64,000 nucleotides of DNA from Nakamurella aerolata (GTDB lineage Bacteria > Actinomycetota > Actinomycetes > Mycobacteriales > Nakamurellaceae), in assembly GCF_013002705.1 (NCBI RefSeq), contig NZ_JABEND010000010.1, positions 62,001 to 126,000 of the forward strand, in the 5' to 3' direction. Shown here in pieces: positions 1 to 64,000 of the stretch. Each line of letters starts with the position of its first letter. The first letter of the stretch is position 1. A model generated the notes under the pieces. That model did not search any database. It was not told the origin of the DNA and worked only from the letters and a program-made list of their open reading frames with translations. The translations under genes were made by a program, and so were the position numbers.

Positions 1-52
1 GCTGGCCGATGCCGTGGTGAGCATGCTGTTCGAGGGGTTGACCCGCGGCTGA
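1..52 (+). CDS. C-terminal end of a TetR-like regulator, cut by window edge
   Basis: Only the last 16 codons are present, read in the frame that starts at base 2 and ends at the TGA at 50-52. The peptide LADAVVSMLFEGLTRG looks like the final amphipathic helix of TetR-family repressors. The rest lies outside the window, so the family is an inference. If it is TetR, it is a candidate regulator for the 22-bp TetR-type palindrome at 7154, but that link is a guess. Confidence 0.4.
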   Translation, partial: LADAVVSMLFEGLTRG

Positions 53-161
53 CGTCGGGCCGTATGTTGCCGCGGCGGCGATGGTGTTGCGGCGGCCGGT
101 CGCGCTGGCCCGCAACGTCTGACGGCAAGGTCGCGGCGAGACCGCTTGGGCCGGAACGGCA

Positions 162-695
162 TCAATGGCCGTCGGCGGGAACAATCAGCGTGGTCAGCAG
201 CCGGCGGGTCCGGCCCGGTGCCGGCTGGTTGGCCAGCACCGGTCCGAGCACCTGGTTCATCGCCTGCACCAATTCGGTGAACTCGTCGTCGGTGAGCCAC
301 AGCGCGAGTTGCTGGTAGCCGAGCTGATCGCGGCGGTGCTGGTGCGGATCGGTGGCCCGGTCGAGGTAGCGCTCGGCATCGCCGAGGACGCCGGCGAGCA
401 CGGCTGTGATGCCGGCGAGGTGCTGCTCGGAGGTCAGCGCTGCGTCCTCGCCCGGAGGAGGACGCAGCGCCGGCTCGTTGAGGGCGTAGGTGCGCTCGGT
501 GCCGCCGCGGACCTGACGCTGGTCGACCACCCGCAGAATGCCGCCGCCGGCGAGCGCGGCCACATGGCGGTACAGGGTGGCGGCAGGGACATCGGGCAAC
601 TCGCCCGCCAGCTGAGCGGTGGTGAGCTGTCGACCACCCAGCATCCGCTGGACGATGCGTACCCGCACCGGGTGCAGCAGCTGCGCGGTGTCCAC
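162..695 (-). CDS. Winged-helix (ArsR-like) transcriptional regulator
   Basis: A 177-residue protein. Residues 1-65 form a winged helix: an N-terminal helix (LLHPVRVRIVQRMLGG), a recognition segment (PAATLYRHVAALAGGGIL) and a wing ending in RTYAL. The C-terminal 100 residues look helical and are probably a dimer or ligand domain; I see no Cys/His metal site. The start is GTG at 695. A TAGGCT box at 704-709 on the minus strand lies 8 nt before it with no clear ribosome binding site, so the mRNA is probably nearly leaderless. It is divergent from the hydrolase at 787, a plausible target. The ligand is unknown. Confidence 0.75.
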   Translation of the reverse strand: MDTAQLLHPVRVRIVQRMLGGRQLTTAQLAGELPDVPAATLYRHVAALAGGGILRVVDQRQVRGGTERTYALNEPALRPPPGEDAALTSEQHLAGITAVLAGVLGDAERYLDRATDPHQHRRDQLGYQQLALWLTDDEFTELVQAMNQVLGPVLANQPAPGRTRRLLTTLIVPADGH

Positions 696-734
696 GATCG
701 ATCAGCCTAGCCAACGCTCCCACTGATGCGAATG

Positions 735-774
735 CTCTCACGTATGATATTAATGAGTTCGAGACCCGTGAGAG
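735..774. promoter_or_regulatory. 8-bp perfect inverted repeat flanking a -10 box between divergent genes
   Basis: CTCTCACG at 735-742 is matched by CGTGAGAG at 767-774, with 24 nt between the arms. The half-sites are 32 bp apart, about three helical turns. A TATGAT box at 743-748, oriented toward the gene at 787, sits immediately inside the left arm. This geometry fits a repressor operator over the promoter of the hydrolase gene, with the divergent winged-helix protein as the obvious candidate. Confidence 0.45.
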
Positions 775-786
775 GCCGGTGAGGGC

Positions 787-2079
787 ATGGCACGCGTGAC
801 GATCGACGGCAGTGCGCTGGTGATCCAGCTGGGCCGCTGGGAGCGGCTGCTGACGTTCCGGTTCGGTGCCGGGGGCAGGCTTGAAATCCCCTGGAGCGAC
901 GTCGTTTCCGTGGACGTGGTGCCCCGCCCGGTGCAGGAGATTCGCGGACTGCTGCGCGCACCCGGACAGGGCGCGCCGCTGCCGCGCCGGATCGGCACCT
1001 TCCGCGGACCGGGCCGGAAAGTGCTGGCCGCTTTCGCGGTTCGGCGGCCGGCACTGCGACTGACACTGCGGAACCAGCCGTGGGACGTCGCGCTGCTCGA
1101 GGTTCCCGATCCCGAGCGCCTGGCCGTCGATATCGATACCGAGCTCGGCGAGAGCCGCCAACCCGCTGGGTGCTGGCGCCTGCCCGATGGCGTCACCCTG
1201 GCGGGCACGTACTCCGAGCCGACGGACGGTGCGCCGGTGGCGGTCGCACTGCTGTTGCCGGGATCGGGTCCGCTCGACCGCGATTCCCAGTTGCCACGCA
1301 TGCAACTGGGTGTCACCGCCGAGCTGGCGCAGGCGTTGGCGGACAACGGTATTGCGAGTGTCCGGTACGACAAGCGCGGCGTCGGAGCCTCGGGCGGCGA
1401 CTACCTGGCGACCGGGCTGTGGCAACTGGTCGCGGACGCCCGCACCATTGTGGACGCCGTCCATGCCGACCATCCGCAGCTGCCCCTGTTCGTGGTGGGG
1501 CACAGCGAGGGCGCACTGATCGCGACCGCGCTGGCCGGTGCTGAGCAGCCGCCGCCGGGGCTGCGCGGGGTGGTGCTGTTGGCCGGTTCGGCAGGGACCG
1601 GCGAGCAGACGCTGCGCTACCAGAGCCGCCAGCTGGACAAGTCGATCCCACGGTCGGTGCTGCGGCTCCTGCGGTTGCTGCGCATCGACCTTGAAGCCAA
1701 GCAGCGCAAGAGTTTCGACAAGCTTCGGGCGACGACCGGTGATGTCGCCAGGGTTGCCGGGAAGAAGCTCAATGCGCGCTGGTGGCGCGAACTGCTGGAC
1801 TTCAACAGCGACGAATATCTGGCTCGCATCACCGTGCCGGTACTGGCTATCACCGGCGACAAGGATCTGCAGGTGAATCCGGACGACCCGGCCCGCATCG
1901 AGGAGTTGGTGCCTGGCGATGTCGAGACCGAGCGGGTGCCCGACCTGACGCATCTGCTGCGCAAGGACGCCGCGCCGGCCTCGCTGCGCCGGTACCGGGC
2001 TCAGCTGCGCGCGGGTGGCGCGGATCAGCACGTGCTGCAAGAGGTATCGCGCTGGATCGATCGACAGGCGAGAGGCTGA
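787..2079 (+). CDS. Alpha/beta hydrolase with N-terminal PH-like domain
   Basis: A 430-residue protein. Residues 1-115 are beta-rich and resemble a bacterial PH-like fold. Residues 130-430 are an alpha/beta hydrolase: strand VALLLPGSG with the oxyanion region, RYDKRGVGAS, nucleophile elbow GHSEG (Ser240), acid in TGDKD (Asp358 or Asp360) and His389 in PDLTHL. The catalytic triad is therefore complete. The family (serine aminopeptidase/S33-like) cleaves esters or peptides; the substrate is not predictable. No signal peptide is visible, so it is probably cytosolic. A GGTGAGG ribosome binding site precedes the ATG. Confidence 0.8.
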   Translation: MARVTIDGSALVIQLGRWERLLTFRFGAGGRLEIPWSDVVSVDVVPRPVQEIRGLLRAPGQGAPLPRRIGTFRGPGRKVLAAFAVRRPALRLTLRNQPWDVALLEVPDPERLAVDIDTELGESRQPAGCWRLPDGVTLAGTYSEPTDGAPVAVALLLPGSGPLDRDSQLPRMQLGVTAELAQALADNGIASVRYDKRGVGASGGDYLATGLWQLVADARTIVDAVHADHPQLPLFVVGHSEGALIATALAGAEQPPPGLRGVVLLAGSAGTGEQTLRYQSRQLDKSIPRSVLRLLRLLRIDLEAKQRKSFDKLRATTGDVARVAGKKLNARWWRELLDFNSDEYLARITVPVLAITGDKDLQVNPDDPARIEELVPGDVETERVPDLTHLLRKDAAPASLRRYRAQLRAGGADQHVLQEVSRWIDRQARG

Positions 2080-2228
2080 ACGGCGCTCTGCGAGGACGGC
2101 ATGGAAGCCAACGCACGATCGACGTACCGGATGATGAGGCTGTCGACGTGGTGATGCGCGTCGCGGCGGGCGAGCTGGCCCCTGCGGACGTGGTTCCGTA
2201 CCTGACGGCCTGGTGCGACCGAACGTGA
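2080..2228 (+). other. Possible remnant of a small coding region
   Basis: The frame ending at the TGA at 2226-2228 encodes an acidic peptide (TIDVPDDEAVDVVMRVAA, then GELAPADVVPYLTAWCDRT) that looks like real protein. It has no credible ATG or GTG start after the upstream stop. It could be the tail of a decayed small protein next to the vapBC-like pair. I do not recognise the family. Confidence 0.2.
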
Positions 2229-2258
2229 CCGCGTGGACTGGCCCGCTGACCTTTCGGC

Positions 2259-2498
2259 ATGGCAACGCAAGTCAACGTGCACGAGGCGAAGTCGCAGCTC
2301 TCCGCCTTGATCGCCAAGGCGCTCGAGGGCGAACAGGTGACCATCGCGCGCGCCGGTGTGCCCGTCGTCGATCTGGTGGTGCACTCCGAGGTCGAGATCG
2401 TGTTCGGTCTCGGCGAGGGAACCTTCGACCATGATCCCGGCGTTTTCGACGGCGCCGATGCCGAGGTTGCCGACATGTTCTACGAGCCGCGTCGATGA
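2259..2498 (+). CDS. Phd/YefM-type antitoxin
   Basis: A 79-residue protein. Its N-terminal half matches the Phd/YefM DNA-binding fold: VNVHEAKSQLSALIAKAL, then GEQVTIARAGVPVVDL. The acidic C-terminal tail (FDGADAEVADMFYEPRR) would be the toxin-binding segment. Antitoxins of this family neutralise a partner toxin and repress their own operon. The stop overlaps the start of a PIN-toxin reading frame in an ATGA, typical of vapBC-like pairs. That toxin is broken, so this antitoxin appears to be an orphan. Confidence 0.85.
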   Translation: MATQVNVHEAKSQLSALIAKALEGEQVTIARAGVPVVDLVVHSEVEIVFGLGEGTFDHDPGVFDGADAEVADMFYEPRR

Positions 2499-2882
2499 TC
2501 CTGCTCGACACCAACGCGCTCTTGCGGGCGTACGAGGGCAGCGATCGACTCGGTGAGTCAGCGGTGTGACTGTTGCGGCGCGGGCGGGCGCACTACTCGT
2601 AGGTGTCCGTCATGGAAATCGTGGTCAAGCGCATGCTCGGCCGGATCGGACTACCGGGAGACGCCGGCTTCCCGTCGATCTTTTGTCGAGTCGGGGCTGG
2701 TGGAGTTGCTCTTCACCGGTGCGCACGCGGCCGCGATGCTTGCGGATGCGCAACTTGCCCGGCACGATCCGTTCGACCGGATGTTGGTCGCGCCGGCCCG
2801 CACCGAACGCCTTCGGCTGCTGACGTCCGAGAAAGCCCTGCTGAGGATGGGTGAACCGTGGATCGTCGATGCGACCCGGTGA
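2495..2882 (+). pseudogene. Decayed VapC-like PIN-domain toxin
   Basis: The reading frame starts at the ATG at 2495 with MILLDTNALLRAY, the N-terminal acidic motif of PIN-domain RNases. It is interrupted by an in-frame TGA (2567-2569) and TAG (2600-2602). It resumes as VSVMEIVVKRMLGRIGLPG, then shifts frame near the TTTT at about 2679-2682 into SGLVELLFTGAHAA, RHDPFDRMLVAPA, TERLRLLTSEKALL and a proper end at 2882. The conserved HDPFDRMLVAQA-type motif and final LLT are present. No intact toxin can be made from this copy, although its overlap with the antitoxin is preserved. Confidence 0.8.
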
Positions 2883-2883
2883 C

Positions 2884-4965
2884 CTATTGCTCCACTCGCG
2901 GTTCCGCTGCTGGCTGGGGTGTCTTGGACACCATGGTCAGCACCGTGTAGGTCGCGACGATCTCGTCGCGTTGGTTGGTAATGGTGGTGTGCCAACGCAC
3001 CTCGCCGTAGTCGTCGGTCTCACGCGGGGTGATCTGGCCGGCCACCAGCTGCACGGTGATCTCGTCACCCGGCTGCACCGGAGTGCGGAACCGGAGGTCC
3101 TCCAGCCCGGTGTTGGCCAGCACCGGGCCGGGCGCCGGATCGACGAACAGCCCCGCCGCCCAGCTCAGCAACAGGTAGCCGTGCGCAACGCGACCGCCGA
3201 AGAACGGGTTGGCGGCTGCGGCGTCCTCGTCCATGTGCGCATAGAACTCGTCGCCGGTGGAACGCGCGAAAGCCTCGATGTCGTCCAGCGTGACGGTGCG
3301 CGGCCCCGCGGTGACCGCGTCGCCGATCTTCAACTCGGCCAACGACTTCCGGAACGGGTGCTGCCAACCGTCGGTGCGCTGGTCGTCCAGTTGCGCACCG
3401 GTCACGTATCGGCTTCCAACCGCCGTCAGCAGATCTGGTGAACCCTGCACGGCGGTGCGCTGCATGTGGTGCAGCACGCCCCGGACGCCGCCCATCTCCT
3501 CGCCGCCGCCGGCTCGTCCGGGACCGCCGTGAATCAGCGTCGGTAGCGGCGAGCCGTGGCCGGTGGACTCCTTGGCGTCATCGCGGTCGAGCAGCAGGAT
3601 GCGGCCGTGCATCGGCGCCATCGCCCTGACCAGAGTCCTTGCGGTGTCGGGGGAATGGGTGATCACCGACGCGACCAGCGAGCCCCGGCCACGGGCCGCG
3701 AGCTCGGCGGCCTGCTCCAACGAGTCGTAGCCGATCACCGTCGACACCGGCCCGAACGCCTCCACCGCGTGCGCCGCCGCCACCGACGCATCGGCCCGCA
3801 GCAGCAGCGGCGGCAGGAACGCTCCGCGGCCGGCGTCGGCTCCCTGCACCGCGAAATCGTCGGGGTTGCCGAGCACCAGCTCGGCGCCGCCCGACCTCAG
3901 TTCGGCAACCCTGTCCAGCACCTCGTCGCGCTGTGCGGTGGACACCAGCGCCCCCATGGTGACGCCCTCGGCGGTCGGGGCACCCACCCTGACCTTGGCG
4001 GCGATGCGGGCGTCGACGGCGTCGATCACGTCCTGCTGCAAGGCATTCGGCACGAAGGCGCGGCGGATGGCTGTGCACTTCTGGCCGGCCTTGGCCGTCA
4101 TCTCGGTGACCAGCCCGCGGACGAACAGATCGAACTCGGGAGTGTCCGGGGTGGCGTCCGGCGCCAGCACCGAACTGTTGAGCGAATCGGCCTCAGCGGT
4201 GAAGCGAGTGCCGCGCACGATCACCGCGGGATCGGTGCGTAGCTTCTGCGCGGTGCTGGCCGAGCCGGTGAAGGCCAGAAGGTCGCGCTCGTCGAGATGA
4301 TCCATCACACCCCGCGCCGAGCCGGTGATCAGTTGCAGGGTTCCCGGCGGCAGGATGCCGGAGTCGATGATGGCCCGCACGGTTGCCTCGGTGAGAAACG
4401 CGCTGGGGGAGGCGGGTTTCACGATGGACGGAACCCCGGCGAGAAAGGCCGGCGCGAACTTCTCGAGCATGCCCCATACCGGGAAGTTGAAGGCGTTGAT
4501 CTGTACCGCGACACCGGGTAGCGAGGTGTAGATGTGCTGAGCCAGAAAGGTGCCGTTCTTGCTCAGCGGCTCGGCCGGTCCGTCCAGATAGACGGTGTCG
4601 TTGGGCATGTCCCGGCGGCCGCGCGAGCCGTACGAGAGCAGCACCCCGATACCGCCGTCGATGTCCACCCATGAGTCGGAGTGGGTGGCACCGGTGCGGT
4701 ACGAGAGTGGGTACAGCTGGTCCTTGACGGTCTGCAGGTGCAGCGCCAGCTGCTTGAGGATCAGCGCGCGCTGGTGGAACGTCAACGGCCGCAACGATTC
4801 GTGCCCGACGCTGCGCGCGTGGTCGACCATCGCCGCGACATCCAGCTCGTCGTCGGAGATGCTCGCCACCTCCTCGCCGGTGACGGCGTCCAGCAGCGGC
4901 GTGGAGCCGGCGCTGGGAGTGATCCACTGGTCGCGGGCGAAGTGCCCAAGAACCGGAGTCGTCAT
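2884..4965 (-). CDS. paaZ: Bifunctional ring-opening enzyme PaaZ (aldehyde dehydrogenase + MaoC hydratase)
   Basis: A 693-residue protein with the fused PaaZ architecture. Residues 1-520 are an aldehyde dehydrogenase with catalytic Cys297 in GQKCTAIRR, and Glu258 in FTAEADSLN is a candidate general base. Residues 545-690 are a MaoC-type hot-dog hydratase (FFGGRVAHGYLLLSWAAGLF). In the phenylacetate pathway PaaZ hydrolyses oxepin-CoA and oxidises the resulting aldehyde. I chose the ATG at 4965: it has a strong GGAGG 7 nt upstream and overlaps the upstream gene's stop in an ATGA. No ring-epoxidase genes (paaABCDE) are in the window, so the pathway must be completed elsewhere. Confidence 0.9.
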   Translation of the reverse strand: MTTPVLGHFARDQWITPSAGSTPLLDAVTGEEVASISDDELDVAAMVDHARSVGHESLRPLTFHQRALILKQLALHLQTVKDQLYPLSYRTGATHSDSWVDIDGGIGVLLSYGSRGRRDMPNDTVYLDGPAEPLSKNGTFLAQHIYTSLPGVAVQINAFNFPVWGMLEKFAPAFLAGVPSIVKPASPSAFLTEATVRAIIDSGILPPGTLQLITGSARGVMDHLDERDLLAFTGSASTAQKLRTDPAVIVRGTRFTAEADSLNSSVLAPDATPDTPEFDLFVRGLVTEMTAKAGQKCTAIRRAFVPNALQQDVIDAVDARIAAKVRVGAPTAEGVTMGALVSTAQRDEVLDRVAELRSGGAELVLGNPDDFAVQGADAGRGAFLPPLLLRADASVAAAHAVEAFGPVSTVIGYDSLEQAAELAARGRGSLVASVITHSPDTARTLVRAMAPMHGRILLLDRDDAKESTGHGSPLPTLIHGGPGRAGGGEEMGGVRGVLHHMQRTAVQGSPDLLTAVGSRYVTGAQLDDQRTDGWQHPFRKSLAELKIGDAVTAGPRTVTLDDIEAFARSTGDEFYAHMDEDAAAANPFFGGRVAHGYLLLSWAAGLFVDPAPGPVLANTGLEDLRFRTPVQPGDEITVQLVAGQITPRETDDYGEVRWHTTITNQRDEIVATYTVLTMVSKTPQPAAEPRVEQ

Positions 4966-5876
4966 GCTTGGTCCTCCCATTCGAAGAAGCCGCGTCCGCT
5001 CTTGCGGCCGAGCTCGCCGCGAGAGACCTTGTCACGCAACAGCTGTGGCGGCGTGAACCGCTCGCCCAGCTTGCCGGCAAGGTATTCCGCGATGCCGAGC
5101 CGGACGTCCAGCCCGACCAGATCGGTGAGCCGCAGTGGGCCCATCGGGTGGCCGTAGCCGAGCGTCATCGCGGCGTCGATGTCTTCGGCCGAGGCGACCC
5201 CGGCCTCGAGCATCCTGATGGCCTCGAGGCCGAGCAGCACACCGAGTCGGCTGGAGGCAAAGCCGGGGGAGTCCCGCACGGTGACGGCGGTCTTTCCCAG
5301 AGCCGTAACCCACTGCTGCGCGGCGGTCACCACGGCCGGATCGGTGGCGGTTCCGGCGACCACTTCGACCAGTGTGGAGGCCGGCACCGGATTGAAGAAA
5401 TGCAGGCCCAGCAGGCGATCCGGTGCCGGGACGGCGGCCGCGAGCTCGTCGATCGACAGCGACGACGTGTTGCTGGCCAGCACCGCTTCCGGGCCGGCTG
5501 CGGCGGCGAGCCGGGCAAGGACGTCGGCCTTGAGTGCAGGATCTTCCGGCACCGCCTCGACGGCAAGCTCGACCTGGCCAAGTGCGGCGATGTCGGTGCG
5601 TACCTCCAGGCGCCGCTGGGTGTGTTCGACCGGGCCGTCGAGCTTGCCGCGATCGACGCTGGCCTGCAACGCTTTTGCCACGGCGGACCGGCCACGCTCG
5701 GCGGCGCCGGCATCGGATTCGACAATCTGCACCGTCGACCCGGCGAGCAGGAAGGCGTGCGCGATGCCGGAGCCCATTCGTCCGGCGCCCACCACCGCGA
5801 CCCGGGCCGGCGCCTTTCGTGGTGATTGCCCGGGTCGCGATGGTGCCGGCCGCGATGGTTGCGGTGGCGTGCTCAT
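4962..5876 (-). CDS. paaH: 3-hydroxyacyl-CoA dehydrogenase (PaaH-like)
   Basis: A 304-residue NAD-dependent dehydrogenase of the short 3-hydroxybutyryl-CoA/3-hydroxyadipyl-CoA type. After a Pro-rich N-terminus of about 22 residues it has the Rossmann motif [17 protein letters not shown] (GxGxxG at 30-35), then [10 protein letters not shown] and [15 protein letters not shown] around the catalytic His. The C-terminal helical domain contains [18 protein letters not shown]. The ATG at 5876 overlaps the thiolase stop in an ATGA and has GGAAG upstream, so it is preferred over an in-frame ATG 15 codons earlier. It is translated in one operon with the thiolase and PaaZ. Confidence 0.88.
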
Positions 5877-7063
5877 GCCGCTTCCACTAGCATGGCGGCG
5901 CCCTGCCCGACCCCGACGCACAGCGTCGCAAGACCGCGGGTGATGCCGTCGTCGGCCATCCGGCCGAGCAGCGTCACCAGGAGGCGAGTGCCGGAGCAGC
6001 CGAGCGGGTGCCCAAGAGCGATCGCTCCGCCTTTGGTGTTGACGGTGCCCTCGTCGAGTCCGAGCCGCCGGATGCAGGCAAGTGCTTGCGGCGCAAAGGC
6101 TTCATTGAGTTCCACGGCGCCGACGTCGCTCAGGTCCCAACCGGTGCGGGCAAGCGCCTTCTGGGTGGCGGGCACCGGTCCGAGGCCCATCACCGACGGG
6201 GCGACCCCTGCGGTGGCCGCGGCGGCGACCCTGGCGCGCGGCGTCAGCCCCAGCCGGCGCACCGCGGACTCGGAGGCGACCAGCACGGCGGCGGCACCGT
6301 CGTTCAAGGAGGAGGCGTTGCCGGCGGTGACGACGTTGCCGCCGCTCACCACCGGACGCAGACCGGCCAGCGCCTCGGCCGAGGTGTCTGGCCGCGGGCC
6401 CTCGTCCATCGTCACAACGGTGTTGCCGCGGCGACCCGGGATGGTGACCGGAACGGTCTCAGCGGCGAAGTCGGCCTTGACGGCGAGCCGGTGGCTGCGC
6501 AGGGCGAACGCGTCCGAGTCGTCGCGGGAAATGCCGTCCAGCCGTGCCACCTTCTCGGCGGTCTCCGGCATCGACAGGGTCGCCTCGCCACCGTCGATGT
6601 CGGCAAACCGAGGATTGGTGAGGCGCCAGCCGATGGAGGTGTCAGCGACCTCGCCCGGCCGGGCGAACGCCTTCTCCGGCTTGGCCATCACCCATGGGGC
6701 GCGACTCATCGACTCGACGCCGCCGGCCAACACCACATCGGCCTGGCCCGACGCCACCATCGCCGCCGCGGTGGAGACGGCCGTCAGCCCCGAGGCGCAC
6801 AGCCGGTTGACGGTGAAGCCGGGAACGGTGTCGGGTAATCCGGCCAGCAGGGTGGCCATCCGTGCGACATTGCGGTTGTCCTCGCCGGCCTGGTTGGCGG
6901 CGCCGAACACCACCTCGTCGATGGCATCAGGGTCGACGCCGCTGCGTTCCACCAGATGCGAGATCACCAGCGCGGCCAGGTCGTCCGGCCGGACCGGCGC
7001 CAGCGCGCCACCGTAACGGCCGATCGGCGTGCGGACCCCGTCGATCAGGAAGGCGTGCGACAT
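5873..7063 (-). CDS. 3-oxoadipyl-CoA/acetyl-CoA thiolase
   Basis: A 396-residue thiolase. It has the acylated Cys89 in [11 protein letters not shown], the His352 block [16 protein letters not shown] and the C-terminal Cys382 in [12 protein letters not shown]. The signature [11 protein letters not shown] near residue 61 is typical of beta-ketoadipyl-CoA thiolases (PcaF/PaaJ), which cleave 3-oxoadipyl-CoA to succinyl-CoA and acetyl-CoA. It is the first gene of a three-gene operon (thiolase, PaaH, PaaZ) with ATGA overlaps at both junctions. The palindrome at 7154-7175 lies about 90 bp upstream of its start. Confidence 0.88.
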
Positions 7064-7153
7064 CGGACTCCCCGGCCTCCTTGCGCGGCTGTCAGCTGGT
7101 GGCGCTCGCGGGGTGGTCGCGCCGTGCCGAGCACCCGGCGTCGCGCCGTGTAA

Positions 7154-7175
7154 TTACCGAACGCTTGGTCGGTAA
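7154..7175. promoter_or_regulatory. TetR-type (PaaR-like) operator upstream of thiolase operon
   Basis: TTACCGA at 7154-7160 and TCGGTAA at 7169-7175 form perfect 7-bp arms around an 8-bp centre. ACCGA...TCGGT palindromes of this size are typical TetR-family operators in actinobacteria, including those controlling phenylacetate degradation. It is the only such palindrome I noticed upstream of the thiolase-paaH-paaZ operon. The assignment to PaaR is by analogy. Confidence 0.6.
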
Positions 7176-7225
7176 GTCTAGCTGTCGTTGTTGTGCCGCG
7201 CTGCTGGGAGTGCGGCGCCCTATTC

Positions 7226-7250
7226 AGAGCGCCCATCACAACCGTTCGGG
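7226..7250 (+). repeat. Truncated left arm of the 74-bp hairpin element
   Basis: Bases CAGAGCGCCCATCACAACCG, followed by TTCGGGCGG, repeat the upstream flank and first arm of the full copy at 7648 almost exactly, then diverge. It appears to be a degraded sixth copy. Confidence 0.6.
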
Positions 7251-7257
7251 CGGTGGT

Positions 7258-7332
7258 TCGCGCAGGTTTGGCGCGTCGCACACCCACAGCCTGTCTGCAG
7301 GCGTGCGAGGTGCTGAAAGGTGCGCGATTGGG
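7258..7332 (+). repeat. 75-bp companion element, copy 1
   Basis: This 75-bp block is about 80% identical to 41101-41175. Shared landmarks are TCGCGCAGGTT at the left, CGCACACCC and GCCTGTC in the middle, and GAAAGGTGCGCGAT at the right. It contains imperfect inverted repeats (TCGCAC...GTGCGA and GCCTG...CAGGC). In both places it lies 64-77 bp before a 74-bp hairpin element, and the spacers share TGCGCAG and CCTTCAA. No protein-coding role is evident. Confidence 0.65.
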
Positions 7333-7396
7333 GCCTTGGGCAAGAGTCGGAGTCTGCGCAGAGCTGCGTCGTGTCCAGCGATCCTTCAACCCGGCC

Positions 7397-7470
7397 ATCA
7401 CAACCGTTCCGGTACGTCACAATCGCTGCAGCACGCTGGACCGGTTGTGACGTACTGAAATGGTTGTGAT
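7397..7470 (+). repeat. 74-bp long-hairpin element, copy 1
   Basis: Bases 7397-7425 (starting ATCACAACCGTTCCGGTACG) pair with 7442-7470 (ending AATGGTTGTGAT) as a 29-bp stem with few mismatches, mostly G/T wobbles. The 16-nt loop begins CTGCAGCACG. Each arm itself repeats TCACAACC. Four other full copies lie at 7648, 41253, 41468 and 45840, all in the same orientation. Confidence 0.85.
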
Positions 7471-7505
7471 CGCGAAAACTGCATGGATGCCGGGCGCCGT
7501 CTTGA

Positions 7506-7813
7506 ACAGCGTCGGGCCGGAGGGGGCGGTTGGATAGCGCCGCGTCGAACAGCGCCGGGTCGGAGGGGCCGGTGTTGGATAGCGCCGCGTCGGACAGCGC
7601 CGGGTCGGAGGGGGCGGTCGGACAGCGTCACTTCGGACAGAGCGCCCATCACAACCGTTCCGGTACGTCACAACCGCTGCAGCACGCCGGAACGGTTGTG
7701 ACGTACTGAAACGGTTGTGATCGCGAGAAGTGCCTAGTTGGGCGGCGCCGTCGGGCAGTGCCGCTTTGGACAGCGCCGGGTCGGAGGGGCGCCGTTGAAC
7801 AGCGCCTCGTCGG
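7506..7813 (+). repeat. Degenerate 15-bp tandem array interrupted by a hairpin element
   Basis: Units such as ACAGCGCCGGGTCGG, ATAGCGCCGCGTCGG and AGGGGCCGGTGTTGG follow each other at 13-15 bp steps from 7506 to 7636. The array resumes at 7741-7813 on the other side of the hairpin element at 7648-7721. I count about nine units before and five after. No open reading frame with coding character covers it. Confidence 0.75.
7648..7721 (+). repeat. 74-bp long-hairpin element, copy 2
   Basis: Same architecture as the copy at 7397: a 29-bp inverted repeat, loop CTGCAGCACGCCGGAA and outer arms ATCACAACCGTT / AACGGTTGTGAT. It shares the loop variant CACG with copy 1, whereas the three distant copies have CAGG. 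It sits inside the 15-bp array, 240 bp beyond the 3' end of tRNA-Arg. Confidence 0.85.
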
Positions 7814-7961
7814 GACGGCAGTCCGAGAAGCACCCCTTGCGCAGGCCCACGGCCGCCCACCGGGCCCACAAAAGAAGGCCCACCGGGCCCACCAAACAAG
7901 TAGGCCGAGCCTGCACGACGCAGGTCCGGCCCATCCCGACGTCCAGAGACATCGCGAAAAG

Positions 7962-8035
7962 CGCGCCCAGCAGGATTCGAACCTGCGACCGGCGGATTAG
8001 AAGTCCGCTGCTCTATCCAGCTGAGCTATGGGCGC
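7962..8035 (-). tRNA. tRNA-Arg(TCT)
   Basis: On the minus strand the acceptor stem is GCGCCCA/TGGGCGC, the D-arm is AGCTCAGCTGGATAGAGC, the anticodon loop is CTTCTAA with anticodon TCT, and the T-arm contains GGTTCGAATCC. CCA is not encoded. A TTTT run follows a few bases after the 3' end. Confidence 0.97.
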
Positions 8036-8072
8036 CCAAGGGAAGCGTAGCGGGGCCGCTCGGTCGGCTCGT

Positions 8073-8078
8073 TACCCT
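8073..8078 (+). promoter_or_regulatory. -10 box (TACCCT) for a leaderless CtaG-CopD mRNA
   Basis: TACCCT ends exactly 6 nt before the GTG at 8085 and no ribosome binding site is present. This places the expected transcription start on the first base of the start codon. Confidence 0.5.
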
Positions 8079-8084
8079 AGGACC

Positions 8085-10226
8085 GTGCCGCCTCCCGTGC
8101 TTGACCGTGCCGCACCAGCTGCGGGCCAACCGCCCACCTCACGTCGCTGGTCGACTGCGGGGCTCGTCGTGGTGGCAACTCTGGTCGCGGCGGCGGTGGC
8201 CGCGCTGCTCACGTCGATCACCCAGCCGCGGGTACTGATTCTTGGACTTGGCCAACCGGGTCCTGCCACCGAGTACGGGCTGCCGATCGTCAAGGGCATC
8301 TTCGACCTGAGCGCGGCGCTCACCATCGGATGGTTGTTGGCGGCGGCCTGGTTGGTGCCGCCGGCGCGGTCCGGCACGTTCACCGTTGGGGGTTACCGGG
8401 CGGTGCGGGCGGCCTCCGCATGCGCCTTTGTCTGGGTCGCCGCGGGGCTGATGTTGGTGCCGCTCAACACATCTGAGGGCTCCGGTGAATCGCTGGTGGC
8501 GGCGCTCAGCGCTGACCAGATTCTGGTAGGGCTGTCGGCGTTGACCTCGATCAGCGCGCCGCTGCAGGCCGCTGGGGTGGCTCTGGTGGTGGCGTTGCTG
8601 GCGCGAGTGTTGCTGCGGCCCGGCGGCGCCTGGCTGCTGATGGGCCTGGCCGTCGTCGGGCTGTTGCCGATCGCGTTGGCCGGGCACACTGCGTCGTCCG
8701 GCGCCCACGACATCGCCTCCGACACCATGATCTACCACCTGGTCGGCGTCTCGTTGTGGGTCGGCGGCCTGGTCGCCCTGGTCGGGCTGACGCGGCAGCG
8801 GGTCAGCTTCCTGTCGGTGATCGCGCGTCGTTACTCGGCGGTGGCGTTGATCGCCTTTGTGGCGGTGAGCCTGTCCGGGATCGGGAACGCCTGGATCCGC
8901 TTCAGCTCGCCGGCCGACCTGTTCAGTACCGACTACGGCCGACTGGTGCTGGTCAAGGCGGCGCTGCTGGTGCTGCTCGGCGTCCTCGGCGCGCTGCACC
9001 GTTCCCGCACGCTGCGGCAGCTCGACTCCGGACGACGCGCCCCGCTGCTGCGGCTGGCCGGCGTCGAAGTTCTGCTGATGGCCGCGACCATCGGCGTCGC
9101 GGTCGCCCTGGGTCGCACCGCGACCCCGCCGCCGTCCGGCGTGGTGCCGGGCGGCTACGAGGAGGTCCTCGGCTACCCGCTGCCGGGTCGTCCGACGGTG
9201 TGGACCCTGCTGACGAGCTGGCGGTTCGATCTGATGCTCGGGACGTTGTCGGTGGTCGCCATCGTGCTCTACCTGGTCGGTGTGCTGCGGCTGCGCCGAC
9301 GGGGCATCGGCTGGTCGATCTGGCGCACCACTCCCTGGGTGGTGGGCTGGCTGATGGTGCTGATGGCCACCTCGTCGGGATTCGGGCGGTACGGCGCCGC
9401 GCAGTTCTCGATCCACATGATGGACCACATGGCGCTCGGCATGATGGCGCCGATCCTGCTGGTGCTCGGCGGCCCGATCACCTTGGCACTGCGGGTGCTT
9501 CCGGCCGCGGGGCCGGCGGACCCGCCGGGAATGCGTGAGCTACTGGTGCGGATGGTGCACTCTCCGCTGGCCCGATGGATCACCCACCCGCTTGTGGTGT
9601 TCTTCCTGTTCATCGGTTCGTTCTACGCGCTGTACTTCACCAGTCTGTTCCAGACCCTGATGTCCGGTCACCTCGGGCATCTGGCCATGAATCTGCACTT
9701 CTTGTTGGTCGGCTATCTGTACTACTGGGTGATCATCGGGGTGGACCCGTCGCCGCGGCGGCTGCATCCGATGGCGAAACTGGGATTGCTGTTGGGCGCC
9801 TTGCCGTTCCACGCCTTCTTCGGGCTGGCCTTGATGCAGAGCCGGACGTCGATCGCGCCCGACTACTTCGGTGGCCTGAACCTGCCGTGGGTGAACGACA
9901 TCGTGGCGGACCAGCGGCTCGGTGGCGCGATCGCTTGGGGCGCAACCGAAGTGCCGATCATCATCGTGGTGATCGCGTTGCTCAGCCAGTGGTCGGCCAG
10001 CGACGCGCGGCAGGCCAAGCGGGCCGACAAACTCGGCGATACCCGCGCCGACGACGAGCTGGACGCGTACAACGCGATGCTGGCCGAGTTGGCGTTCCGT
10101 GACGTCGAGCAGCGCCCGGAGTCCGGTCGCGTGCCCCGCAGGAGCGCCGACGACGACACGTCCGTTGCCAGCGGTACGGCGCCTGTGGCGCAGTCGGACC
10201 CCGACAGCTCCGCCGACTCCCGCTGA
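8085..10226 (+). CDS. CopD-CtaG fusion: copper import / cytochrome oxidase assembly membrane protein
   Basis: A 713-residue integral membrane protein with about 15 hydrophobic segments. The N-terminal half resembles CopD (LAGHTASSGAHD, then YHLVGVSLWVGGLVAL with conserved His). The C-terminal half resembles caa3-type CtaG (SIHMMDHMALGMMAPILL, GHLGHLAMNLHFLLVGYLYYW, PFHAFFGLALMQS), with His-rich helices that probably bind copper. The same fusion occurs in mycobacteria. It should deliver copper for the CuB site of cytochrome oxidase. I start at the GTG at 8085 because the longer reading frame from 8028 would overlap tRNA-Arg. The last 90 residues are a hydrophilic cytosolic tail. Confidence 0.88.
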   Translation: MPPPVLDRAAPAAGQPPTSRRWSTAGLVVVATLVAAAVAALLTSITQPRVLILGLGQPGPATEYGLPIVKGIFDLSAALTIGWLLAAAWLVPPARSGTFTVGGYRAVRAASACAFVWVAAGLMLVPLNTSEGSGESLVAALSADQILVGLSALTSISAPLQAAGVALVVALLARVLLRPGGAWLLMGLAVVGLLPIALAGHTASSGAHDIASDTMIYHLVGVSLWVGGLVALVGLTRQRVSFLSVIARRYSAVALIAFVAVSLSGIGNAWIRFSSPADLFSTDYGRLVLVKAALLVLLGVLGALHRSRTLRQLDSGRRAPLLRLAGVEVLLMAATIGVAVALGRTATPPPSGVVPGGYEEVLGYPLPGRPTVWTLLTSWRFDLMLGTLSVVAIVLYLVGVLRLRRRGIGWSIWRTTPWVVGWLMVLMATSSGFGRYGAAQFSIHMMDHMALGMMAPILLVLGGPITLALRVLPAAGPADPPGMRELLVRMVHSPLARWITHPLVVFFLFIGSFYALYFTSLFQTLMSGHLGHLAMNLHFLLVGYLYYWVIIGVDPSPRRLHPMAKLGLLLGALPFHAFFGLALMQSRTSIAPDYFGGLNLPWVNDIVADQRLGGAIAWGATEVPIIIVVIALLSQWSASDARQAKRADKLGDTRADDELDAYNAMLAELAFRDVEQRPESGRVPRRSADDDTSVASGTAPVAQSDPDSSADSR

Positions 10227-10474
10227 CCGACGGCCCTAGCGCTCGGCTCCGACAGTGATGCTGTTATGGCGTCCTCTGGGGTTGTGACTCTGGCTCCGAC
10301 CGACGCCCTGCTGGGCTGTCTTTCCGATGTTCCGTCCAACCCTGGGGGACGCGTTCCACCCGGTGCTGCCGGGCTGGTTGGACATGACCTCATAGGGGCT
10401 TCGCCCACTGCGTGATCACTGTCCTGTCTGACCAGCCGGCTCGGTGGCCAACAACCACGGATAGGACAACCGGT
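10227..10474 (+). ncRNA. Candidate IS110 bridge-RNA leader
   Basis: This non-coding stretch separates the CtaG stop from the IS110 transposase start. GTCCAACC at 10334-10341 pairs perfectly with GGTTGGAC at 10376-10383, enclosing a second perfect stem CCCGG/CCGGG (10359-10363 / 10369-10373) with a TGCTG loop. A small ACAG-TGATG-CTGT hairpin lies at 10252-10264. IS110-group elements are known to encode a structured bridge RNA 5' of the recombinase gene, so this is the expected place. The ends of the RNA and of the element are not resolved. Confidence 0.5.
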
Positions 10475-11674
10475 TTGACGACATCACCCGAGGTGATCGG
10501 CGGCGCCGACACCCACACCGACACGCTGCACGTCGCCGTGATCACCACCCTCGGCCAGCACCTCGACGATCACGAGTTCCCGACCACGGCCGTTGGTTAC
10601 ACCGCGGCGATCGCGTTCCTGACCAGCCACGGCACCCTGCGACGGGTTGGGATCGAGGGCACCAGCTCCTACGGCGCCGGCCTGGCCGCCGCCTGCCTGA
10701 CGGCCGGGATCGAGGTGGTGGAAGTGAACAGTCCCAGCCGCGGTGACCGCCGCAGGAAAGGCAAATCCGATCCGCTCGATGCGTTCCACGCCGCCCACGC
10801 GGTGCTGTCCGGCCGCGCCACAGCGGCCCCGAAGGATCCCTCGATCGAAGCGATCCGCAGCCTGCATGTTGCTCGCCGGTCGGCGGTGAAGGCCCGTACC
10901 GCGACGATGCAGCAGATCCACACTGCGCTGGTCCGCGCCCCCGAACCGGTGCGCGGCAAGTACCGCGAGCTCACCGACAGCAAACTCGTCACAGCGCTTG
11001 CGCGGTGCCGGCCAGCAGCAGCCGGCGACCCCGTCATTCGTAGTGTGTTGACCGCGCTACGTGCTTTGGCCGAGCGACACCTGTTCCTCGGCAACCAGAT
11101 CAAAGACCTGGACGCGAACATCGACGAACTGGTGACCGCCGCGAACCCCGGTTTGCGGGCCAGCCATGGTGTCGGATCCGACACCGCCGCGCAGTTGCTG
11201 ATCACCGCCGGCGGCAACCCCGAACGCCTCACCTCGGAAGCCTCGTTCGCCGCCCGGTGCGGCGTCGCACCTGTACCAGCTTCCTCAGGCAGAACCGTGC
11301 GGCACCGGCTGTCCCGCGGCGGTGATCGGCACGCCAACAACGCCCTCTACCGGATCGCCGTCGTGCGAATGTCCAACCACCCACCAACCCATGCCTACGT
11401 GGTGCGGCAAGTCGCCGCCGGACGGTCGAAACCCGAAATCATCCGAATGCTGAAACGGGCCATCGCCCGTGAAATCCACCGGCACCTCACCCAGGCGACA
11501 CCGGTACCGGCCTACGACGACCTCCGCCCGGCCCGGCAAGCGAAGAACATCACCCTGACCGCCGCGGCGAACCACTTCGGTGTCTGGCCGATCGTGATCT
11601 CCCGGATCGAACGCGGACTCCAACGCCACGACCAACTCGCCGACCAATACCGCGACTGGCTCGCTGTGGCCTAG
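10475..11674 (+). mobile_element. IS110-family transposase (DEDD recombinase) with C-terminal HTH extension
   Basis: The protein has the N-terminal RuvC-like DEDD domain: first acidic residue in VIGGADTHTDTLHVAV, Glu in VGIEGTSSYG, and KSDPLDAFHAA. It also has the C-terminal Transposase_20 domain with the catalytic Ser region (VAPVPASSGRTVRHRLSRGG, then DRHANNALYRIA). The last 45 residues (KNITLTAAANHFGVWPIVIS, then RIERGLQR) look like an added XRE-type helix-turn-helix. I prefer a TTG start at 10475 because AGGA lies 8 nt upstream and IGGADTH then falls at the usual N-terminal position; a GTG at 10412 is in frame but lacks a ribosome binding site. The gene is intact. Confidence 0.9.
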
Positions 11675-11754
11675 CTGGTCCTGGCCGCGGTCTTGCGATG
11701 GGAATAGTGGCTTCCCACGCGGGGCTGTCGGTGGTTGCTGCTAGGAAACCCGGT

Positions 11755-12204
11755 ATGGATGAGACGGAGGCAGTGTTCCCACCCTTCGCGGTGACGCCGG
11801 CGGCGGTGGAACAGATAGAAGCGCTGGGCGGTGCGGTGTTGATCGACGTCGAGGCCGGCGGGTGCTGCGGGAGCACGTACGCGTTCCGGGTGGTCGAGGA
11901 TCCGGACGCTGCTGTCGTCGAAAGTGACCGGTACGGCTGTCCGGGCGCGTGGTTGTTCGTGGGCACTGGTGTCCGGGAGGTGATGCCAGGAGCCACGTTG
12001 GACTACTCGTCGCGCCTCAAGCCACCTCGGTTCCGGGTATTGAGAAACCCGAACACCGACGATGTTTGTGCATGTCGACGGTCCTTCGGGAGCCCCTGGC
12101 CCGGTCCGGGTCAGCCCGGGTGCCGCTCGTACAGTCCGATGCCGTGGGACACCGAGTTCGATCCGCCTAGTCGATGGAAGAAGCAGACCGGTTACGGTCG
12201 TTGA
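11755..12204 (+). CDS. HesB/IscA-like iron-sulfur protein
   Basis: A 149-residue protein with an A-type Fe-S carrier fold in residues 10-115: FAVTPAAVEQIEAL, GAVLIDVEAGGCCGSTYAFR, and the C-terminal CxC in NPNTDDVCACRRSFG. Canonical IscA uses one Cys after the second strand and a CGC near the end; here CC and CAC occupy those places. A Cys-containing tail follows (PGQPGCRSYSPMPWDTEFDPP). The ATG at 11755 has AGGAA 8 nt upstream and is preferred over an earlier in-frame ATG. Its last 38 bases overlap the convergent P-type ATPase gene. Whether it assembles clusters or is a metal-related accessory is open. Confidence 0.7.
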   Translation: MDETEAVFPPFAVTPAAVEQIEALGGAVLIDVEAGGCCGSTYAFRVVEDPDAAVVESDRYGCPGAWLFVGTGVREVMPGATLDYSSRLKPPRFRVLRNPNTDDVCACRRSFGSPWPGPGQPGCRSYSPMPWDTEFDPPSRWKKQTGYGR

Positions 12205-14077
12205 TCCGTACCCGGCGCCCGGGGATCAGGCGCGCGGAGTTGAGGATGAACGCTGTCTCGCTGCCGACGTGGATGATCGCGGCGATCACGGGGCCGAGGA
12301 TTCCGAAGGCGGCCAGTCCCATCCCGAGGAGGTCGACGGCGATTGTCCCGACGAAGTTGAACATGACGATTCGCCGGGCGCGGCAAGCAACGTGCACGGT
12401 GTGGGTCAGGTCGTTCAGGTCGGAGCTGATGAGCACGATATCGGCGCTTTCGCGAGCGATGTCGGTACCGCTGCCCATCGCGATCCCGATGTCGGCGTGG
12501 GCCAGCGCGGGTGCGTCGTTGACACCATCGCCGACCATCGCCAGGGTGTGGCCGGCCGCGCGTTCGGCATCGATTGCGGCCAGCTTCTGATCGGGAAGCA
12601 GGCCGGCCCGTACGTCGTCGATGCCTAGCTCCGCGGCGACCGCCTGAGCGGTCATCTCCTGGTCGCCGGTGATCATCAGCGTGCGTAAGCCGCGTCGATG
12701 CAGGTCGGTGATCGATCGGCGGGCACTGTCGCGGATGACGTCGGCCAGCAAGATGGTGCCGACGTAGCCCTCGTTAGCGCTGACGTGCACGGCGGTGGCG
12801 ATACCTTGCGCTGGCAGGGTTTCCGGGGCGTCGGGGACGAGTGTGCGGTTGCCGGCCGCCACCTTCTTGCCGGCGACGGTGGCGCTGACGCCCTGTCCGG
12901 GTTGGTAGGTGAAGTGTTCGGACGGGCCGACGGGTAGACCCTGGGCACGTGCGTGGGCGACGATGGCTTGCCCGAGGGGGTGTTCTGAATAGGACTCGGC
13001 GGCGGCGGCAAGCATCAGCAGCGCCTCGGTCGTGATCCCGTCGACGGTGCGGATGTCCACCACGCTGGGGCTTCCGGTGGTGAGGGTGCCGGTCTTGTCG
13101 AAGACGATCGTGTCCGCCGTCGACAGAGCTTCCAGGTGCGCCCCGTCCTTGACGAATGCTCCGGACCGGGCTATCCGTGCTATCGCTGCGAGCACTGCGA
13201 GCGGCGTTCCGGCGGCGATACCGCAGGCACCGGCGACCACGACGACGGAAATCGTGGCCGTCCAGTCCCGGGTGGTCAGGAAAGTGACCACCGCGCCGGT
13301 CAGGGCGAGATAGACGAGGTAGGCGGCGAGCCGGTCCGCGAGCCGCTGCACCGGGGGTTCGGAGGATTGTGCTTGGCGGACCGCTTCGACGATGCGGCCG
13401 TAGGACGAGTCCGCGCCGACCCTTTCAGCCCGGATTTCGACGGCGCCGACCTGATTGATCGAACCGGCGAAAACCTCGCTGCCAACGGTGATGTCGACGG
13501 GCAGCGATTCCCCGGTGATTCGGGACTGGTCCGCTGTCGACTGGCCGGCAACAACCACACCATCGACGGGGATGCGTCCGCCCGGCGCGACCACGAGTAG
13601 CTGACCGGGCTGGACCTCACCGAGCGGAGTTGTTCTCGTTTCGCCACCGACACGGACCTGCACGGTCTGCGGCAGGAACGTCATCAGATCGGTCAGGGCA
13701 TCGCGACCGCGGTCCATCGACAGGTCTTCGAGGATCTCGGCGGCGAGCACGAACGTGGTGATCAGCAATGCGGTCAGCCACTCGCCGATCGCCGCCGCCG
13801 CCACGATGGCGATGAGCATCGACAACTCCATGCTCATCCGCCGATGCCGGATGTCTTCCCACGCCTCCATCACGATGGGCCAGCAGCCCACGATCAGGCC
13901 CGCCAGGGCGACCACCGGAACAGTCGGCCAGGGCCACGTCAACCCGAGGGCCGTGGCTGCCGTGCACGCGGCAATGAACAGGGTCCGGGCCAGGTCGCCG
14001 CGGTCAACCCGCGACCACAAGCCGCGCAGCCCATGCCGCTGGGTCAAGTCCGGACCCGCCTCGGTCTCAAGGATCAC
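12167..14077 (-). CDS. Heavy-metal P1B-type ATPase lacking the CPC motif
   Basis: A 636-residue metal-exporting P-type ATPase without an N-terminal HMA domain. The signatures are complete: TGE (188-190), phosphorylated Asp327 in FDKTGTLTTG, SEHPLG (His366) and GDGVNDAPA. The metal-site helix reads VVAGACGIAAGTPLAVLAAI, with Ala-Cys-Gly (284-286) where copper or zinc pumps have Cys-Pro-Cys. The metal is therefore not predictable from motif class. It is the second gene of an operon behind the ArsR sensor (ATGA overlap), whose ligand set suggests nickel or cobalt. Confidence 0.88.
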   Translation of the reverse strand: MILETEAGPDLTQRHGLRGLWSRVDRGDLARTLFIAACTAATALGLTWPWPTVPVVALAGLIVGCWPIVMEAWEDIRHRRMSMELSMLIAIVAAAAIGEWLTALLITTFVLAAEILEDLSMDRGRDALTDLMTFLPQTVQVRVGGETRTTPLGEVQPGQLLVVAPGGRIPVDGVVVAGQSTADQSRITGESLPVDITVGSEVFAGSINQVGAVEIRAERVGADSSYGRIVEAVRQAQSSEPPVQRLADRLAAYLVYLALTGAVVTFLTTRDWTATISVVVVAGACGIAAGTPLAVLAAIARIARSGAFVKDGAHLEALSTADTIVFDKTGTLTTGSPSVVDIRTVDGITTEALLMLAAAAESYSEHPLGQAIVAHARAQGLPVGPSEHFTYQPGQGVSATVAGKKVAAGNRTLVPDAPETLPAQGIATAVHVSANEGYVGTILLADVIRDSARRSITDLHRRGLRTLMITGDQEMTAQAVAAELGIDDVRAGLLPDQKLAAIDAERAAGHTLAMVGDGVNDAPALAHADIGIAMGSGTDIARESADIVLISSDLNDLTHTVHVACRARRIVMFNFVGTIAVDLLGMGLAAFGILGPVIAAIIHVGSETAFILNSARLIPGRRVRINDRNRSASSID

Positions 14078-14472
14078 GAGTCTGACGCCGCTGCAGGATC
14101 CGCGCTAACCGGCATCCCGGCCGAGTCCAGGTGATGCTCGGGTACGCCACCGCCTACGACATGCTCGGCCTGGAACACCGCATGCGTCACCAGCTGGCGG
14201 GCGTGCTCATCGATCAGGCTGTAGAAAACCCGGGTCCCGTCCTGACGCGCGGCCACGACCTTGCCCCACCGCAACTTCGCCAGATGCTGCGACACCACCG
14301 TCGGCGGCCGGCCGATTCGCTCGGCCAACTCGCCCACAGCCAACTCACCGGACCGCAGCGCCAGAATGATCCTGATCCGCGTCGCATCCGACAGCAGACT
14401 GAATACCTCCGCCGCCAAGTCCACGTACTGGCTCTCCGCGTCGAATGTGCATAACTTAGAACCTTCGCTCAT
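14074..14472 (-). CDS. ArsR/SmtB metal sensor, KmtR-like
   Basis: A 132-residue winged-helix repressor (VFSLLSDATRIRIILALRSG, recognition helix PPTVVSQHLAKLRW, wing ARQDGTRVFYSL). Candidate metal ligands lie in the last helix and tail: Asp88, His90, Glu103, His104, His113, His114. This resembles the KmtR set (His88, Glu101, His102, His110, His111) known for nickel/cobalt sensing in M. tuberculosis, with the last pair shifted by one residue. It overlaps the ATPase start in an ATGA. TAGTAT at 14479-14484 (minus strand) is 6 nt before the ATG, so the mRNA is likely leaderless and the repressor probably controls this promoter. Confidence 0.85.
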   Translation of the reverse strand: MSEGSKLCTFDAESQYVDLAAEVFSLLSDATRIRIILALRSGELAVGELAERIGRPPTVVSQHLAKLRWGKVVAARQDGTRVFYSLIDEHARQLVTHAVFQAEHVVGGGVPEHHLDSAGMPVSADPAAASDS

Positions 14473-14478
14473 ATGCAG

Positions 14479-14484
14479 ATACTA
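14479..14484 (-). promoter_or_regulatory. -10 box (TAGTAT) for a leaderless metal-sensor operon
   Basis: Read on the minus strand, TAGTAT is followed by CTGCAT and then the ATG at 14472, the 6-nt spacing expected when transcription starts at the start codon. A TTGATG about 20 nt upstream is a weak -35 candidate. Confidence 0.5.
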
Positions 14485-14691
14485 CGCCTGTTGCACCGCC
14501 TTGACATCAATAGGAGCATCACCGGTGCCGGCTATCCACAGGTTTTCCGGCTGGTTGTCCACCGGCGGGAAATCCATCCACATTCTTGGTATTCCGCTGG
14601 ATCGACGGACCACCGCTGAGCAGTCTCGGTAGGAGCCGCCGGCATCCGCTGGTCGGCTGTTACCTCTTATCGAGCGGAAAGGAGCACCGTG

Positions 14692-15279
14692 ATGACGATC
14701 GTCACCACTGTGGTCGGAAATCTGGCCGACGCCCCGCGCATCAGCGAGAACGGCAACTCACAACGGGCGAACCTGCGCGTCATCTCCAACGACGGCTACT
14801 ACGACAGGGCGAGAAACGAATGGCGGGCGCGGCCGGGTACCGGCGTCGACGTGGTGTGCTGGGGGCACTTGGCGCACAACGTGGCCGGCAGCCTGCACCG
14901 CGGCGACTCCGTGGTGGTGACGGGCCGGCTCGAGCAGTACTCGTGGGAAGACAAGGACGGAGCCAGGCGCAGCAGAATGCAACTGGTCGCCGAGGCGATC
15001 GGCCCGAACCTGCGCTGGGGCGTCGCCCGGTTGAGTCGGGTGGAGAACGCGGCCGACAAGGTGTCGCCGGATCCTTGGCGCGATGCCAGTCCGGGCGCTG
15101 CCGATGCCGAGTCTGACGGTGACGGTGCCGAATCGGATCCCGACGGCACCGACGGCACCGACGGCACCGGCAGCACTGACGGCACAGACGGCACCGACAC
15201 GGGTGGTTCCGACGACTCCGCAGCGGCGGACGACGATGCCGAGCTCACTCTGGTGGGCAGCACCCCGGCGCCGTTCTGA
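14692..15279 (+). CDS. ssb: Single-stranded DNA-binding protein paralogue
   Basis: A 195-residue OB-fold protein. Residues 1-115 carry the SSB fold (TTVVGNLADAPRISENG, ANLRVISNDGYYD, VDVVCWGHLAHNVAGSLHRG, DSVVVTGRLEQYSW). The tail is acidic and built of Asp-Gly-Thr repeats (DGTDGTDGTGSTDGTDGTD). It ends in TPAPF, a weakened version of the DDDIPF tip that recruits replication proteins. I chose the ATG at 14692 because GGAG is 7 nt upstream, rather than the adjacent GTG. It resembles Rv2478c-type secondary SSBs, which lie near ettA in mycobacteria; here it is about 6 kb away. A 15-bp tandem array begins at its stop codon. Confidence 0.85.
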   Translation: MTIVTTVVGNLADAPRISENGNSQRANLRVISNDGYYDRARNEWRARPGTGVDVVCWGHLAHNVAGSLHRGDSVVVTGRLEQYSWEDKDGARRSRMQLVAEAIGPNLRWGVARLSRVENAADKVSPDPWRDASPGAADAESDGDGAESDPDGTDGTDGTGSTDGTDGTDTGGSDDSAAADDDAELTLVGSTPAPF

Positions 15280-15344
15280 CCTGCGCCGTTCCGACTCACC
15301 TGTTCCGGCTCGCCCCGTTCGGAGTCGGTCCGTTCTGGGGCCGC
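15271..15344 (+). repeat. 15-bp tandem array starting at the ssb stop codon
   Basis: Five units aligned on CCGTTC/CTGTTC follow each other at about 15 bp: CCGTTCTGACCTGCG, CCGTTCCGACTCAC, CTGTTCCGGCTCGCC, CCGTTCGGAGTCGGT, CCGTTCTGGGGCCGC. The first unit contains the TGA stop of the ssb gene. Confidence 0.65.
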
Positions 15345-15430
15345 CCCGCACCAGCAGGTGCTTGATCCGCGGGGCCGATTCTGTGCCGCGGTGCGCGGGC
15401 CGCGGCTGATGAGCCGCGCGCGTTGGTCCT

Positions 15431-16225
15431 TCAGGCAGCGCCCAGCTGCCCGGTGTCGACACCGAGCTCGCTGATCAGCGCGTCGTGGCCGGCCGGGGTG
15501 ACTCGAATGGCCCGCTTGACGCTGGTTGAGCGGCGCAACCAGCCCTGCTGCAGCATCCAGGTCAGCAGGGCGTCACCGGCGATGCCGGCCAGATGGTGGC
15601 GCTGTTCGGTCCAGTCGACGCAGTAGCACACCATGGCGCGGCGGCCGGCGCGCTCCTTGTCTGTCGGCAGGGCACCGGTCTCGGTGAACCAGCGCTCGCC
15701 GGCGTCGGACAGGGCGTACTCGATGTCTTTGCCCCTGGCGGAGAACCGGTCGCGCTTGGCGGTGCCGGGATCGTGCAACCCGTTGCCGCCGACGATGTAT
15801 CCGCGATCGATCAACGAACCCATCACGGCGGTTCCGAGCCGACCGGCCAAATGGTCGAAACATGAACGGGCGAAACGCAATTGGCCCGACCGGGTACCAG
15901 CGCGAAGGGAGGTGACGGGTGCGATCGGTGACAGCCGGGCGAGTGCTTCCACGGCCGCCGCCACGTCGCGGTTGCTGATGGCGAAGTAGCGGTGCCTGCC
16001 CTGCTGACGAACCTGCACCAGCCCGCCGTTCTGCAGCCGGGCAAGGTGCGCCGACGCGGTTGAGGCGGCGACGCCGGCCTCGTGCGCGAGCCTCGTCATC
16101 GGCAGCGAGCGACCGTCCAGCAGTGCCATCAGCATGGCGGCCCGGGCCGGGTGGCCGATGAGTTCAGCGGGCTTGGCGATGTCGGGTTCACCACCGTCGA
16201 CGCGGGACGGGATCTTGGCTGGCAT
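15431..16225 (-). CDS. ArsR-type transcriptional regulator
   Basis: A 264-residue regulator with an N-terminal winged helix (ELIGHPARAAMLMALLDGRS, GVAASTASAHLARLQNGGLV, RQQGRHRYFAIS) and a long C-terminal region. That region includes YALSDAGERWFTETG and a Cys-containing stretch MVCYCVDWTEQRHHLAG, a second winged-helix-like part seen in larger ArsR-family proteins. The start is placed at the ATG at 16225 (MPAKIPSRV); the open frame extends upstream only through a low-complexity repeat. It is divergent from the frameshifted VOC gene. The effector is unknown. Confidence 0.75.
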   Translation of the reverse strand: MPAKIPSRVDGGEPDIAKPAELIGHPARAAMLMALLDGRSLPMTRLAHEAGVAASTASAHLARLQNGGLVQVRQQGRHRYFAISNRDVAAAVEALARLSPIAPVTSLRAGTRSGQLRFARSCFDHLAGRLGTAVMGSLIDRGYIVGGNGLHDPGTAKRDRFSARGKDIEYALSDAGERWFTETGALPTDKERAGRRAMVCYCVDWTEQRHHLAGIAGDALLTWMLQQGWLRRSTSVKRAIRVTPAGHDALISELGVDTGQLGAA

Positions 16226-16290
16226 GACGCTGACGCTACGCCCGGCACATTTCGGTTGGCGACGAAACATCGGCGTCCCCTGCTCACGCC

Positions 16291-16378
16291 GCTGCCTGCC
16301 GTCAAGCGTCGCCGGCCCAGTGACGACATGGTCACCCCGCTGCATGCCGCCAGGCGTCGCCGGCCCAGAGACGACATG
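16291..16378 (+). repeat. 48-bp direct repeat, two copies
   Basis: The 40 bases beginning GCTGCCTGCCGTCAAGCGTC at 16291 recur at 16339 with four substitutions, a 48-bp period. Both copies contain CGTCGCCGGCCCAG followed by GACGACATG. The repeat lies between the divergent ArsR and VOC genes and could hold paired operator sites, though simple duplication is equally likely. Confidence 0.7.
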
Positions 16379-16440
16379 CGGCGCAGCGGGCGGGTTGTGC
16401 GTCCGGCCCGGCGGCACCGGACGCTGTCGGTGCTGCGTCC

Positions 16441-16446
16441 TACCGT
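16441..16446 (+). promoter_or_regulatory. -10 box (TACCGT) 6 nt before the VOC-gene ATG
   Basis: TACCGT is followed by CGACTG and then the ATG at 16453, the same TANNNT-N6-ATG geometry seen at several other genes here. Confidence 0.45.
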
Positions 16447-16452
16447 CGACTG

Positions 16453-16895
16453 ATGACCAACTGGCAACTCACCATCGACGCGAACGACCCGGGCAAGTTG
16501 CTCCCATTCTGGGGGCCGCTGCTGGGCTACGAGGTCACTCCGCCGCCGGAAGGATTCGACACCTGGCGCGACTACTACATCTCGTTGGGGAACCGGCGGA
16601 GCTGTTCACCGGTGACGGGTCGGACCGACTCCGCGACCCGACTGGCGGTGGCCCGGCGATCTGGTTCCAGATTGTCCCGGAGCGCAAGAGCGGCACCAAG
16701 AATCGCCTGCACCTGGACATCCAGGTGAGCGACGGGGAGCAACCCGTCGAGCAGCGTGCGGAGGTGGTCCGGAAGAAGGCAGATGAGCTCTGCGCCGGGG
16801 GCGCATCGATCGTCCGCCGGATCGAGATCGACGACGCCGGCTACTACTTCGTGGTGCTGCACGACCCGGAAGGAAACGAGTTCTGTATCAGCTGA
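16453..16895 (+). pseudogene. Glyoxalase/VOC-family protein, frameshifted
   Basis: The gene starts at the ATG at 16453 (MTNWQLTIDANDPGKLLPFW, then GPLLGYEV). After SLG near 16590 it must move to the -1 frame, where PAELFTGDGSDRLRDPTGGG, IWFQIVPERKSGTKNRLHLD, RRIEIDDAGYYFVVLHDPEG and NEFCIS complete a typical VOC domain. The sequence around the switch contains TTGGGG, so a one-base loss is the simplest explanation. A sequencing error cannot be excluded. As written no full protein is made. Confidence 0.8.
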
Positions 16896-16998
16896 GCCGT
16901 TCTCGCGCACCCGCTCACCGCCCCGACCAACTCACCTCGAAGACCAACTCGCCTCGACGAGCAACTGAACCGATGCCGGACGTTCCGCGGCGCGCCGG

Positions 16999-17051
16999 AC
17001 TGCACATGCGCGAGAACTGTCCATGCGCGCCGGACTGGACATGCGCGCCTG
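16999..17051 (+). repeat. 17-18 bp tandem repeat, three copies
   Basis: ACTGCACATGCGCGAGA, ACTGTCCATGCGCGCCGG and ACTGGACATGCGCGCCTG follow head to tail upstream of the MFS transporter. Each carries the palindrome-like core CATGCGCG. Confidence 0.7.
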
Positions 17052-17174
17052 ACGCGAATTCACGACGTCGGCGCGGCGGCCGCCCGGCCCGGGTTGCCTG
17101 CACCAAAGCGCTCATGCCGGCGGTCTGGCACATTTCGGTCCTATGCGAAACCGGGCGGCCATAGCGTCACCGGC

Positions 17175-18632
17175 ATGACGGCATTCCTGGCGCTCTGTCT
17201 GGCTTTCGCTATGATCCAACTCGATGTCACGGTGGTGTACACGGCACTGCCGGCCATCGGCGACAGCTTGCAAGCGCCAGCGGCGAGCCTGACCTGGGTG
17301 GTGGACGCTTACACGATCGCGTTCGCCGCGCTGCTGGTCACCGGCGGGGCGCTGGGCGACCGGCTCGGCGGCCGTCGGGTCTTCCAACTCGGCCTGCTGC
17401 TGTTCGGACTGGCGTCCGCGGCATGCGCCGCCGCACCCAACCTCGCCGTGCTCGCGGTGGCCAGGCTGGTCCAGGGCATCGGCGCCGCGGTCGCGTTGCC
17501 AACGTCGCTGTCGCTGCTCAACGTCGCATACCCGGATGCCGAGCGGCGCAACCGAATGGTGGCCTGGTGGGCGGCCGTCGGCAGCATCGCGGCCGCGATC
17601 GGACCGGTATTGGGCGGCACGCTGACCGACCTGCTCGGTTGGCGCAGCCTGTTCCTGGTGAACGTGCCGGTCGTCGCACTCGGAGTGTTGCTGGTACGCA
17701 AGGCATTGCCGCCTGATGCCGACCGAAACCCGGCGACCGGATCGCGGCTGGACCCGATCGGTCAGCTGCTCGCCGCGCTGGCACTCGGCGCCGGGGTGGC
17801 GGCGATCATCGAGCGTTCGGTGCCGCTGGCGGCCATCGGCGTGGCAGCGGCCGCCGCGTTCGTGCTGGCCGAGCGGCGGGTGCGGCACCCGATGATCCCG
17901 GGAGACCTGTTTGCCCACAACGAGTTCAGGGCAGCGATCTTCGTCGGTGCCGCCCTGAACTTCGGCACCTATGGTCAGCTCTTCCTGATGGCGTTCTACT
18001 TCCAACGGTTGCAGGGCTACTCACCCAGCCAGGCGGGGCTGGCCACCACCCCCGAACTCATCGCCAGCATCGCCGCGGCCGTGCTCGCCACCCGGCTGCT
18101 CGGCCGGTTCGGCCGAATGCCGCTGATCATCGCCGGAACCGGCATCGCCACCGTCGGATTGCTGGTGTTGGCGATCTTTCACCGCCCGGTCGGGTACGCA
18201 CTGCTGCTCGGCCCGATCATGGCGATCGGGTTCGGCACCGCGCTCGCCGTACCGGCCGCAACAGCCACCGCGCTCACCGCCGGCGGCTCCGGGTACGCCG
18301 GCGTGGCCAGCGGCCTGTTCAATGCCAGCCGGCAATTCGGCGGATCGATAGGGCTGGCCGTCTTCGGTGCGTTGACGGCGGCAACCTTTCTCCCCGGCTT
18401 TCGGCTCAGCATGCTGTGCGGCGCCGCCGTGATGATCTCGGCGGCCCTGGCCACCGCGCTGGCCACCCGCCGCTCCGGTCGCGGGCGCCGCGGCACGGCC
18501 GTGGACAACCCGGAATCGCCTGGCACCGGCCAGCTACCGTCGAACAATGGAGCACAGCCAAGACAGTCGGGGCGGGCAGAGCTCGCGATTCAGGGAAGAC
18601 TTCGCCGCGTTGGTCAACCAACTCGCCGGTGA
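17175..18632 (+). CDS. DHA2-family MFS drug exporter
   Basis: A 485-residue membrane protein with 14 predicted hydrophobic segments in the first 430 residues. It has the MFS motif A segment GGALGDRLGGRRVFQLG, motif D-like IQLDVTVVYTALPAIG, motif B RLVQGIGAAVALPTSLSL and motif C GSIAAAIGPVLGGTL. Such proton-coupled pumps expel hydrophobic cations and antibiotics. The ATG at 17175 is 7 nt after a TAGCGT box (17162-17167), suggesting leaderless expression; the open frame extends upstream but without coding character. The hydrophilic C-terminal tail overlaps the next gene by 86 bp, and the last 30 residues may be poorly conserved. Confidence 0.88.
   Translation: MTAFLALCLAFAMIQLDVTVVYTALPAIGDSLQAPAASLTWVVDAYTIAFAALLVTGGALGDRLGGRRVFQLGLLLFGLASAACAAAPNLAVLAVARLVQGIGAAVALPTSLSLLNVAYPDAERRNRMVAWWAAVGSIAAAIGPVLGGTLTDLLGWRSLFLVNVPVVALGVLLVRKALPPDADRNPATGSRLDPIGQLLAALALGAGVAAIIERSVPLAAIGVAAAAAFVLAERRVRHPMIPGDLFAHNEFRAAIFVGAALNFGTYGQLFLMAFYFQRLQGYSPSQAGLATTPELIASIAAAVLATRLLGRFGRMPLIIAGTGIATVGLLVLAIFHRPVGYALLLGPIMAIGFGTALAVPAATATALTAGGSGYAGVASGLFNASRQFGGSIGLAVFGALTAATFLPGFRLSMLCGAAVMISAALATALATRRSGRGRRGTAVDNPESPGTGQLPSNNGAQPRQSGRAELAIQGRLRRVGQPTRR
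18535..18540 (+). promoter_or_regulatory. -10 box (TACCGT) 6 nt before the AAA-ATPase ATG
   Basis: TACCGT then CGAACA then ATG at 18547, inside the 3' end of the MFS gene. The geometry predicts an internal, leaderless promoter for the downstream gene. Confidence 0.45.
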
Positions 18633-20238
18633 GTGGCGGAACGCGGCGCCGGGCAGCGTTGAACTGCGCGACGTCCTCATCGAGCATCTCGGTACCGAGC
18701 CGGATGAGTTGCCGACCATCGGGGAGGACGTCCCGGCACATCGTTTGACCGACATCGATATCGCGCTGTCGGCCGTGGCCGACGCCGATCCTGACGCCAA
18801 GCTGGTTGGCGTCCGCAGCATGCAACGGCACCATTCGTCGCTGCAGGATCTGGTGTCCGACCAGCCGGGAATGTCCTCGCCGGTCGGCGCCGTCGAATAC
18901 GCCAACCTGCCGACCGGACCCGATTCCGAGCGCGCCGTCGTCGCATTCGGGGTGCGACTGTTTCGCTACCGGGGCCAGCCGGTGGCGGTGTTGCAGCGCG
19001 CCGCGAATCCGCAGTACGGCAGCATGTCCGCGCGGGTGGAAGTGGTGGCGGCCGACCGCGAGCTGGTGGCGGCGCTGCTCGCCGAGATCCGCGCGCTGGC
19101 GGTCGAGCGCAGCGTGCTGCGCGGTCAGGTGGTCAGCCTCACCGCCAACGAATACGGCCCCTCCGCTGGTGGCGTCACCTTCGTTGCTCGCCCCGACATT
19201 CCCGCCGACCGGGTGATCCTGCCGGAGGGCACCCTCGACCGCATCCATCGGCACGTGCTGTCGCTGGCGACGGTCAAGGCCCAACTGCAAGCCGCCGGCC
19301 AGCATCTCAAGCGCGGCGTGCTGCTGTACGGCCCGCCCGGCACCGGAAAGACCCACACCGTGCGGCATCTCATCGGTTCCACCCCGGACACAACGGTGCT
19401 GCTGCTCACCGGCAGCAGCCTCGGCTTCATCGGCGAGGCCGCCGCGATTGCCAGGGCGCACCAACCCGCGATGGTGGTGCTCGAGGATGTCGACCTGATC
19501 GCGATGGACCGACACTTCGACGCGCACGGGCCCAAGCCGCTGCTGTTCGAACTGCTCGACGCCATGGACGGACTGGACACCGACGCCGATGTCGTCTTCC
19601 TGCTCACCACCAACCGCGTCGATCTGCTGGAGCAGGCGCTGGCCCAGCGACCTGGCCGGGTCGACCTTGCTGTTGAGGTTCCGCTGCCGGACCGCGATGC
19701 CAGGGCACAGCTGGTGCGGCTGTACGCCGGCGAGCTGCCGTTCTCGGACCAGGCGATCGACCGCTGGGCCGACCAGTCTGAGGGCGCGACCGCCTCGTTC
19801 GCCAAGGAAGCGGTGCGGCGCACCGTCCTGCGCGCCGCGCTGGCCGGGCATCCACCCACCGACGACGATCTGCTCGGTGCGTTGGCCGATCTGAACTCGG
19901 ACGCGGAGCGGCTGAGCCGGTCGTTGATGGGCGTCGGCGGGGACGATCGACCGTCCTTCGACCCGGACGACCCAGTCGGTTTCGGTCCAGAACCGGGGCT
20001 GTACCCGGGGGTCACCTTCGCCTCGGCGGCGGCGCCCACCGCCTACTCGTCCACGCTGGAGTTGACCTTCGACGAGCCGGGCCGCGCCGGGGCGAACGCC
20101 GATCCGGACCCATCGGCGGGATCGGGTCCCTCGGTCGAGCCGCCCGAGCCTGCTGAGCGGGCCGAGCGGGCCGAGCAGAGCAAGCCGGTCAAGCCGTCAC
20201 CGCCGGCGGACAGCGGTGAACCGAGCGCGCCGAGCTGA
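18547..20238 (+). CDS. AAA-family ATPase
   Basis: A 563-residue protein. Residues 1-240 are an uncharacterised N-terminal domain. Residues 250-450 are a single AAA module of the classical CDC48/FtsH-like type: Walker A GPPGTGKTHT, Walker B MVVLEDVDLI, sensor 1 LLTTNR and arginine-finger region AQRPGRVD. The last 60 residues are Pro/Glu-rich and disordered. AAA proteins of this type remodel or unfold partner proteins; the partner is unknown. The gene overlaps the MFS transporter and may be co-expressed, but it also has its own leaderless-type promoter. Confidence 0.82.
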   Translation: MEHSQDSRGGQSSRFREDFAALVNQLAGEWRNAAPGSVELRDVLIEHLGTEPDELPTIGEDVPAHRLTDIDIALSAVADADPDAKLVGVRSMQRHHSSLQDLVSDQPGMSSPVGAVEYANLPTGPDSERAVVAFGVRLFRYRGQPVAVLQRAANPQYGSMSARVEVVAADRELVAALLAEIRALAVERSVLRGQVVSLTANEYGPSAGGVTFVARPDIPADRVILPEGTLDRIHRHVLSLATVKAQLQAAGQHLKRGVLLYGPPGTGKTHTVRHLIGSTPDTTVLLLTGSSLGFIGEAAAIARAHQPAMVVLEDVDLIAMDRHFDAHGPKPLLFELLDAMDGLDTDADVVFLLTTNRVDLLEQALAQRPGRVDLAVEVPLPDRDARAQLVRLYAGELPFSDQAIDRWADQSEGATASFAKEAVRRTVLRAALAGHPPTDDDLLGALADLNSDAERLSRSLMGVGGDDRPSFDPDDPVGFGPEPGLYPGVTFASAAAPTAYSSTLELTFDEPGRAGANADPDPSAGSGPSVEPPEPAERAERAEQSKPVKPSPPADSGEPSAPS

Positions 20239-20634
20239 CGGTCAGGGCGCTGCTCTGATCGATGGCCGGCATCGGCCCGGCGCTGAGCGGCACTGCGCGG
20301 CACTGCGCGGCACTGCGCGGGCGCGGACCGGCACCGCCGAGTGCGGACCGGCACCCCCGGGCGCGGCACTGCTGGGCGCAGCACCGCCGGGCGCGGCCGG
20401 CAAGACCGCGGTGCCCCCGCGGCGGATTGCTCGTTCCGGTGGCGGTTGAGGCACACTGGTCTGCGGGCTCGGCAGGGCCGGTATCTGCCGGGCTCCGCAC
20501 AACCAGCGACCCGCTTCCGCGCGGGTCGATCGTGCGGCCGCCGGCGCCCTGGCTGACCGCGGCGGGACCCGGACCGACCCAGGACGGGACGCAAGGGACG
20601 AGACTCAGGAACAAAGAAGGAGCTGTGCACCGCT
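20239..20634 (+). other. Intergenic stretch with short GC-rich repeats
   Basis: The 396 bp between the AAA ATPase and ettA hold no convincing gene. Three copies of the 10-mer GCGGCACTGC run from 20287 to 20316, followed by degenerate relatives (GCGCGGACCGGCACC and similar) to about 20400. The ettA promoter should lie in the 3' part, but I cannot place it with confidence. Confidence 0.6.
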
Positions 20635-22311
<1,677 letters not shown>

Positions 22312-22315
22312 ACCG

Positions 22316-22774
22316 ATGCCAGCGCGGGTGCCGGTGCCTGATCTGACCGGGCTCAGCCATGCCGGCGGCCCGGCCGCCGACACCGGTGTCCACCTGATCG
22401 CGCTGACCGGGGCGGACGCCGGCGCGGTCGCGGCGGCATCGGATCACCTCGACACCGCGGTGATCCCCGGTGCCGTCGCCACCGCTGCCACCGCACCGGT
22501 CGCCGAGTACGCCATCGCGGTGCTCGCGGCCGGCCAGGTGTCGCTGCCGGCGGCACGAGTGGAGTTGCTGTATTTCCTCGGCCAGGTCACCGAGGCCGCG
22601 CAAGCACCGGCCGCCGAGCCCGGCGTCATCGGCTGCCGGGCGCTGCTGCCGGAAATCCTGCGGGTCGCCGAGCATTGCGAAGGCGATACCAGCGAGCAGG
22701 TCCGCGAGGAAGCCGCCGACACCGCTGAGTCGGCGCTCGAGGCCATCGACACCATCGAGGCCAGCGGCGGCTGA
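22316..22774 (+). CDS. Hypothetical protein downstream of ettA
   Basis: A 152-residue Ala-rich protein starting 4 bp after ettA and so probably in its operon. No signal peptide or membrane segment is seen. The C-terminal half looks helical (ARVELLYFLGQVTEAAQAPA, then CRALLPEILRVAEHCEGDTS, AESALEAIDTIEA), faintly like HEAT-type helices. I do not recognise the family. Codon use and GC at third positions match neighbouring genes, which supports it being real. Confidence 0.6.
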   Translation: MPARVPVPDLTGLSHAGGPAADTGVHLIALTGADAGAVAAASDHLDTAVIPGAVATAATAPVAEYAIAVLAAGQVSLPAARVELLYFLGQVTEAAQAPAAEPGVIGCRALLPEILRVAEHCEGDTSEQVREEAADTAESALEAIDTIEASGG

Positions 22775-23010
22775 CCGGTCCGGACCGGCAGTGCGACACC
22801 CAGGCCGGCGAACACCGCCAGCCGCCGGCCACGGCGAGCGCCCGGCCACGCGCGGTGTGGTGACCGGCGCCGCAGCCCAGCATCACCGGCACGCCGGCCC
22901 GGCTGGACTAGGCTCGATGACGCTGCTGCCGGCAACGACGCCGGCGGCGAATGGCCGCGGCTGATCGGCTACCGGCCAGCACGTCCGATGCGTCAACCAG
23001 GAGCGCTGTA

Positions 23011-26000
23011 GTGACTCAGCAGAGCGGCACCGCCGATCCAGCGGTGTTGGCCGAAGCGGAGGCCGCCGACCCCAGCCGGGCGACGATGATCCGCCAGTAT
23101 TTCCGACACCTCGCCGACGACGACCTCCCGGAGAATCCGGCCGACGTGGTCGCCGCCATCAACAGCCACTTGCGCATCGGCACACAGCGACCGCCGGGCA
23201 CCATCGCCATCCGGGTCTACAACCCGCCGGCCGCCGAGGTCGGTGTCGACGGGCGGAGCGAGTCGTTCACCGTGATCGACATCGTCAACGACGACATGCC
23301 GCACCTGGTGGACACCGTTGTCGGGGTGCTGATCAACGCCGGCATCAGGGTGCACCGGGTGTTCCACCCGATCCTGAAGATCCGGCGCGCGTCCGAGGGG
23401 CAGCTGATCGACTGCGAGGACCGGCTTTCCGGCTTCGGTGGCGGTGTGGTGGCCGCGGCCGACTCGGCCGACACCGAGGAGGCGGGCGCCGCGGCCGCCG
23501 CTGCCGAGCAGGGCGCCAACGCGAACGGCAAGGCGGCCGGTGCGGTCGGTAAAGAGTCGTGGATGCGGGTGCTTGTCGAACGGCTCACCGACGCCGAGCG
23601 CGCCGAGCAGCTCCAGCAACAACTGGACTCGGCGCTGCGCAGTGTCCGGGCGGTGGTCGCCGACGGCCCGCAGATGCAGGCCCGGCTGCAGGAGATCGCA
23701 GGCGAGCTGCGCCCTGAGGACGCCGAGTACGCCGAGCTGATCGACTGGTTCGCGGACGGCAACATGGTGCCGCTGGGAGTGGCCGGGGGCGGCGGCCCGG
23801 CGTTGGGCAGCTACCGCTCCGAACTCGACGACCCCGGATCCGACGACCCCGAAAACGACGACGCCGGATCCGACAACACCGGATCTGACAACGCCGGAAA
23901 CGACGGGGCCGGATTCGACGGGGCCGGATCCGATGAGGCGGGCGCGGCGGCAGCGGCGCAACCGCAGCCGGTGTCGTTGTCGCAGGCGGTGTCGTTGTCA
24001 CAGAGCGAATCCGGGTCGCTGATCAACCCGGCGTTGCCGGCGTTGACGCTCGACATCACGGTGGGCGGCCGGCAGGCCAAGATCACCGGAGTGCTGCAGG
24101 CCCGCGGCATCAACGCCGACCCCAGTGGGGTGCCGGTGTTGCGCCGATTGGTCGGACGCACGCTGGACAAGCTGGGTGCCGAGCCGGACTCCTACACCGG
24201 CCAACGGGTCGTCGAACTGCTCGGGCAGTACCCGCGGGTGGAACTGTTCTGGGCCGATCCGGAGCAGGCCAGCGACCTGGTGGCCGAGGTGCTGCGTGGG
24301 TCGGGAAGACGAGACCTGCGCGCGTTCGTGCAGCAGGACCCCCTGCACCGCTTCGTCGTGGTGCTGGTGTTCCTGGCCAAGGACCGCTGGAACACCGAGA
24401 ACCGACTCAAGATGCAGCAGGTGCTGCTGCATCAGCTGCGCGGCGACGACATCAGATACAGCGCCTTGGTAGCGCAAAGTGAGCTGGCCGTCGTGCATTT
24501 CACGGTGCGGACCGGGCAGCCAACCACGATCAACACCGCGGCGTTGTCGGCCCAGCTCACCGACGCGGTACGCAGCTGGGAGGACGATCTGGTCACCTCC
24601 GTCGTCGGCGACGTAGACCTGCTGGACACCGCCGGCGCCATCGCCAGGTACTCCACCGCCTTCGACCAGGCCTACAAGGAGGACTTCACCGGCGCGGACG
24701 CCGTGGAAGACCTGCGCAGGCTGGACAGCCTCGCGGGGCCGGACGATCTCGCGCTGTCGATCTCGGTACCGCAGGACGACGGGCAGGTGCAGCGGCGGTT
24801 GCGGCTGTATGTCGCCGGCGGCACGGTGAGCCTGTCCCGCGCGTTCCCTGTACTGCAGAGCATGGGCGCCGAGGTGATCGACGAGCGGCCGTACCAGGTG
24901 ACGCGCAGCGACGGAACCCGTTGTCACATCTACGATTTCGGGTTGACCTTCCCGGACGTCAAGCTGCCGGAGACCGAGCAGTTGGAGGCGGTCCGGCCCC
25001 GGTTCAGCGAGGCGTTCCTGGCGAGCTGGCGCGGCGACGCCGCCGTCGACGGGTTCAACACCCTGGTACTGGCCGCCGATCTCGACTGGCGGCAGATCGC
25101 CGTGCTGCGAGCGTACGCCCACTACCTGCAGCAGATCGGCTTCCCCTACACTCAGGGCTACATCGAGCGGGTGCTGCGCAACCACCCCGACCTGGTCAGG
25201 GAGCTGTCGGCGTTGTTCGACGCACGGTTTGATCCGCGCGCCGCCGAACCGGATACCAGCAGCCGGGTGCAGCGCATCGAGGCCGCACTCGACGAGGTCA
25301 CCAGCCTTGACGCGGACCGGATCCTGCGGATGTTCCTTGCATTGATCCTGGCCACCGACCGCACCAACGCCTACACCGCCGCGTACCTGCAGCCCAGTGC
25401 GGCCGGGCAGTTACCGCCCCTGGCCTTCAAGCTGGTTCCCAGCCGGATCCCCGGTGTTCCCAAACCTGTTCCGGTGCACGAGATCTGGGTGTACTCACCG
25501 CGCGTCGAAGGGGTCCACCTGCGGTTCGGCGCGGTCGCCCGCGGCGGGCTGCGCTGGTCGGATCGACCGGAAGACTTCCGCACCGAGATCCTCGGCCTGG
25601 TCAAGGCCCAAGAGGTCAAGAACGCTGTGATCGTCCCGGTCGGCGCCAAGGGCGGGTTCGTGGTCAGGAAGCCGCCGGTACCCACGGGCGACCCGGCCGC
25701 CGATCGGGAAGCCCAACTGGCCGAAGGTGTTTCGGCCTACCGGCAGTTCATCTCTGCGTTGCTGTCGGTCACCGACAACCGGGTGGCCGACGCGATCGTG
25801 CCACCGGACGACGTGGTCAGGCACGACGAGGACGACCCCTACCTGGTGGTCGCCGCGGACAAGGGCACCGCGACCTTCTCCGACATCGCCAACGAAGTGG
25901 CGCAGTCGCACGGGTTCTGGCTCGGCGACGCCTTCGCCTCCGGTGGTAGCGAGGGCTACGACCACAAGGCGATGGGCATCACCGCCCGCGGTGCCTGGGA

Positions 26001-27954
26001 GTCGGTCAAGCACCACTTCCGCGACCTCGGGGTGGACACCCAGAGCCAGGAGTTCACCGCCGTCGGCGTCGGTGACATGTCCGGTGACGTCTTCGGCAAC
26101 GGCATGTTGCTGTCGGACCAGCTGCGGCTGGTCGCCGCCTTCGACCATCGGCACATCTTCATCGACCCGGATCCGGTGGCGGCCACCGGATATGCCGAGC
26201 GGCAGCGGCTTTTCGAACTGCCCCGTTCGTCGTGGGCCGACTACAACCGGGAGCTGATCAGCGCCGGCGGCGGAGTGTGGCCGCGTACCGCGAAGTCGAT
26301 CCCGATCTCCGACCAGACCCGGCGTGCCCTCGGCCTGCCCGGCTCGGTGACGGCACTGTCACCGGCCGAGTTGATGCGGGCGATTCTGCTGGCGCCGGTC
26401 GACCTGTTCTGGAACGGCGGCATCGGCACCTACGTCAAGGCCTCGGACGAGACCAACGCCGAGGTCGGCGACAAGGCCAACGACCCGGTCCGCGTCAACG
26501 GAAAAGACTTGCGGGTGAAGGTGATCGGCGAGGGCGGCAACCTCGGCGTCACCCAGCGCGGGCGCATCGAGTTCGCCCGCGGCGGCGGCGCCGTGAACAC
26601 CGACGCCATCGACAACTCCGCCGGCGTCGACACCTCCGACCACGAGGTGAACATCAAGATCGCGCTCACCCCGCAGGTCACCGACGGCACCCTGTCCGGC
26701 CCGGCCAGGCGCGAGCTGCTGGAGTCGATGACCGACGACGTCGCCGCGCTGGTACTGGCCGACAACACCGCGCAGAACCGCCTGCTCGGCGTCTCCAGGG
26801 CCCACGCGGCACCGATGATGTCGGTGCACCGCAGGCTGATCGGGACCCTGGAGTCCACCGCCGGGCTCGACCGCGCGCTGGAGTTCCTGCCCGACGACGA
26901 GACCATCAGCGTGCGCGAGGCGGCCGGCGAGGGCCTCACCTCACCCGAGCTCAGCGTGCTGGTCGCCTACGTCAAGTCCGCCGCGGCCAGGGAGATGCTG
27001 GCCAGCGATCTCCCGGACGACCCGGCCTTCACCGGCCAGCTGTCCGAGTACTTCCCGGAGCGGATGCGCAGCGAGCAGGGCAGCGCCATCCAGGCCCACC
27101 CGCTGGCCAAGGAGATCGTCACCACCGCAACCGTCAACGAGGTGGTCAACAACGGCGGCATCTCGTACCTGTCCAGGATCGCGGAGGAGACCGCGGCGAC
27201 GGCGGTCGACGGCATCAGGGCCTACCGGGTGGTGTCGGAGATCTTCGGGCTGCCCCGACTGTGGGCCGACATTGCGGCCAGGGACAACAAGATCCCGGCA
27301 GCGGCACAGGACAGGCTGCTGCTGGACACCAGGCGACTGCTCGACCGGGCCAGCCGCTGGATGCTGTCCCGCCGGCCGCAGCCACTGAACGTCAGCGCCG
27401 AGATCGACCGCTACGCCGGCCCGATCGGCACCCTGCTGCCGTTGATGCCCGAGCTGGTGACCGGTGTCGAGCGCGGCAACGTGGAGCGCGACACCGCCAG
27501 TTATGTCGCCGACGGGGTCGACCCGCAACTGGCCCGCAGGGTGGCGTACAGCCTGTACACCTTCAGCCTGCTCGACGTTGTCGATGTGGCGCTGGAGACC
27601 GACAGGTCGGTGCTGGAGGCCGCGCAGGTGTACTACGCGTTGTCGGCCCACCTGGACTTCGACCGGATGCTGTCGGAGGTGACAGCGCTGGAACGCGGCG
27701 ACCGGTGGCATGCGCTGGCGCGCCAGGCGGTGCGGGACGACCTGTACCGGTCCATGCGCCTGCTGGCCGCCGATGTGCTGTCCACCACCGAAGCTTCGCA
27801 GAGCGTCACCGAGAAGATCGCCCAGTGGGAGACCGAGAACGCCTCGCGGCTGGCGCGTTCCAGGTCGACCCTGTCCGAGATCGCCGGCAGTGCGGCCGGC
27901 GATCTGGCCGCGCTGTCGGTGGCGGCCAGGGAAGTCCGCTCGATGATCCGATGA
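23011..27954 (+). CDS. gdh: NAD-specific glutamate dehydrogenase, large L_180 type
   Basis: A 1647-residue enzyme oxidising glutamate to 2-oxoglutarate and ammonia with NAD. The N-terminal half holds ACT-like regulatory regions. The catalytic domain (about 780-1250) contains LRFGAVARGGLRWSDRPEDF, KAQEVKNAVIVPVGAKGGFV, the DKGTATFSDIANEVA block and NGGIGTYVK. The GTG at 23011 has AGGAG 7 nt upstream and is preferred to an ATG 20 codons earlier. Residues about 270-315 are an Asp/Gly/Asn/Ser low-complexity insertion encoded by degenerate DNA repeats (23818-23945). The last codons overlap the thioesterase in an ATGA. It is the Rv2476c equivalent. Confidence 0.93.
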   Translation: MTQQSGTADPAVLAEAEAADPSRATMIRQYFRHLADDDLPENPADVVAAINSHLRIGTQRPPGTIAIRVYNPPAAEVGVDGRSESFTVIDIVNDDMPHLVDTVVGVLINAGIRVHRVFHPILKIRRASEGQLIDCEDRLSGFGGGVVAAADSADTEEAGAAAAAAEQGANANGKAAGAVGKESWMRVLVERLTDAERAEQLQQQLDSALRSVRAVVADGPQMQARLQEIAGELRPEDAEYAELIDWFADGNMVPLGVAGGGGPALGSYRSELDDPGSDDPENDDAGSDNTGSDNAGNDGAGFDGAGSDEAGAAAAAQPQPVSLSQAVSLSQSESGSLINPALPALTLDITVGGRQAKITGVLQARGINADPSGVPVLRRLVGRTLDKLGAEPDSYTGQRVVELLGQYPRVELFWADPEQASDLVAEVLRGSGRRDLRAFVQQDPLHRFVVVLVFLAKDRWNTENRLKMQQVLLHQLRGDDIRYSALVAQSELAVVHFTVRTGQPTTINTAALSAQLTDAVRSWEDDLVTSVVGDVDLLDTAGAIARYSTAFDQAYKEDFTGADAVEDLRRLDSLAGPDDLALSISVPQDDGQVQRRLRLYVAGGTVSLSRAFPVLQSMGAEVIDERPYQVTRSDGTRCHIYDFGLTFPDVKLPETEQLEAVRPRFSEAFLASWRGDAAVDGFNTLVLAADLDWRQIAVLRAYAHYLQQIGFPYTQGYIERVLRNHPDLVRELSALFDARFDPRAAEPDTSSRVQRIEAALDEVTSLDADRILRMFLALILATDRTNAYTAAYLQPSAAGQLPPLAFKLVPSRIPGVPKPVPVHEIWVYSPRVEGVHLRFGAVARGGLRWSDRPEDFRTEILGLVKAQEVKNAVIVPVGAKGGFVVRKPPVPTGDPAADREAQLAEGVSAYRQFISALLSVTDNRVADAIVPPDDVVRHDEDDPYLVVAADKGTATFSDIANEVAQSHGFWLGDAFASGGSEGYDHKAMGITARGAWESVKHHFRDLGVDTQSQEFTAVGVGDMSGDVFGNGMLLSDQLRLVAAFDHRHIFIDPDPVAATGYAERQRLFELPRSSWADYNRELISAGGGVWPRTAKSIPISDQTRRALGLPGSVTALSPAELMRAILLAPVDLFWNGGIGTYVKASDETNAEVGDKANDPVRVNGKDLRVKVIGEGGNLGVTQRGRIEFARGGGAVNTDAIDNSAGVDTSDHEVNIKIALTPQVTDGTLSGPARRELLESMTDDVAALVLADNTAQNRLLGVSRAHAAPMMSVHRRLIGTLESTAGLDRALEFLPDDETISVREAAGEGLTSPELSVLVAYVKSAAAREMLASDLPDDPAFTGQLSEYFPERMRSEQGSAIQAHPLAKEIVTTATVNEVVNNGGISYLSRIAEETAATAVDGIRAYRVVSEIFGLPRLWADIAARDNKIPAAAQDRLLLDTRRLLDRASRWMLSRRPQPLNVSAEIDRYAGPIGTLLPLMPELVTGVERGNVERDTASYVADGVDPQLARRVAYSLYTFSLLDVVDVALETDRSVLEAAQVYYALSAHLDFDRMLSEVTALERGDRWHALARQAVRDDLYRSMRLLAADVLSTTEASQSVTEKIAQWETENASRLARSRSTLSEIAGSAAGDLAALSVAAREVRSMIR

Positions 27955-28433
27955 GCGGCCGGCCGCAGCCGATCACCCGAGCCGCCCCGGTCGAGCCGGT
28001 AGCCGGGCGATACGTCGTCCAGGTGCCGGTGCGCTGGTCCGACGTCGACGTCTTCGGCCACGTCAACAACGCGCGAACGGTGACGTTGCTGGAGGAGGCC
28101 AGGGTGCAGTGGATGTTCACCGACGCGCCGGCAAAAGGCTTGCAGGAGTTGACGAAGGGCGTTGTGGTCGCCTCGCTGACCATCGACTACCGGCGGGCCA
28201 TCTCGTTCGGTGACCCGGTGACGGTGTCGATGGGGGTCAGTCACATCGGCGGCAGTGCCTTCACCATCGACTATCAGGTGTATGCCGGCGCGGACGGCGA
28301 TCAGCTGGCGGCAACCGCCAGCACGGTGCTGGTGCCGGTGGATGCCAGTACCTTCAGGGCCCGCCGGCTGTCGGCGCCCGAGCGAGCCTTCCTGCAGCAG
28401 TATCGCGGGACAACCGATGCCGGGCCGCGATGA
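27951..28433 (+). CDS. 4HBT-type acyl-CoA thioesterase
   Basis: A 160-residue single hot-dog protein. The signature VRWSDVDVFGHVNNARTVTL carries the catalytic Asp of the 4-hydroxybenzoyl-CoA thioesterase family, followed by LLEEARVQWMF. The second strand region VVVASLTIDYRRAISFGDPV fits family members. It probably hydrolyses an acyl-CoA in the cytosol; the substrate is unknown. Both ends overlap neighbours in ATGA, so gdh, this gene and the next are translationally coupled. The same pair follows gdh in M. tuberculosis (Rv2475c, Rv2474c). Confidence 0.88.
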   Translation: MSGRPQPITRAAPVEPVAGRYVVQVPVRWSDVDVFGHVNNARTVTLLEEARVQWMFTDAPAKGLQELTKGVVVASLTIDYRRAISFGDPVTVSMGVSHIGGSAFTIDYQVYAGADGDQLAATASTVLVPVDASTFRARRLSAPERAFLQQYRGTTDAGPR

Positions 28434-29086
28434 GCTCCACCGCCGTGCTGCTCCGGGTGGCTGACGATGCCGAGCGTGGCGACGCCGCCGCGTTCGCCGG
28501 GCGAGTCACCTTGTGGGACAAGGCCAATCCGGTCCGGCTCCGGCGCGACGCCGAGCGCGGGCTGGTCAGGATGTGGGCGGCGGCGCCGTTCGACGTGCTG
28601 GTGAGCCGGGCGGTTCGCGGGTCGGTCGAGCCGGCTGACGTCACCGTGCACGCCGGGAACCTGTTGTCCAGCCTTGAGATTCAGCGCAGGGCCAGCGCCG
28701 GTGACGGGGTCGACCCTGGGCCGGCGATCGACTCGTCCTGGCGTGGTCAGCTGCCGCCGGTGGACGGGTGGATCGCCGTCGACGACGTCCCCGCCTCGGT
28801 GCTGAACGCCAGCGCCGACGAGGCGGCCGCCCGGATCCGCGCCAATCCCGGGCCAACCGGCGGGGCGTCGGCCACCGCGCTGGACGCCGATGCCATGACG
28901 GTGACCGGCAACGGCATGCGGGTGGTGGTGCCGATGCGGATGCTGCTGGCGCTGTCCGGAATGGGCTTCACCGGCGCCGGTGACGATCTCGTCCGGGTCA
29001 GAGCCACCGACGCTTGGATCCGGTTGGATGCCAGATTCGGCTCGGTGCTGCGCCGCCGACATGCGTTGCTGCCCTTGATGTTCTAG
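28430..29086 (+). CDS. Conserved hypothetical protein (Rv2474c-like position)
   Basis: A 218-residue protein, third gene of the gdh operon with an ATGA overlap. It is soluble, with alternating strands and helices (RVTLWDKANPVRLRRDAERG, AAPFDVLVSRAVRGSV, PMRMLLALSGMGFTGAGDDL). No catalytic motif is evident. Its position matches Rv2474c, a conserved actinobacterial protein of unknown function. Coupling to a thioesterase and gdh suggests a related metabolic role, which is inference only. Confidence 0.75.
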   Translation: MSSTAVLLRVADDAERGDAAAFAGRVTLWDKANPVRLRRDAERGLVRMWAAAPFDVLVSRAVRGSVEPADVTVHAGNLLSSLEIQRRASAGDGVDPGPAIDSSWRGQLPPVDGWIAVDDVPASVLNASADEAAARIRANPGPTGGASATALDADAMTVTGNGMRVVVPMRMLLALSGMGFTGAGDDLVRVRATDAWIRLDARFGSVLRRRHALLPLMF

Positions 29087-29129
29087 CTGACAGCGTTCAA
29101 TTGACGGACGGACCGGGTGGGCGCCGTGC

Positions 29130-30152
29130 TCAGGGCAGCAGCCACGCCGTCGCGTCCGCCGGCAACATGCCGTCGACCAACGGCGCGGACGACAGCAGCA
29201 CTTCGCCTGGCGGCAACTCGATCGGGGTATCGCCGGCGTTCACCGCGCACACCAACCCGCCGCCGTCCCGCCGGAACGCCAGGCAGTCCCGCGGCGCCCC
29301 GTACCAGGAGATTTCGGATCCGGAGAACGCCGGATGGGTGGCCCGCAGCTCGATCGCCGTGCGGACCAGGTTCAGGGTGGAGTCCTGGTCGTCCAGCTGA
29401 TCCTCGACCACATAGTCGCGGAAAGTATCCGGCGCCATTCGGACCGCGGGATCGGTGCCGTCGGTCGGTCGATCCGCCTGCGGTGCCACCGATCCGGTGA
29501 ACCCGAACGGTGGCGCGTCGCCCTCCCACGGCATCGTCATGGTGGCGGCTCCGGGGAGCCCGCCGGGCCCGTCCGGGAGCCCGAGCTCGTCCCCGTACAG
29601 CAGCGTCGGCACCCCGGGCACCGCCAACAGCACCAGCAGCAGGGCCCTGGTCCTTGCGCCGCCGAGCGCGATGTCACCGTCGCCGAGGCGGGTGGCGGCG
29701 CGGCCACCCGCCGGTCCGGAGATCTCCCACCGCGGTGCCGGGGCATCGTCGGGCAGATCGCGCAGGGCCTTGTCGATCGCGGCCTGCATCGGAGCGGCGG
29801 AGAAGGGAATCTGGTGCAGCACACCGGGTTCGGCGCGAATGTGCCAATGCAGGGTGAGTTCGCGCGCGGCGGCGTGGTGCGTCAGCTGCTGCACCGGCGA
29901 GACTCCGGACTCATCGGCGCCGTCCGACTGCGGGGGCGCACCGGCCGGGTCGGGATGCAGCGCGGCCGGCACCCCGGTGAGTTCGATGTCGGTGATGCCC
30001 AACAGCTCCAGATACCCCAGGTGAGTGGTCAGCCCGACCAGGTCGCCGACGCCATCCGCGTCCGAGTCGGCGAACGACGGCACGTGCACCTGGTAGCCGA
30101 CGGCTCTGGTGTCGGTGCTGAACGGGTCGGACGCCGGGTCGGTGTTCGTCAC
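29130..30152 (-). CDS. Truncated GH13 (AglA-like) protein without catalytic residues
   Basis: About 340 residues with the ends but not the middle of an alpha-glucosidase/amylase. The N-terminus has YQVHVPSFADSDADGVGDLV and HLGYLELLGITDIELTGVPA, the first barrel strand of GH13. The C-terminal part has ALLLVLLAVPGVPTLLYGDELGL, MPWEGDAPPFGF and a beta-sandwich ending VLLSSAPLVDGMLP. The regions that should hold DVVPNH, GFRxD, the Glu acid and NHD are missing or replaced (WEISGPAGGRAATRLGD at the NHD position). Full-length AglA (Rv2471) is about 540 residues. The GTG start at 30152 is the best available; one 13 codons upstream is possible. Confidence 0.75.
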   Translation of the reverse strand: MTNTDPASDPFSTDTRAVGYQVHVPSFADSDADGVGDLVGLTTHLGYLELLGITDIELTGVPAALHPDPAGAPPQSDGADESGVSPVQQLTHHAAARELTLHWHIRAEPGVLHQIPFSAAPMQAAIDKALRDLPDDAPAPRWEISGPAGGRAATRLGDGDIALGGARTRALLLVLLAVPGVPTLLYGDELGLPDGPGGLPGAATMTMPWEGDAPPFGFTGSVAPQADRPTDGTDPAVRMAPDTFRDYVVEDQLDDQDSTLNLVRTAIELRATHPAFSGSEISWYGAPRDCLAFRRDGGGLVCAVNAGDTPIELPPGEVLLSSAPLVDGMLPADATAWLLP

Positions 30153-30250
30153 CGGCGCCGGGATCGGCTGTGCGGTCGCTGCTGGCTCCACAGCACAGCA
30201 TCTTGCCAGGTCCGGCCGGCATCGACGGCCGGCCCGGTCGGCACCGTGGC

Positions 30251-30775
30251 TCAGCCGGGGGAGTTGACCAGCATGTTGGCGGCCATCACCAGATAGTTCC
30301 AGAGCCGCTCGTCCTGCTCCTTGGTCAACTCCGCCTCGTCGACGGCGGTGCGCATGGCCCGCAGCCAGGCGTCGCGCTCGGCCGGCCCGATCACGAACGG
30401 CACATGCCGCATCCGCAACCGCGGGTGCCCGCGTTGTTGCGAGTAGGTGCGCGGGCCGCCCCAGTACTGCTCGAGAAACATCCGCAGCCGCACCTCGGCC
30501 GGCCCCAGATCGGCTTCCGGGTACAGCGGACGCAGGATCGGGTCGACGGCGACCTCTTGGTAGAAGCGGTGCACGATCCGCTGAAACGTGGGGTGGCCGC
30601 CGATCTCGGCGTAGAAGGTGCCGGCGTCGTCCTGGCCCTGACCAGCCGGCCGTGCACCGGCCGGCGTATCGGCCGGCGCATCGGACGGTGACGCCGGGCC
30701 GGCCGAAGATTGCGTCGGCCGGGTGTGCCCGGGTTGCTCGGGCTGACCGGCGCCCGGCCATGGCAGGTTCGTCAT
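30251..30775 (-). CDS. glbO: Group II truncated haemoglobin (GlbO)
   Basis: A 174-residue protein. The first 50 residues are a Pro/Ala-rich extension. The globin proper starts at [20 protein letters not shown], with [20 protein letters not shown], the group II motif [21 protein letters not shown] and the proximal His in [10 protein letters not shown]. Group II haemoglobins bind oxygen tightly and are linked to respiration and nitric oxide or peroxide handling. The ATG at 30775 overlaps the upstream mscS-like stop in an ATGA, so the two are coupled. It corresponds to Rv2470. Confidence 0.92.
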
Positions 30776-31791
30776 CTGGTCTCCGGCGGTTGCTGGGCTG
30801 TCGATCCTGGGTCGGTGCCCGATCCCGGCCGTCCTGCCAGATAGCGCAGATCCGAAGCGGGGGACTGGATTCCGGCCAGATCGAAGGCTTGCTTGATGGC
30901 GCCGCGGACGGCCCGGCCGAACGCCCACTGCTCGCCGGCGCGCACGGTCGCCACCAATCGGATGGTGACGGCGTCGCTGGTCATCGTCAGTACCCCCTGG
31001 CTCTCCGGCATCTTGATGACGACGTCGGCGAACTCGTCCGACTTGGCGACCTCGGTGGCGGTGGCGAGCGCGATCTCGGCGGCCTTGTTGGCGTCGGCCC
31101 GGTAGCTCAACGGCAGGTCGATGATCACCACCGATTCGCCCTGGCTGGAGTTGCCGACCCGCAGCACCTCACCGTTGCGGACGTACCAGATGGTGCCGTC
31201 GACGCTGCGCAGTGTGGTGATGCGGAGCCCGACGTCGATGACGGTGCCGCTCGCCGGGCCGAGGTCGACGACGTCGCCGACGCCGTACTGGTCCTCCAGC
31301 AGCATGAAGATGCCGGAAAGGAAGTCCTTGACCAGGTTCTGGGCGCCGAAACCGATGGCGACGCCGGCGATCCCGGCGCTGGCCAGGATCGGGCCGACAT
31401 TGATGCCGAGCTCGGCCAGGATCAGGATGATCGCGATCGTCACGATCACGAACGAGGCGATGGACTTCAGCAGCCCGCCGATCGACTCGGCGCGCTGAGT
31501 CCGGCGCGCCACCCCGCGCGGGCCCAGGATGATGACGTCGGCGCGTTCCTTGATCGGGCGCAGCAGCTTCGGCACCTTGCCGGTGGCGGTGACCGTGGTG
31601 ACCTTGGTGATCGCTCGGTGAGCCAGATACCGCACCACGACGGCCGCGATGACGATCACCACGATGGCCAGCACCCTGCGGCCGATGGTGTCGATGTTGG
31701 CCGCCAGCCAGCCCATCCCGGTGGACGACCAGATGCGCTGACACCAACTGCCGAGCTCGGCGGCGCAGTCGGGGGCGGCGGCGTGCAACAC
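30772..31791 (-). CDS. MscS-family small-conductance mechanosensitive channel
   Basis: A 339-residue membrane protein. It has an N-terminal periplasmic/first segment ([20 protein letters not shown]), TM helices at [20 protein letters not shown] and [20 protein letters not shown], and the pore helix [20 protein letters not shown] followed by [18 protein letters not shown]. The cytosolic beta domain contains [20 protein letters not shown] and NGEV. Such channels open on hypo-osmotic shock to release solutes. The start is uncertain; the GTG at 31791 gives an N-terminus like mycobacterial relatives, with weak GGTGA upstream. It is coupled to glbO. Confidence 0.85.
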
Positions 31792-32027
31792 GCATTCACC
31801 GTACTGGCCGCGGGCGCCGGCGCTGCTCCCGCCGGCGCCGTCCCTACCGCGGAACCCGCTCCGGCGGTGGTCCGGGCCCGCCGGGGGCCTGTCGGGCGAC
31901 ACGTCAACGACGAAAACGCCCGGTTGCTGCTGTAATCGAAGGCGGGACGGTTGACTGAATGGTGGATCGACCAGCCCGAGGGACAGCACCTGCACCGAGC
32001 ACGTATCAGCGCCGAACGAGGTGACCG

Positions 32028-32762
32028 ATGAGCCGAGCCCGACAACCGCGCAGCCCGCGCGGCTCAGCCGCCCGCGCCGTCCGTACTGCCCGCACCGGCA
32101 GCACGGCGGCCGCGCAGCACAGGGTGGAGCGGGCCGACGGCAAGAGCCGACAACCACAGGCGGTGTCCGTCACCGATCCTCGCAGCGGGTTTGCCGCGGG
32201 ACCGGACCGGACGAACACCGCCGCCCTCGCTCCCCGTGGGGAGCCTCCGTCGGCCAAGGTGCGGGTGCTGCTGCTCAACGCCACCCATGAACCGCTGGCC
32301 GTCGTCACCGGTCGGCGCGCGCTGGTGCTGCTGCTCGCCGGCAAGGCCGAATCGGTGGCCGACCGGGACACCGCCGCCCCGATGCGTTCGCCGACGCTGG
32401 TGCTGGCCGTCCCGGCCGTCGTCCGGCTGAATCGCTTCGTGCGGGTGCCGTATCACCGGGCCACCAGCGTGACGCGGTCCGGCGTACTGCGCCGCGACCG
32501 GCGGATCTGCGCCTACTGCGGCGGCCGCGCCGACACCATCGACCATGTCCAGCCGCGCAGCCGCGGCGGAGCGCACTCCTGGGAGAACTGCGTTGCATGC
32601 TGCGTCCGCTGCAACTCCCGCAAGGCCGACCGGCTGTTGTCCGAGCTGGGCTGGACGCTGCCGTTCGTCCCGGCACCGCCGGTGCGTGCCGGCAACGGCA
32701 GGGTCTGGCTGACCGACGACACCGACCCGGCCTGGGATCCATGGTTGGCCGGCGCGGCCTGA
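32028..32762 (+). CDS. HNH endonuclease-domain protein
   Basis: A 244-residue protein. Residues 1-80 are basic and disordered. A conserved core VRVLLLNATHEPLAVVTGRR leads into the HNH nuclease: RICAYCGGRADTIDHVQPRS, RGGAHSWENCVACCVRCN and SRKADRLL, with CxxC pairs binding zinc and the IDHV His as catalytic base. This group (Rv2469c-like) is widespread in actinobacteria and its physiological substrate is unknown. The ATG at 32028 has GAGGTGA upstream. An internal GTG at about 32163 would remove most of the basic extension and is a possible alternative. Confidence 0.85.
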   Translation: MSRARQPRSPRGSAARAVRTARTGSTAAAQHRVERADGKSRQPQAVSVTDPRSGFAAGPDRTNTAALAPRGEPPSAKVRVLLLNATHEPLAVVTGRRALVLLLAGKAESVADRDTAAPMRSPTLVLAVPAVVRLNRFVRVPYHRATSVTRSGVLRRDRRICAYCGGRADTIDHVQPRSRGGAHSWENCVACCVRCNSRKADRLLSELGWTLPFVPAPPVRAGNGRVWLTDDTDPAWDPWLAGAA

Positions 32763-32790
32763 GCCGCCGGCCCGCTCTCCGGCTCGGGCC

Positions 32791-32862
<72 letters not shown>

Positions 32863-32921
32863 AACCCTTCAGCCGGGCGGCGACCGGCGTGCCCGAGCAG
32901 GCTCGCGCCGGCCCGGTGGGC

Positions 32922-32927
32922 TACCGT
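32922..32927 (+). promoter_or_regulatory. -10 box (TACCGT) for a leaderless small membrane-protein mRNA
   Basis: TACCGT is followed by TTTGGC and then the GTG at 32934, giving the N6 spacing. No ribosome binding site is present. Confidence 0.5.
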
Positions 32928-32933
32928 TTTGGC

Positions 32934-33161
32934 GTGACCATTCTTCAGACCCTCGGAGTTTTCGTGGGGATCCCGCTGGCGATCTACCTGGTGATCGGCC
33001 TGTTGGTGTTCCTGCCGGGTCGGCACTCCCGCCGCGGCTACCGCGCCGGCGAGCAATGGGATTACCCGCCGCAGCTGTGGGCCGGCGACACCCCGGTCCA
33101 GATCCCCGCCGGTGACGCCCTCGCCGGCACGTCCGAAGGAGGCGCACGTGGCAGTTGGTGA
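32934..33161 (+). CDS. Small single-pass membrane protein
   Basis: A 75-residue protein with one N-terminal transmembrane helix (LGVFVGIPLAIYLVIGLLVF) and a cytosolic Arg-rich then acidic tail (SRRGYRAGEQWDYPPQLWAG). A small membrane protein occupies the same place next to the DUF5130 gene in mycobacteria. Its 3' end overlaps the next gene by 14 bp. The function is unknown. The pair may form a membrane protein plus soluble partner. Confidence 0.75.
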   Translation: MTILQTLGVFVGIPLAIYLVIGLLVFLPGRHSRRGYRAGEQWDYPPQLWAGDTPVQIPAGDALAGTSEGGARGSW

Positions 33162-33672
33162 GGTCACCGGAGAACCCGCCGACAGCAGCTCAGCCCAGCG
33201 CTCCGAGCAGCGCGGCGCCGGCGAGCTGTCGACCGACCGGCCAACGCTGCCACCGGTGCCGGTCGGCCCCCAGGGCACCGACAACGAGCCGCTGACCGCC
33301 AGCCAGCGCATCGAACTCGACGACGTGATCGCCGCCGCCGAACGGGTGACAGGGCTGCGGTTCGCGGTGTACCTGGGCGAGCTCGGCGGTGACGTCGGCG
33401 GTGACGTCGAGACCGGGGCCCGTGAGGTGCACGCCGCGCTCGGCGCCGAGGCGCCGGTGGCCGCGCTGCTGGCCGTCTCGCCCGCCCAGCGGGTGGTGCA
33501 GGTGGTCACCGGCGGGGAAGCGGCGCGCCGGATCTCCGACCGATCGGCTCGGCTCGCGGTGCTCGCGACCGTCGCGTCGGTCAGCCAGGGCGACCTGCTC
33601 GGTGGTCTGGTCAATGGCATCCGCACCCTCGCCGACCAGGCCGGCACCCTGCCGGAGCGCGCCGACTGGTAG
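33148..33672 (+). CDS. DUF5130 (TPM-domain-like) protein, Rv2468c-like
   Basis: A 174-residue protein. After a disordered first 45 residues it has ERVTGLRFAVYLGELGGDVG, APVAALLAVSPAQRVVQVVT and ARLAVLATVASVSQGDLLGG, which matches the TPM-like fold of DUF5130. The GTG at 33148 has AAGGAGG 5 nt upstream, a strong site, although the gene overlaps the small membrane protein. The molecular role is not known. Confidence 0.78.
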   Translation: MAVGEVTGEPADSSSAQRSEQRGAGELSTDRPTLPPVPVGPQGTDNEPLTASQRIELDDVIAAAERVTGLRFAVYLGELGGDVGGDVETGAREVHAALGAEAPVAALLAVSPAQRVVQVVTGGEAARRISDRSARLAVLATVASVSQGDLLGGLVNGIRTLADQAGTLPERADW

Positions 33673-33702
33673 GTCGCGCCCTCGACTGCTCGACAGCAAA
33701 CC

Positions 33703-33757
33703 GACAACGCCGTTGGCCCGTCGGCGGTCCATCCGCCGACGGGCCAACGGCGTTGTC
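33703..33757. terminator. Bidirectional terminator with a perfect 25-bp stem
   Basis: Bases 33703-33727 (beginning GACAACGCCGTTGGCCCG) are the exact reverse complement of 33733-33757, with a 5-nt loop TCCAT. It lies between the convergent DUF5130 gene and pepN. The stem is unusually long for an intrinsic terminator and there is no clear U-tract on either side. Confidence 0.85.
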
Positions 33758-33793
33758 AGCACGGGTGGGTCCCGCGGCCCGGCCACCGGGCGG

Positions 33794-36469
33794 TCAGCTT
33801 GCTGAGCTACCAGCACCCGAAGAATCGGCGTCGGCAGTACCGGCGTCGGCGGCGCGTGCGGCCAGCGCGCGCTGCATGCTGGCGCGGCCTTCGGACACCA
33901 GCCTGATCAGCGCCGCCGGGTGGTCCGCCGCCTCGAACCGCTGCGCGGCATCGACCACCTGCTGACTCACCGCCCAGCGGGGGAACAGTCCGTTGGCGAC
34001 CTTCTGCGCCACCTCGGACGAGCGGCGGTCCCACACGTCGGCGATCTCGGCGAAGTACGGGTCGGCCAGCGCCGCAAGCTCGGCGTCCTGTGCCGGATGG
34101 GAGAACGAGCCGATCGCCGCGTCCTGCAACGCATTTGCCATCGTGTCGTCGTGCATCAGCCGGTCCCACATCTGCTGCTTGCCGCCCGGCAGCAGGGCGG
34201 TCAGCCCGGTCGCCCTGCGCTCGCCCGACGCCGTCGGGTCGGCCGCCCTGGCTTCATCGATTTCGGCCTGACCGGCCCGCCCGTGCGCCACCAGCGGAGC
34301 CAGCAAGGTCCAGCGCATGTCGGTGTCGACCGTCAGTCCGTCCAAGGGTGCCGATCCGTCCCGCCAGCCGGCGATGACGTCCAGCTGCGCGTCGGTGAGC
34401 TTCAACCCGGCGAGCACCCCGACGGTGGCCAGCTGCACGTCGCCGCCCGGCTCGCTGGCCCTGGCCAGCTCGATCAGCCCGTCGACCACCTGCGGATACC
34501 CCTGGTCGGCGGCCCACTGCGGGTCGGCGTACGACCGGAGCGCCTGCGATATCTGCGACAGAACCCTTTGCACCACACCGATCTCGGTCTCCGCCGGCAG
34601 TCCGCGCAGCGCCAACGCGATGAAGTCGCTGGCCCGCATCTCGGCGTCCCTGGTCATCTCCCAGACCGCCGACCACACCAGCGTGCGCGGCAGCGACTCG
34701 GCGATGTCACCGATCCGCTCGACGGCGGTCTGCAGTGATTGCGGGTCGAGCTGCAGCTTGCAGTAGGTCAGGTCGTCGTCGTTGACCAGGATCAGCTCAC
34801 CGCGGTGCTCGCCGGCCAGTTCGGGCACGTCGGTGCTCTCGCCGGTGACGTCCAGCTCGACGCGCTTGCGGCGCACCAACTTGCCCGAATCCGGGTCGGT
34901 GCCGTAGATGCCGACAGCCAGCCGGTGCGGCCGCAGCTCGCCGGCGCCGGGCTGCGCGCCGGACTGCCGCACCGCGAAGCGGGTGAACCTGCCGTCTGCA
35001 TCGGTGTCGAAGTCCGCCGACAGGGTGTTCAGCCCTGTCGTGGTGAGCCAGGCTTCGGACCAGGCGCCGAGGTCGCGCCCCGAGGTCTGCTCCAGGGCGT
35101 CGAGCAGATCGCGCAGGGTGGCGTTGCCGAAGGCGTGCGCGCCGAAGTAGGCGCGCAGCCCCGCCAGGAACTCCTCATAGCCAACATATGCGGTCAGTTG
35201 CTTGAGTACCGAAGCGCCTTTGGCGTAGGTGATTCCGTCGAAGTTCACCTCCACCGCTTGCAGATCGACCATGTCGGCGGCGATCGGGTGGGTGGAGGGC
35301 AGCTGATCCTGGATGTACGCCCACGACTTCTCGACGTTGGCGAAGGTGGTCCAGCCGGAGCTGTACTCGCTGTTGGCCACCTGCGCCACCACCGACGCCC
35401 AGCTGGCGAACGACTCGTTCAGCCACAGGTCGTCCCACCAGCGCATAGTGACCAGATCGCCGAACCACATGTGCGCCAGCTCGTGCAGGATGGTCTCGTT
35501 GCGGCGCTCGTACAGGTAGCGGGTGACCTTCGAGCGGAATACGTACTCCTCGCGGAAGGTGACGGCACCGGCGTTCTCCATCGCCCCGGCGTTGAACTCG
35601 GGAACAAACAGCTGGTCGTACTTGCCGAACGGGTACCGCACGCCGAAAGCGTTCTGGTAGAAGTCGAATCCCTGTTTGGTCTCGGTGAAGAGCCGCTCGG
35701 CGTCAAGATGCTCGGCCAGGCTGCGCCGGCAGAAGAGCCCGAGATCGATGCCGTCGTGCTGGTCGCGAACCGCGTGGTACGGCCCGGCGACCAACGCGGT
35801 GACGTAGCTGCTCATCGGCTGGGTGACGGCGAAGACGTGCCGCTTGCTGCCGTCGCCGTTGTCGGTGACGTCCTGCTCCGCACCCCCGGTGACCACCTCC
35901 CAGTGGCCGGGAGCGGTAACGGTAAAGGCGAAGGTGGCCTTCAGATCCGGCTGGTCGAAGCAGGTGAACATCCGCTTGGCGTCGGCGGTCTCGAACTGCG
36001 AGTACAGGTACACCTCGTCGTCCTCGGGGTCGACGAACCGGTGCAGACCCTCACCGGTGTTGGTGTACAGGCCGACGGCAACCACCTCGAGCTCGTTCTC
36101 GGCAGCGAGATCGGGCAGCCCGAGTCCGGTGTTGTTGGTCCAGCCGGAAACATCGAGAGGGGTGCCGTTGAGGGTGGCCGAGGTGATCGATGCACCGACA
36201 AAGTCGATGACGGTGCTGCTACCGGGCTTGGCCTTGAACCGCACCACCGTTGTGGTGTCGAAGGTTTGCTGGCCCGGCGCGCCGTTGCCGTCGGTGAGGT
36301 CGAGCGTCACCTGATAGCTGTCGACGTCGACGGCGGCGGCCCGTTCCGCGGCTTCGGCCCTGGTCAGGTTCGGTGGCTGGCTAGCCTTGGCGGCGGCACC
36401 GGCGCCGGTGGAACCGGCGGGGGTAGTGGCGGGAGTCTCAGCGGGAGTGTCGGGTGACGTCATCGGCAT
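33794..36469 (-). CDS. pepN: Aminopeptidase N
   Basis: A zinc M1 aminopeptidase of 891 residues. It has the exopeptidase motif GAMENAG and the zinc motif HELAHMWFGDLVTMRWWDDL followed by WLNESFASW, where HExxH and the Glu of NES bind zinc. The C-terminal half is an ERAP1_C-like helical domain. It removes N-terminal residues from peptides in the cytosol, and could finish degradation of products from the Clp protease encoded 10 kb away. The ATG at 36469 is preceded by TAGGTT (36477-36482, minus strand) at 7 nt, so leaderless; an ATG two codons later is possible. The first 40 residues are Thr/Pro-rich. It corresponds to Rv2467. Confidence 0.95.
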   Translation of the reverse strand: MPMTSPDTPAETPATTPAGSTGAGAAAKASQPPNLTRAEAAERAAAVDVDSYQVTLDLTDGNGAPGQQTFDTTTVVRFKAKPGSSTVIDFVGASITSATLNGTPLDVSGWTNNTGLGLPDLAAENELEVVAVGLYTNTGEGLHRFVDPEDDEVYLYSQFETADAKRMFTCFDQPDLKATFAFTVTAPGHWEVVTGGAEQDVTDNGDGSKRHVFAVTQPMSSYVTALVAGPYHAVRDQHDGIDLGLFCRRSLAEHLDAERLFTETKQGFDFYQNAFGVRYPFGKYDQLFVPEFNAGAMENAGAVTFREEYVFRSKVTRYLYERRNETILHELAHMWFGDLVTMRWWDDLWLNESFASWASVVAQVANSEYSSGWTTFANVEKSWAYIQDQLPSTHPIAADMVDLQAVEVNFDGITYAKGASVLKQLTAYVGYEEFLAGLRAYFGAHAFGNATLRDLLDALEQTSGRDLGAWSEAWLTTTGLNTLSADFDTDADGRFTRFAVRQSGAQPGAGELRPHRLAVGIYGTDPDSGKLVRRKRVELDVTGESTDVPELAGEHRGELILVNDDDLTYCKLQLDPQSLQTAVERIGDIAESLPRTLVWSAVWEMTRDAEMRASDFIALALRGLPAETEIGVVQRVLSQISQALRSYADPQWAADQGYPQVVDGLIELARASEPGGDVQLATVGVLAGLKLTDAQLDVIAGWRDGSAPLDGLTVDTDMRWTLLAPLVAHGRAGQAEIDEARAADPTASGERRATGLTALLPGGKQQMWDRLMHDDTMANALQDAAIGSFSHPAQDAELAALADPYFAEIADVWDRRSSEVAQKVANGLFPRWAVSQQVVDAAQRFEAADHPAALIRLVSEGRASMQRALAARAADAGTADADSSGAGSSAS

Positions 36470-36476
36470 GGGAACA

Positions 36477-36482
36477 AACCTA
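36477..36482 (-). promoter_or_regulatory. -10 box (TAGGTT) for leaderless pepN
   Basis: On the minus strand TAGGTT precedes the ATG at 36469 by 7 nt, with no ribosome binding site between them. Confidence 0.45.
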
Positions 36483-36615
36483 GCGTCGAACCCGGTTGCA
36501 GCCGAAGGGATGTCCCCGCACCTGCCAGCGTGCCGTCGTACCCGCCACCGGGGCGCCGGCACACCCGTCCACCGGCCGGCCGCAGCCACCGGAACCGTGA
36601 GAGGAAATGATCGTC

Positions 36616-37281
36616 ATGAGCGATGCACAGCAAGCCGATACGTCGCCGCAGCAGGCCAGCGCGCCGAAGCCGGAGCGGGTCGACTTCTACTTCGACCCGA
36701 TCTGCCCCTTCGCCTGGGTGACGTCCCGCTGGATCCTCGAAGTGCAGAAGGTGCGCGACATCGACGTGCACTTCCACGTGATGAGCCTTTCGGTGCTCAA
36801 CTCCGGCCGGGAGGGCTTGCCAGAGCGCTACCAGCAGCTGATGGAGAAGGGCTGGGGCCCGGTGAGGGTGGCGATCGCCGCGGCGCAGGCGCACGGCGAC
36901 GAGGTACTGCTGCCGCTGTACACCGCGCTGGGCACCAGGATTCACAACCAGCACGCCGACACCGAGAACGGCTACGACGAGGTGATCCGCGAGGCGCTGG
37001 CCGAGGTCGGCCTGCCGGCCGAGCTGGCCGACGCCGCCCACTCCACCGATTACGACGACGCCGTGCGGGAAAGCCACCACCGCGGAATGGATCCGGTCGG
37101 TGACGAGGTCGGAACCCCCACCATCCACTTCGGCAAGACCGCCTTCTTCGGCCCGGTGCTCACCCGCATCCCCCGCGATGAAGAGGCCGGCAAGCTGTGG
37201 GACGGCACCGTACTGATGGCCAGCTATCCACACTTCTTCGAACTCAAGCGCAGCCGCACCGAGGACCCGGAGTTCGACTGA
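36616..37281 (+). CDS. DsbA-family protein related to mycothiol-dependent reductase Rv2466c, CPFA active site
   Basis: A 221-residue thioredoxin-fold protein. It closely follows the Rv2466c pattern: [75 protein letters not shown] and the end [19 protein letters not shown]. Rv2466c has a CPWC centre and uses mycothiol and mycoredoxin-type chemistry. Here residues 30-33 are Cys-Pro-Phe-Ala, so the resolving Cys is absent and a monothiol mechanism would be required. I prefer the ATG at 36616; the one at 36607 overlaps the GAGG ribosome binding site. It is divergent from pepN. Confidence 0.9.
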
Positions 37282-37287
37282 CCCATT

Positions 37288-37312
37288 CGGCTGCTGGCTC
37301 GCCGAGCAGCCG
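37288..37312 (+). terminator. Intrinsic terminator-like hairpin
   Basis: CGGCTGCT and AGCAGCCG form a perfect 8-bp stem with a 9-nt loop, 6 bp after the DsbA-like stop codon. No U-tract follows. Confidence 0.5.
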
Positions 37313-37375
37313 GGAGCGCGCCGCGATCCGCGCGCCGCACTATCGCTGCACAGAGTTCTGTGCCACCGTTGATTC

Positions 37376-37876
37376 ATGACGTTCCCAGGTGGTGAGACGA
37401 ACTCGCACGGGTTGCCGATTCCGCCGGACCTGGCCGACGGGCCGGTGATCGTCGGGGTGGACGAGGCGTCCACCTGCGGGCGGCCGCTGCGCGCCGCGGT
37501 GTTCTTGTCGCTGGCGCTGGACCGGCCCCTGCTGCTGGTGCACGTCCGGCGAAGGTCGATGCCGATGATCGAGGGATACGTCCCGGTGCCGGAGGAAACT
37601 CCGACAGGGGAACGAGTGGCCGACGAGATCGAGGCCGAGCTCGTCGAATCGCTCAAGCAGTCCAACGACCTGGCCGGGGTGCGCTGGGAACTGGTCACCA
37701 CGGTCGGCGATGCCGCCGCCGAGCTGGGCCGGATCGCCGGCGAACGCGACGCCGCCTGCGTGGTGGTCGGCAAGCGCAACAAGGGGTTTGCCGAGTTGGT
37801 GCACCGCATCACCAGCGGCTCGGTGTCGCGCGCGATGGTCGCCGCGAACCGCTGGCCGGTGCTGGTGGTGCCGTAG
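37376..37876 (+). CDS. Universal stress protein (UspA family)
   Basis: A 166-residue single USP domain. It starts PVIVGVDEASTCGRPLRAAV and ends with ACVVVGKRNKGFAELVHRIT then SGSVSRAMVAANRWPVLVVP. The Gly-rich segment resembles the ATP-binding G-x2-G-x9-G(S/T) motif, but Lys/Arg-Asn-Lys replaces some positions, so ATP binding is uncertain. The protein is cytosolic. A weak CACCGT box is 6 nt before the ATG, suggesting leaderless expression. USPs accumulate under starvation or hypoxia. Confidence 0.85.
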   Translation: MTFPGGETNSHGLPIPPDLADGPVIVGVDEASTCGRPLRAAVFLSLALDRPLLLVHVRRRSMPMIEGYVPVPEETPTGERVADEIEAELVESLKQSNDLAGVRWELVTTVGDAAAELGRIAGERDAACVVVGKRNKGFAELVHRITSGSVSRAMVAANRWPVLVVP

Positions 37877-37925
37877 CCGGCCGGCTCACTCCGTGGCCGC
37901 CGGCCCGGCGTGACAGACTGGCGCT

Positions 37926-38399
37926 ATGCGGGTGTACCTGGGATCCGACCACGCCGGTTTCGAACTGAAGAAGCACCTGTTGCAGGTGCTGGCCGATGCC
38001 GGGCACGAGGTGGTCGACATCGGCCCGTTCGTCTACGACCCGACGGACGACTACCCGCCGTTCTGCATCGAGACCGGCCGCAGGGTGGTGGCCGACAACG
38101 GCAGCCTCGGCATCGTGATCGGCGGCAGCGGCAATGGCGAGCAGATCGCCGCCAACAAGGTCGACGGGGTGCGCGCCGCACTAGCCTGGACGGTGCAGAC
38201 GGCGACGCTGGCCCGCCAGCACAACGACGCCAACGTGCTCTCGCTGGGTGCCAGGATGTACTCGATCGACGACGCCACCGAGTACGCGCTGGCCTTTGTG
38301 AACACGCCGTTCTCGCACGATCCCCGGCACGAGCGGCGGATCGCCATGGTCGCCGACTACGAGGCTGACCCCGAGCCCCCGCAACTACCGGCGAGCTGA
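37926..38399 (+). CDS. rpiB: Ribose-5-phosphate isomerase B
   Basis: A 157-residue RpiB. MRVYLGSDHAGFELKKHLLQ carries the N-terminal substrate-binding SDHAG motif. GIVIGGSGNGEQIAANKVDG has Ser in the place of the catalytic Cys (GCGTG in E. coli-type), as in the mycobacterial enzyme. ARQHNDANVLSLGAR completes the site. It interconverts ribose-5-phosphate and ribulose-5-phosphate in the pentose phosphate pathway. A CAGACT box lies 6 nt before the ATG. The 3' end overlaps the convergent gene by 15 bp. It corresponds to Rv2465c. Confidence 0.95.
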   Translation: MRVYLGSDHAGFELKKHLLQVLADAGHEVVDIGPFVYDPTDDYPPFCIETGRRVVADNGSLGIVIGGSGNGEQIAANKVDGVRAALAWTVQTATLARQHNDANVLSLGARMYSIDDATEYALAFVNTPFSHDPRHERRIAMVADYEADPEPPQLPAS

Positions 38400-39044
38400 C
38401 CTGCCCGACTTGCCGCGCCCGTTGCCCGACAGCGGCGCGGGCGGGACGTAGTGCCTGCGCACCAGCACCACCTCCGCCTCCGCGGCCGCGAGTTCATCGG
38501 CGCTGGGTTGAGCAAACTCCCTGGCGCGCATGGCGTCTGCCGGGCTGACCTGGGTGCCGCGGTGGGCCTCGAGCCCGCGCGTCTTTCGGTCTGTGCGGCC
38601 GGCGCGTGCCGGCCGGCCGGAGCCGGAGTTGCGGTCGGTGCTGGGGTTGCGGTCGGTGTGGTCGGCGTTGCGGGTTTCGTCTCTGACGCGGGTGTGGGCT
38701 GCGGTGCCGGCGCAATCTGCGCTGTCGGCCCGGTCTGCGTTGTCGGGTCGCTCGGGGCGGTTCGGGCGGTCGGTCCTGACCCGCCGGCGCCTGCTGGCGC
38801 GCCGTGCCGGCTGATACGAGGAGTCCGGATGCGCCGGCTGTGACGGTGACTCGGACTGCGCCGGCCGGGACTCGTTGTCGGTCAGCGCCGGGGCCGTTAC
38901 GGTTTGCGCCGGTACGGGTTCAGTCTGCGCTGGTCCGGCTTCGGTCTGCGCCGGGACGGGTGCGGGCGGACCGGCAGGACGGCTGGCGGCCCGCCGGCGG
39001 CGCCGTCCGCCCCGGTTCTCAGCCGCCGGCTCGTTGGTCGCCAT
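38385..39044 (-). CDS. Low-complexity basic protein of unknown function
   Basis: A 219-residue protein with an Arg-rich start (ENRGGRRRRRAASRP), a Gln/Pro/Thr repeat region (PAQTEAGPAQTEPVPAQT) and an Arg/Asp-rich middle. Only the last 50 residues look folded: AMRAREFAQPSADELAAAEA then EVVLVRRHYVPPAP. The ATG at 39044 is the first in-frame start with protein-like sequence after it. It is convergent with rpiB, overlapping by 15 bp. The composition suggests a disordered nucleic-acid-binding protein, but I recognise no family. Confidence 0.55.
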   Translation of the reverse strand: MATNEPAAENRGGRRRRRAASRPAGPPAPVPAQTEAGPAQTEPVPAQTVTAPALTDNESRPAQSESPSQPAHPDSSYQPARRASRRRRVRTDRPNRPERPDNADRADSADCAGTAAHTRVRDETRNADHTDRNPSTDRNSGSGRPARAGRTDRKTRGLEAHRGTQVSPADAMRAREFAQPSADELAAAEAEVVLVRRHYVPPAPLSGNGRGKSGRSARR

Positions 39045-39082
39045 CGCGTCGCTGACCGTACCGTCCCACCCTGAGCGGGTGG

Positions 39083-40312
39083 TCAGCGCGCCGTCGCGCG
39101 GGCGGGAACGGGCGCGCCCTGGCCGATGTCGGCGAGCATCTCGGTGAACCACGGCGTGCTCAGATCGAACGGCTTACCGCCGGCAATGCGCTGGAACTCG
39201 ATGGGGCGCAAGATGTTTCCGCGCTCCTCGTCGTGCCCGATCACGCCCGAGGAGCCGCGCATGGCGCTGTCGACGGCAAGGTCCGTCATCGATTTGATCA
39301 GCCGCAGGTCTTCCGGATTGGCCGGCGCCGAGCGCGAGAAGTAGCCGGACTTCTGCACCATGACCTTTTCGGCACCGAGCTTTTCGGCGAACTGCTTGGC
39401 GAACCAGGCGCCCGGGTTGATGTCGTCCAACCGCACGTGCCCGAACGGGTCGCGGGCCGGGGGCGTACCCGCCGCCTCCAACTCGCGGACGATGGTGTCC
39501 ACCCCGGCGCCCTCCGACAAGAAGATGGTGACGTTGCCGACGGTGTCCATGATGTTCTTCAGCCGCGCCGACTCGGCCCGCAGGTCGAAATCGGCCTCTG
39601 GCACGTAGACGGCGTGCACGTCCCAGGCCTGCTTGGACAGCCCAATCTCCGGCAGCCACTGCCTGGTGTCCAGCCACTTGCGGTAGTCCGCGGCGGTGGC
39701 GGCGGTGAGCCACCCGCAGTTGCGGCCCATCACCTCGTGCACGATCAACATCCGGGCGCCGGAGTTGTGTTCACCGACAATGTTCTGGGCGAACCGCGAG
39801 CCCTGCTCGGCTGCGGTCCAGGCGCCCAGCGACTGCTTGATCGGCACCACGTCGTTGTCGATGGTCTTCGGCAGTCCGACAACGGTGAGCTGATAGTCGT
39901 TCTGCGCCAAGTACTTTGCAAGATCGGCTGCGGTGGTGTTGGTGTCGTCGCCGCCGATGGTGTGCAACACGTCGACGCCGTCGGCGGTGAGCCGGTCGGC
40001 GGCCACCTTGAGCGGATCGTCGCCCTCGTTCACCAGTCCGCGCTTGATCAGGTCTTTGACGTTGGTCAGCTTGACCCTTGAGTTGCCGATGGGGGAGCCG
40101 CCGTAGCTGTGCAGCAGACCGGCTTTCGCCCGGATCTCGGGAGTGACGGTGATCGAATCGCCGGACAGCAGACCCTGATAGCCGTGCTTGTACGCGATGA
40201 TCTCGACGTCTGGGGCCAGCTCGGTGTAGCGCTCGATGAGCCCCCCGACGGCCGACGACAGACACGGTGCGAATCCGCCCGCGGTGAGCAGGGCGACCTT
40301 CCTGATAGCCAT
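39083..40312 (-). CDS. pfp: Pyrophosphate-dependent 6-phosphofructokinase
   Basis: A 409-residue phosphofructokinase. The motif GGDDTNT (120-126) carries the second Asp typical of PPi-using enzymes in place of the Gly of ATP-PFKs. PKTIDND (149-155) holds the catalytic base and MGRNCGW contacts fructose-6-phosphate. The reaction is reversible, so it can serve glycolysis or gluconeogenesis. The ATG at 40312 is preceded by TAGGCT (40320-40325, minus strand) at 7 nt, again leaderless-like. It is monocistronic as far as can be seen. Confidence 0.92.
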   Translation of the reverse strand: MAIRKVALLTAGGFAPCLSSAVGGLIERYTELAPDVEIIAYKHGYQGLLSGDSITVTPEIRAKAGLLHSYGGSPIGNSRVKLTNVKDLIKRGLVNEGDDPLKVAADRLTADGVDVLHTIGGDDTNTTAADLAKYLAQNDYQLTVVGLPKTIDNDVVPIKQSLGAWTAAEQGSRFAQNIVGEHNSGARMLIVHEVMGRNCGWLTAATAADYRKWLDTRQWLPEIGLSKQAWDVHAVYVPEADFDLRAESARLKNIMDTVGNVTIFLSEGAGVDTIVRELEAAGTPPARDPFGHVRLDDINPGAWFAKQFAEKLGAEKVMVQKSGYFSRSAPANPEDLRLIKSMTDLAVDSAMRGSSGVIGHDEERGNILRPIEFQRIAGGKPFDLSTPWFTEMLADIGQGAPVPARATAR

Positions 40313-40319
40313 GCCGGAA

Positions 40320-40325
40320 AGCCTA
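40320..40325 (-). promoter_or_regulatory. -10 box (TAGGCT) for leaderless pfp
   Basis: On the minus strand TAGGCT is followed by TTCCGGC and then the ATG at 40312. No Shine-Dalgarno sequence is visible. Confidence 0.45.
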
Positions 40326-40413
40326 TCGAGAGCGCTTTCGCCGGCTGAGCCCGCACCGCGGTGCCCGGCCGAGCCCGCGCCTGGCTTGATCGAGCGCCGG
40401 TGCCGGCGGGCGC

Positions 40414-41060
40414 TCAGCCTTCGTCGTCCGGCAACAGATGCCCACGCACGGGTGTGATGCCGAAGTTGTCGAGCTCGACTCGACCGCCCAGCGCGACGGG
40501 GAGGGTCAGGCCGTAGTACGTGTCGGCCCGCAACGTTCCGTATCGACGGCGCAGCCGCTTGAACAACGGTTTCTTCTTCCCGTCGATGACGTCGAATTGC
40601 TTCGGCCGGGCGAGGATCGTGGGTTCCACCGGCAGGGTGGGCAGGCCGTTGGCGACGTCGCGGGAGTAGTCGGCTCCGGTGATCCAGTGATACATCGGGT
40701 CGATGGCGATCGCGACCCCGTGTGTGGGTGACCAACAGCGCATCTCGCCGAACGCCGTGCGCAACCACGGGTGGTACGGCCCGGTCAGCAGGGCCGGGTC
40801 CAGCCGGGGCGACAGCACCGTGCAGAGCGGAAGTTGCGCGCCGGCGACCGCCGTCCACTCCGCCGGATCGGTGAACCAGGCCAGCCCGTCACCGAAGCTG
40901 CGAAACCGACCTGTTCCCACCAGGTGAGCACGATGTCGGGCAGTCTGCCGCGCCAGGTATCGAAGGTCTCCGCCGGGACCGGCGGACCCGGCTCGACCGA
41001 ACCCATCTCTTCGACGAACATCTGCAGCAACTCATCGGTGATCTCCGGGTGCTCGGCCAC
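40414..41060 (-). pseudogene. GAD-like/DUF1851 protein, frameshifted
   Basis: The gene begins at the GTG at 41060 (VAEHPEITDELLQMFVEEMG, then FDTWRGRLPDIVLTWWEQVG). It must change frame near 40905 to continue as SFGDGLAWFTDPAEW and CTVLSPRLDPALLTG, ending LDNFGITPVRGHLLPDDEG. Together these make the GAD-like plus DUF1851 architecture found in immunity-type proteins (Tdi1 relatives) of contact-dependent toxins. One missing base at the junction explains the break. No partner toxin is nearby. A sequencing error is possible. Confidence 0.72.
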
Positions 41061-41100
41061 GCTTGACCACGTTAGTGAGGTTCGGCTCGCCGGGACGCGC

Positions 41101-41175
41101 TCGCGCAGGTTCTGGCACGACGCACACCCGCTGCCTGTCGGTAGCTGTGCGCAGTGCCGAAAGGTGCGCGATCGG
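41101..41175 (+). repeat. 75-bp companion element, copy 2
   Basis: It matches 7258-7332 at about 80%, with the same ends (TCGCGCAGGTT and GAAAGGTGCGCGAT). As at the first locus, a hairpin element follows, here 77 bp later. Confidence 0.65.
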
Positions 41176-41252
41176 GATGGCGCGCGGCCGCACCGTGATG
41201 GTGAGCTGCCGTCCGTAGCAGTCATCTGCGCAGTGAACCTTCAAACCCGTCG

Positions 41253-41326
41253 ATCACAACCGTTTCGGTACGTCACAACCGCTGCAGCAGGCTGGAACGG
41301 TTGTGACGTACTGGAATGGTTGTGAT
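41253..41326 (+). repeat. 74-bp long-hairpin element, copy 3
   Basis: A 29-bp inverted repeat (ATCACAACCGTTTCGGTACG at the left, AATGGTTGTGAT at the right) around the loop CTGCAGCAGGCTGGAA. Together with the following 140 bp it forms the first unit of a 215-bp segmental duplication whose second unit starts at 41468. Confidence 0.85.
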
Positions 41327-41467
41327 CGCGGGTGGGGGCCGGCTCGATGAGCGGGGACGGGGTGCGCTCCGCGTTGTGGCGGTGCTCCCAGTTCGTCGGG
41401 TGCTCACACCTCGTTGCTGTGCCTAATCGAGCGTGCGGATTTCGCCGGCTCGCTCTGCTCCTGGCCG

Positions 41468-41541
41468 ATCACAACAGTTTTGGTACGTCACAACCGCTGC
41501 AGCAGGCTAGACCGGTTGTGACGTACTGGAATGGTTGTGAT
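41468..41541 (+). repeat. 74-bp long-hairpin element, copy 4
   Basis: Same structure, with more arm substitutions (ATCACAACAGTTTTGGTACG) and loop CTGCAGCAGGCTAGAC. The flank after it (CGCGGGTGGGGCCGGTTC, then CTCGTCGCTGCGCTCC and GATTTGCGCCGG) parallels the flank of copy 3. It ends about 285 bp before the 3' end of tRNA-Pro. Confidence 0.85.
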
Positions 41542-41647
41542 CGCGGGTGGGGCCGGTTCATCGGTGAACGGGTCGGGGTGCTCCCCACCTCGTCGCTGCG
41601 CTCCTCGGCAGGGCCCGGGATTTGCGCCGGATCGCTTCGCTCTCGGC

Positions 41648-41659
41648 GTTCAAATCCTG
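41648..41659 (+). repeat. Inverted fragment of the tRNA-Pro T-arm
   Basis: GTTCAAATCCTG on the plus strand is identical to the T-arm of tRNA-Pro, which is on the minus strand at 41827-41900. The remainder of the tRNA 3' end appears inverted at 41777-41790. Confidence 0.4.
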
Positions 41660-41776
41660 GCTGTCGCCGGAAATCGCACGTGGGGCCCGCGAACAGCGTG
41701 CGGGCGCCACTTGCGATGTGTCGGGGTGCGCCCTTCTCCGGTCCGCTGGCGCGTCCCGGAGTGGGGTCCCGCATCA

Positions 41777-41836
41777 GTCACCCCGACAAACAGGCCCGAG
41801 ACCGCAAGCGGCCCCGGGCCGATTTGTCGGGGTGAC
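41777..41836. terminator. Long hairpin spanning the tRNA-Pro 3' end
   Basis: GTCACCCCGACAAA at 41777-41790 is a perfect inverted copy of TTTGTCGGGGTGAC at 41823-41836, which includes the last ten bases of tRNA-Pro. Inside it a second stem GGCCCG/CGGGCC (41793-41798 / 41815-41820) closes around a GC-rich loop. The inner stem followed by TGTTTGT on the minus strand could act as the tRNA terminator. The outer arm would compete with the acceptor stem. Confidence 0.65.
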
Positions 41837-41900
41837 AGGATTTGAACCTGCGACATCCTGCTCCCAAAGCAGGCGCGCTACCAAGCTGCGCTACACCCCG
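41827..41900 (-). tRNA. tRNA-Pro(TGG)
   Basis: On the minus strand the acceptor stem is CGGGGTG/CACCCCG, the anticodon loop is TTTGGGA with anticodon TGG, the T-arm is GCAGGTTCAAATCCTGT and the discriminator is A. CCA is not encoded. Confidence 0.96.
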
Positions 41901-41941
41901 TCGCGCCGAGAGGCTGGGCCAGTGGGCCCGGCCGGTCAGGC

Positions 41942-41966
41942 TACGATGGATCCGCACCAAAGGTGC
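41942..41966 (+). promoter_or_regulatory. -10 box and leader hairpin of tRNA-Gly
   Basis: TACGAT at 41942-41947 is a good -10 sequence. GCACC-AAA-GGTGC at 41954-41966 forms a 5-bp hairpin ending 3 nt before the tRNA and probably lies in the 5' leader. Confidence 0.4.
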
Positions 41967-41969
41967 AGC

Positions 41970-42043
41970 GCGGATGTAGCTCAATGGTAGAGCCTCAGTC
42001 TTCCAAACTGATGACGCGGGTTCGATTCCCGTCATCCGCTCCA
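41970..42043 (+). tRNA. tRNA-Gly(TCC)
   Basis: Acceptor stem GCGGATG/CATCCGC, D-arm AGCTCAATGGTAGAGC, anticodon loop CTTCCAA with anticodon TCC, T-arm GGGTTCGATTCCC, discriminator T. CCA is encoded at 42041-42043, unlike the other two tRNAs in the window. Confidence 0.97.
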
Positions 42044-42090
42044 ATGTCGTCCGCTCCAATGTCGTCCGCTCCAATGTCGATGGCTCCACT
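42031..42090 (+). repeat. 15-bp tandem amplification of the tRNA-Gly 3' end
   Basis: GTCATCCGCTCCAAT at 42031-42045 contains the tRNA 3' terminus including CCA. It is followed by two copies of GTCGTCCGCTCCAAT (42046-42060, 42061-42075) and a degenerate GTCGATGGCTCCACT (42076-42090). Confidence 0.9.
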
Positions 42091-42530
42091 GTCGACAGTC
42101 GCGACACGGCCGGCCGCTCCACTCCGACGGGACCACGCTGGTGTTCGCACGGCCCCACGGCGCTTCCACTCCACGGCGCTCCCGCTGCATCGGCGCTCCG
42201 CACACCATGACGCCCCGGTCGCACCCCGCTGCGCCCGCGAGCCGGATCGCAGCGACACCAGCCGAGGCACGGCCGCAACGTCCGTCGGCAATCCCGGGCC
42301 GATCGGAGGCGAGCTTCCGTAGCGCCGGGTGCACGGTGACCGTGTCCGACGCGCGCCTGCCGCTGCCCTTAGAATCGCTGTCGCGGCTTGTCACGGCCTT
42401 GAACGCCGGTGGTCGGCGAGTCGCGCGTTCTGTCGGCGCCGCCGCTACGGTGGGCCGATTCGCCGCGCCACCACCTGCATGCCACCAGCTCGCTGTCGCA
42501 TGCCAACCACTGTGTGAGGAGTTTCCCAGC
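42091..42530 (+). other. Intergenic leader region of tig
   Basis: About 440 bp between the tRNA-Gly array and trigger factor. An open frame crosses it but its translation is Arg/Pro-rich and non-conserved in character. It should contain the tig promoter, and GAGGAG at about 42516 is the tig ribosome binding site. I see no other convincing feature. Confidence 0.5.
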
Positions 42531-44087
42531 GTGAAGAGCACCGTCGAGCAGTTGAACCCGACCCGGGTGAAGCTCACCGTCGAGGTCCCGTTCTCCGAGC
42601 TCGACAGCCAATTCGATGCCGCCTACAAGGCTCTGGCCGGGCAGGTGAACATCCCGGGCTTCCGCAAGGGCAAGGTGCCGCCGAAGATCCTGGAGTCGCG
42701 GGTCGGTCGCGGCACCATCCTGTCCGAGGTGGTCAACGAGGCCATCCCGGCCAAGTACAGCGAGGCCGTTGAGGAGAACGACCTCACCCCGCTGGGCCAG
42801 CCGGAGATCGAGGTCACCAAGCTGGAGGACCGCGACACCCTTGAGTTCACCGCCGAGGTCGAGGTGCGTCCGGAGATCACGTTGCCGGCGGTCGGTGAGA
42901 TCAAGGTGACCGTCGACGACCAACCCGTCGATGACGACGCCGTCGACGCCGAGCTGGACGCGCTGCGCGGCCGGTTCGCCGCCAGCAACCCGGTCGAGCG
43001 GGCGGCCAAGGACGGCGACGCCGTCACCATCGATCTGTCGGCCAGCGTCGGCGGCGAGGACATCCCCGAGGCCAAGGCCGACGGCCTCACCTACGTGGTT
43101 GGCGCCGGTGATCTGGTGGACGGGATCGACGAGGCCATCACCGGACTGTCCGCCGGCGAGAGCAAGACCTTCACCAGCAAGCTGGTGGCCGGGCCGCACG
43201 CCGGCAAGGACGCCGAGATCACCGTCGCTGTGCAGCAGGTGTCGGAGCGGACGCTGCCCGAGCTCGACGACGATTTCGCGCAGCTTGCCAGCGAGTTCGA
43301 CACCGTCGACGAGCTGCGCGCGCAGACCCGCGAGCAGCTGGAACGTCAGGCCGAAGTGACCCGCGGCATGCAGGCAAGGGACAAGGTGCTCGAGGCGATG
43401 CTGGACATCACCGAGGTGCCGTTGCCCGAGGGTGCGCTGAAGGCCGAGATGGACGCGCGGGCGCACGACGCCGTGCACACCTTCGATCACGACGAGGCCC
43501 GGCTCAACGAGTTCATCGAGTCGCAGGGGCAGACTCGCGAAGAGTTCGACGCCGAAATGCGTTCCAACGCAGAGCGTTCGGTGAAAACCCAGCTGCTGCT
43601 GGACGCCCTGGCCGAGGAGCAGGGCGTCGGCGTCAGCCAGGAAGAGTTCACCCAGCGGGTGCTGTACGACGCGCAGCGTTTCGGCATGTCGCCGGACGAC
43701 TACTTCCAGGCGGTGCAGCAGAACAACCAGCTCGGCGCGATCTTCGCCGATGTTCGCCGGGGCAAGGCCCTGGCCGGCGTCGTCGGGCAGGCCACCGTTG
43801 TTGACCAGGCCGGTAACGAGCTGGACGTCGACGAGCTCTTCGGGGTGACGCCGGACGATGCCGAGGCCGCGGCCGCCGATGCTGCTGCGATGGCGGCCGT
43901 CGACGCCTACAGCTCGGGCGTCGACGCTGAAGACGCTGAAGACGCTGACGACGCTGAGGACGCCGAAGACGCTGAGGACGCCGAAGAGGCTGCGCCCGGC
44001 GACGGTTCGGACAGCGCCGAGGCCGGCACCGGCGCAGACACCAAGGCCGACAGCGCCGACACCGGCAAGAACACCGCAGGCAGCTGA
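42531..44087 (+). CDS. tig: Trigger factor
   Basis: A ribosome-associated chaperone and peptidyl-prolyl isomerase of 518 residues. The N-terminal ribosome-binding signature is present as VNIPGFRKGKVPPKILESRV. The FKBP-like PPIase domain (about 150-245) contains DGDAVTIDLSASVGG and LTYVVGAGDLVDGIDEAITG. The helical C-terminal domain follows. The last 80 residues are an Asp/Glu/Ala tail (DAEDAEDADDAEDAEDAEDA) longer than in E. coli. The GTG at 42531 has GAGGAG 9 nt upstream; the open frame extends 130 codons further but without conservation. It sits directly upstream of clpP1P2, as in mycobacteria (Rv2462c). Confidence 0.95.
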   Translation: MKSTVEQLNPTRVKLTVEVPFSELDSQFDAAYKALAGQVNIPGFRKGKVPPKILESRVGRGTILSEVVNEAIPAKYSEAVEENDLTPLGQPEIEVTKLEDRDTLEFTAEVEVRPEITLPAVGEIKVTVDDQPVDDDAVDAELDALRGRFAASNPVERAAKDGDAVTIDLSASVGGEDIPEAKADGLTYVVGAGDLVDGIDEAITGLSAGESKTFTSKLVAGPHAGKDAEITVAVQQVSERTLPELDDDFAQLASEFDTVDELRAQTREQLERQAEVTRGMQARDKVLEAMLDITEVPLPEGALKAEMDARAHDAVHTFDHDEARLNEFIESQGQTREEFDAEMRSNAERSVKTQLLLDALAEEQGVGVSQEEFTQRVLYDAQRFGMSPDDYFQAVQQNNQLGAIFADVRRGKALAGVVGQATVVDQAGNELDVDELFGVTPDDAEAAAADAAAMAAVDAYSSGVDAEDAEDADDAEDAEDAEDAEEAAPGDGSDSAEAGTGADTKADSADTGKNTAGS

Positions 44088-44101
44088 CCACCCGACCCGG
44101 C

Positions 44102-44145
44102 GCCGGGACGGGCCCCGCTCACGCCGTGAGCGAAACCGTCCCGGC
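44102..44145 (+). terminator. tig terminator, nested hairpin
   Basis: GCCGGGACGG (44102-44111) pairs with CCGTCCCGGC (44136-44145). A second hairpin GCTCAC-GCC-GTGAGC lies inside the loop. It is 15 bp after the tig stop and separates it from clpP1. Confidence 0.75.
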
Positions 44146-44348
44146 CCGGGCATGGTGAGCGCGGTCCCGTCGTTACTGTCGAAAAGCAAGGGGCAGCACC
44201 ACGTCCGTCCTGCAGCAACAGGCGAACGCGTCCTGCCGAAAGGACCGGCTGCTAAGGCTGTACCGCCGCGGTAGGCGAGTGGACCACCCCTTGAAGACGA
44301 GAAGTGCCCAGAGCTAGCCAGAAGTACCCAGAGCTACAAGGAGCAGAT

Positions 44349-45026
44349 GTGACCCACCGTTCTGCCGGCCACCCGCTGGCCGCCGTGGAGCAAGCCGCAC
44401 CGGAGATCTTGCCCGCCGTGATGCGCGGCACCCCGGGGCTCAACCTGTCCGACTCGGTGTCCGAACGGCTGCTGCGGGAACGCATCATTCTGCTTGGCTC
44501 AGAGGTGCGCGACACCAACGCGAACGAGATCGTCAGTCAGCTGCTGCTGCTCGCCGCCGAGGATCCGGAGAAGGACATCACCTTCTACATCAACTCGCCC
44601 GGCGGCAGTGTCACGGCCGGCATGGCCATCTACGACACCATGCAGCTGATCGAGCCGGACGTCGCCACCACCGCGATGGGCCTGGCCGCGTCGATGGGGC
44701 AGTTCCTGTTGACCGCCGGCGCCCCCGGAAAGCGCTCGGCGCTGCCGCACGCGCGGATCCTGATGCATCAGCCGTCCGCCGGTGTCGGCGGAACCGCAGC
44801 CGACATCGCGATCCAGGCCGACATGCTGACCAACTCCAAGAAGGAGATGGCCGAGCTGATCTCGCAGCACACCGGGCAGCCGGTGGATCGGATCATCGCC
44901 GACTCCGACCGGGACCGCTGGTTCACCGCTGAGGAAGCGAAGGACTACGGCTTCATCGACCGGGTGGTCAGCCGTGCCTCGCAGGCGCCCAGCGAAACCG
45001 CCGAGACGGCGACCGAGAAGAAGTAA
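44349..45026 (+). CDS. clpP1: ATP-dependent Clp protease proteolytic subunit ClpP1
   Basis: A 225-residue serine protease subunit. The catalytic Ser115 is in [10 protein letters not shown], His140 in ILMHQPSAG, and the Asp follows in the DSDRDRWF region. In actinobacteria ClpP1 and ClpP2 form a mixed two-ring tetradecamer active only with both subunits. The GTG at 44349 has AAGGAG upstream. It is followed after 14 bp by clpP2, so the two are co-expressed. Confidence 0.95.
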
Positions 45027-45040
45027 TACGAGGAAACCTT

Positions 45041-45712
45041 ATGTCTAACAACGGATATCCCACCGGCGCCGCGCACGGTCACGCCTTCGACCGCTCGCTG
45101 GCCGCGCCGCAGGCCCGCTACATCCTGCCGTCGTTCGTCGAGCGCACCAACTACGGGGTCAAGGAGTCGAACCCGTACAACAAGCTGTTCGAGGAGCGCA
45201 TCATCTTCCTCGGCGTGCAGATCGACGACGCGTCCGCCAACGACGTGATGGCCCAGCTGCTCACGCTGGAGTCCACCGACCCGGACCGCGAGATCATCAT
45301 GTACATCAACTCGCCGGGTGGTTCGTTCACCTCGATGACGGCGATCTACGACACCATGCAGTACGTGCGCCCGCACGTCCGCACGGTGTGCCTGGGCCAG
45401 GCCGCGTCGGCCGCCGCGGTGTTGCTGGCCGCCGGCTCGCCGGGCAAGCGGATGGCGCTGCCGAACTCGCGGATCCTGATCCACCAGCCGGCCACCGAGG
45501 GTGTCTACGGGCAGGTGTCCGACCTGGAGATCCAGGCCCAGGAGATCCAGCGGGTCCGCACCACCCTCGAGGAGATGCTGTCGCGGCACTCCAACCGGAC
45601 CGCCGAGCAGGTGCGCACCGACATCGACCGCGACAAGATCCTCACCGCGCAGGAGGCCAAGGAGTACGGCCTCATCGACGACGTGCTGCCGTACCGCAAG
45701 ATCGAGAACTGA
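45041..45712 (+). CDS. clpP2: ATP-dependent Clp protease proteolytic subunit ClpP2
   Basis: A 223-residue subunit partnering ClpP1. The catalytic Ser123 is in [12 protein letters not shown] and His148 in [10 protein letters not shown]; the C-terminus is LPYRKIEN. ClpP2 normally provides the ring that docks ClpX or ClpC1. AGGAAA lies before the ATG. No terminator follows; instead the gene is followed by a 14-15 bp tandem array and a hairpin element. Confidence 0.95.
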
Positions 45713-45723
45713 CCTCGAGCCGG

Positions 45724-45837
45724 CAAGAACAAGCCGGTCGAGCACAAGCCGGCCAAGCACGAGTCGGCAAGCGCAAGTCGTCAAGCACGAGCCGTCAAGC
45801 ACGAGCCGTCAAGCGCAAGCCAGCAAGCACAAGCCGT
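45724..45837 (+). repeat. 14-15 bp tandem array, eight units
   Basis: Units run from CAAGAACAAGCCGGT through CAAGCACGAGTCGG and two identical CAAGCACGAGCCGT to CAAGCACAAGCCGT, ending 2 bp before the hairpin element at 45840. The unit resembles that element's outer arm (CGATCACAACCCTT), so the array may derive from it. Confidence 0.8.
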
Positions 45838-45839
45838 CG

Positions 45840-45913
45840 ATCACAACCCTTTCGGTACGTCACAACCGCTGCAGCAGGCTGGAACGGTTGTGACGTACTG
45901 GAACGGTTGTGCT
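45840..45913 (+). repeat. 74-bp long-hairpin element, copy 5
   Basis: ATCACAACCCTTTCGGTACG at the left and CTGGAACGGTTGTGCT at the right form the 29-bp stem with two outer mismatches; the loop is CTGCAGCAGGCTGGAA as in copy 3. It lies between clpP2 and clpX, in the same orientation as both. Confidence 0.85.
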
Positions 45914-45956
45914 CGTGGGTTGCGCGGTCGCCCAGCGAGCTCTGCTGCATCGGCGA

Positions 45957-46060
45957 GCACGCCGGTAGCCACGCCGGTCGCCGGTAGCCATGCCGGTCCG
46001 GTATCGACGCTGGCCGGGTAACCAGGCCACGCCGGCCGGGTAACCACGCCGGTCGCCGCC
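45957..46060 (+). repeat. Degenerate tandem array of CACGCCGGT-type units
   Basis: CACGCCGGTAGC, CACGCCGGTCGCCGGTAGC, CATGCCGGTCCGGT, CGCTGGCCGGGTAACCAGGC and CACGCCGGCCGGGTAACC follow each other at 12-22 bp steps. With the array at 45724 it brackets the hairpin element. Confidence 0.6.
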
Positions 46061-46337
46061 AGCAGTGCCGGCGCACGGTTGGTCGCGCTGCGCCGTGCCG
46101 GACGAAGTCCGCTGCCGGATGTCGGCGTTGACGGATACCCTGGAAGAACCTGGACGATCGGGCCGGCGCTGGCCGGCTCGTGACCGGAGAACGTGGCCGT
46201 GTCGTGATGGATATTCACGGCGCGGGCCGGGCGGTATCGGCTACCGTCGAACGATCCCTAGCGGATACCCGGGGCGCCGGATCCGTCCAGCCCGCCGAAT
46301 CAGCCGAGCACCCAGCACGGGTAGATCGAGAGGACCC

Positions 46338-47606
46338 ATGGCACGCATTGGTGACGGGGCAGACCTGTTGAAATGCTCCTTCTGCGGAAAGAGCCAGAAA
46401 CAGGTGCGCAAGCTCATCGCCGGCCCCGGCGTGTACATCTGCGATGAGTGCATCGACCTGTGCAACGAGATCATCGAGGAGGAGCTGGCCGAGACCAGCG
46501 ACGTCAAACTCGACGAGCTGCCCAAGCCGACGGCCATCCGCGACTATCTCGACAGCTACGTGATCGGGCAGGACTCGGCGAAGAAGGCCCTGTCGGTCGC
46601 GGTGTACAACCACTACAAGCGCATCCAGGCCGGCCCCGACCGCGGGCCCGAGCCGGTGGAGCTGGCCAAGTCCAACATCCTGATGCTGGGACCGACCGGC
46701 TGCGGCAAGACGCACCTGGCGCAGACCCTCGCCAAGATGCTGAACGTGCCGTTCGCCATCGCCGACGCCACCGCGCTCACCGAGGCCGGCTATGTCGGCG
46801 AAGACGTCGAGAACATCCTGCTGAAGCTGATCCAGGCAGCCGATTACGACGTCAAGCGCGCCGAGACCGGCATCGTCTACATCGACGAGGTCGACAAGAT
46901 CGCCCGCAAGTCGGAGAACCCGTCGATCACCCGCGACGTGTCCGGTGAGGGTGTGCAGCAGGCGCTGCTGAAGATCCTGGAGGGCACCCAGGCGTCGGTG
47001 CCGCCGCAGGGTGGACGCAAGCACCCGCACCAGGAGTTCATCCAGATCGACACCACCAACGTGCTGTTCATCGTTGCCGGTGCGTTCGCCGGGCTGGAGA
47101 AGATCATCGGTGAGCGGGTCGGCAAGCGCGGCCTCGGCTTCGGCTCGGAGGTGCGCAGCAAGTACGACATCGACGCCAGCGACATCTTCTCCGACGTGAT
47201 GCCGGAAGACCTCATCAAGTTCGGGCTGATCCCCGAGTTCATCGGCCGGTTGCCGGTGGTCGCGTCGGTGACGCACCTCGACAAGGACACCCTCGTCTCG
47301 ATTCTCACCGAGCCGCGGGACGCGCTCAGCAAGCAGTACCAGCGGATGTTCGAGATGGACGGCGTCAATCTCGAGTTCGAGCGGGAGGCGCTCGAGGCCA
47401 TCGCCGACGAAGCCATCCTGCGTGGCACCGGTGCGCGCGGTCTCCGCGCGATCATGGAAGAAGTGTTACTGCAGGCCATGTATGAGGTGCCCGGCCGCGA
47501 CGATGTTGAACGCGTCGTCGTCACCGCGCAGACCGTCAGGGAGAACGTGCTGCCCACCATCGTGCCGCGTCCGGCCAAGCGCACCCCGCGCGAGAAGTCG
47601 GCCTGA
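46338..47606 (+). CDS. clpX: ATP-dependent Clp protease ATP-binding subunit ClpX
   Basis: A 422-residue AAA+ unfoldase. The N-terminal zinc domain has C13/C16 ([10 protein letters not shown]) and the ICDECIDLC pair. Walker A is [15 protein letters not shown], Walker [12 protein letters not shown], the pore loop is GYVGEDVEN, the IGF-type ClpP-docking loop is [15 protein letters not shown], and sensor 2 is [12 protein letters not shown]. It delivers substrates to ClpP1P2. The ATG at 46338 is preceded by GAGAGGA. It is separated from clpP2 by 625 bp of repeats, so it probably has its own promoter. Confidence 0.97.
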
Positions 47607-47683
47607 TCGTTTCGCACCCGCGTCCGTCCTAGATCGGCCCACCGGCCCAACCAACACAGCACAACAAGAACAGCACAACACCG

Positions 47684-47727
47684 CAGCCCCGCGCTGGACC
47701 CTCTCTCGAGGAACCAGCGCGGGGCTG
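47684..47727. terminator. Bidirectional terminator between clpX and lipoprotein gene
   Basis: CAGCCCCGCGCTGG at 47684-47697 and CCAGCGCGGGGCTG at 47714-47727 are a perfect 14-bp inverted repeat with a 16-nt loop. It is followed by TTGGTTGT on the plus strand and lies between convergent genes. Confidence 0.88.
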
Positions 47728-47834
47728 TTGGTTGTCGCCGAGCCCGCATCGCACCGGCCCGGCGTCAACGGGCCTTGACTGGGTGCAGGCGGCCGCTGTT
47801 CGTTGCGCAGCGGCTCGATGCAGGCCTGCAGGGA

Positions 47835-48707
47835 TCAGCGGCAGGCCGTTCCGAGATTGCCGCTCAGCTCCTGCAGGACGGACGTCACGGCACTGGTTTC
47901 CGTCGGCGCCTGGACCAAGGATTTTCCGATCAGCGCCTCGGTCTGCTTCTTGAGCTTCTCGACGTTCGGCTTGAGCTCGGCGGGCAGTCCGTCCATGCGC
48001 TCCTGGGTGAAGATCTTGTCCACATCTGCCTGGCTGACCTGGCCGCTGGTCATCTTTTCCAGCATCAGATCGCTCAAACCGTTGGCGATCTCGAGCAGTC
48101 CTGCGCACTTCCCGCCAGGGACGGCCTGCCCGCCCTGGGCCGGTGTCGGCAGCGCTGGGGCCGGGCCGAGACCGCCGCCGGCCTCGGTGGTTTCGGCGGC
48201 TGTCGTCTCATCCGAGCCATCGCCACCAGGCGCCGGCTCCAGCGTCACCGGTCCGAGACCGGAGTCGCCGGGATCGATGGTCTTCATGGTGGGAATGTCA
48301 GGTGCCGGGATGACGCCGCCGGTGTCCCCGTCATCGGTGCCGCCGTCGGTATCGCCACCGGTATCGCCACCATCGGAGTCTCCGCCGCCGGGTGCCGGCA
48401 TGGTCGGCACCGTCAGCCCGCCGCCGGCGGTCTGCTCGTCGCCCGGCTCGGGGACGGTGAGCCCACCTCCGCCGGTGTCGCCGCCCTTGGTGCCCTCACC
48501 GCCGGTCTTGTCGCCGTTGGTCTTGTCGCCGCCGGTGCCGACGGTGTTCGGGGCCTTTTGACCGCCACCGTCGGTGCCGACAGCGGCCGGGGCCACCTCG
48601 GCCGAGCCGGTCACGGTGCTGGCACAGCCGGTGAGCGCCGCCACACTGACGGCTCCGGCGATGACGAGTCCCGGCAGCCAACGCCGGCGTGTGGTCTGCT
48701 GCTGCAC
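47835..48707 (-). CDS. Secreted lipoprotein with Gly/Thr/Asp-rich linker
   Basis: A 290-residue protein with a lipoprotein signal peptide: TRRRWLPGLVIAGAVSVAAL then the lipobox LTGC, so it should be lipidated and displayed outside the membrane. A long low-complexity linker (DGGDTGGDTDGGTDDGDTGG) leads to a C-terminal helical domain (KCAGLLEIANGLSDLMLEKM through ELSGNLGTAC), whose two Cys could form a disulfide. I chose the GTG at 48707 because AGGGGGAA lies just upstream and it gives an ideal signal peptide. The function is unknown. Confidence 0.75.
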   Translation of the reverse strand: MQQQTTRRRWLPGLVIAGAVSVAALTGCASTVTGSAEVAPAAVGTDGGGQKAPNTVGTGGDKTNGDKTGGEGTKGGDTGGGGLTVPEPGDEQTAGGGLTVPTMPAPGGGDSDGGDTGGDTDGGTDDGDTGGVIPAPDIPTMKTIDPGDSGLGPVTLEPAPGGDGSDETTAAETTEAGGGLGPAPALPTPAQGGQAVPGGKCAGLLEIANGLSDLMLEKMTSGQVSQADVDKIFTQERMDGLPAELKPNVEKLKKQTEALIGKSLVQAPTETSAVTSVLQELSGNLGTACR

Positions 48708-48830
48708 GATTTCCCCCTGCGGTGTGGTTCCCGAGATCACGGGCTGTTGCTGTCCAGTCGGCACGATAGATCCTGACGAGAGTGCGGGTCGTCCGGACGG
48801 TCGGCGGTGCGCGAAACGCGTCCGGCTCCG

Positions 48831-48905
48831 GACATGCCCAGCGTCGAACATGCTCACCTTCGAACATGCACAGCTTGGGACATGCTCTGTCGGACGTGCA
48901 AGTCG
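48831..48905 (+). repeat. 15-16 bp tandem repeat, five units
   Basis: GACATGCCCAGCGTC, GAACATGCTCACCTTC, GAACATGCACAGCTTG, GGACATGCTCTGTCG and GACGTGCAAGTCG follow head to tail upstream of the lipoprotein gene. The conserved core is ACATGC. Confidence 0.8.
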
Positions 48906-48989
48906 CCGCGAACGTTCCCCGAGCATGCGAAGAAATCGAAATCTGGGGGACACCACCGGCGGCGGGTCGCCCGGCGCGCGATCGGCCGG

Positions 48990-49484
48990 TCAGCTCTGCG
49001 GGTGCGCGCGGACCATCCGGATCTCCATGATGCCCATGGAATCGGGCCGCTCAGCGCCGTCCGGGATGAAGCCGTGATTGACGTAGAAGGCGGCGGCGCG
49101 CGGGTTGTCGCGGTAGGTCCACAGCGAGACCGGTCGCCCGTCGATGGTGGCTTCCAGCAGATCGTCGGCGATGCCGCTGCCCTGGTGCTGCTGCCGGACG
49201 AAGGTGGCGTACACCTCTTCAGGGGTCGGCGCGTCCTCGTCGCGGCTCGGCCCGGAGATCGCCACCCCGATCACCTCGCCGTCCAACTCGGCCAGCACGT
49301 GCACGGCGGAACCGTCGGCGATCTCGGCGGTGCGTCGCGCGGTCAGATCGTCGAGGTCCAGCTCGGCGAGCCGTTCCTCGCCCCACAGCTCGGTATAGGC
49401 CTCACGCCAGCACTCCAGCTGACAAGCCGCGAAGGCGGCGGCGTCGTCCACCGTGGCTACCCGAACCGTGGGAGTGGAAGCCAT
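48990..49484 (-). CDS. GNAT-family N-acetyltransferase
   Basis: A 164-residue acetyltransferase: VRVATVDDAAAFAACQLECW, VLAELDGEVIGVAISGP, the acetyl-CoA loop VRQQHQGSGIADDLLEATID and the closing FYVNHGFIPDG. The acceptor substrate (small molecule or protein) is unknown. The ATG at 49484 has AGGAGGG upstream, an excellent ribosome binding site, so the longer open frame is rejected. It is divergent from recO. Confidence 0.85.
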   Translation of the reverse strand: MASTPTVRVATVDDAAAFAACQLECWREAYTELWGEERLAELDLDDLTARRTAEIADGSAVHVLAELDGEVIGVAISGPSRDEDAPTPEEVYATFVRQQHQGSGIADDLLEATIDGRPVSLWTYRDNPRAAAFYVNHGFIPDGAERPDSMGIMEIRMVRAHPQS

Positions 49485-49686
49485 GAGCCCTCCTGTTGAC
49501 TGTCTGATCGTGTGCGTGGCGGGGGTGATCGACGTCGGGCCAGAGTGGGACCAACCGGCCGGTGCCCCGACACTCCGGCTTCGGTGACATTCCAAGGCTA
49601 GACGACGCATTCCGGGCACCGATCCACGCGGTCGGGACGGCGTGCGTGCGGCACCGGGCTAGCGTTCGGTGGCACGATGAACAGTT

Positions 49687-50487
49687 GTGTCCACCGTGTC
49701 CAGCCACCGCACCGATTCAGCGGACCGCACGTCCGCTCACCGCGGTTCCACCTACCGCGACGCCGGCATCGTGTTGCGGGTGACCAAGCTCGGTGAAGCG
49801 GACCGGATCGTCACCGTGCTGACCCGCCGGACCGGCCGGATCCGCGCGGTGGCCAAGGGAGTGCGGCGCACCAAGTCCCGGTTCGGTGGCCGGCTCGAGC
49901 CGTTCAGCCACGTCGATCTGCAGCTGTACAACGGCCGGAACCTCGACATCGTCACCCAGGCAGAGTCGCTGGATGCGTTCGGGCCGGTGCTGGCCGCCGA
50001 CTACGGCAAGTACACCGCGGCCACCACCATCGCCGAGACCGCCGAGCGGCTCGCCGCCGAGGAGCGGGAGCCAAGCCTGCGGCTGTACCTGCTGCTGGTG
50101 TCCGCGCTGCGGGCGCTGGCCGAGTCGGAGCGCTCACCCGGATTGGTGCTCGATGCGTTCCTGCTGCGGGCCATGGCGTTGGCCGGTTGGGCGCCGGCAC
50201 TCACCGAATGTGCGCGGTGCAATGCGCCGGGGCCGCATGCGGCCTTTCACGTCGCCGCCGGCGGTTCGCTGTGCCCGCACTGCCGCTCGGCCGGGACCGC
50301 CCGCCCGGCCCCGCAGACCGTGACGCTGATGGCCGCGCTGGCGGACGGTGACTGGCCGGTTGCCGACGCCAGCGAGGGGGTGCACCGACGAGAGGCCTCC
50401 GGTCTGGTGGCGGCACTGCTGCAGTACCACCTGGAGCGGGCGCTGAAGTCGCTGCCGCTGGTGGACGTCGATCGGACCGCGAAGTGA
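49687..50487 (+). CDS. recO: DNA repair protein RecO
   Basis: A 266-residue protein. The N-terminal OB fold has [40 protein letters not shown] and [16 protein letters not shown]. The C-terminal helical domain contains a zinc pair CARC...CPHC ([10 protein letters not shown] and LCPHCRSAG). RecO loads RecA on SSB-coated DNA with RecR in recombination repair. It ends in a GTGA overlap with uppS, the same order as mycobacterial Rv2362c-Rv2361c. Confidence 0.93.
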
Positions 50488-51323
50488 CGGCGCCGGACCA
50501 CCGGCAGCGCACCACCCCGATCAGGCCACCCGATCCGCATCCGTCCGGCGCGCGGCCGCCGCAGCTGCCACCGGACCGGGTGCCGCAGCACGTCGCACTG
50601 GTGATGGACGGCAACGGCCGGTGGGCGGGGGCTCGTGGGCTGCCACGCACGGCCGGGCACCAGGCCGGCGAGGCGCAGCTGTTCGACGTGGTGGCCGGCG
50701 CCATCGAAATCGGCGTGAAACACCTTTCGGCGTACGTGTTCTCGACCGAGAACTGGCGACGCTCGGCGGCGGAGGTTCGATTCCTGATGGGCTTCAACCG
50801 CGACACCATCCGCCGTCGCAAGCACCAGATGAACGACTGGGGGGTACGGGTGCGCTGGGCCGGTCGCAAACCCCGGCTGTGGCGCAGCGTGCTGCACGAA
50901 CTGGAGGCGGCCGAGGAGCTGACCGCCGGCAACGACGTGCTCACCCTGACCATGTGCGTCAACTACGGCGGCCGCGGCGAGATTGTCGACGCCACCAGGG
51001 CGATCGCCGAGCAGGTCGCCGAGGGCCGGCTGAAGCCGGAGAAGATCACCGAGCGGACGCTGGCCGAGCACCTGTACCACCCGGACATGCCGGACGTCGA
51101 CCTGTTCATCCGCTCGTCCGGGGAGCAGCGCACCAGCAACTTCCTGCCATGGCAATCTGCTTATGCCGAAATGATTTTCATGGACACGCTGTTCCCGGAC
51201 TTCGACCGCAGGCACCTGTGGCAGGCCTGCGAGAGCTATGCGTTGCGGGAACGCCGGTTCGGCGCAGTACCCACCGACCCAGCCGCCCCGGGGCCTGCCG
51301 GTACGGCTTCGACGGGTACCTGA
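50484..51323 (+). CDS. uppS: Polyprenyl diphosphate synthase (UppS, Z-type)
   Basis: A 279-residue cis-prenyltransferase. [20 protein letters not shown] has the catalytic Asp and HAGH-like GHQAG region. Further motifs are [39 protein letters not shown] and [20 protein letters not shown]. It extends farnesyl or geranyl diphosphate to the long lipid carrier used for peptidoglycan and arabinogalactan synthesis. It begins with GTG at 50484, overlapping the recO stop. The N-terminal extension of about 30 residues is Pro-rich. Confidence 0.93.
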
Positions 51324-51370
51324 CGCTGATCCAATGCTGAACTGACCGCTGTCCGGGAGGGAGCGCCACC

Positions 51371-52405
51371 GTGGGTCGTCACCGCCGGCCGCGCAGCCGG
51401 AGTCGGAACGGGCACCGATGGTTGCGGCGCGCCGGCGTGGTCGGCGGGGTGGTGCTGATCGCAGTGGCCGCCGATGCGGTGGCGATGGGCGCGCGGTTGC
51501 AGCACTTCGCCCTGACGGCCGCGGTCGATGCCACCGGACAGCCTGCGGGCCGGAGCTGGCTGATCGTCGGGTCCGATTCCCGTGCCGATCTGGCCGCGGG
51601 CACCGACGCCGGCGGCTACGGCAGCACCGACCAGGTGCAGGGCCGCCGGGCGGACATGGTGCTGCTGGTCCGGCAGGACGGCACCGGAACCAGGGCGGTG
51701 TCGATTCCACGGGACATGATGGTGCGGCTGCGGCCCGATCTGGCGGTGCGCGTTGCGCTGGCCCTCCAGGACGGTCCACAGGGTCTGGCCGACGGCATCT
51801 GCAACACCCTCGGCGTTGCGGTGACCGACATGGCCATCGTCAATTTCCGCACCTTTGCCGCAGCGGTCGACGCCGTCGGCGGGGTGCCGGTGACGCTGCC
51901 GACGCCGATCCGGGACCGGGCGACGGGCCTGGAGATCGGCGACGCCGGACCCCGCACTCTCGACGGGGTTCAGGCGCTGGCGCTGGTTCGCTCGCGGCAG
52001 GCCGAGCTGCTCGTCAAGGGACGGTGGGTGGCCGAGTCCGATGCGGTGGGGGCGCAGCAGCGGGCCGACTGGGGCGGCGCCGTGCTGTCCGCGTTCGCCG
52101 GCCGGGCAAAGTCGGCCGTCGGCAATCCCGTTGTGGCACAACGCCTTGCCTGGACCCTGAGCGGTGGGCTGCAGGTGTCGTCCGGGCTCGGTCTCGCCGA
52201 CCTGATCCAACTGCGCGGCGTCGATCCCCGGGTGCCGGTGCTGCCGACCGACCCCGATCCCAATCCCCGGCTCGGTCTGCTGCATGCCGGCGCCGGAGCC
52301 AAGAACGTCTTGCGGGAGTTGGGATACCAGGGGGAGTGCACCACCGCCGCCATGCGCGGCTACGTCGAGGACGCGGGCGGCCGGGTGCGCAGGGTCGACG
52401 GCTGA
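51371..52405 (+). CDS. LytR-CpsA-Psr (LCP) cell-wall glycopolymer ligase
   Basis: A 344-residue membrane-anchored protein. A cytosolic basic start (GRHRRPRSRSRNGHRWLRR) is followed by one TM helix (AGVVGGVVLIAVAADAVAMG) and an extracellular LCP domain: SWLIVGSDSRADLAAG, RRADMVLLVRQDG, VSIPRDMMVRL, TDMAIVNFRTFAAAVDAVGG and LDGVQALALVRSR. LCP enzymes transfer lipid-linked glycopolymers to peptidoglycan, consistent with the neighbouring uppS making the lipid carrier. The GTG start is preceded by GGGAGGGAGC. Confidence 0.88.
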   Translation: MGRHRRPRSRSRNGHRWLRRAGVVGGVVLIAVAADAVAMGARLQHFALTAAVDATGQPAGRSWLIVGSDSRADLAAGTDAGGYGSTDQVQGRRADMVLLVRQDGTGTRAVSIPRDMMVRLRPDLAVRVALALQDGPQGLADGICNTLGVAVTDMAIVNFRTFAAAVDAVGGVPVTLPTPIRDRATGLEIGDAGPRTLDGVQALALVRSRQAELLVKGRWVAESDAVGAQQRADWGGAVLSAFAGRAKSAVGNPVVAQRLAWTLSGGLQVSSGLGLADLIQLRGVDPRVPVLPTDPDPNPRLGLLHAGAGAKNVLRELGYQGECTTAAMRGYVEDAGGRVRRVDG

Positions 52406-52430
52406 TCGGCGCCGGAACCCCGGGGGAACG

Positions 52431-52466
52431 CCAGCAGGGCCCGGCGGATCGGCCGGGCCCTGCTGG
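52431..52466. terminator. Bidirectional terminator, 15-bp stem
   Basis: CCAGCAGGGCCCGGC and GCCGGGCCCTGCTGG are perfect complements around a GGATCG loop. It serves the convergent LCP and surface-protein genes. It is nearly the same sequence as the terminator at 54077. Confidence 0.9.
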
Positions 52467-52514
52467 CGGTGGTGGTGGTCGAAAGGTGAAGCGGTGTGCT
52501 GACTTCGGCGAGCG

Positions 52515-53924
52515 TCAGTGCTGGTGATCGGCATCCCGGCGGCGAGTCAGCAGCAACAGCGCGCCGCCGAGCACCAGCAGGGCAGCGCCGGCACCGGCGA
52601 GCGGACCGACGCTGCCGGCGCCGGTGTTCGCCAGCGGGTGTTCGCCGGCAACGTTCCGGACGCTGGTGCTCGGCGGCCAGACGATCACGGCAGAGGTGAC
52701 GGTGCTGGTCGCGGTGCCGGCCACCTCCCGCGTCGATGGCGATGTGGACGTCGACGTGGAGGCGGTGGCTGTTGCGCTGGGTCCGGACCCGGTCGGGGTC
52801 GGTGTGGTGCCCGGGGTTGTGGTGGGCGGCACGGGGGTGGTCACGCGGAACGGCGCGGCCACCACCACCTCGCCGTCGAGGAACAGTGCGATGACGTGTT
52901 GTCCGGTCGCGGCGTCTGCGGGGATGGTGATGCTGGTGTGTACTTCGCCGTTGGCGTCGGAGGTCACTTGGCCGACATGTGTTGGCTTGGAGTGGAATTC
53001 GACGTCGTAGGTGGTGTTGGGCTGCAGTCCGGTTGCGTCGATTTTGACGTTGATGCCGGCGGCGCCCTCGGTGGGGGTGACCACCAGCTTGGGCGCGCCG
53101 CTCTCGCCCCCTCGATAGCTCTTGCTGATCACCCGGCCGTCGGCGTCCGAGCTGTACACGGTGACGCTGCCACCGGCGGGTGCCGTGACGACGGCGGGCA
53201 CCTCGACGGTGACCACGCCGCCTTCGGGTATGTCGGACTCGATCCACACCGTGAACGTGCTGAGCTCCGGCACGAAACGGGTCTCGTAGACAAGGTCGAT
53301 GAAGGCGCCGTCGGGTCCGCGCAGCTGCACCTTCGGCGGGATGTTCGGGTCGAACCGCAGCTCGTCCTCTGGCCAGTAGACGTCGATGAACTGCGGAGCC
53401 TCCAGTGCCGCAACGGCTCTGATCGTGTTGACGACCGTCACCGGGTCGCCGGTCAGCAGCACCCCGCCGTTGTTGTCGACCAGCTCGATGGATTCGGTGG
53501 CGGCGGGGGTCACCGTCAGGGTGGCGGTCTGGGTGGATTGCGTGTCGTAGGTCTGGCAGTTCACGCTGACGGTGAATGTTCCGGGCCAGAGGTAGTCGGC
53601 CCACAGCTCGGTGCGGTAGCCGCCGGTGGCGTTGAGCGGCAACAGGTCTGACTGCCAGAGCACCTCATCGGTCTCGTCCAACACACTGACCTGGGCGGCG
53701 TTCTTGGAGGCGTCGCCGGCGGCCGGAACCGGGCAGCTGCCGCTGACCGCCACGCTTTCGACAGTGCCCTCGATGAATCGAGCCGGCGACAGGGTGGGAG
53801 CGGTGGCGGTCGGTGCGGCGGCCGGCATCGGGGTTGGCGCCGCGGTGGCGCTGCCGGCTCCGAGGCCGGCTCCGACGGTGATCAGGGCGGCGACGCCGCA
53901 GGCGAGAATGGAACGCAGCTTCAT
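52515..53924 (-). CDS. Secreted surface protein with LAxTG sorting signal, paralogue 1
   Basis: A 469-residue protein with a Sec signal peptide (KLRSILACGVAALITVGAGL then GAGSATAA). Three or more beta-sandwich domains follow: GTVESVAVSGSCPVPAAGD, ELVDNNGGVLLTGDPVTVV, and an IPT-like VVTPTEGAAGINVKIDATGL. A Thr/Ser/Pro stalk leads to a sorting signal HPLANTGAGSVGPLAGAGAA, a hydrophobic helix and RRRDADHQH. LAxTG is the motif of class E sortases in high-GC actinobacteria, so it is probably anchored to peptidoglycan. No sortase is in the window. It is paralogous to the next gene. The ATG at 53924 gives the best signal peptide. Confidence 0.85.
   Translation of the reverse strand: MKLRSILACGVAALITVGAGLGAGSATAAPTPMPAAAPTATAPTLSPARFIEGTVESVAVSGSCPVPAAGDASKNAAQVSVLDETDEVLWQSDLLPLNATGGYRTELWADYLWPGTFTVSVNCQTYDTQSTQTATLTVTPAATESIELVDNNGGVLLTGDPVTVVNTIRAVAALEAPQFIDVYWPEDELRFDPNIPPKVQLRGPDGAFIDLVYETRFVPELSTFTVWIESDIPEGGVVTVEVPAVVTAPAGGSVTVYSSDADGRVISKSYRGGESGAPKLVVTPTEGAAGINVKIDATGLQPNTTYDVEFHSKPTHVGQVTSDANGEVHTSITIPADAATGQHVIALFLDGEVVVAAPFRVTTPVPPTTTPGTTPTPTGSGPSATATASTSTSTSPSTREVAGTATSTVTSAVIVWPPSTSVRNVAGEHPLANTGAGSVGPLAGAGAALLVLGGALLLLTRRRDADHQH
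52881..53108. repeat. Near-identical 228-bp tract, copy 1
   Basis: This segment differs from 54474-54701 at only two positions (52907 and 53089), while flanking parts of the two surface-protein genes have diverged. It encodes the domain from TPTEGAAGINVKIDATGLQP to the HVIALFL strand. Confidence 0.92.
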
Positions 53925-54076
53925 GGAGGGCCCCCGGCTGAGAGTGGTACAAGGCCGGCGACGCCGACCAGCGAAACCTGGCACATTAAATATTGATACA
54001 AGAAGCGGCGCCGGGCAGCCGTTACCGAACCGAATCCATAGCCGGATCGATGCAGTCGGATCGAGGTGGTCGAACA

Positions 54077-54106
54077 ACAGGGCCCGGCGGATTCGCCGGG
54101 CCCTGT
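54077..54106. terminator. Terminator of surface-protein paralogue 2, 13-bp stem
   Basis: ACAGGGCCCGGCG and CGCCGGGCCCTGT are perfect complements with a GATT tetraloop, 71 bp beyond the paralogue 2 stop codon. Its core GGGCCCGGCGGAT is shared with the terminator at 52431, so the duplication probably included the terminator. Confidence 0.88.
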
Positions 54107-54176
54107 CGGTCGTGCGGGTCAGAGCAAACTGCGGGCAGCGTAGGTACTTTGCTGCTTGCTCCTTAGGACGTCGATA

Positions 54177-55469
54177 TTAATGCTTGCGGTCGGCTTCCCG
54201 GCGACGGGAGAGCAGCAGGAGCGCGCCGCCCAGCACCAGCAGGCCGGTGCCGGCACCGGCCAGCGGGCCGACGTTGTTGGCGCCGGTGTTGGCCAGCGGA
54301 AGATTGGAAGAGGTCGTGGTCCACGACGAGCTGGTCCAGCTGGTGGACCAGGTGACGGTGACGTCCGAGCTGGTGCTGGTCGGGGCGGTCGTCGGGGCGG
54401 TGGGCGCCGTGGTGGTCGGCACGCCGGTAACAGTCACCTCGAACGGCGCGGACACCACTACCTCGCCGTTGAGGAACAGTGCGATGACGTGTTGTCCGGT
54501 TGCGGCGTCTGCGGGGATGGTGATGCTGGTGTGTACTTCGCCGTTGGCGTCGGAGGTCACTTGGCCGACATGTGTTGGCTTGGAGTGGAATTCGACGTCG
54601 TAGGTGGTGTTGGGCTGCAGTCCGGTTGCGTCGATTTTGACGTTGATGCCGGCGGCGCCCTCGGTGGGGGTGACCACCAGCGTGGGCGCGCCGCTCTCGC
54701 CGACAACGTAGCTCTTGCTGATCTCGCTGCCGCCCAGGTTGCTGGAGACGGTGATGGTGGCACCAGCCGGAGCGGCGACGGTCGCAGGAACCTCGACGGT
54801 GAGCGTGGCGCCGACCGGAATGGCGGAATTGACGGTGACGAGGAAGGAGTTGTCGGCCGGGTCGAAGTCGGCGCTGTAATCCAGGTCGACGAACTGCCCG
54901 TTCACGTCGCGCAGCTGCACCTTCGGCGGAACGGACTCGTCAAACGTGAGTTCCTCTGGCGGCCATGCCACATAGAACTGGTAGGGGTTCTCCGGCGAGG
55001 CAAGGAACTTCTGGGTCGCCACGATGGAAACCGGGTCGCCGGTCAGCAGCTTGCCGCCGTTGTTGTCCACCAGATCGATCGACGCCTCGATGAGCGGGTC
55101 GACGGTGAACTCGGCCGCGGCTGACTCCGAGGTCGCCTCGTAGTCGGAGCAGGTGACGGTTACCTGGTAGGTGTCTGCCGGCAGCGCGCCCAGATCTTCC
55201 GTGAAGGTGTAGTTGCCGGCCGCGTCCAACGGCACCGGGTCGCCGTAACCGGCCCCGCTGATGTTCAGCAATGCGGTGTTTTTGCTGGTATCTGGCGCGG
55301 AGGTGACCGGGCAGGTGCCGCTGATCGTCACCGGGTCGGTGGAACCTTCGACCAGCTTGTTGGGCGACACCGTCGGCGCTGGAGGCGCCGCGCTCGCCGG
55401 TGCGGCCACCAGACCCACCGAGACCAGGGCAGCGACAGCGCTACCGACCAAAAGTGAACGAAGTTTCAC
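54177..55469 (-). CDS. Secreted surface protein with LAxTG sorting signal, paralogue 2
   Basis: A 430-residue protein of the same plan as its downstream neighbour. It has a signal peptide (KLRSLLVGSAVAALVSVGLV then AAPASAA), beta domains (LVEGSTDPVTISGTCPVTSA, DLVDNNGGKLLTGDPVSIVA, VVTPTEGAAGINVKIDATGL), a Thr/Ser stalk and the sorting signal LPLANTGANNVGPLAGAGTG with a hydrophobic helix and SRRREADRKH. Two conserved Cys in each N-terminal domain could form a disulfide. The GTG at 55469 follows a GGGGGCAG site. The pair probably arose by tandem duplication; binding partners are unknown. Confidence 0.85.
   Translation of the reverse strand: MKLRSLLVGSAVAALVSVGLVAAPASAAPPAPTVSPNKLVEGSTDPVTISGTCPVTSAPDTSKNTALLNISGAGYGDPVPLDAAGNYTFTEDLGALPADTYQVTVTCSDYEATSESAAAEFTVDPLIEASIDLVDNNGGKLLTGDPVSIVATQKFLASPENPYQFYVAWPPEELTFDESVPPKVQLRDVNGQFVDLDYSADFDPADNSFLVTVNSAIPVGATLTVEVPATVAAPAGATITVSSNLGGSEISKSYVVGESGAPTLVVTPTEGAAGINVKIDATGLQPNTTYDVEFHSKPTHVGQVTSDANGEVHTSITIPADAATGQHVIALFLNGEVVVSAPFEVTVTGVPTTTAPTAPTTAPTSTSSDVTVTWSTSWTSSSWTTTSSNLPLANTGANNVGPLAGAGTGLLVLGGALLLLSRRREADRKH
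54474..54701. repeat. Near-identical 228-bp tract, copy 2
   Basis: It matches 52881-53108 with two differences, in direct orientation at an offset of 1593 bp. Confidence 0.92.
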
Positions 55470-55765
55470 AGAACTGCCCCCAAGCTGGACTTTTGGCGGG
55501 CCCGTCCCGCCGACCACGCGAAAAGTATCACAGCGAAATCTCATGCGATACCCATGCAGATACCCCAATTGTCGCAGTGTCGAGAGTTCACTCAATCAGG
55601 TGGCGAGACTGCGCTGAGCAGCGCAAACGCCTGTTGATGCAGGGTTGCCGGTGGATTGCCCGTTGGCGGGCCGCGGCGGGTGCCGGGCGGCCTGCGGCGG
55701 GTGCCTGCGGAGCTGGGTCACCGCAACGACGCCAGCGGGACTGGGCCAGCGGGAACCGGGTCAGA

Positions 55766-56848
55766 TCAGTGCAGCTGGGTCAGCTGCGGCAGCCGTTGCA
55801 CCGCGGCGGCCAGGGCAGCGGGATCGGCATCGCAGTAACCGGCCCAGCCGGCCAGGAACGCGTCGTCGACGCCGTCAGGGCCGGTGATCCTGGCGTCCAG
55901 AACTGTCGGCAGGCCGTACCGCTGCAGCAGCTCGCGGAAGGCCAGCAGCTGCTGGTCCGGCGCGTCGTTCAGGATCAGCTGCACCAGCAGCCCGGTGCCG
56001 ACCACCTCGCCGTGCAGCAGCTGAGGTTCGGCAACGCGGTTGCGGTGCATGTAGTACATGGCATGAGCGACGCCGGTGCGAGTGGGCGGTTGGGTGCCGG
56101 TCACCAACGCCGCGCCGACCGTGTTGGCGAGTATCAGCACGTCGTCGGCCGCCAGCCCGCCGGGAGCCGCGCCGCGCAGCCGCTCGGCTATCTGGTGATG
56201 GATCTGCTCTGCGACGCCGGCCGCAAGCTGAGCCGGCCACGGCAGCGCATCCGTTGCGCCCCAACGCTCCTGCAGCTGCCATTGCAACTCGAGGTACTTG
56301 GCCATGGCGTCGAACGCGCCGGCCACCAGCAGCCGTTCCGGAGCGGCGGACACGATCCGACGCGGAATCAACAGCTCTCGGACGGTGGCCACCTGGCGCG
56401 CCGTGGCATAACCGCCGCTGGGCGTGTAGAGCACCGAAAGTGTTGCGGCACAAGCACAGGTGGCCGCACTGGTCGGTACCGTCACCACCGGGACCGTGGC
56501 AAGATCGCCGGTGGCCTTGGCGACGTCGAGCACCTTGCCGCCGCCGACGATCACGTCGACAGCTGCGGTGCCGGGTTCGCCGGTCCATCCCAGTTGTGCC
56601 GCGGTGTCGGCCACCAGCTCCGCCGTCACCGCGCCGGGCACCGGCACCGTGATCGCGCCGGGTGGCGGCCAGGCAACCCCGGCTGTGCGCAATTCGCCGG
56701 CCAGCAACCGGTGACCGACGCCGCCGACCACCAGCCCCACCCGCGGCCCGTAGCCGGACAAGGTCAGCGGGAGCGCTCGGTCCAGACCGTCATCGATGAC
56801 GATGCGGCCGGGACCGAGCGCGAAACCGCCGCTCGGCAGCAGATCCAC
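55766..56848 (-). CDS. Iron-containing alcohol dehydrogenase / GldA-like protein
   Basis: A 360-residue protein of the dehydroquinate-synthase-like fold. VDVIVGGGKVLDVAKATGDL carries the NAD-binding GGGK, then VVTVPTSAATCACAATLSVL. Candidate metal ligands are Asp in AGAFDAMAKYLEL, His in GVAHAMYYMHRNR and His in LLHGEVVGTGLLVQ. Family members oxidise glycerol or other polyols or make glycerol-1-phosphate; the substrate here is not assignable. It starts with GTG 5 bp after the E2 stop and so belongs to the E2 transcription unit. Confidence 0.78.
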   Translation of the reverse strand: MDLLPSGGFALGPGRIVIDDGLDRALPLTLSGYGPRVGLVVGGVGHRLLAGELRTAGVAWPPPGAITVPVPGAVTAELVADTAAQLGWTGEPGTAAVDVIVGGGKVLDVAKATGDLATVPVVTVPTSAATCACAATLSVLYTPSGGYATARQVATVRELLIPRRIVSAAPERLLVAGAFDAMAKYLELQWQLQERWGATDALPWPAQLAAGVAEQIHHQIAERLRGAAPGGLAADDVLILANTVGAALVTGTQPPTRTGVAHAMYYMHRNRVAEPQLLHGEVVGTGLLVQLILNDAPDQQLLAFRELLQRYGLPTVLDARITGPDGVDDAFLAGWAGYCDADPAALAAAVQRLPQLTQLH

Positions 56849-56853
56849 AGCTG

Positions 56854-58881
56854 CTACAGACCCAACTCGCCCTCGAACTCGCCGGCCTCGATGCGCTTCT
56901 TGACCGCATTGAGGAACCTGGCGGCGTCGGCACCGTCGATGGTCCTGTGGTCGTAGCTGAGCGCGACGTAGGCCATTGAGCGGATGGCGATCACATCGTC
57001 ACCGTCGGCGTCGGTCACCACCACCGGGCGCTTCACCACCGCTCCGGTCACCATGATCGCCGACTGCGGGGGAGTGAAGATGGCGGTGTCGAACAGCGCC
57101 CCGACGCTGCCGGTGTTGGTCAGCGAGAAGGTGCCACCGGACAGCTCGTCCGGCCCGATCTTGTTGCTACGGGTGCGTTCTGCCAGATCGGCGATCTTGC
57201 GGGCGATACCGCCGAGGTTCAGGTCGTCGGCATTCTTGATCACCGGAACGATGAGCCCGCGCGGGGTGTCGACCGCCATGCCGAGGTTCACCGTCGGGTG
57301 GTAGGTGATCTCCTTCAGGTCATCGGACAACGTGGAGTTGATGACCGGGTACACCTTCGCGGCCTCGACGGCGGCCTTGACGAAGAACGGCAGGAACGAC
57401 AGCTTCACGCCCTCGCGCTGTTCGAAGCTCTTCTTGGCCTGCTGACGCAGCTTCGCGACCTTGGTGACGTCGACCTCGATCACCGTGGTCAGCTGCGCCG
57501 AGGTCTGCAGCGCCGCCACCATGTTCTTGGCGATGGTCTGCCGGATCCGCGGGGTCTTCTGCGTGGTGCCGAGCAGCTTGGTCGCCGCCTCGTCCGGCAC
57601 CGGAGCGCCGCTGCCGGCCGGCTGCCCTGCTGCCGCGGCCGGCGCGCCGGACGCCGCCGGTGCGGTGGTGGCCGCCCCGGCAGCCTTCGCCGCCTTGACC
57701 ACGTCCTCCCGGCGGATGCGGCCGCCGACGCCCGTGCCCTGCACCGTCGAGAGATCGACTCCGTTGTCGGCGGCGAGCTTGCGGATCACCGGCGTGACAT
57801 AGCCGGCAGCACCTGCGCCACCGGCGTCCTTGGGGCTGAGCGACTCGGTGGCCTTGGCCGCCGGGGCCGAAGCTGCCGGAGCCGCGGACGCCTGCGACGC
57901 GGCCTGCGATCGGCCGGGCGTCGAACCGCTGCCCTCGGCGGTGACTTCGTCCTCCTTCTCCGCCGCTTGCGGGGAGCCGGAGGGTTCGATCTCGTCCAGC
58001 GGCTCGGCCTGCTTGCTCGGCTGGTTTGTTGGCTGCTGGGCCGGCCGGCTCGGTTCCGCCGCCGACTGCTCGGCAGAGCCGGCGCCGTCGGAGCCGGAGC
58101 CGGAGTCGGAACCCGAGTCAGAATCAGAGCTGGAACCGGAGTCGTCGCTCGCGCCGGAGCCGGAGCCGGCGGACGCATCACCGATGACGGCGAGCTGGCC
58201 ACCGACCTCGACCGTCTCGTCCACCTGGGCGTTGATCTGAAGCAGCGTGCCGGCCACCGGTGACGGAATCTCGGTGTCGACCTTGTCGGTGGATACCTCC
58301 AGCAGCGGTTCGTCCACCGCGACCTCGTCACCCACCTGCTTGAGCCAGTTGGTGACGGTGCCCTCGGTGACCGACTCGCCCATCTCCGGCAGGGTCACGG
58401 GGGTGCCATTGCCGGATCCTCCGCCCGAGCTCGAACCCGTTCCTGCTGTGGGCTTTTCGGCTGGTTGCTCGGTGTCCGACGACGGCGCTTCCGGTGCCTC
58501 GGACGCGGCCGGAGCTGCTTCCGGTTCCGGCTGCGCCTGCTCGGCGGCGTCATCGTCGTTGGCGTCGGCACCGGTGCTGTCGGCACCGCCGGAGTTGTCG
58601 GCGGATTGGTCCGCTGAGCCGGAGTCGTCGGCGCCCGAACCGGAACCGTCGCCGATGATCGCCAGGTCCGCGCCCACCTCGGCGGTCTCGTCCTCCGGCA
58701 CCAGGATCTTCTCCAAGGTGCCGGCGACCGGTGACGGAATTTCGGTGTCGACCTTGTCGGTGGACACCTCCAGCAGCGGTTCGTCGACCGCCACCTCGTC
58801 CCCCTCGGCCTTGAGCCAGCGGGTGACCGTGCCCTCGGTGACGCTCTCACCGAGGGCGGGCATCTGCACGGACTGCGACAT
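56854..58881 (-). CDS. sucB: 2-oxoacid dehydrogenase E2 component (dihydrolipoamide acyltransferase)
   Basis: A 675-residue E2. It has two lipoyl domains with lipoyl-lysines in STDKVDTE (Lys43 and Lys200), each followed by an Asp/Ser/Gly-rich linker. The E1/E3-binding domain has VTPVIRKLAADNGVDLSTVQ then GTGVGGRIRREDV. The catalytic domain has the conserved YDHRTIDGADAARFLN His-Asp site. In actinobacteria one such E2 (DlaT/SucB) can serve the pyruvate and 2-oxoglutarate complexes. AGGAG precedes the ATG. The lpd gene lies 106 bp upstream on the same strand. Confidence 0.92.
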   Translation of the reverse strand: MSQSVQMPALGESVTEGTVTRWLKAEGDEVAVDEPLLEVSTDKVDTEIPSPVAGTLEKILVPEDETAEVGADLAIIGDGSGSGADDSGSADQSADNSGGADSTGADANDDDAAEQAQPEPEAAPAASEAPEAPSSDTEQPAEKPTAGTGSSSGGGSGNGTPVTLPEMGESVTEGTVTNWLKQVGDEVAVDEPLLEVSTDKVDTEIPSPVAGTLLQINAQVDETVEVGGQLAVIGDASAGSGSGASDDSGSSSDSDSGSDSGSGSDGAGSAEQSAAEPSRPAQQPTNQPSKQAEPLDEIEPSGSPQAAEKEDEVTAEGSGSTPGRSQAASQASAAPAASAPAAKATESLSPKDAGGAGAAGYVTPVIRKLAADNGVDLSTVQGTGVGGRIRREDVVKAAKAAGAATTAPAASGAPAAAAGQPAGSGAPVPDEAATKLLGTTQKTPRIRQTIAKNMVAALQTSAQLTTVIEVDVTKVAKLRQQAKKSFEQREGVKLSFLPFFVKAAVEAAKVYPVINSTLSDDLKEITYHPTVNLGMAVDTPRGLIVPVIKNADDLNLGGIARKIADLAERTRSNKIGPDELSGGTFSLTNTGSVGALFDTAIFTPPQSAIMVTGAVVKRPVVVTDADGDDVIAIRSMAYVALSYDHRTIDGADAARFLNAVKKRIEAGEFEGELGL

Positions 58882-58987
58882 GGGTTCTCCTTCTTCGGGT
58901 TCGGCGCGAAGTTCCGGCCGGCGTGACTGCTGTCAGTTCACCGCAGCTGCGGTGTGCGCGCGAGTCGGCGCCGGTGCTGACGGTCGA

Positions 58988-60364
58988 TCAGTGGGCGGCG
59001 TGCAGTGGCTTGCCGGCCATCGCCAGCATGGTCTCGCCGATGGATTCGTACTGCGTCGGGTGGGCGTGGATCAACGGTGCGACGTCTTCCGGGTGTGCCT
59101 CCCAGTTGACGATCAGCTGGGCCTCGGCGAGCAGCTCGCCGATCCGGCCACCGACCATGTGCACCCCGACGATCGGCCCGTCCTTCACCCTGACCGCTTT
59201 GATTCCGCCTGCGGTGCGCAGGATGTCGGACTTGCCGTTGCCGGCGAGGTTGTAGGTGTAGGTCTCGACCTGATCGTCGCCGTACTGCTTCTTGGCCATG
59301 TCTTCGGTCAGGCCGACCGACGCCACCTGCGGGTCGCAGTAGGTGACCCGCGGAATGTTGCTGTCCGGCACCACCACCGGGTTGAGCCCGGCGATCTCCT
59401 CCGCGGCGAAAATGCCCTGCTGGAAGCCGCGGTGCGCCAGCTGCAAGCCGGGGACGATGTCGCCGATCGCGTACACGTGGTCGACGTTGGTGTGCAGCCG
59501 CTCGTCGGTCAGCACGAAGCCGCGGTCCATGGCAATGCCCTGCTCGGCGAAGCCGGTGCCGTCGGTGGCAGGTCCGCGGCCCACCGCAACCAGCAGCAGG
59601 TCGGCCTTCAGCTCGGTGCCGTCCTCCAGGGTGACGGTGACGCCGGAATCGTCCTGGGTGACCTTGGAGAACTTCACCCCGGTCTTGAAGTTGATCTTGC
59701 GCTTGCGGAAGGCCCGCTCCAGCTGTTTGCCCAGCCACGGATCTTCGGCCGGCACCAGCGACGGCAGCGCCTCGACGATGGTGACGTCGGAGCCGAAGGA
59801 GCTCCAGATGCTGGCGAACTCGACGCCGATGACGCCGCCGCCGAGCACGATCGCCGACTGCGGCACCCACTGCAGCCCGAGGGCCTGCTCGGAGGTGATC
59901 ACCCGACCCTCGATGTCAAGGCCGGGCAGGCTGCGCGAGTACGAGCCGGTGGCCAGGATCAGATCTTTGCCGGTGTAGGTGGTGTCGCCGACCTTCACCG
60001 AGGTGCCGCCGACGTAGGTGCCCTCGCCGGCCACCACCTCGATGCCGTGCCCCTTGATCAACCCGGTGAGGCCCTTGAAGTGCTTGCCGACGATCGAGTC
60101 CTTGTACTTGTGCAGGCCCTCGATGTCGACGCCGTCGAAGTTGACCTTGAGCCCGACGTCGGCGGCGTGCTGCGCCTCGTCGGCCACCTCGGCCGAGTGC
60201 AGCAGCGTCTTGGTGGGAATGCAGCCCCGGTGCAGACAGGTGCCGCCGAGCTTGTCCTTCTCGATCAGCACCACCTTCATGCCGAGTTCGGCGCCGCGGA
60301 TGGCCGCGGCGTATCCCGCTACTCCGCCGCCGAGAATCACAAGGTCGACGTTGGTGTCCGTCAT
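58988..60364 (-). CDS. lpdA: Dihydrolipoyl dehydrogenase (E3)
   Basis: A 458-residue flavoprotein. FAD motif VILGGGVAGYAAAIRGAELG, redox disulfide Cys43/Cys48 in GGTCLHRGCIPTK, NAD motif VLGGGVIGVEFASIW, and the C-terminal His-Glu site HAHPTQYESIGE. It reoxidises dihydrolipoyl groups of the E2 encoded next to it, passing electrons to NAD. AAGGAGC lies before the ATG. The usual loop GGTCLNVGC reads GGTCLHRGC here, a tolerated variation. Confidence 0.94.
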   Translation of the reverse strand: MTDTNVDLVILGGGVAGYAAAIRGAELGMKVVLIEKDKLGGTCLHRGCIPTKTLLHSAEVADEAQHAADVGLKVNFDGVDIEGLHKYKDSIVGKHFKGLTGLIKGHGIEVVAGEGTYVGGTSVKVGDTTYTGKDLILATGSYSRSLPGLDIEGRVITSEQALGLQWVPQSAIVLGGGVIGVEFASIWSSFGSDVTIVEALPSLVPAEDPWLGKQLERAFRKRKINFKTGVKFSKVTQDDSGVTVTLEDGTELKADLLLVAVGRGPATDGTGFAEQGIAMDRGFVLTDERLHTNVDHVYAIGDIVPGLQLAHRGFQQGIFAAEEIAGLNPVVVPDSNIPRVTYCDPQVASVGLTEDMAKKQYGDDQVETYTYNLAGNGKSDILRTAGGIKAVRVKDGPIVGVHMVGGRIGELLAEAQLIVNWEAHPEDVAPLIHAHPTQYESIGETMLAMAGKPLHAAH

Positions 60365-60606
60365 TGCTGGGCTGCTCCTTGATCGGTTCGATCGCCGTGG
60401 TGGGCGCCGCCGCCGGGTCAGCCATCGACCTCCGGCTCCGTTGCTGGGCCGGACGCCGCTGGCGAGGCGGTGGAACGCCGCGACGCCGGCCGCGTTCTTG
60501 CGCCGGGCACGCGTCGCAGTGTGCCGATCAGGATCGGTCTGTGCGGCACGCCTCCTCTATCTTGGCACTCCGCAGCGGTGGTCCGCGGGCCGGGGCGACC
60601 TCGCGG

Positions 60607-60612
60607 CATACT
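60607..60612 (+). promoter_or_regulatory. -10-like box (CATACT) 6 nt before the 60619 gene
   Basis: CATACT, GGAGTA, ATG at 60619. GGAG is only 2 nt from the ATG, too close to act as a ribosome binding site, which favours leaderless initiation. Confidence 0.35.
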
Positions 60613-60618
60613 GGAGTA

Positions 60619-60981
60619 ATGGGGCTATTCACGCGGCGGTCGAAGCAGACCGGGCAATCCGGGGCGAAGCCGTCGCGCCGCGAGGCCCAGGCCACCTCCG
60701 ATGCCCTGGCCGAGTGGGTGGCCAACCGGCGCGGCGTAGAGGTGTACGTCGAACCGAAGACGGCCGTCACCGAGAACAGCGTGCTGCTGGTGGCGCACGA
60801 CGGCGAGTTCACCCGCCGCCGGGTGCCATCGCCCGATGTGGCCCGCACCTTCGCCCGCAAACACGGCCTGCCGATCTACGACGCGACCGTCGTCGGCTAC
60901 CCGCAACGCATGCGCGACTACTCGCGTCGCGAGACCATCCAGCGGCAGCGCGAGCTGCGCAAGGCTCTCGACGAGGGCTGA
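60619..60981 (+). CDS. Small conserved basic protein of unknown function
   Basis: A 120-residue soluble protein. It starts MGLFTRRSKQ, then DALAEWVANRRGVEVYVEPK and SVLLVAHDGEFTRRRVPSPD, followed by ARTFARKHGLPIYDATVVGY and a basic C-terminal helix. The alternating strand/helix pattern suggests a compact fold. I believe it to be a conserved actinobacterial protein but can name no function. It is divergent from lpd and convergent with pepA. Confidence 0.7.
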   Translation: MGLFTRRSKQTGQSGAKPSRREAQATSDALAEWVANRRGVEVYVEPKTAVTENSVLLVAHDGEFTRRRVPSPDVARTFARKHGLPIYDATVVGYPQRMRDYSRRETIQRQRELRKALDEG

Positions 60982-60997
60982 GGTCCGGCGGCCGAGC

Positions 60998-61036
60998 GCG
61001 GGTGGCGCGGCCCCGTCCCGCCGCCGCGCCACCCGC
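60998..61036. terminator. Bidirectional terminator, perfect 14-bp stem
   Basis: GCGGGTGGCGCGGC (60998-61011) and GCCGCGCCACCCGC (61023-61036) pair exactly across an 11-nt loop, between the convergent 60619 gene and pepA. Confidence 0.85.
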
Positions 61037-61039
61037 ACC

Positions 61040-61107
61040 CCGATCAGCCTCAGTCCGATCAGCCGAAGACCGATCGGCCGAAGACCGATCGGCCCGCAGT
61101 CCGATCA
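61040..61107. repeat. 15-bp tandem array overlapping the pepA stop codon
   Basis: CCGATCAGCCTCAGT, CCGATCAGCCGAAGA, CCGATCGGCCGAAGA and CCGATCGGCCCGCAGT are followed by CCGATCAAG, which contains the TGA stop of pepA (61105-61107, minus strand). Read with the gene, the array therefore begins at its stop codon. Confidence 0.85.
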
Positions 61108-62886
61108 AGCGTCGGCCAGGTCCTCCATGGTGGCGAGCAGGGTGCGCACCGGCACCCCGGTGCCGCCCTTGGTGGTGTAGCCGTACGGCGCGCCGGGATG
61201 GAACGCCGGCCCGGCCACATCGAGATGCGCCCAGGGCAGCTCGTCGGGGACGAAGGCCGCCAGATAGTGCGCCGCGGTGAGCATCCCGCCCTCGCGGCCG
61301 GCGCCGACGTTCTGGATGTCGGCAAGGTACGACTGCAGACCCTCGCGCAGTTCCTCGGGCATCGGCATCGCCCAGCCGCCCTCGCCGGTTTGCCTGGCCA
61401 GCTCGGCCACCCTGTCCCGCAGCTCGTCTGTGCCCATCACGCCCATGGTGCGGTTGCCGAGGGCCACCACCTGCGCGCCGGTGAGCGTCGCGGTCTCGAG
61501 CAGGTAGTCGGGGTTGTCCTCAGCGGCTCTGACAATGGCGTCGGCCAGGATGATCCGTCCCTCGGCGTCGGTGTTGAGGATGTGAGATGTCTTGCCCTGC
61601 TTGCCTTTGCCCGCGTAGTGGGTGATCACGTCGGCCGGCCGGTAGGCGCTTCCGGAAGGCAGATTCTCGGCCAGCGGCACGGTCGCGGTGACGGCCACCG
61701 GCAGTCCCAGCGCGGCGGCGCCGATGGTGGCAGCGACAACGGCGGCTGCACCGGACATGTCGCTGGTCATCTCGACCATGCCGGGCATCGGCTTCAGCGA
61801 GAGGCCGCCGGAGTCGTAGGTGACGCCCTTGCCCACCAACGCGATCTTCGCCGCCGGCCGGGCCGGACGGTAGCTGAGCCGCAGCAGCCGCGGTGGCCGG
61901 GCCGAGCCGGCGCCGACCGCGAGGATTCCCCCGAAACCCTTTTGCTGCAAAGCTTTCTCGTCCAGCACCTCAACGGTGAGCCCGGCGGCGGCACCGGCCT
62001 GCGCCGCCCGCTCGGCGAATGCCGCTGGGGGAAGGTCGTTCGGCGGGGTGTTGATCAGGTCGCGCGCCAGCAGCACCGCTTCGGCCGTGACGACGGCCCG
62101 CCGCAGCACTTCCTTTGCGGCCTTGTCGGCGCTGGGCACCAGTAGCTTCACCGAGCGCACCGGCGGCTTGCTCGGCTGCTTGTAGCCGGCAAACACGTAG
62201 CCGCCCAACGCCAATCCCTCGACCGTCGCGGCCAGGTCGATGGCCGACAGGGTGGTCGCGACCTCGCCGAGACCGGCGACCGCGCGGGCGGCGTTGCCCG
62301 CTGCCTTGCGCACCCGTTCGGCGTCCAGCCTGTAGATCTCGCCCAGCCCGACCAGCACCAGCCGGTCCGCGGCCACCAGGTCGGTCCCTGGGACCGTGGC
62401 GACCTCACCGAGGGCGCCGCTGATGCCGGCCAACTCGGCGGCCCGCTGCACCTGCGCCCACGGTGACTGCGGCTCCGGCTCGAACGGCAACACCGCGCCG
62501 GCGTGTTCCTCCGCGCCGGTGTGCAGCCCGACGATCAGCGCATCGGCCTTCACCTTGCCGGGATCAGCGGTGGTCAGGCTGAACTGCGGTGGCGCGGTCG
62601 ACGCCGCGGTACCGGCGCCGGTGCCGGCAGCCCGGGCGGCGGACGCCCGTCGCCGCCGGGCCGGTGCCGCAGCTGTTGCCGCCGGGGTTTTTGTGTTGGC
62701 ACGCTTGGGCTTTGCGCCGGACGCGCTGGCCGTGCTCGCCGAGGAGGTAGCGCCGGTGCCACCGGCGGAAGTATTGCGGGTGGATGTACCGCGGTGAGAA
62801 GCGCTACGGCTGGAGGCGCTGCGGCCGGAGGCGCTGGGTTTACTTCCGGACGAAACACTGCGCGGCGCTGCGGACTGGCGAGCCAT
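61105..62886 (-). CDS. pepA: Leucyl aminopeptidase (M17) with long low-complexity N-terminus
   Basis: A 593-residue enzyme. The M17 catalytic domain has VGKGVTYDSGGLSLKPMPGM, EMTSDMSGAAAVVAA, VPLAENLPSGSAYRPADVIT, the signature NTDAEGRIILADAIV, and GVPVRTL near the end; the two-zinc ligands (Lys, Asp, Asp, Asp, Glu) are all present. Residues 1-95 are Ser/Ala/Arg/Thr-rich and disordered, well beyond the usual 500-residue length. The start is supported by GGAG 5 nt upstream of the ATG. It is cytosolic and releases N-terminal amino acids. Confidence 0.93.
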   Translation of the reverse strand: MARQSAAPRSVSSGSKPSASGRSASSRSASHRGTSTRNTSAGGTGATSSASTASASGAKPKRANTKTPAATAAAPARRRRASAARAAGTGAGTAASTAPPQFSLTTADPGKVKADALIVGLHTGAEEHAGAVLPFEPEPQSPWAQVQRAAELAGISGALGEVATVPGTDLVAADRLVLVGLGEIYRLDAERVRKAAGNAARAVAGLGEVATTLSAIDLAATVEGLALGGYVFAGYKQPSKPPVRSVKLLVPSADKAAKEVLRRAVVTAEAVLLARDLINTPPNDLPPAAFAERAAQAGAAAGLTVEVLDEKALQQKGFGGILAVGAGSARPPRLLRLSYRPARPAAKIALVGKGVTYDSGGLSLKPMPGMVEMTSDMSGAAAVVAATIGAAALGLPVAVTATVPLAENLPSGSAYRPADVITHYAGKGKQGKTSHILNTDAEGRIILADAIVRAAEDNPDYLLETATLTGAQVVALGNRTMGVMGTDELRDRVAELARQTGEGGWAMPMPEELREGLQSYLADIQNVGAGREGGMLTAAHYLAAFVPDELPWAHLDVAGPAFHPGAPYGYTTKGGTGVPVRTLLATMEDLADA

Positions 62887-62943
62887 GAAGTCTCCAAAAG
62901 GGGTATGAGAGCTTGATCGGATGCGGCCAAGGGTATCGGCCGG

Positions 62944-63270
62944 TCAGCTCGGCTCGTCCAGACCGCCGGCGCCGCGGGCCATTTCGTAGCTGGCGGTCAC
63001 CTCGAGGAAGAACTCGGCGGCCACCGTGGTGAGCTCGGCGGCCTCGCCGGGAGCGCCGTCGCCGATGGCCCGGCTGAGCGCGTCATGATGAATCCGCACC
63101 AACTCCAGCAGGCTGACGCCGGCCGCGACACTGTCGCGACCGAGGTCGTAACCCGCCAGCCGAGCGGTCTCGTCCTGCCGGCTGATGAACCGCAGCAGGA
63201 ACACCAGGTAGTTCTGGGCGATCCGCGCCAGGTCGGCACCCCGCTCACCGGCCGGCGCCCGGTCAGTCAC
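62944..63270 (-). CDS. Stand-alone RsbU N-terminal-domain protein
   Basis: A 108-residue all-helical protein. LARIAQNYLVFLLRFISRQD, then YDLGRDSVAAGVSLLELVRI and HHDAL, ending FFLEVTASYEMARGAGG, resembles the N-terminal domain of RsbU phosphatases, which binds the RsbT-type kinase to switch the phosphatase on. No phosphatase domain follows. It overlaps the RsbS-like gene by 8 bp and is the last of the stressosome-like operon visible here. It could act as a docking or decoy partner, which is inference. Confidence 0.7.
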   Translation of the reverse strand: MTDRAPAGERGADLARIAQNYLVFLLRFISRQDETARLAGYDLGRDSVAAGVSLLELVRIHHDALSRAIGDGAPGEAAELTTVAAEFFLEVTASYEMARGAGGLDEPS

Positions 63271-63661
63271 CGAGCGGGCCGCGCACCGGCCGGCGGGGCA
63301 CCCTGGCGTTCAGGTACGCCAGCCCCTCCTCCAGATCGAGGGCGGTGGGCACCCCGGCTGTGCCCATCCCCAGCTGCACCATCGCGAAGGCCACGTCCGG
63401 CTGGATACCGACGATCACCGTGAGCGCGCCGCGCAGTCGCGCCATTTCGGCAATCGTGGCCAACGTCTTGGCGCCGAAGGAATCCAACACATCGAGCGCG
63501 GCGACGTCGATGATCACCCCGTTGCTGCGGTACCGGCCGATCTGCTCGACCAGGTTGTTGCGCAGCCGGATCATCTCGGAGTCGTCCAGGGCAGTGTGCA
63601 CCGATGCGATCAGGTAAGAATCCTGTCGCAGAATCGATACCAGCGCCGGACCGGAGCTCAC
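63263..63661 (-). CDS. rsbS: RsbS-like STAS-domain protein
   Basis: A 132-residue single STAS domain: LVSILRQDSYLIASVHTALD, then NNLVEQIGRYRSNGVIIDVA and ALDVLDSFGAKTLATIAEMA. DSFGAKTL contains the Ser phosphorylated by RsbT in RsbS proteins. RsbS forms the stressosome shell core with RsbR. Its ATG overlaps the stop of the upstream RsbR-like gene in an ATGA. Confidence 0.85.
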   Translation of the reverse strand: MSSGPALVSILRQDSYLIASVHTALDDSEMIRLRNNLVEQIGRYRSNGVIIDVAALDVLDSFGAKTLATIAEMARLRGALTVIVGIQPDVAFAMVQLGMGTAGVPTALDLEEGLAYLNARVPRRPVRGPLGD

Positions 63662-64000
63662 GTCTCGTTCACGCCATCCTGTCGAGTCACGTTGTAGCCG
63701 AGCAGCCGCTCGGCTTCTTCAAGACCGCCCTGCAGATCGCCGATGGTGTTCATCTTGCTGAGGTCGACGCCGATCGTCACCAGCGTCTGCGCGATGGTCG
63801 GCGACAACCCGGTAATGATGACGCTTGCGCCCATCAGCCGTGACGCGTCGACCGTCTGCACCAGGTGATTGGCCACCGTCGCGTCGACGTCGGGGGCGCC
63901 GGTGATGTCGATGACGACCACCTTGGCGCGGTGGGTGCGGATCCCGGACAGCAACTGCTCGGTGACCTGGCGAGCACGTTCGGAGTCGAGCACCCCGATG
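63658..64000 (-). CDS. RsbR-like STAS-domain protein, N-terminus beyond the window
   Basis: The 113 residues visible are the C-terminal STAS domain of an RsbR-type stressosome subunit: QVTEQLLSGIRTHRAKVVVI, DITGAPDVDATVANHLVQTV and GASVIITGLSPTIAQTLVTI. The Thr in DITG corresponds to the phosphorylated Thr of RsbR. The reading frame runs open to base 64000, so the N-terminal sensor domain lies outside. It is followed directly by RsbS. Confidence 0.85.
   Translation of the reverse strand, partial: IGVLDSERARQVTEQLLSGIRTHRAKVVVIDITGAPDVDATVANHLVQTVDASRLMGASVIITGLSPTIAQTLVTIGVDLSKMNTIGDLQGGLEEAERLLGYNVTRQDGVNET

Follow-up and report, generated by a model that had tools for sequence, protein, structure and literature searches.

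Dispersed palindromes of four 19-bp units in Nakamurella aerolata, and similarly built palindromes beside AbiEi/DUF559-type genes, suggest a small mobile DNA element of a kind so far overlooked

The window analyzed here, which is the whole 64,000-nucleotide stretch of the Nakamurella aerolata contig NZ_JABEND010000010.1 from position 62,001 to position 126,000, contains five copies of a long palindrome (family A henceforth) located in its intergenic spacers, two of these spacers ending with a tRNA gene and a third one separating two clp genes (Table 1; gene calls were made by a codon-usage script). All five hairpins described in an earlier note on this DNA are present at the positions claimed, the conserved block being 80 bp long. 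With up to three mismatches allowed, the arm pattern is found ten times in the window (two arms per copy) and never in 100 dinucleotide shuffles, and when folded as DNA, the copies reach z values of −5.7 to −9.6, with none of the 200 shuffles folding equally well for any of them. The internal repeat TCACAACC had been correctly noticed in each arm; it belongs to a 19-bp unit of which every element has four, two forward and two reverse (a lag of 19 is seen in 5/5 window copies), and, as each arm holds two such units, the element is an F-F-R-R array. What had been taken for a 16-nt loop is really the interior of units 2 and 3 and is partly paired, while the CACG and CAGG “loop” variants do split by cluster. 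The single orientation reported for the copies is true of the window (5/5) but not of the genome, where 21 of 36 places are on the plus and 15 on the minus strand (by best blastn strand, which is ambiguous for a few near-symmetric copies).

Table 1. Palindromes and tRNA genes of the window (window positions; G000:C2 coordinates are those used in the genome-wide searches).
Feature	Position	Strand	Remarks
Diverged family B palindrome	7258..7328		TCGCGCA/TCGCACACC units; G000:C2:69258-69328; repeat D8; adjoins family A copies 1 and 2
Family A palindrome, copy 1	7394..7473	+	four 19-bp units, F-F-R-R
Family A palindrome, copy 2	7645..7724	+	
tRNA-Arg (tct)	7961..8035	-	end of the spacer with family A copies 1 and 2
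Diverged family B palindrome	41101..41175		G000:C2:103101-103175; hairpin 41098-41174; adjoins family A copies 3 and 4
Family A palindrome, copy 3	41250..41329	+	
Family A palindrome, copy 4	41465..41544	+	
tRNA-Pro (tgg)	41826..41900	-	end of the spacer with family A copies 3 and 4
Family A palindrome, copy 5	45837..45916	+	between clpP2-like and clpX-like genes (genes by Pfam)

Further copies, the absence of which would have spoken against the earlier note, do exist: blastn finds family A at 36 places in its own genome (35 full copies and one half copy), and a covariance model adds one more at C17:168985, which brings the total to approximately 37 scattered copies. Ten clusters comprise at least two copies each, all ten being of one orientation within the cluster, and one four-copy tandem array has a spacing of 176 bp. 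Exact matches to the unit are almost confined to the elements (76/77, with a single match for the control pattern), the only lone unit being at C1:64800, and the idea that isolated units or half-elements might represent transposon ends was thus rejected. The 24 spacers harboring family A are mostly convergent (12) or tandem (11), with only one being divergent, whereas convergent spacers make up 13% and divergent promoter spacers 31% of the spacer bases; family A is, therefore, REP-like in the wide sense of dispersed intergenic palindromes that occur mostly in convergent or same-direction spacers.

The family seems to be restricted to this species. A set of 40 relatives that included 16 congeners gave no match to family A, and the family-wide covariance-model search, in which 150 first-look candidates were scored per genome, gave a single weak match in one relative (G001) that turned out to be a different palindrome; viral contigs had no match to the family A arm either. 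At the clpP2-clpX spacer, none of the 16 congeneric loci has an F-F-R-R palindrome, and an orthologous hairpin was hence rejected there, although eight of them have some other hairpin with a score of 12 to 16 in the spacer or at its edge (the locus of G008 is only 61% identical, which makes its orthology less certain). No empty site and no target duplication came to light in the one sister-species comparison, as two relatives approximately 92% identical in the test loci (G003 and G010) had no hairpin scoring at least 15 in the approximately 20 kb compared from each, and a plasmid search for strain pairs yielded seven records, all below 60% identity.

Family A is not the only such family, as several unrelated palindrome families are found per genome. 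Family B adjoins family A twice in the window and twice more at C1:472988-473482, and both it and family C are built on the same F-F-R-R scheme of 19-bp units and lie on either side of nuclease-type genes: family B palindromes at C12:487952-488026 and 489180-489252 enclose the gene at 488064-489044 of the same genome, and family C palindromes enclose the gene at C6:8435-9415, the proteins of these two genes being each other's closest relatives in the set (58% identity). What first drew attention to the family C gene was its placement between palindromes, and the other seeds were Pfam or tblastn matches. A cognate winged-helix nuclease gene flanked on both sides is known for families B, C and G. 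For family A, a search of the 95%-complete own assembly with profile A4 down to E = 5 revealed no cognate gene, all eight matches being at genes already known, so the link of family A to such genes rests on its architecture and its adjacency to family B.

The proteins in question combine two halves. AbiEi models match all 52 of 52 proteins (residues 4–171 in one member shown in full), and the half that follows has conserved D, E-x-D-G and K/H positions. Five places in the own genome have a DUF559 match above the cut-off, and in the subclass nearest families B and C this domain is matched at E ≤ 0.01 in only 2/52, but the two protein subclasses have a profile match of 99.6% over 275 columns; as direct DUF559 matches near families B and C are few, the assignment of the nuclease half there rests on the E-x-D-G motif and this profile match. 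One member (L245) matches REase_MTES_1575 and the endonuclease-like PDB entry 3hrl (E 5.8e-4), and a PDB search with profile A5 gave nothing up to E = 1. Ten neighbor genes at eight loci include those for EF-Tu, EPSP synthase, NucS and ketopantoate hydroxymethyltransferase, and none encodes an AbiEii nucleotidyltransferase; one is an ABC-transporter ATPase (PF00005) that also matches AAA_21, the Pfam text of which mentions a “putative AbiEii toxin”.

Well beyond N. aerolata, genes of this AbiEi-like winged-helix type have similarly built palindromes at their flanks, with most genes having a family of their own. The 49 congeneric loci compared (55 minus the four duplicates L224, L225, L231 and L248 and the two fragments L226 and L244) were selected as best matches and by genome out of a total of 116, some of which are pieces of one gene. 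A flank-to-flank similarity of at least 20 was seen for 30/49 of them versus 3/487 control genes, two of these three controls being nuclease-type genes themselves; 10/49 have a hairpin scoring at least 15 on both sides, and 11/49 show neither. The respective figures for 79 named Actinomycetota loci, taken from the best 80 of at least 496 confirmed ones (the downstream flank of L307 was too short), are 46/79 (versus 0/151 windows), 20/79 and 19/79, and six genes are common to both sets. The palindromes are frequently upstream of the gene, and downstream placement also occurs. Among 53 controls with spacers of at least 150 bp on both sides, 12 have a hairpin scoring at least 15 on either side, and only two, both nuclease-type genes, reach the flank similarity of 20. 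A significant inner repeat was present in 32 of the 75 flank palindromes tested, and its pitch was 19 or 20 bp in 30/32. The similarity of the palindromes is only weakly correlated with that of the proteins (Spearman 0.20, 1/999 permutations). A further copy of the flank palindrome in the available part of the same genome was found for 9/24 genes, not a larger share than the 41/125 of other intergenic hairpins, a control that we think may be full of family members (28/53 in G000), and in Blastococcus, solo palindromes occur at six places each in two of the six genomes searched.

Among the known systems, REPs and their RAYT partners are the most instructive, since they likewise comprise palindromic, intergenic and frequently species-specific repeats lying mostly in convergent or same-direction spacers, with the partner gene flanked by its own repeats (excerpts of PMC2817692 and PMC3733652). 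REPs, though, are 20–40 bp long and bear a terminal GTAG or CGTC tag, with an 8–9 bp stem in the CGTC type (excerpt of PMC3733652), whereas family A is approximately 80 bp long, has four 19-bp units and a long imperfect stem, and shows CGTC only inside the arm. The RAYT-type transposase that the earlier note proposed to look for was not found, PF01797 having no matches in the own genome while 5/14 control genomes do give matches; in the sister families, its place is occupied by another type of nuclease gene, and instead of a Y1 transposase, the partner has an AbiEi-like winged helix and a PD-(D/E)XK-type half, from which one would expect hydrolysis rather than tyrosine chemistry. The AbiE type IV toxin–antitoxin system comes to mind as well, as AbiEi binds arrays of inverted 23-bp repeats, two or four in number, in its own promoters (excerpt of PMC7319586), but here a conserved nuclease-like half follows the winged helix, AbiEii is missing among the ten neighbor genes tested, and the repeats occur downstream, too, and at scattered places in the genome. 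The conserved residues and the DUF559 or REase_MTES_1575 matches of several members are reminiscent of DUF559/Vsr-like endonucleases, which are here joined to a winged helix and associated with a palindrome family, a link for which the literature searched offered no precedent; nor was a described family with the family A sequence found in it, in agreement with the earlier note. Free-standing homing endonucleases and endonuclease-linked organelle palindromes would be alike in that a nuclease would spread its own neighborhood by cutting and repair, differing in that no intron or intein is involved here.

Could the hairpin simply act as an RNA, be it a terminator or an RNA-processing hairpin common to many transcripts? 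The stems are strong and half of the family A spacers are convergent, as such a function would have it, and the earlier note had described the arm differences as often wobble-compatible while offering a transcript-processing site and a source of double-stranded RNA among its readings. In the five window copies, however, 0/38 pairs are changed on both sides and three one-sided changes are still paired, with 87.9% of the cells pairing versus 88.5% in shuffles; over 35 copies, the arms diverge independently, which the earlier note had named as a refuting outcome, pairing (80.1% versus 82.6%) and double changes being both lower than in shuffles, and covariation in the true register (0.078) is below that of the shuffles (0.109) and above that of slid registers (0.043–0.056). 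Conservation tracks the four CACAAC units, not the pairing, and the only Rfam gathering matches within the window are three tRNAs, so an RNA element was rejected on pair counts and Rfam; an intrinsic terminator was rejected as well, the stems being without a T-tract (at least five T in the nine bases after the stem in 0/35 copies on either strand). As a stem would not need a fourfold unit repeat, and family A is not seen at clpP2-clpX in the 16 congeneric loci examined, an RNA role seems very improbable.

The remaining alternatives concern DNA. The palindromes might be operators through which AbiEi-like proteins repress themselves, with the dispersed copies representing a regulon or decoys and no nuclease-driven movement taking place, and both the behavior of AbiEi at its promoters and the frequent upstream position of flank palindromes would agree with that; we nevertheless find it unlikely, as palindromes also lie downstream and on both sides of the genes, solo family A copies shun divergent promoter spacers, and the nuclease half would be left with no role. 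That they are MITEs of an ordinary transposon or a REP/RAYT system, near AbiEi-like genes by chance, is in line with their being palindromic, dispersed, intergenic, species-specific and, in one case, arrayed in tandem, yet the lack of PF01797 in the own genome, the lack of family A half-ends save for one half copy and one lone unit, and the tie to one protein family across Actinomycetota make it distinctly improbable. The four-site arrays also resemble clusters of protein-binding sites and could be imagined as chromosome-organisation sites kept by selection for a nucleoid or segregation protein, a proposition that is scarcely credible for a family not found in 16 congeners, in a genome with several unrelated families, and with sister families paired with nuclease-type genes.

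The best reading, in our opinion, is a partnership resembling that of REP and RAYT in which the nuclease is an unrelated one, and we would put at roughly 0.6 the probability that the family A hairpins are solo representatives of a small mobile palindrome belonging to a class partnered with winged-helix nuclease proteins. The “mobilised palindromic element” of the earlier note is accordingly the best of the three readings it offered, as far as dispersal, species-specificity, location in spacers and the nuclease-flank build go, movement itself being the presumptive part. The recognition unit would be the 19-bp site, four per palindrome (two forward and two reverse), and the partner would be a protein with an AbiEi-like winged-helix DNA-binding half and a DUF559/Vsr-like PD-(D/E)XK nuclease half. 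Because the genes bear their own palindrome family at their ends, palindrome-gene-palindrome may be taken as the complete element, with solo palindromes presumably depending on it as REPs do on RAYT. The winged helix would bind the repeated units, the nuclease would nick or cut at or near the palindrome or the target, and host repair might then copy the palindrome into a new spacer, surviving copies being expected chiefly in places downstream of genes, in convergent spacers and next to tRNA genes; family A would formerly have had a partner of this kind.

Taken further, a winged-helix PD-(D/E)XK nuclease that spreads a palindrome of four 19–20 bp binding sites might constitute an undescribed, Actinomycetota-wide kind of mobile DNA, for which we would give even odds. 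The same evenly balanced judgment holds for this when joined with the proposals that the nuclease is what is now annotated as AbiEi antitoxin or DUF559, that most genes have their own fast-changing family, and that, as genomes hold several families at once, much of the long-hairpin spacer DNA of actinobacteria is its product.

Palindromes accompanying nuclease genes across many actinobacteria suggest that a kind of small mobile DNA element has been overlooked. If true, this would provide the long palindromes of actinobacterial spacers with a partner and an origin, and a multi-copy gene family now labeled as antitoxin or DUF559 with a role; it would also mean that partnerships of the REP/RAYT kind evolved twice, the second time involving unrelated enzymes. 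Moreover, since the site changes fast while the 19–20 bp pitch is kept, these proteins would amount to a natural collection of DNA-binding nucleases, the probable target site of each lying next to its gene.

The hairpins of family A, i.e., the five seen in the window together with the copies scattered over the rest of the Nakamurella aerolata genome, are probably (at roughly 0.62) solo copies of a class of mobile palindromes partnered with nuclease-type genes, in which an AbiEi-like winged-helix half is joined to a PD-(D/E)XK/DUF559-like half; this confidence is held down by the family A link which, being made without a partner gene, is the weakest one. All five copies claimed by the earlier note were recovered, far above chance expectation, and its suggested check for further copies did find them by both blastn and a covariance model in the assembly G000 (4.35 Mb, 22 contigs, 95.3% complete; the window spans C2:62001-126000): 36 places by blastn (35 full copies and one half), as well as an additional true member at C17:168985 and a mixed member at C12:599802 by the covariance model, which also matches the sister families. 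The full copies align gap-free across 91 columns with a conserved block of 80 bp, and the conserved columns pick out a single unit, repeated four times with a 19-bp pitch (TCACAACCGTTTCGGTACG, TCACAACC, etc., and the reverse complements of these). The exact unit pattern had 77 matches in the genome, 76 of them inside family A elements, versus one with a reversed control. Ten clusters hold at least two copies, each in a single orientation and with a spacing of 175–475 bp, one being a four-copy tandem array with a period of ~176 bp.

A reading of family A as an RNA element was tried and rejected, as both pairing and double changes lie below the shuffles. The earlier expectation of arms that keep base pairing did not survive the 35-copy alignment, where 80.1% of cells pair versus a shuffle mean of 82.6 (lower than all 500 shuffles) and double changes were observed at 8 pairs versus 13.8 in shuffles. 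The true register does surpass slid ones in pairing (80% vs. 33–43%) and covariation (0.078 vs. 0.043–0.056), the former because any palindrome must show it. The five window copies alone gave a pairing of 87.9% versus 88.5% in shuffles, with 0 double changes, and a T-run after the stem was found in 0/35 copies, both strands checked.

The 24 family A spacers comprise 12 convergent, 11 tandem (one assignment depending on a doubtful 61-aa gene, L032) and a single divergent one, versus 13% convergent and 31% divergent in the spacer-base background (464 kb of the same genome), while a tRNA gene adjoins 7/24 versus 8% of spacer bases (binomial p of 2e-5, 0.003 and 0.003 for the convergent, divergent and tRNA-adjoining comparisons, respectively). 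At clpP2-clpX, the family A element was absent from all 16 congeneric loci examined; the predicted spacer, 625 bp in the window, is longer than in several congeners.

Further families sharing the plan of family A (two forward units, then two reverse) and differing in unit sequence came from a palindrome finder applied to this genome (stretches of 320, 80 and 64 kb) and to the congener G001 (400 kb); one shuffle per scanned stretch gave no palindromes at the score used. A lag test found the 19-bp repeat in families B (TCGCGCACC/TCGCACACC; 12 places in the genome), C (TCACAGCTG), D and E (G001) and F (congener G014), and different lags in some other hairpins, several of which are simple repeats within genes. 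In 200-kb samples, one from each of two further families of the order, the long hairpins belonged to other repeat families, and no 19-bp lag was clear in them.

Palindromes and repeats by position (window positions, unless a contig or locus is named)
Feature	Position	Setting
Family A, copies 1–5	7394-7473; 7645-7724; 41250-41329; 41465-41544; 45837-45916	window
Family B pair	C12:488064-489044 (gene)	flanking this gene
Family B pair	7258-7328; 41101-41175	window, beside family A
Family B pair	C1:472988-473482	alternating with family A
Family B, remaining six		elsewhere in the genome
CATCACAACCGTTCGGG, resembling (by eye) a family A arm remnant	7234-7250	directly upstream of a family B copy
45-bp GTTGGATAGCGCCGCGTCG repeat, four copies	7486-7794	around family A copies 1 and 2
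Short degenerate repeats of the AAGCACGAGCCGGTCGAGC type (by eye)	45721-45836	filling the spacer that separates copy 5 from the clpP2-like gene
300-bp repeat, two copies, 85% alike	52750-53049; 54343-54642	window
Three tandem ATTCAGCACCACTGCCATTCCCGG palindromes	L260 (G000:C12:552000-556400), 1192-1600	upstream of another nuclease-type gene member
Two adjacent long hairpins, common TCCTGCACTTTGGGTGCCTGGGTGCGCA-like arms	95917-96260 (joined coordinates)	genome G017 (L203-L212)
Repeated long hairpins, CTGCGGTGGAACC-like arms, without 19-bp lag	L213-L222 (200 kb)	G033, other family of the order

A 326-aa gene sits between two family C elements. Its protein scores slightly below the Pfam cut-off for AbiEi_4, its relatives match AbiEi_4, DUF559 and REase_MTES_1575, and DUF559 is above cut-off at five places of the genome, one being a fragment. 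PADLOC AbiEi models match 52/52 members of a broad alignment (residues 4-171 in one member displayed in full), and the conserved motifs S-x-x-E, D and E-x-D-G are compatible with a Vsr/DUF559-like nuclease of the PD-(D/E)XK class. In the subclass closest to families B and C, DUF559 scores weakly (2/52); the profile of that subclass aligns with the DUF559-positive subclass (275 columns, 99.6%), a member of the latter matching PDB 3hrl, an “endonuclease-like protein” (E 5.8e-4).

Profile A3 had 116 matches, some being pieces of one gene, in 17/17 genomes of the genus (genus- and family-level searches cover the identical 17). Upstream and downstream flanks were similar (local score of at least 20) for 30/49 usable congeneric loci versus 3/487 control genes, two of these three being nuclease-type genes included by chance; hairpins scoring at least 15 stood on either side in 30/49 versus 50/487 and on both sides in 10/49 versus 1/487. 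Among 53 controls with long spacers on both sides, flank similarity of at least 20 was seen only in those same two nuclease-type genes, and a hairpin scoring at least 15 on either side in 12. Of the 496 relatives confirmed, the best 80 (79 usable) come from genera that include Rhodococcus, Nocardia, Pseudonocardia, Blastococcus, Geodermatophilus, Kribbella and Microlunatus; similar flanks were seen at 46/79 loci versus 0/151 windows from the same loci, with hairpins on either side in 55/79 versus 5/151 and on both in 20/79 versus 0/151; six congeneric genes (from Nakamurella lactea, N. silvestris, N. leprariae and a Nakamurella metagenome assembly) belong to both sets. A significant inner repeat was present in 32/75 flank palindromes, its lag being 19 in 17, 20 in 13, and 15 and 21 in one each. 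A Blastococcus flank palindrome occupies six places in B. aggregatus, two being at the ends of the nuclease-type gene, six in Blastococcus sp. TML/M2B, and 0, 1, 0 and 0 in four other genomes searched. In the searched genome parts, a second copy was found for 9/24 flank palindromes versus 41/125 control intergenic hairpins, a control that is not lower, perhaps as most long hairpins in the spacers of these genomes themselves belong to families of this kind.

The family B and C genes are islands amid housekeeping genes. Among ten neighbour genes, taken from eight loci, are those for EF-Tu, EPSP synthase, NucS and ketopantoate hydroxymethyltransferase, and none encodes an AbiEii nucleotidyltransferase. 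The family B gene adjoins an EF-Tu gene (Pfam; L258, G000:C12:486300-490800), and the family C gene a rho-like one (by eye; L109).

What ties family A to families B and C is the common 19-bp pitch, the shared plan and similar units, and family A adjoins family B at three loci. No partner gene of its own was found in the assembly; it may have been lost, lie in the missing 5%, or be a present protein acting in trans. The binding sites of AbiEi proteins are 23-bp inverted repeats, two or four of them in the protein's own promoter, and in the mycobacterial case all four are bound simultaneously (PMC7319586). In the partnered class, AbiEi-like binding would lead to cutting through the fused nuclease half, and spread could proceed by nick and repair copying, homing-like conversion, or another route. 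Few pairs of closely related proteins have clearly alike palindromes (those listed include pairs at 81%, 73% and 64% identity), and many pairs of comparable identity share no palindrome likeness; the overall correlation of protein and palindrome similarity is weak (Spearman 0.20). Judged by such comparisons, the palindromes evolve rapidly.

The accessible literature on DUF559, Vsr-like proteins, AbiEi, Nakamurella and REP/mobile elements, with subscription journals thinly covered, does not describe a palindrome–nuclease link. Family A and its sister families show a pattern similar to that of REP/RAYT (palindromic repeats with their REP-associated tyrosine transposase), with different enzymes; although it fails the defining tests of REP/RAYT, the palindrome–nuclease system would work like it.
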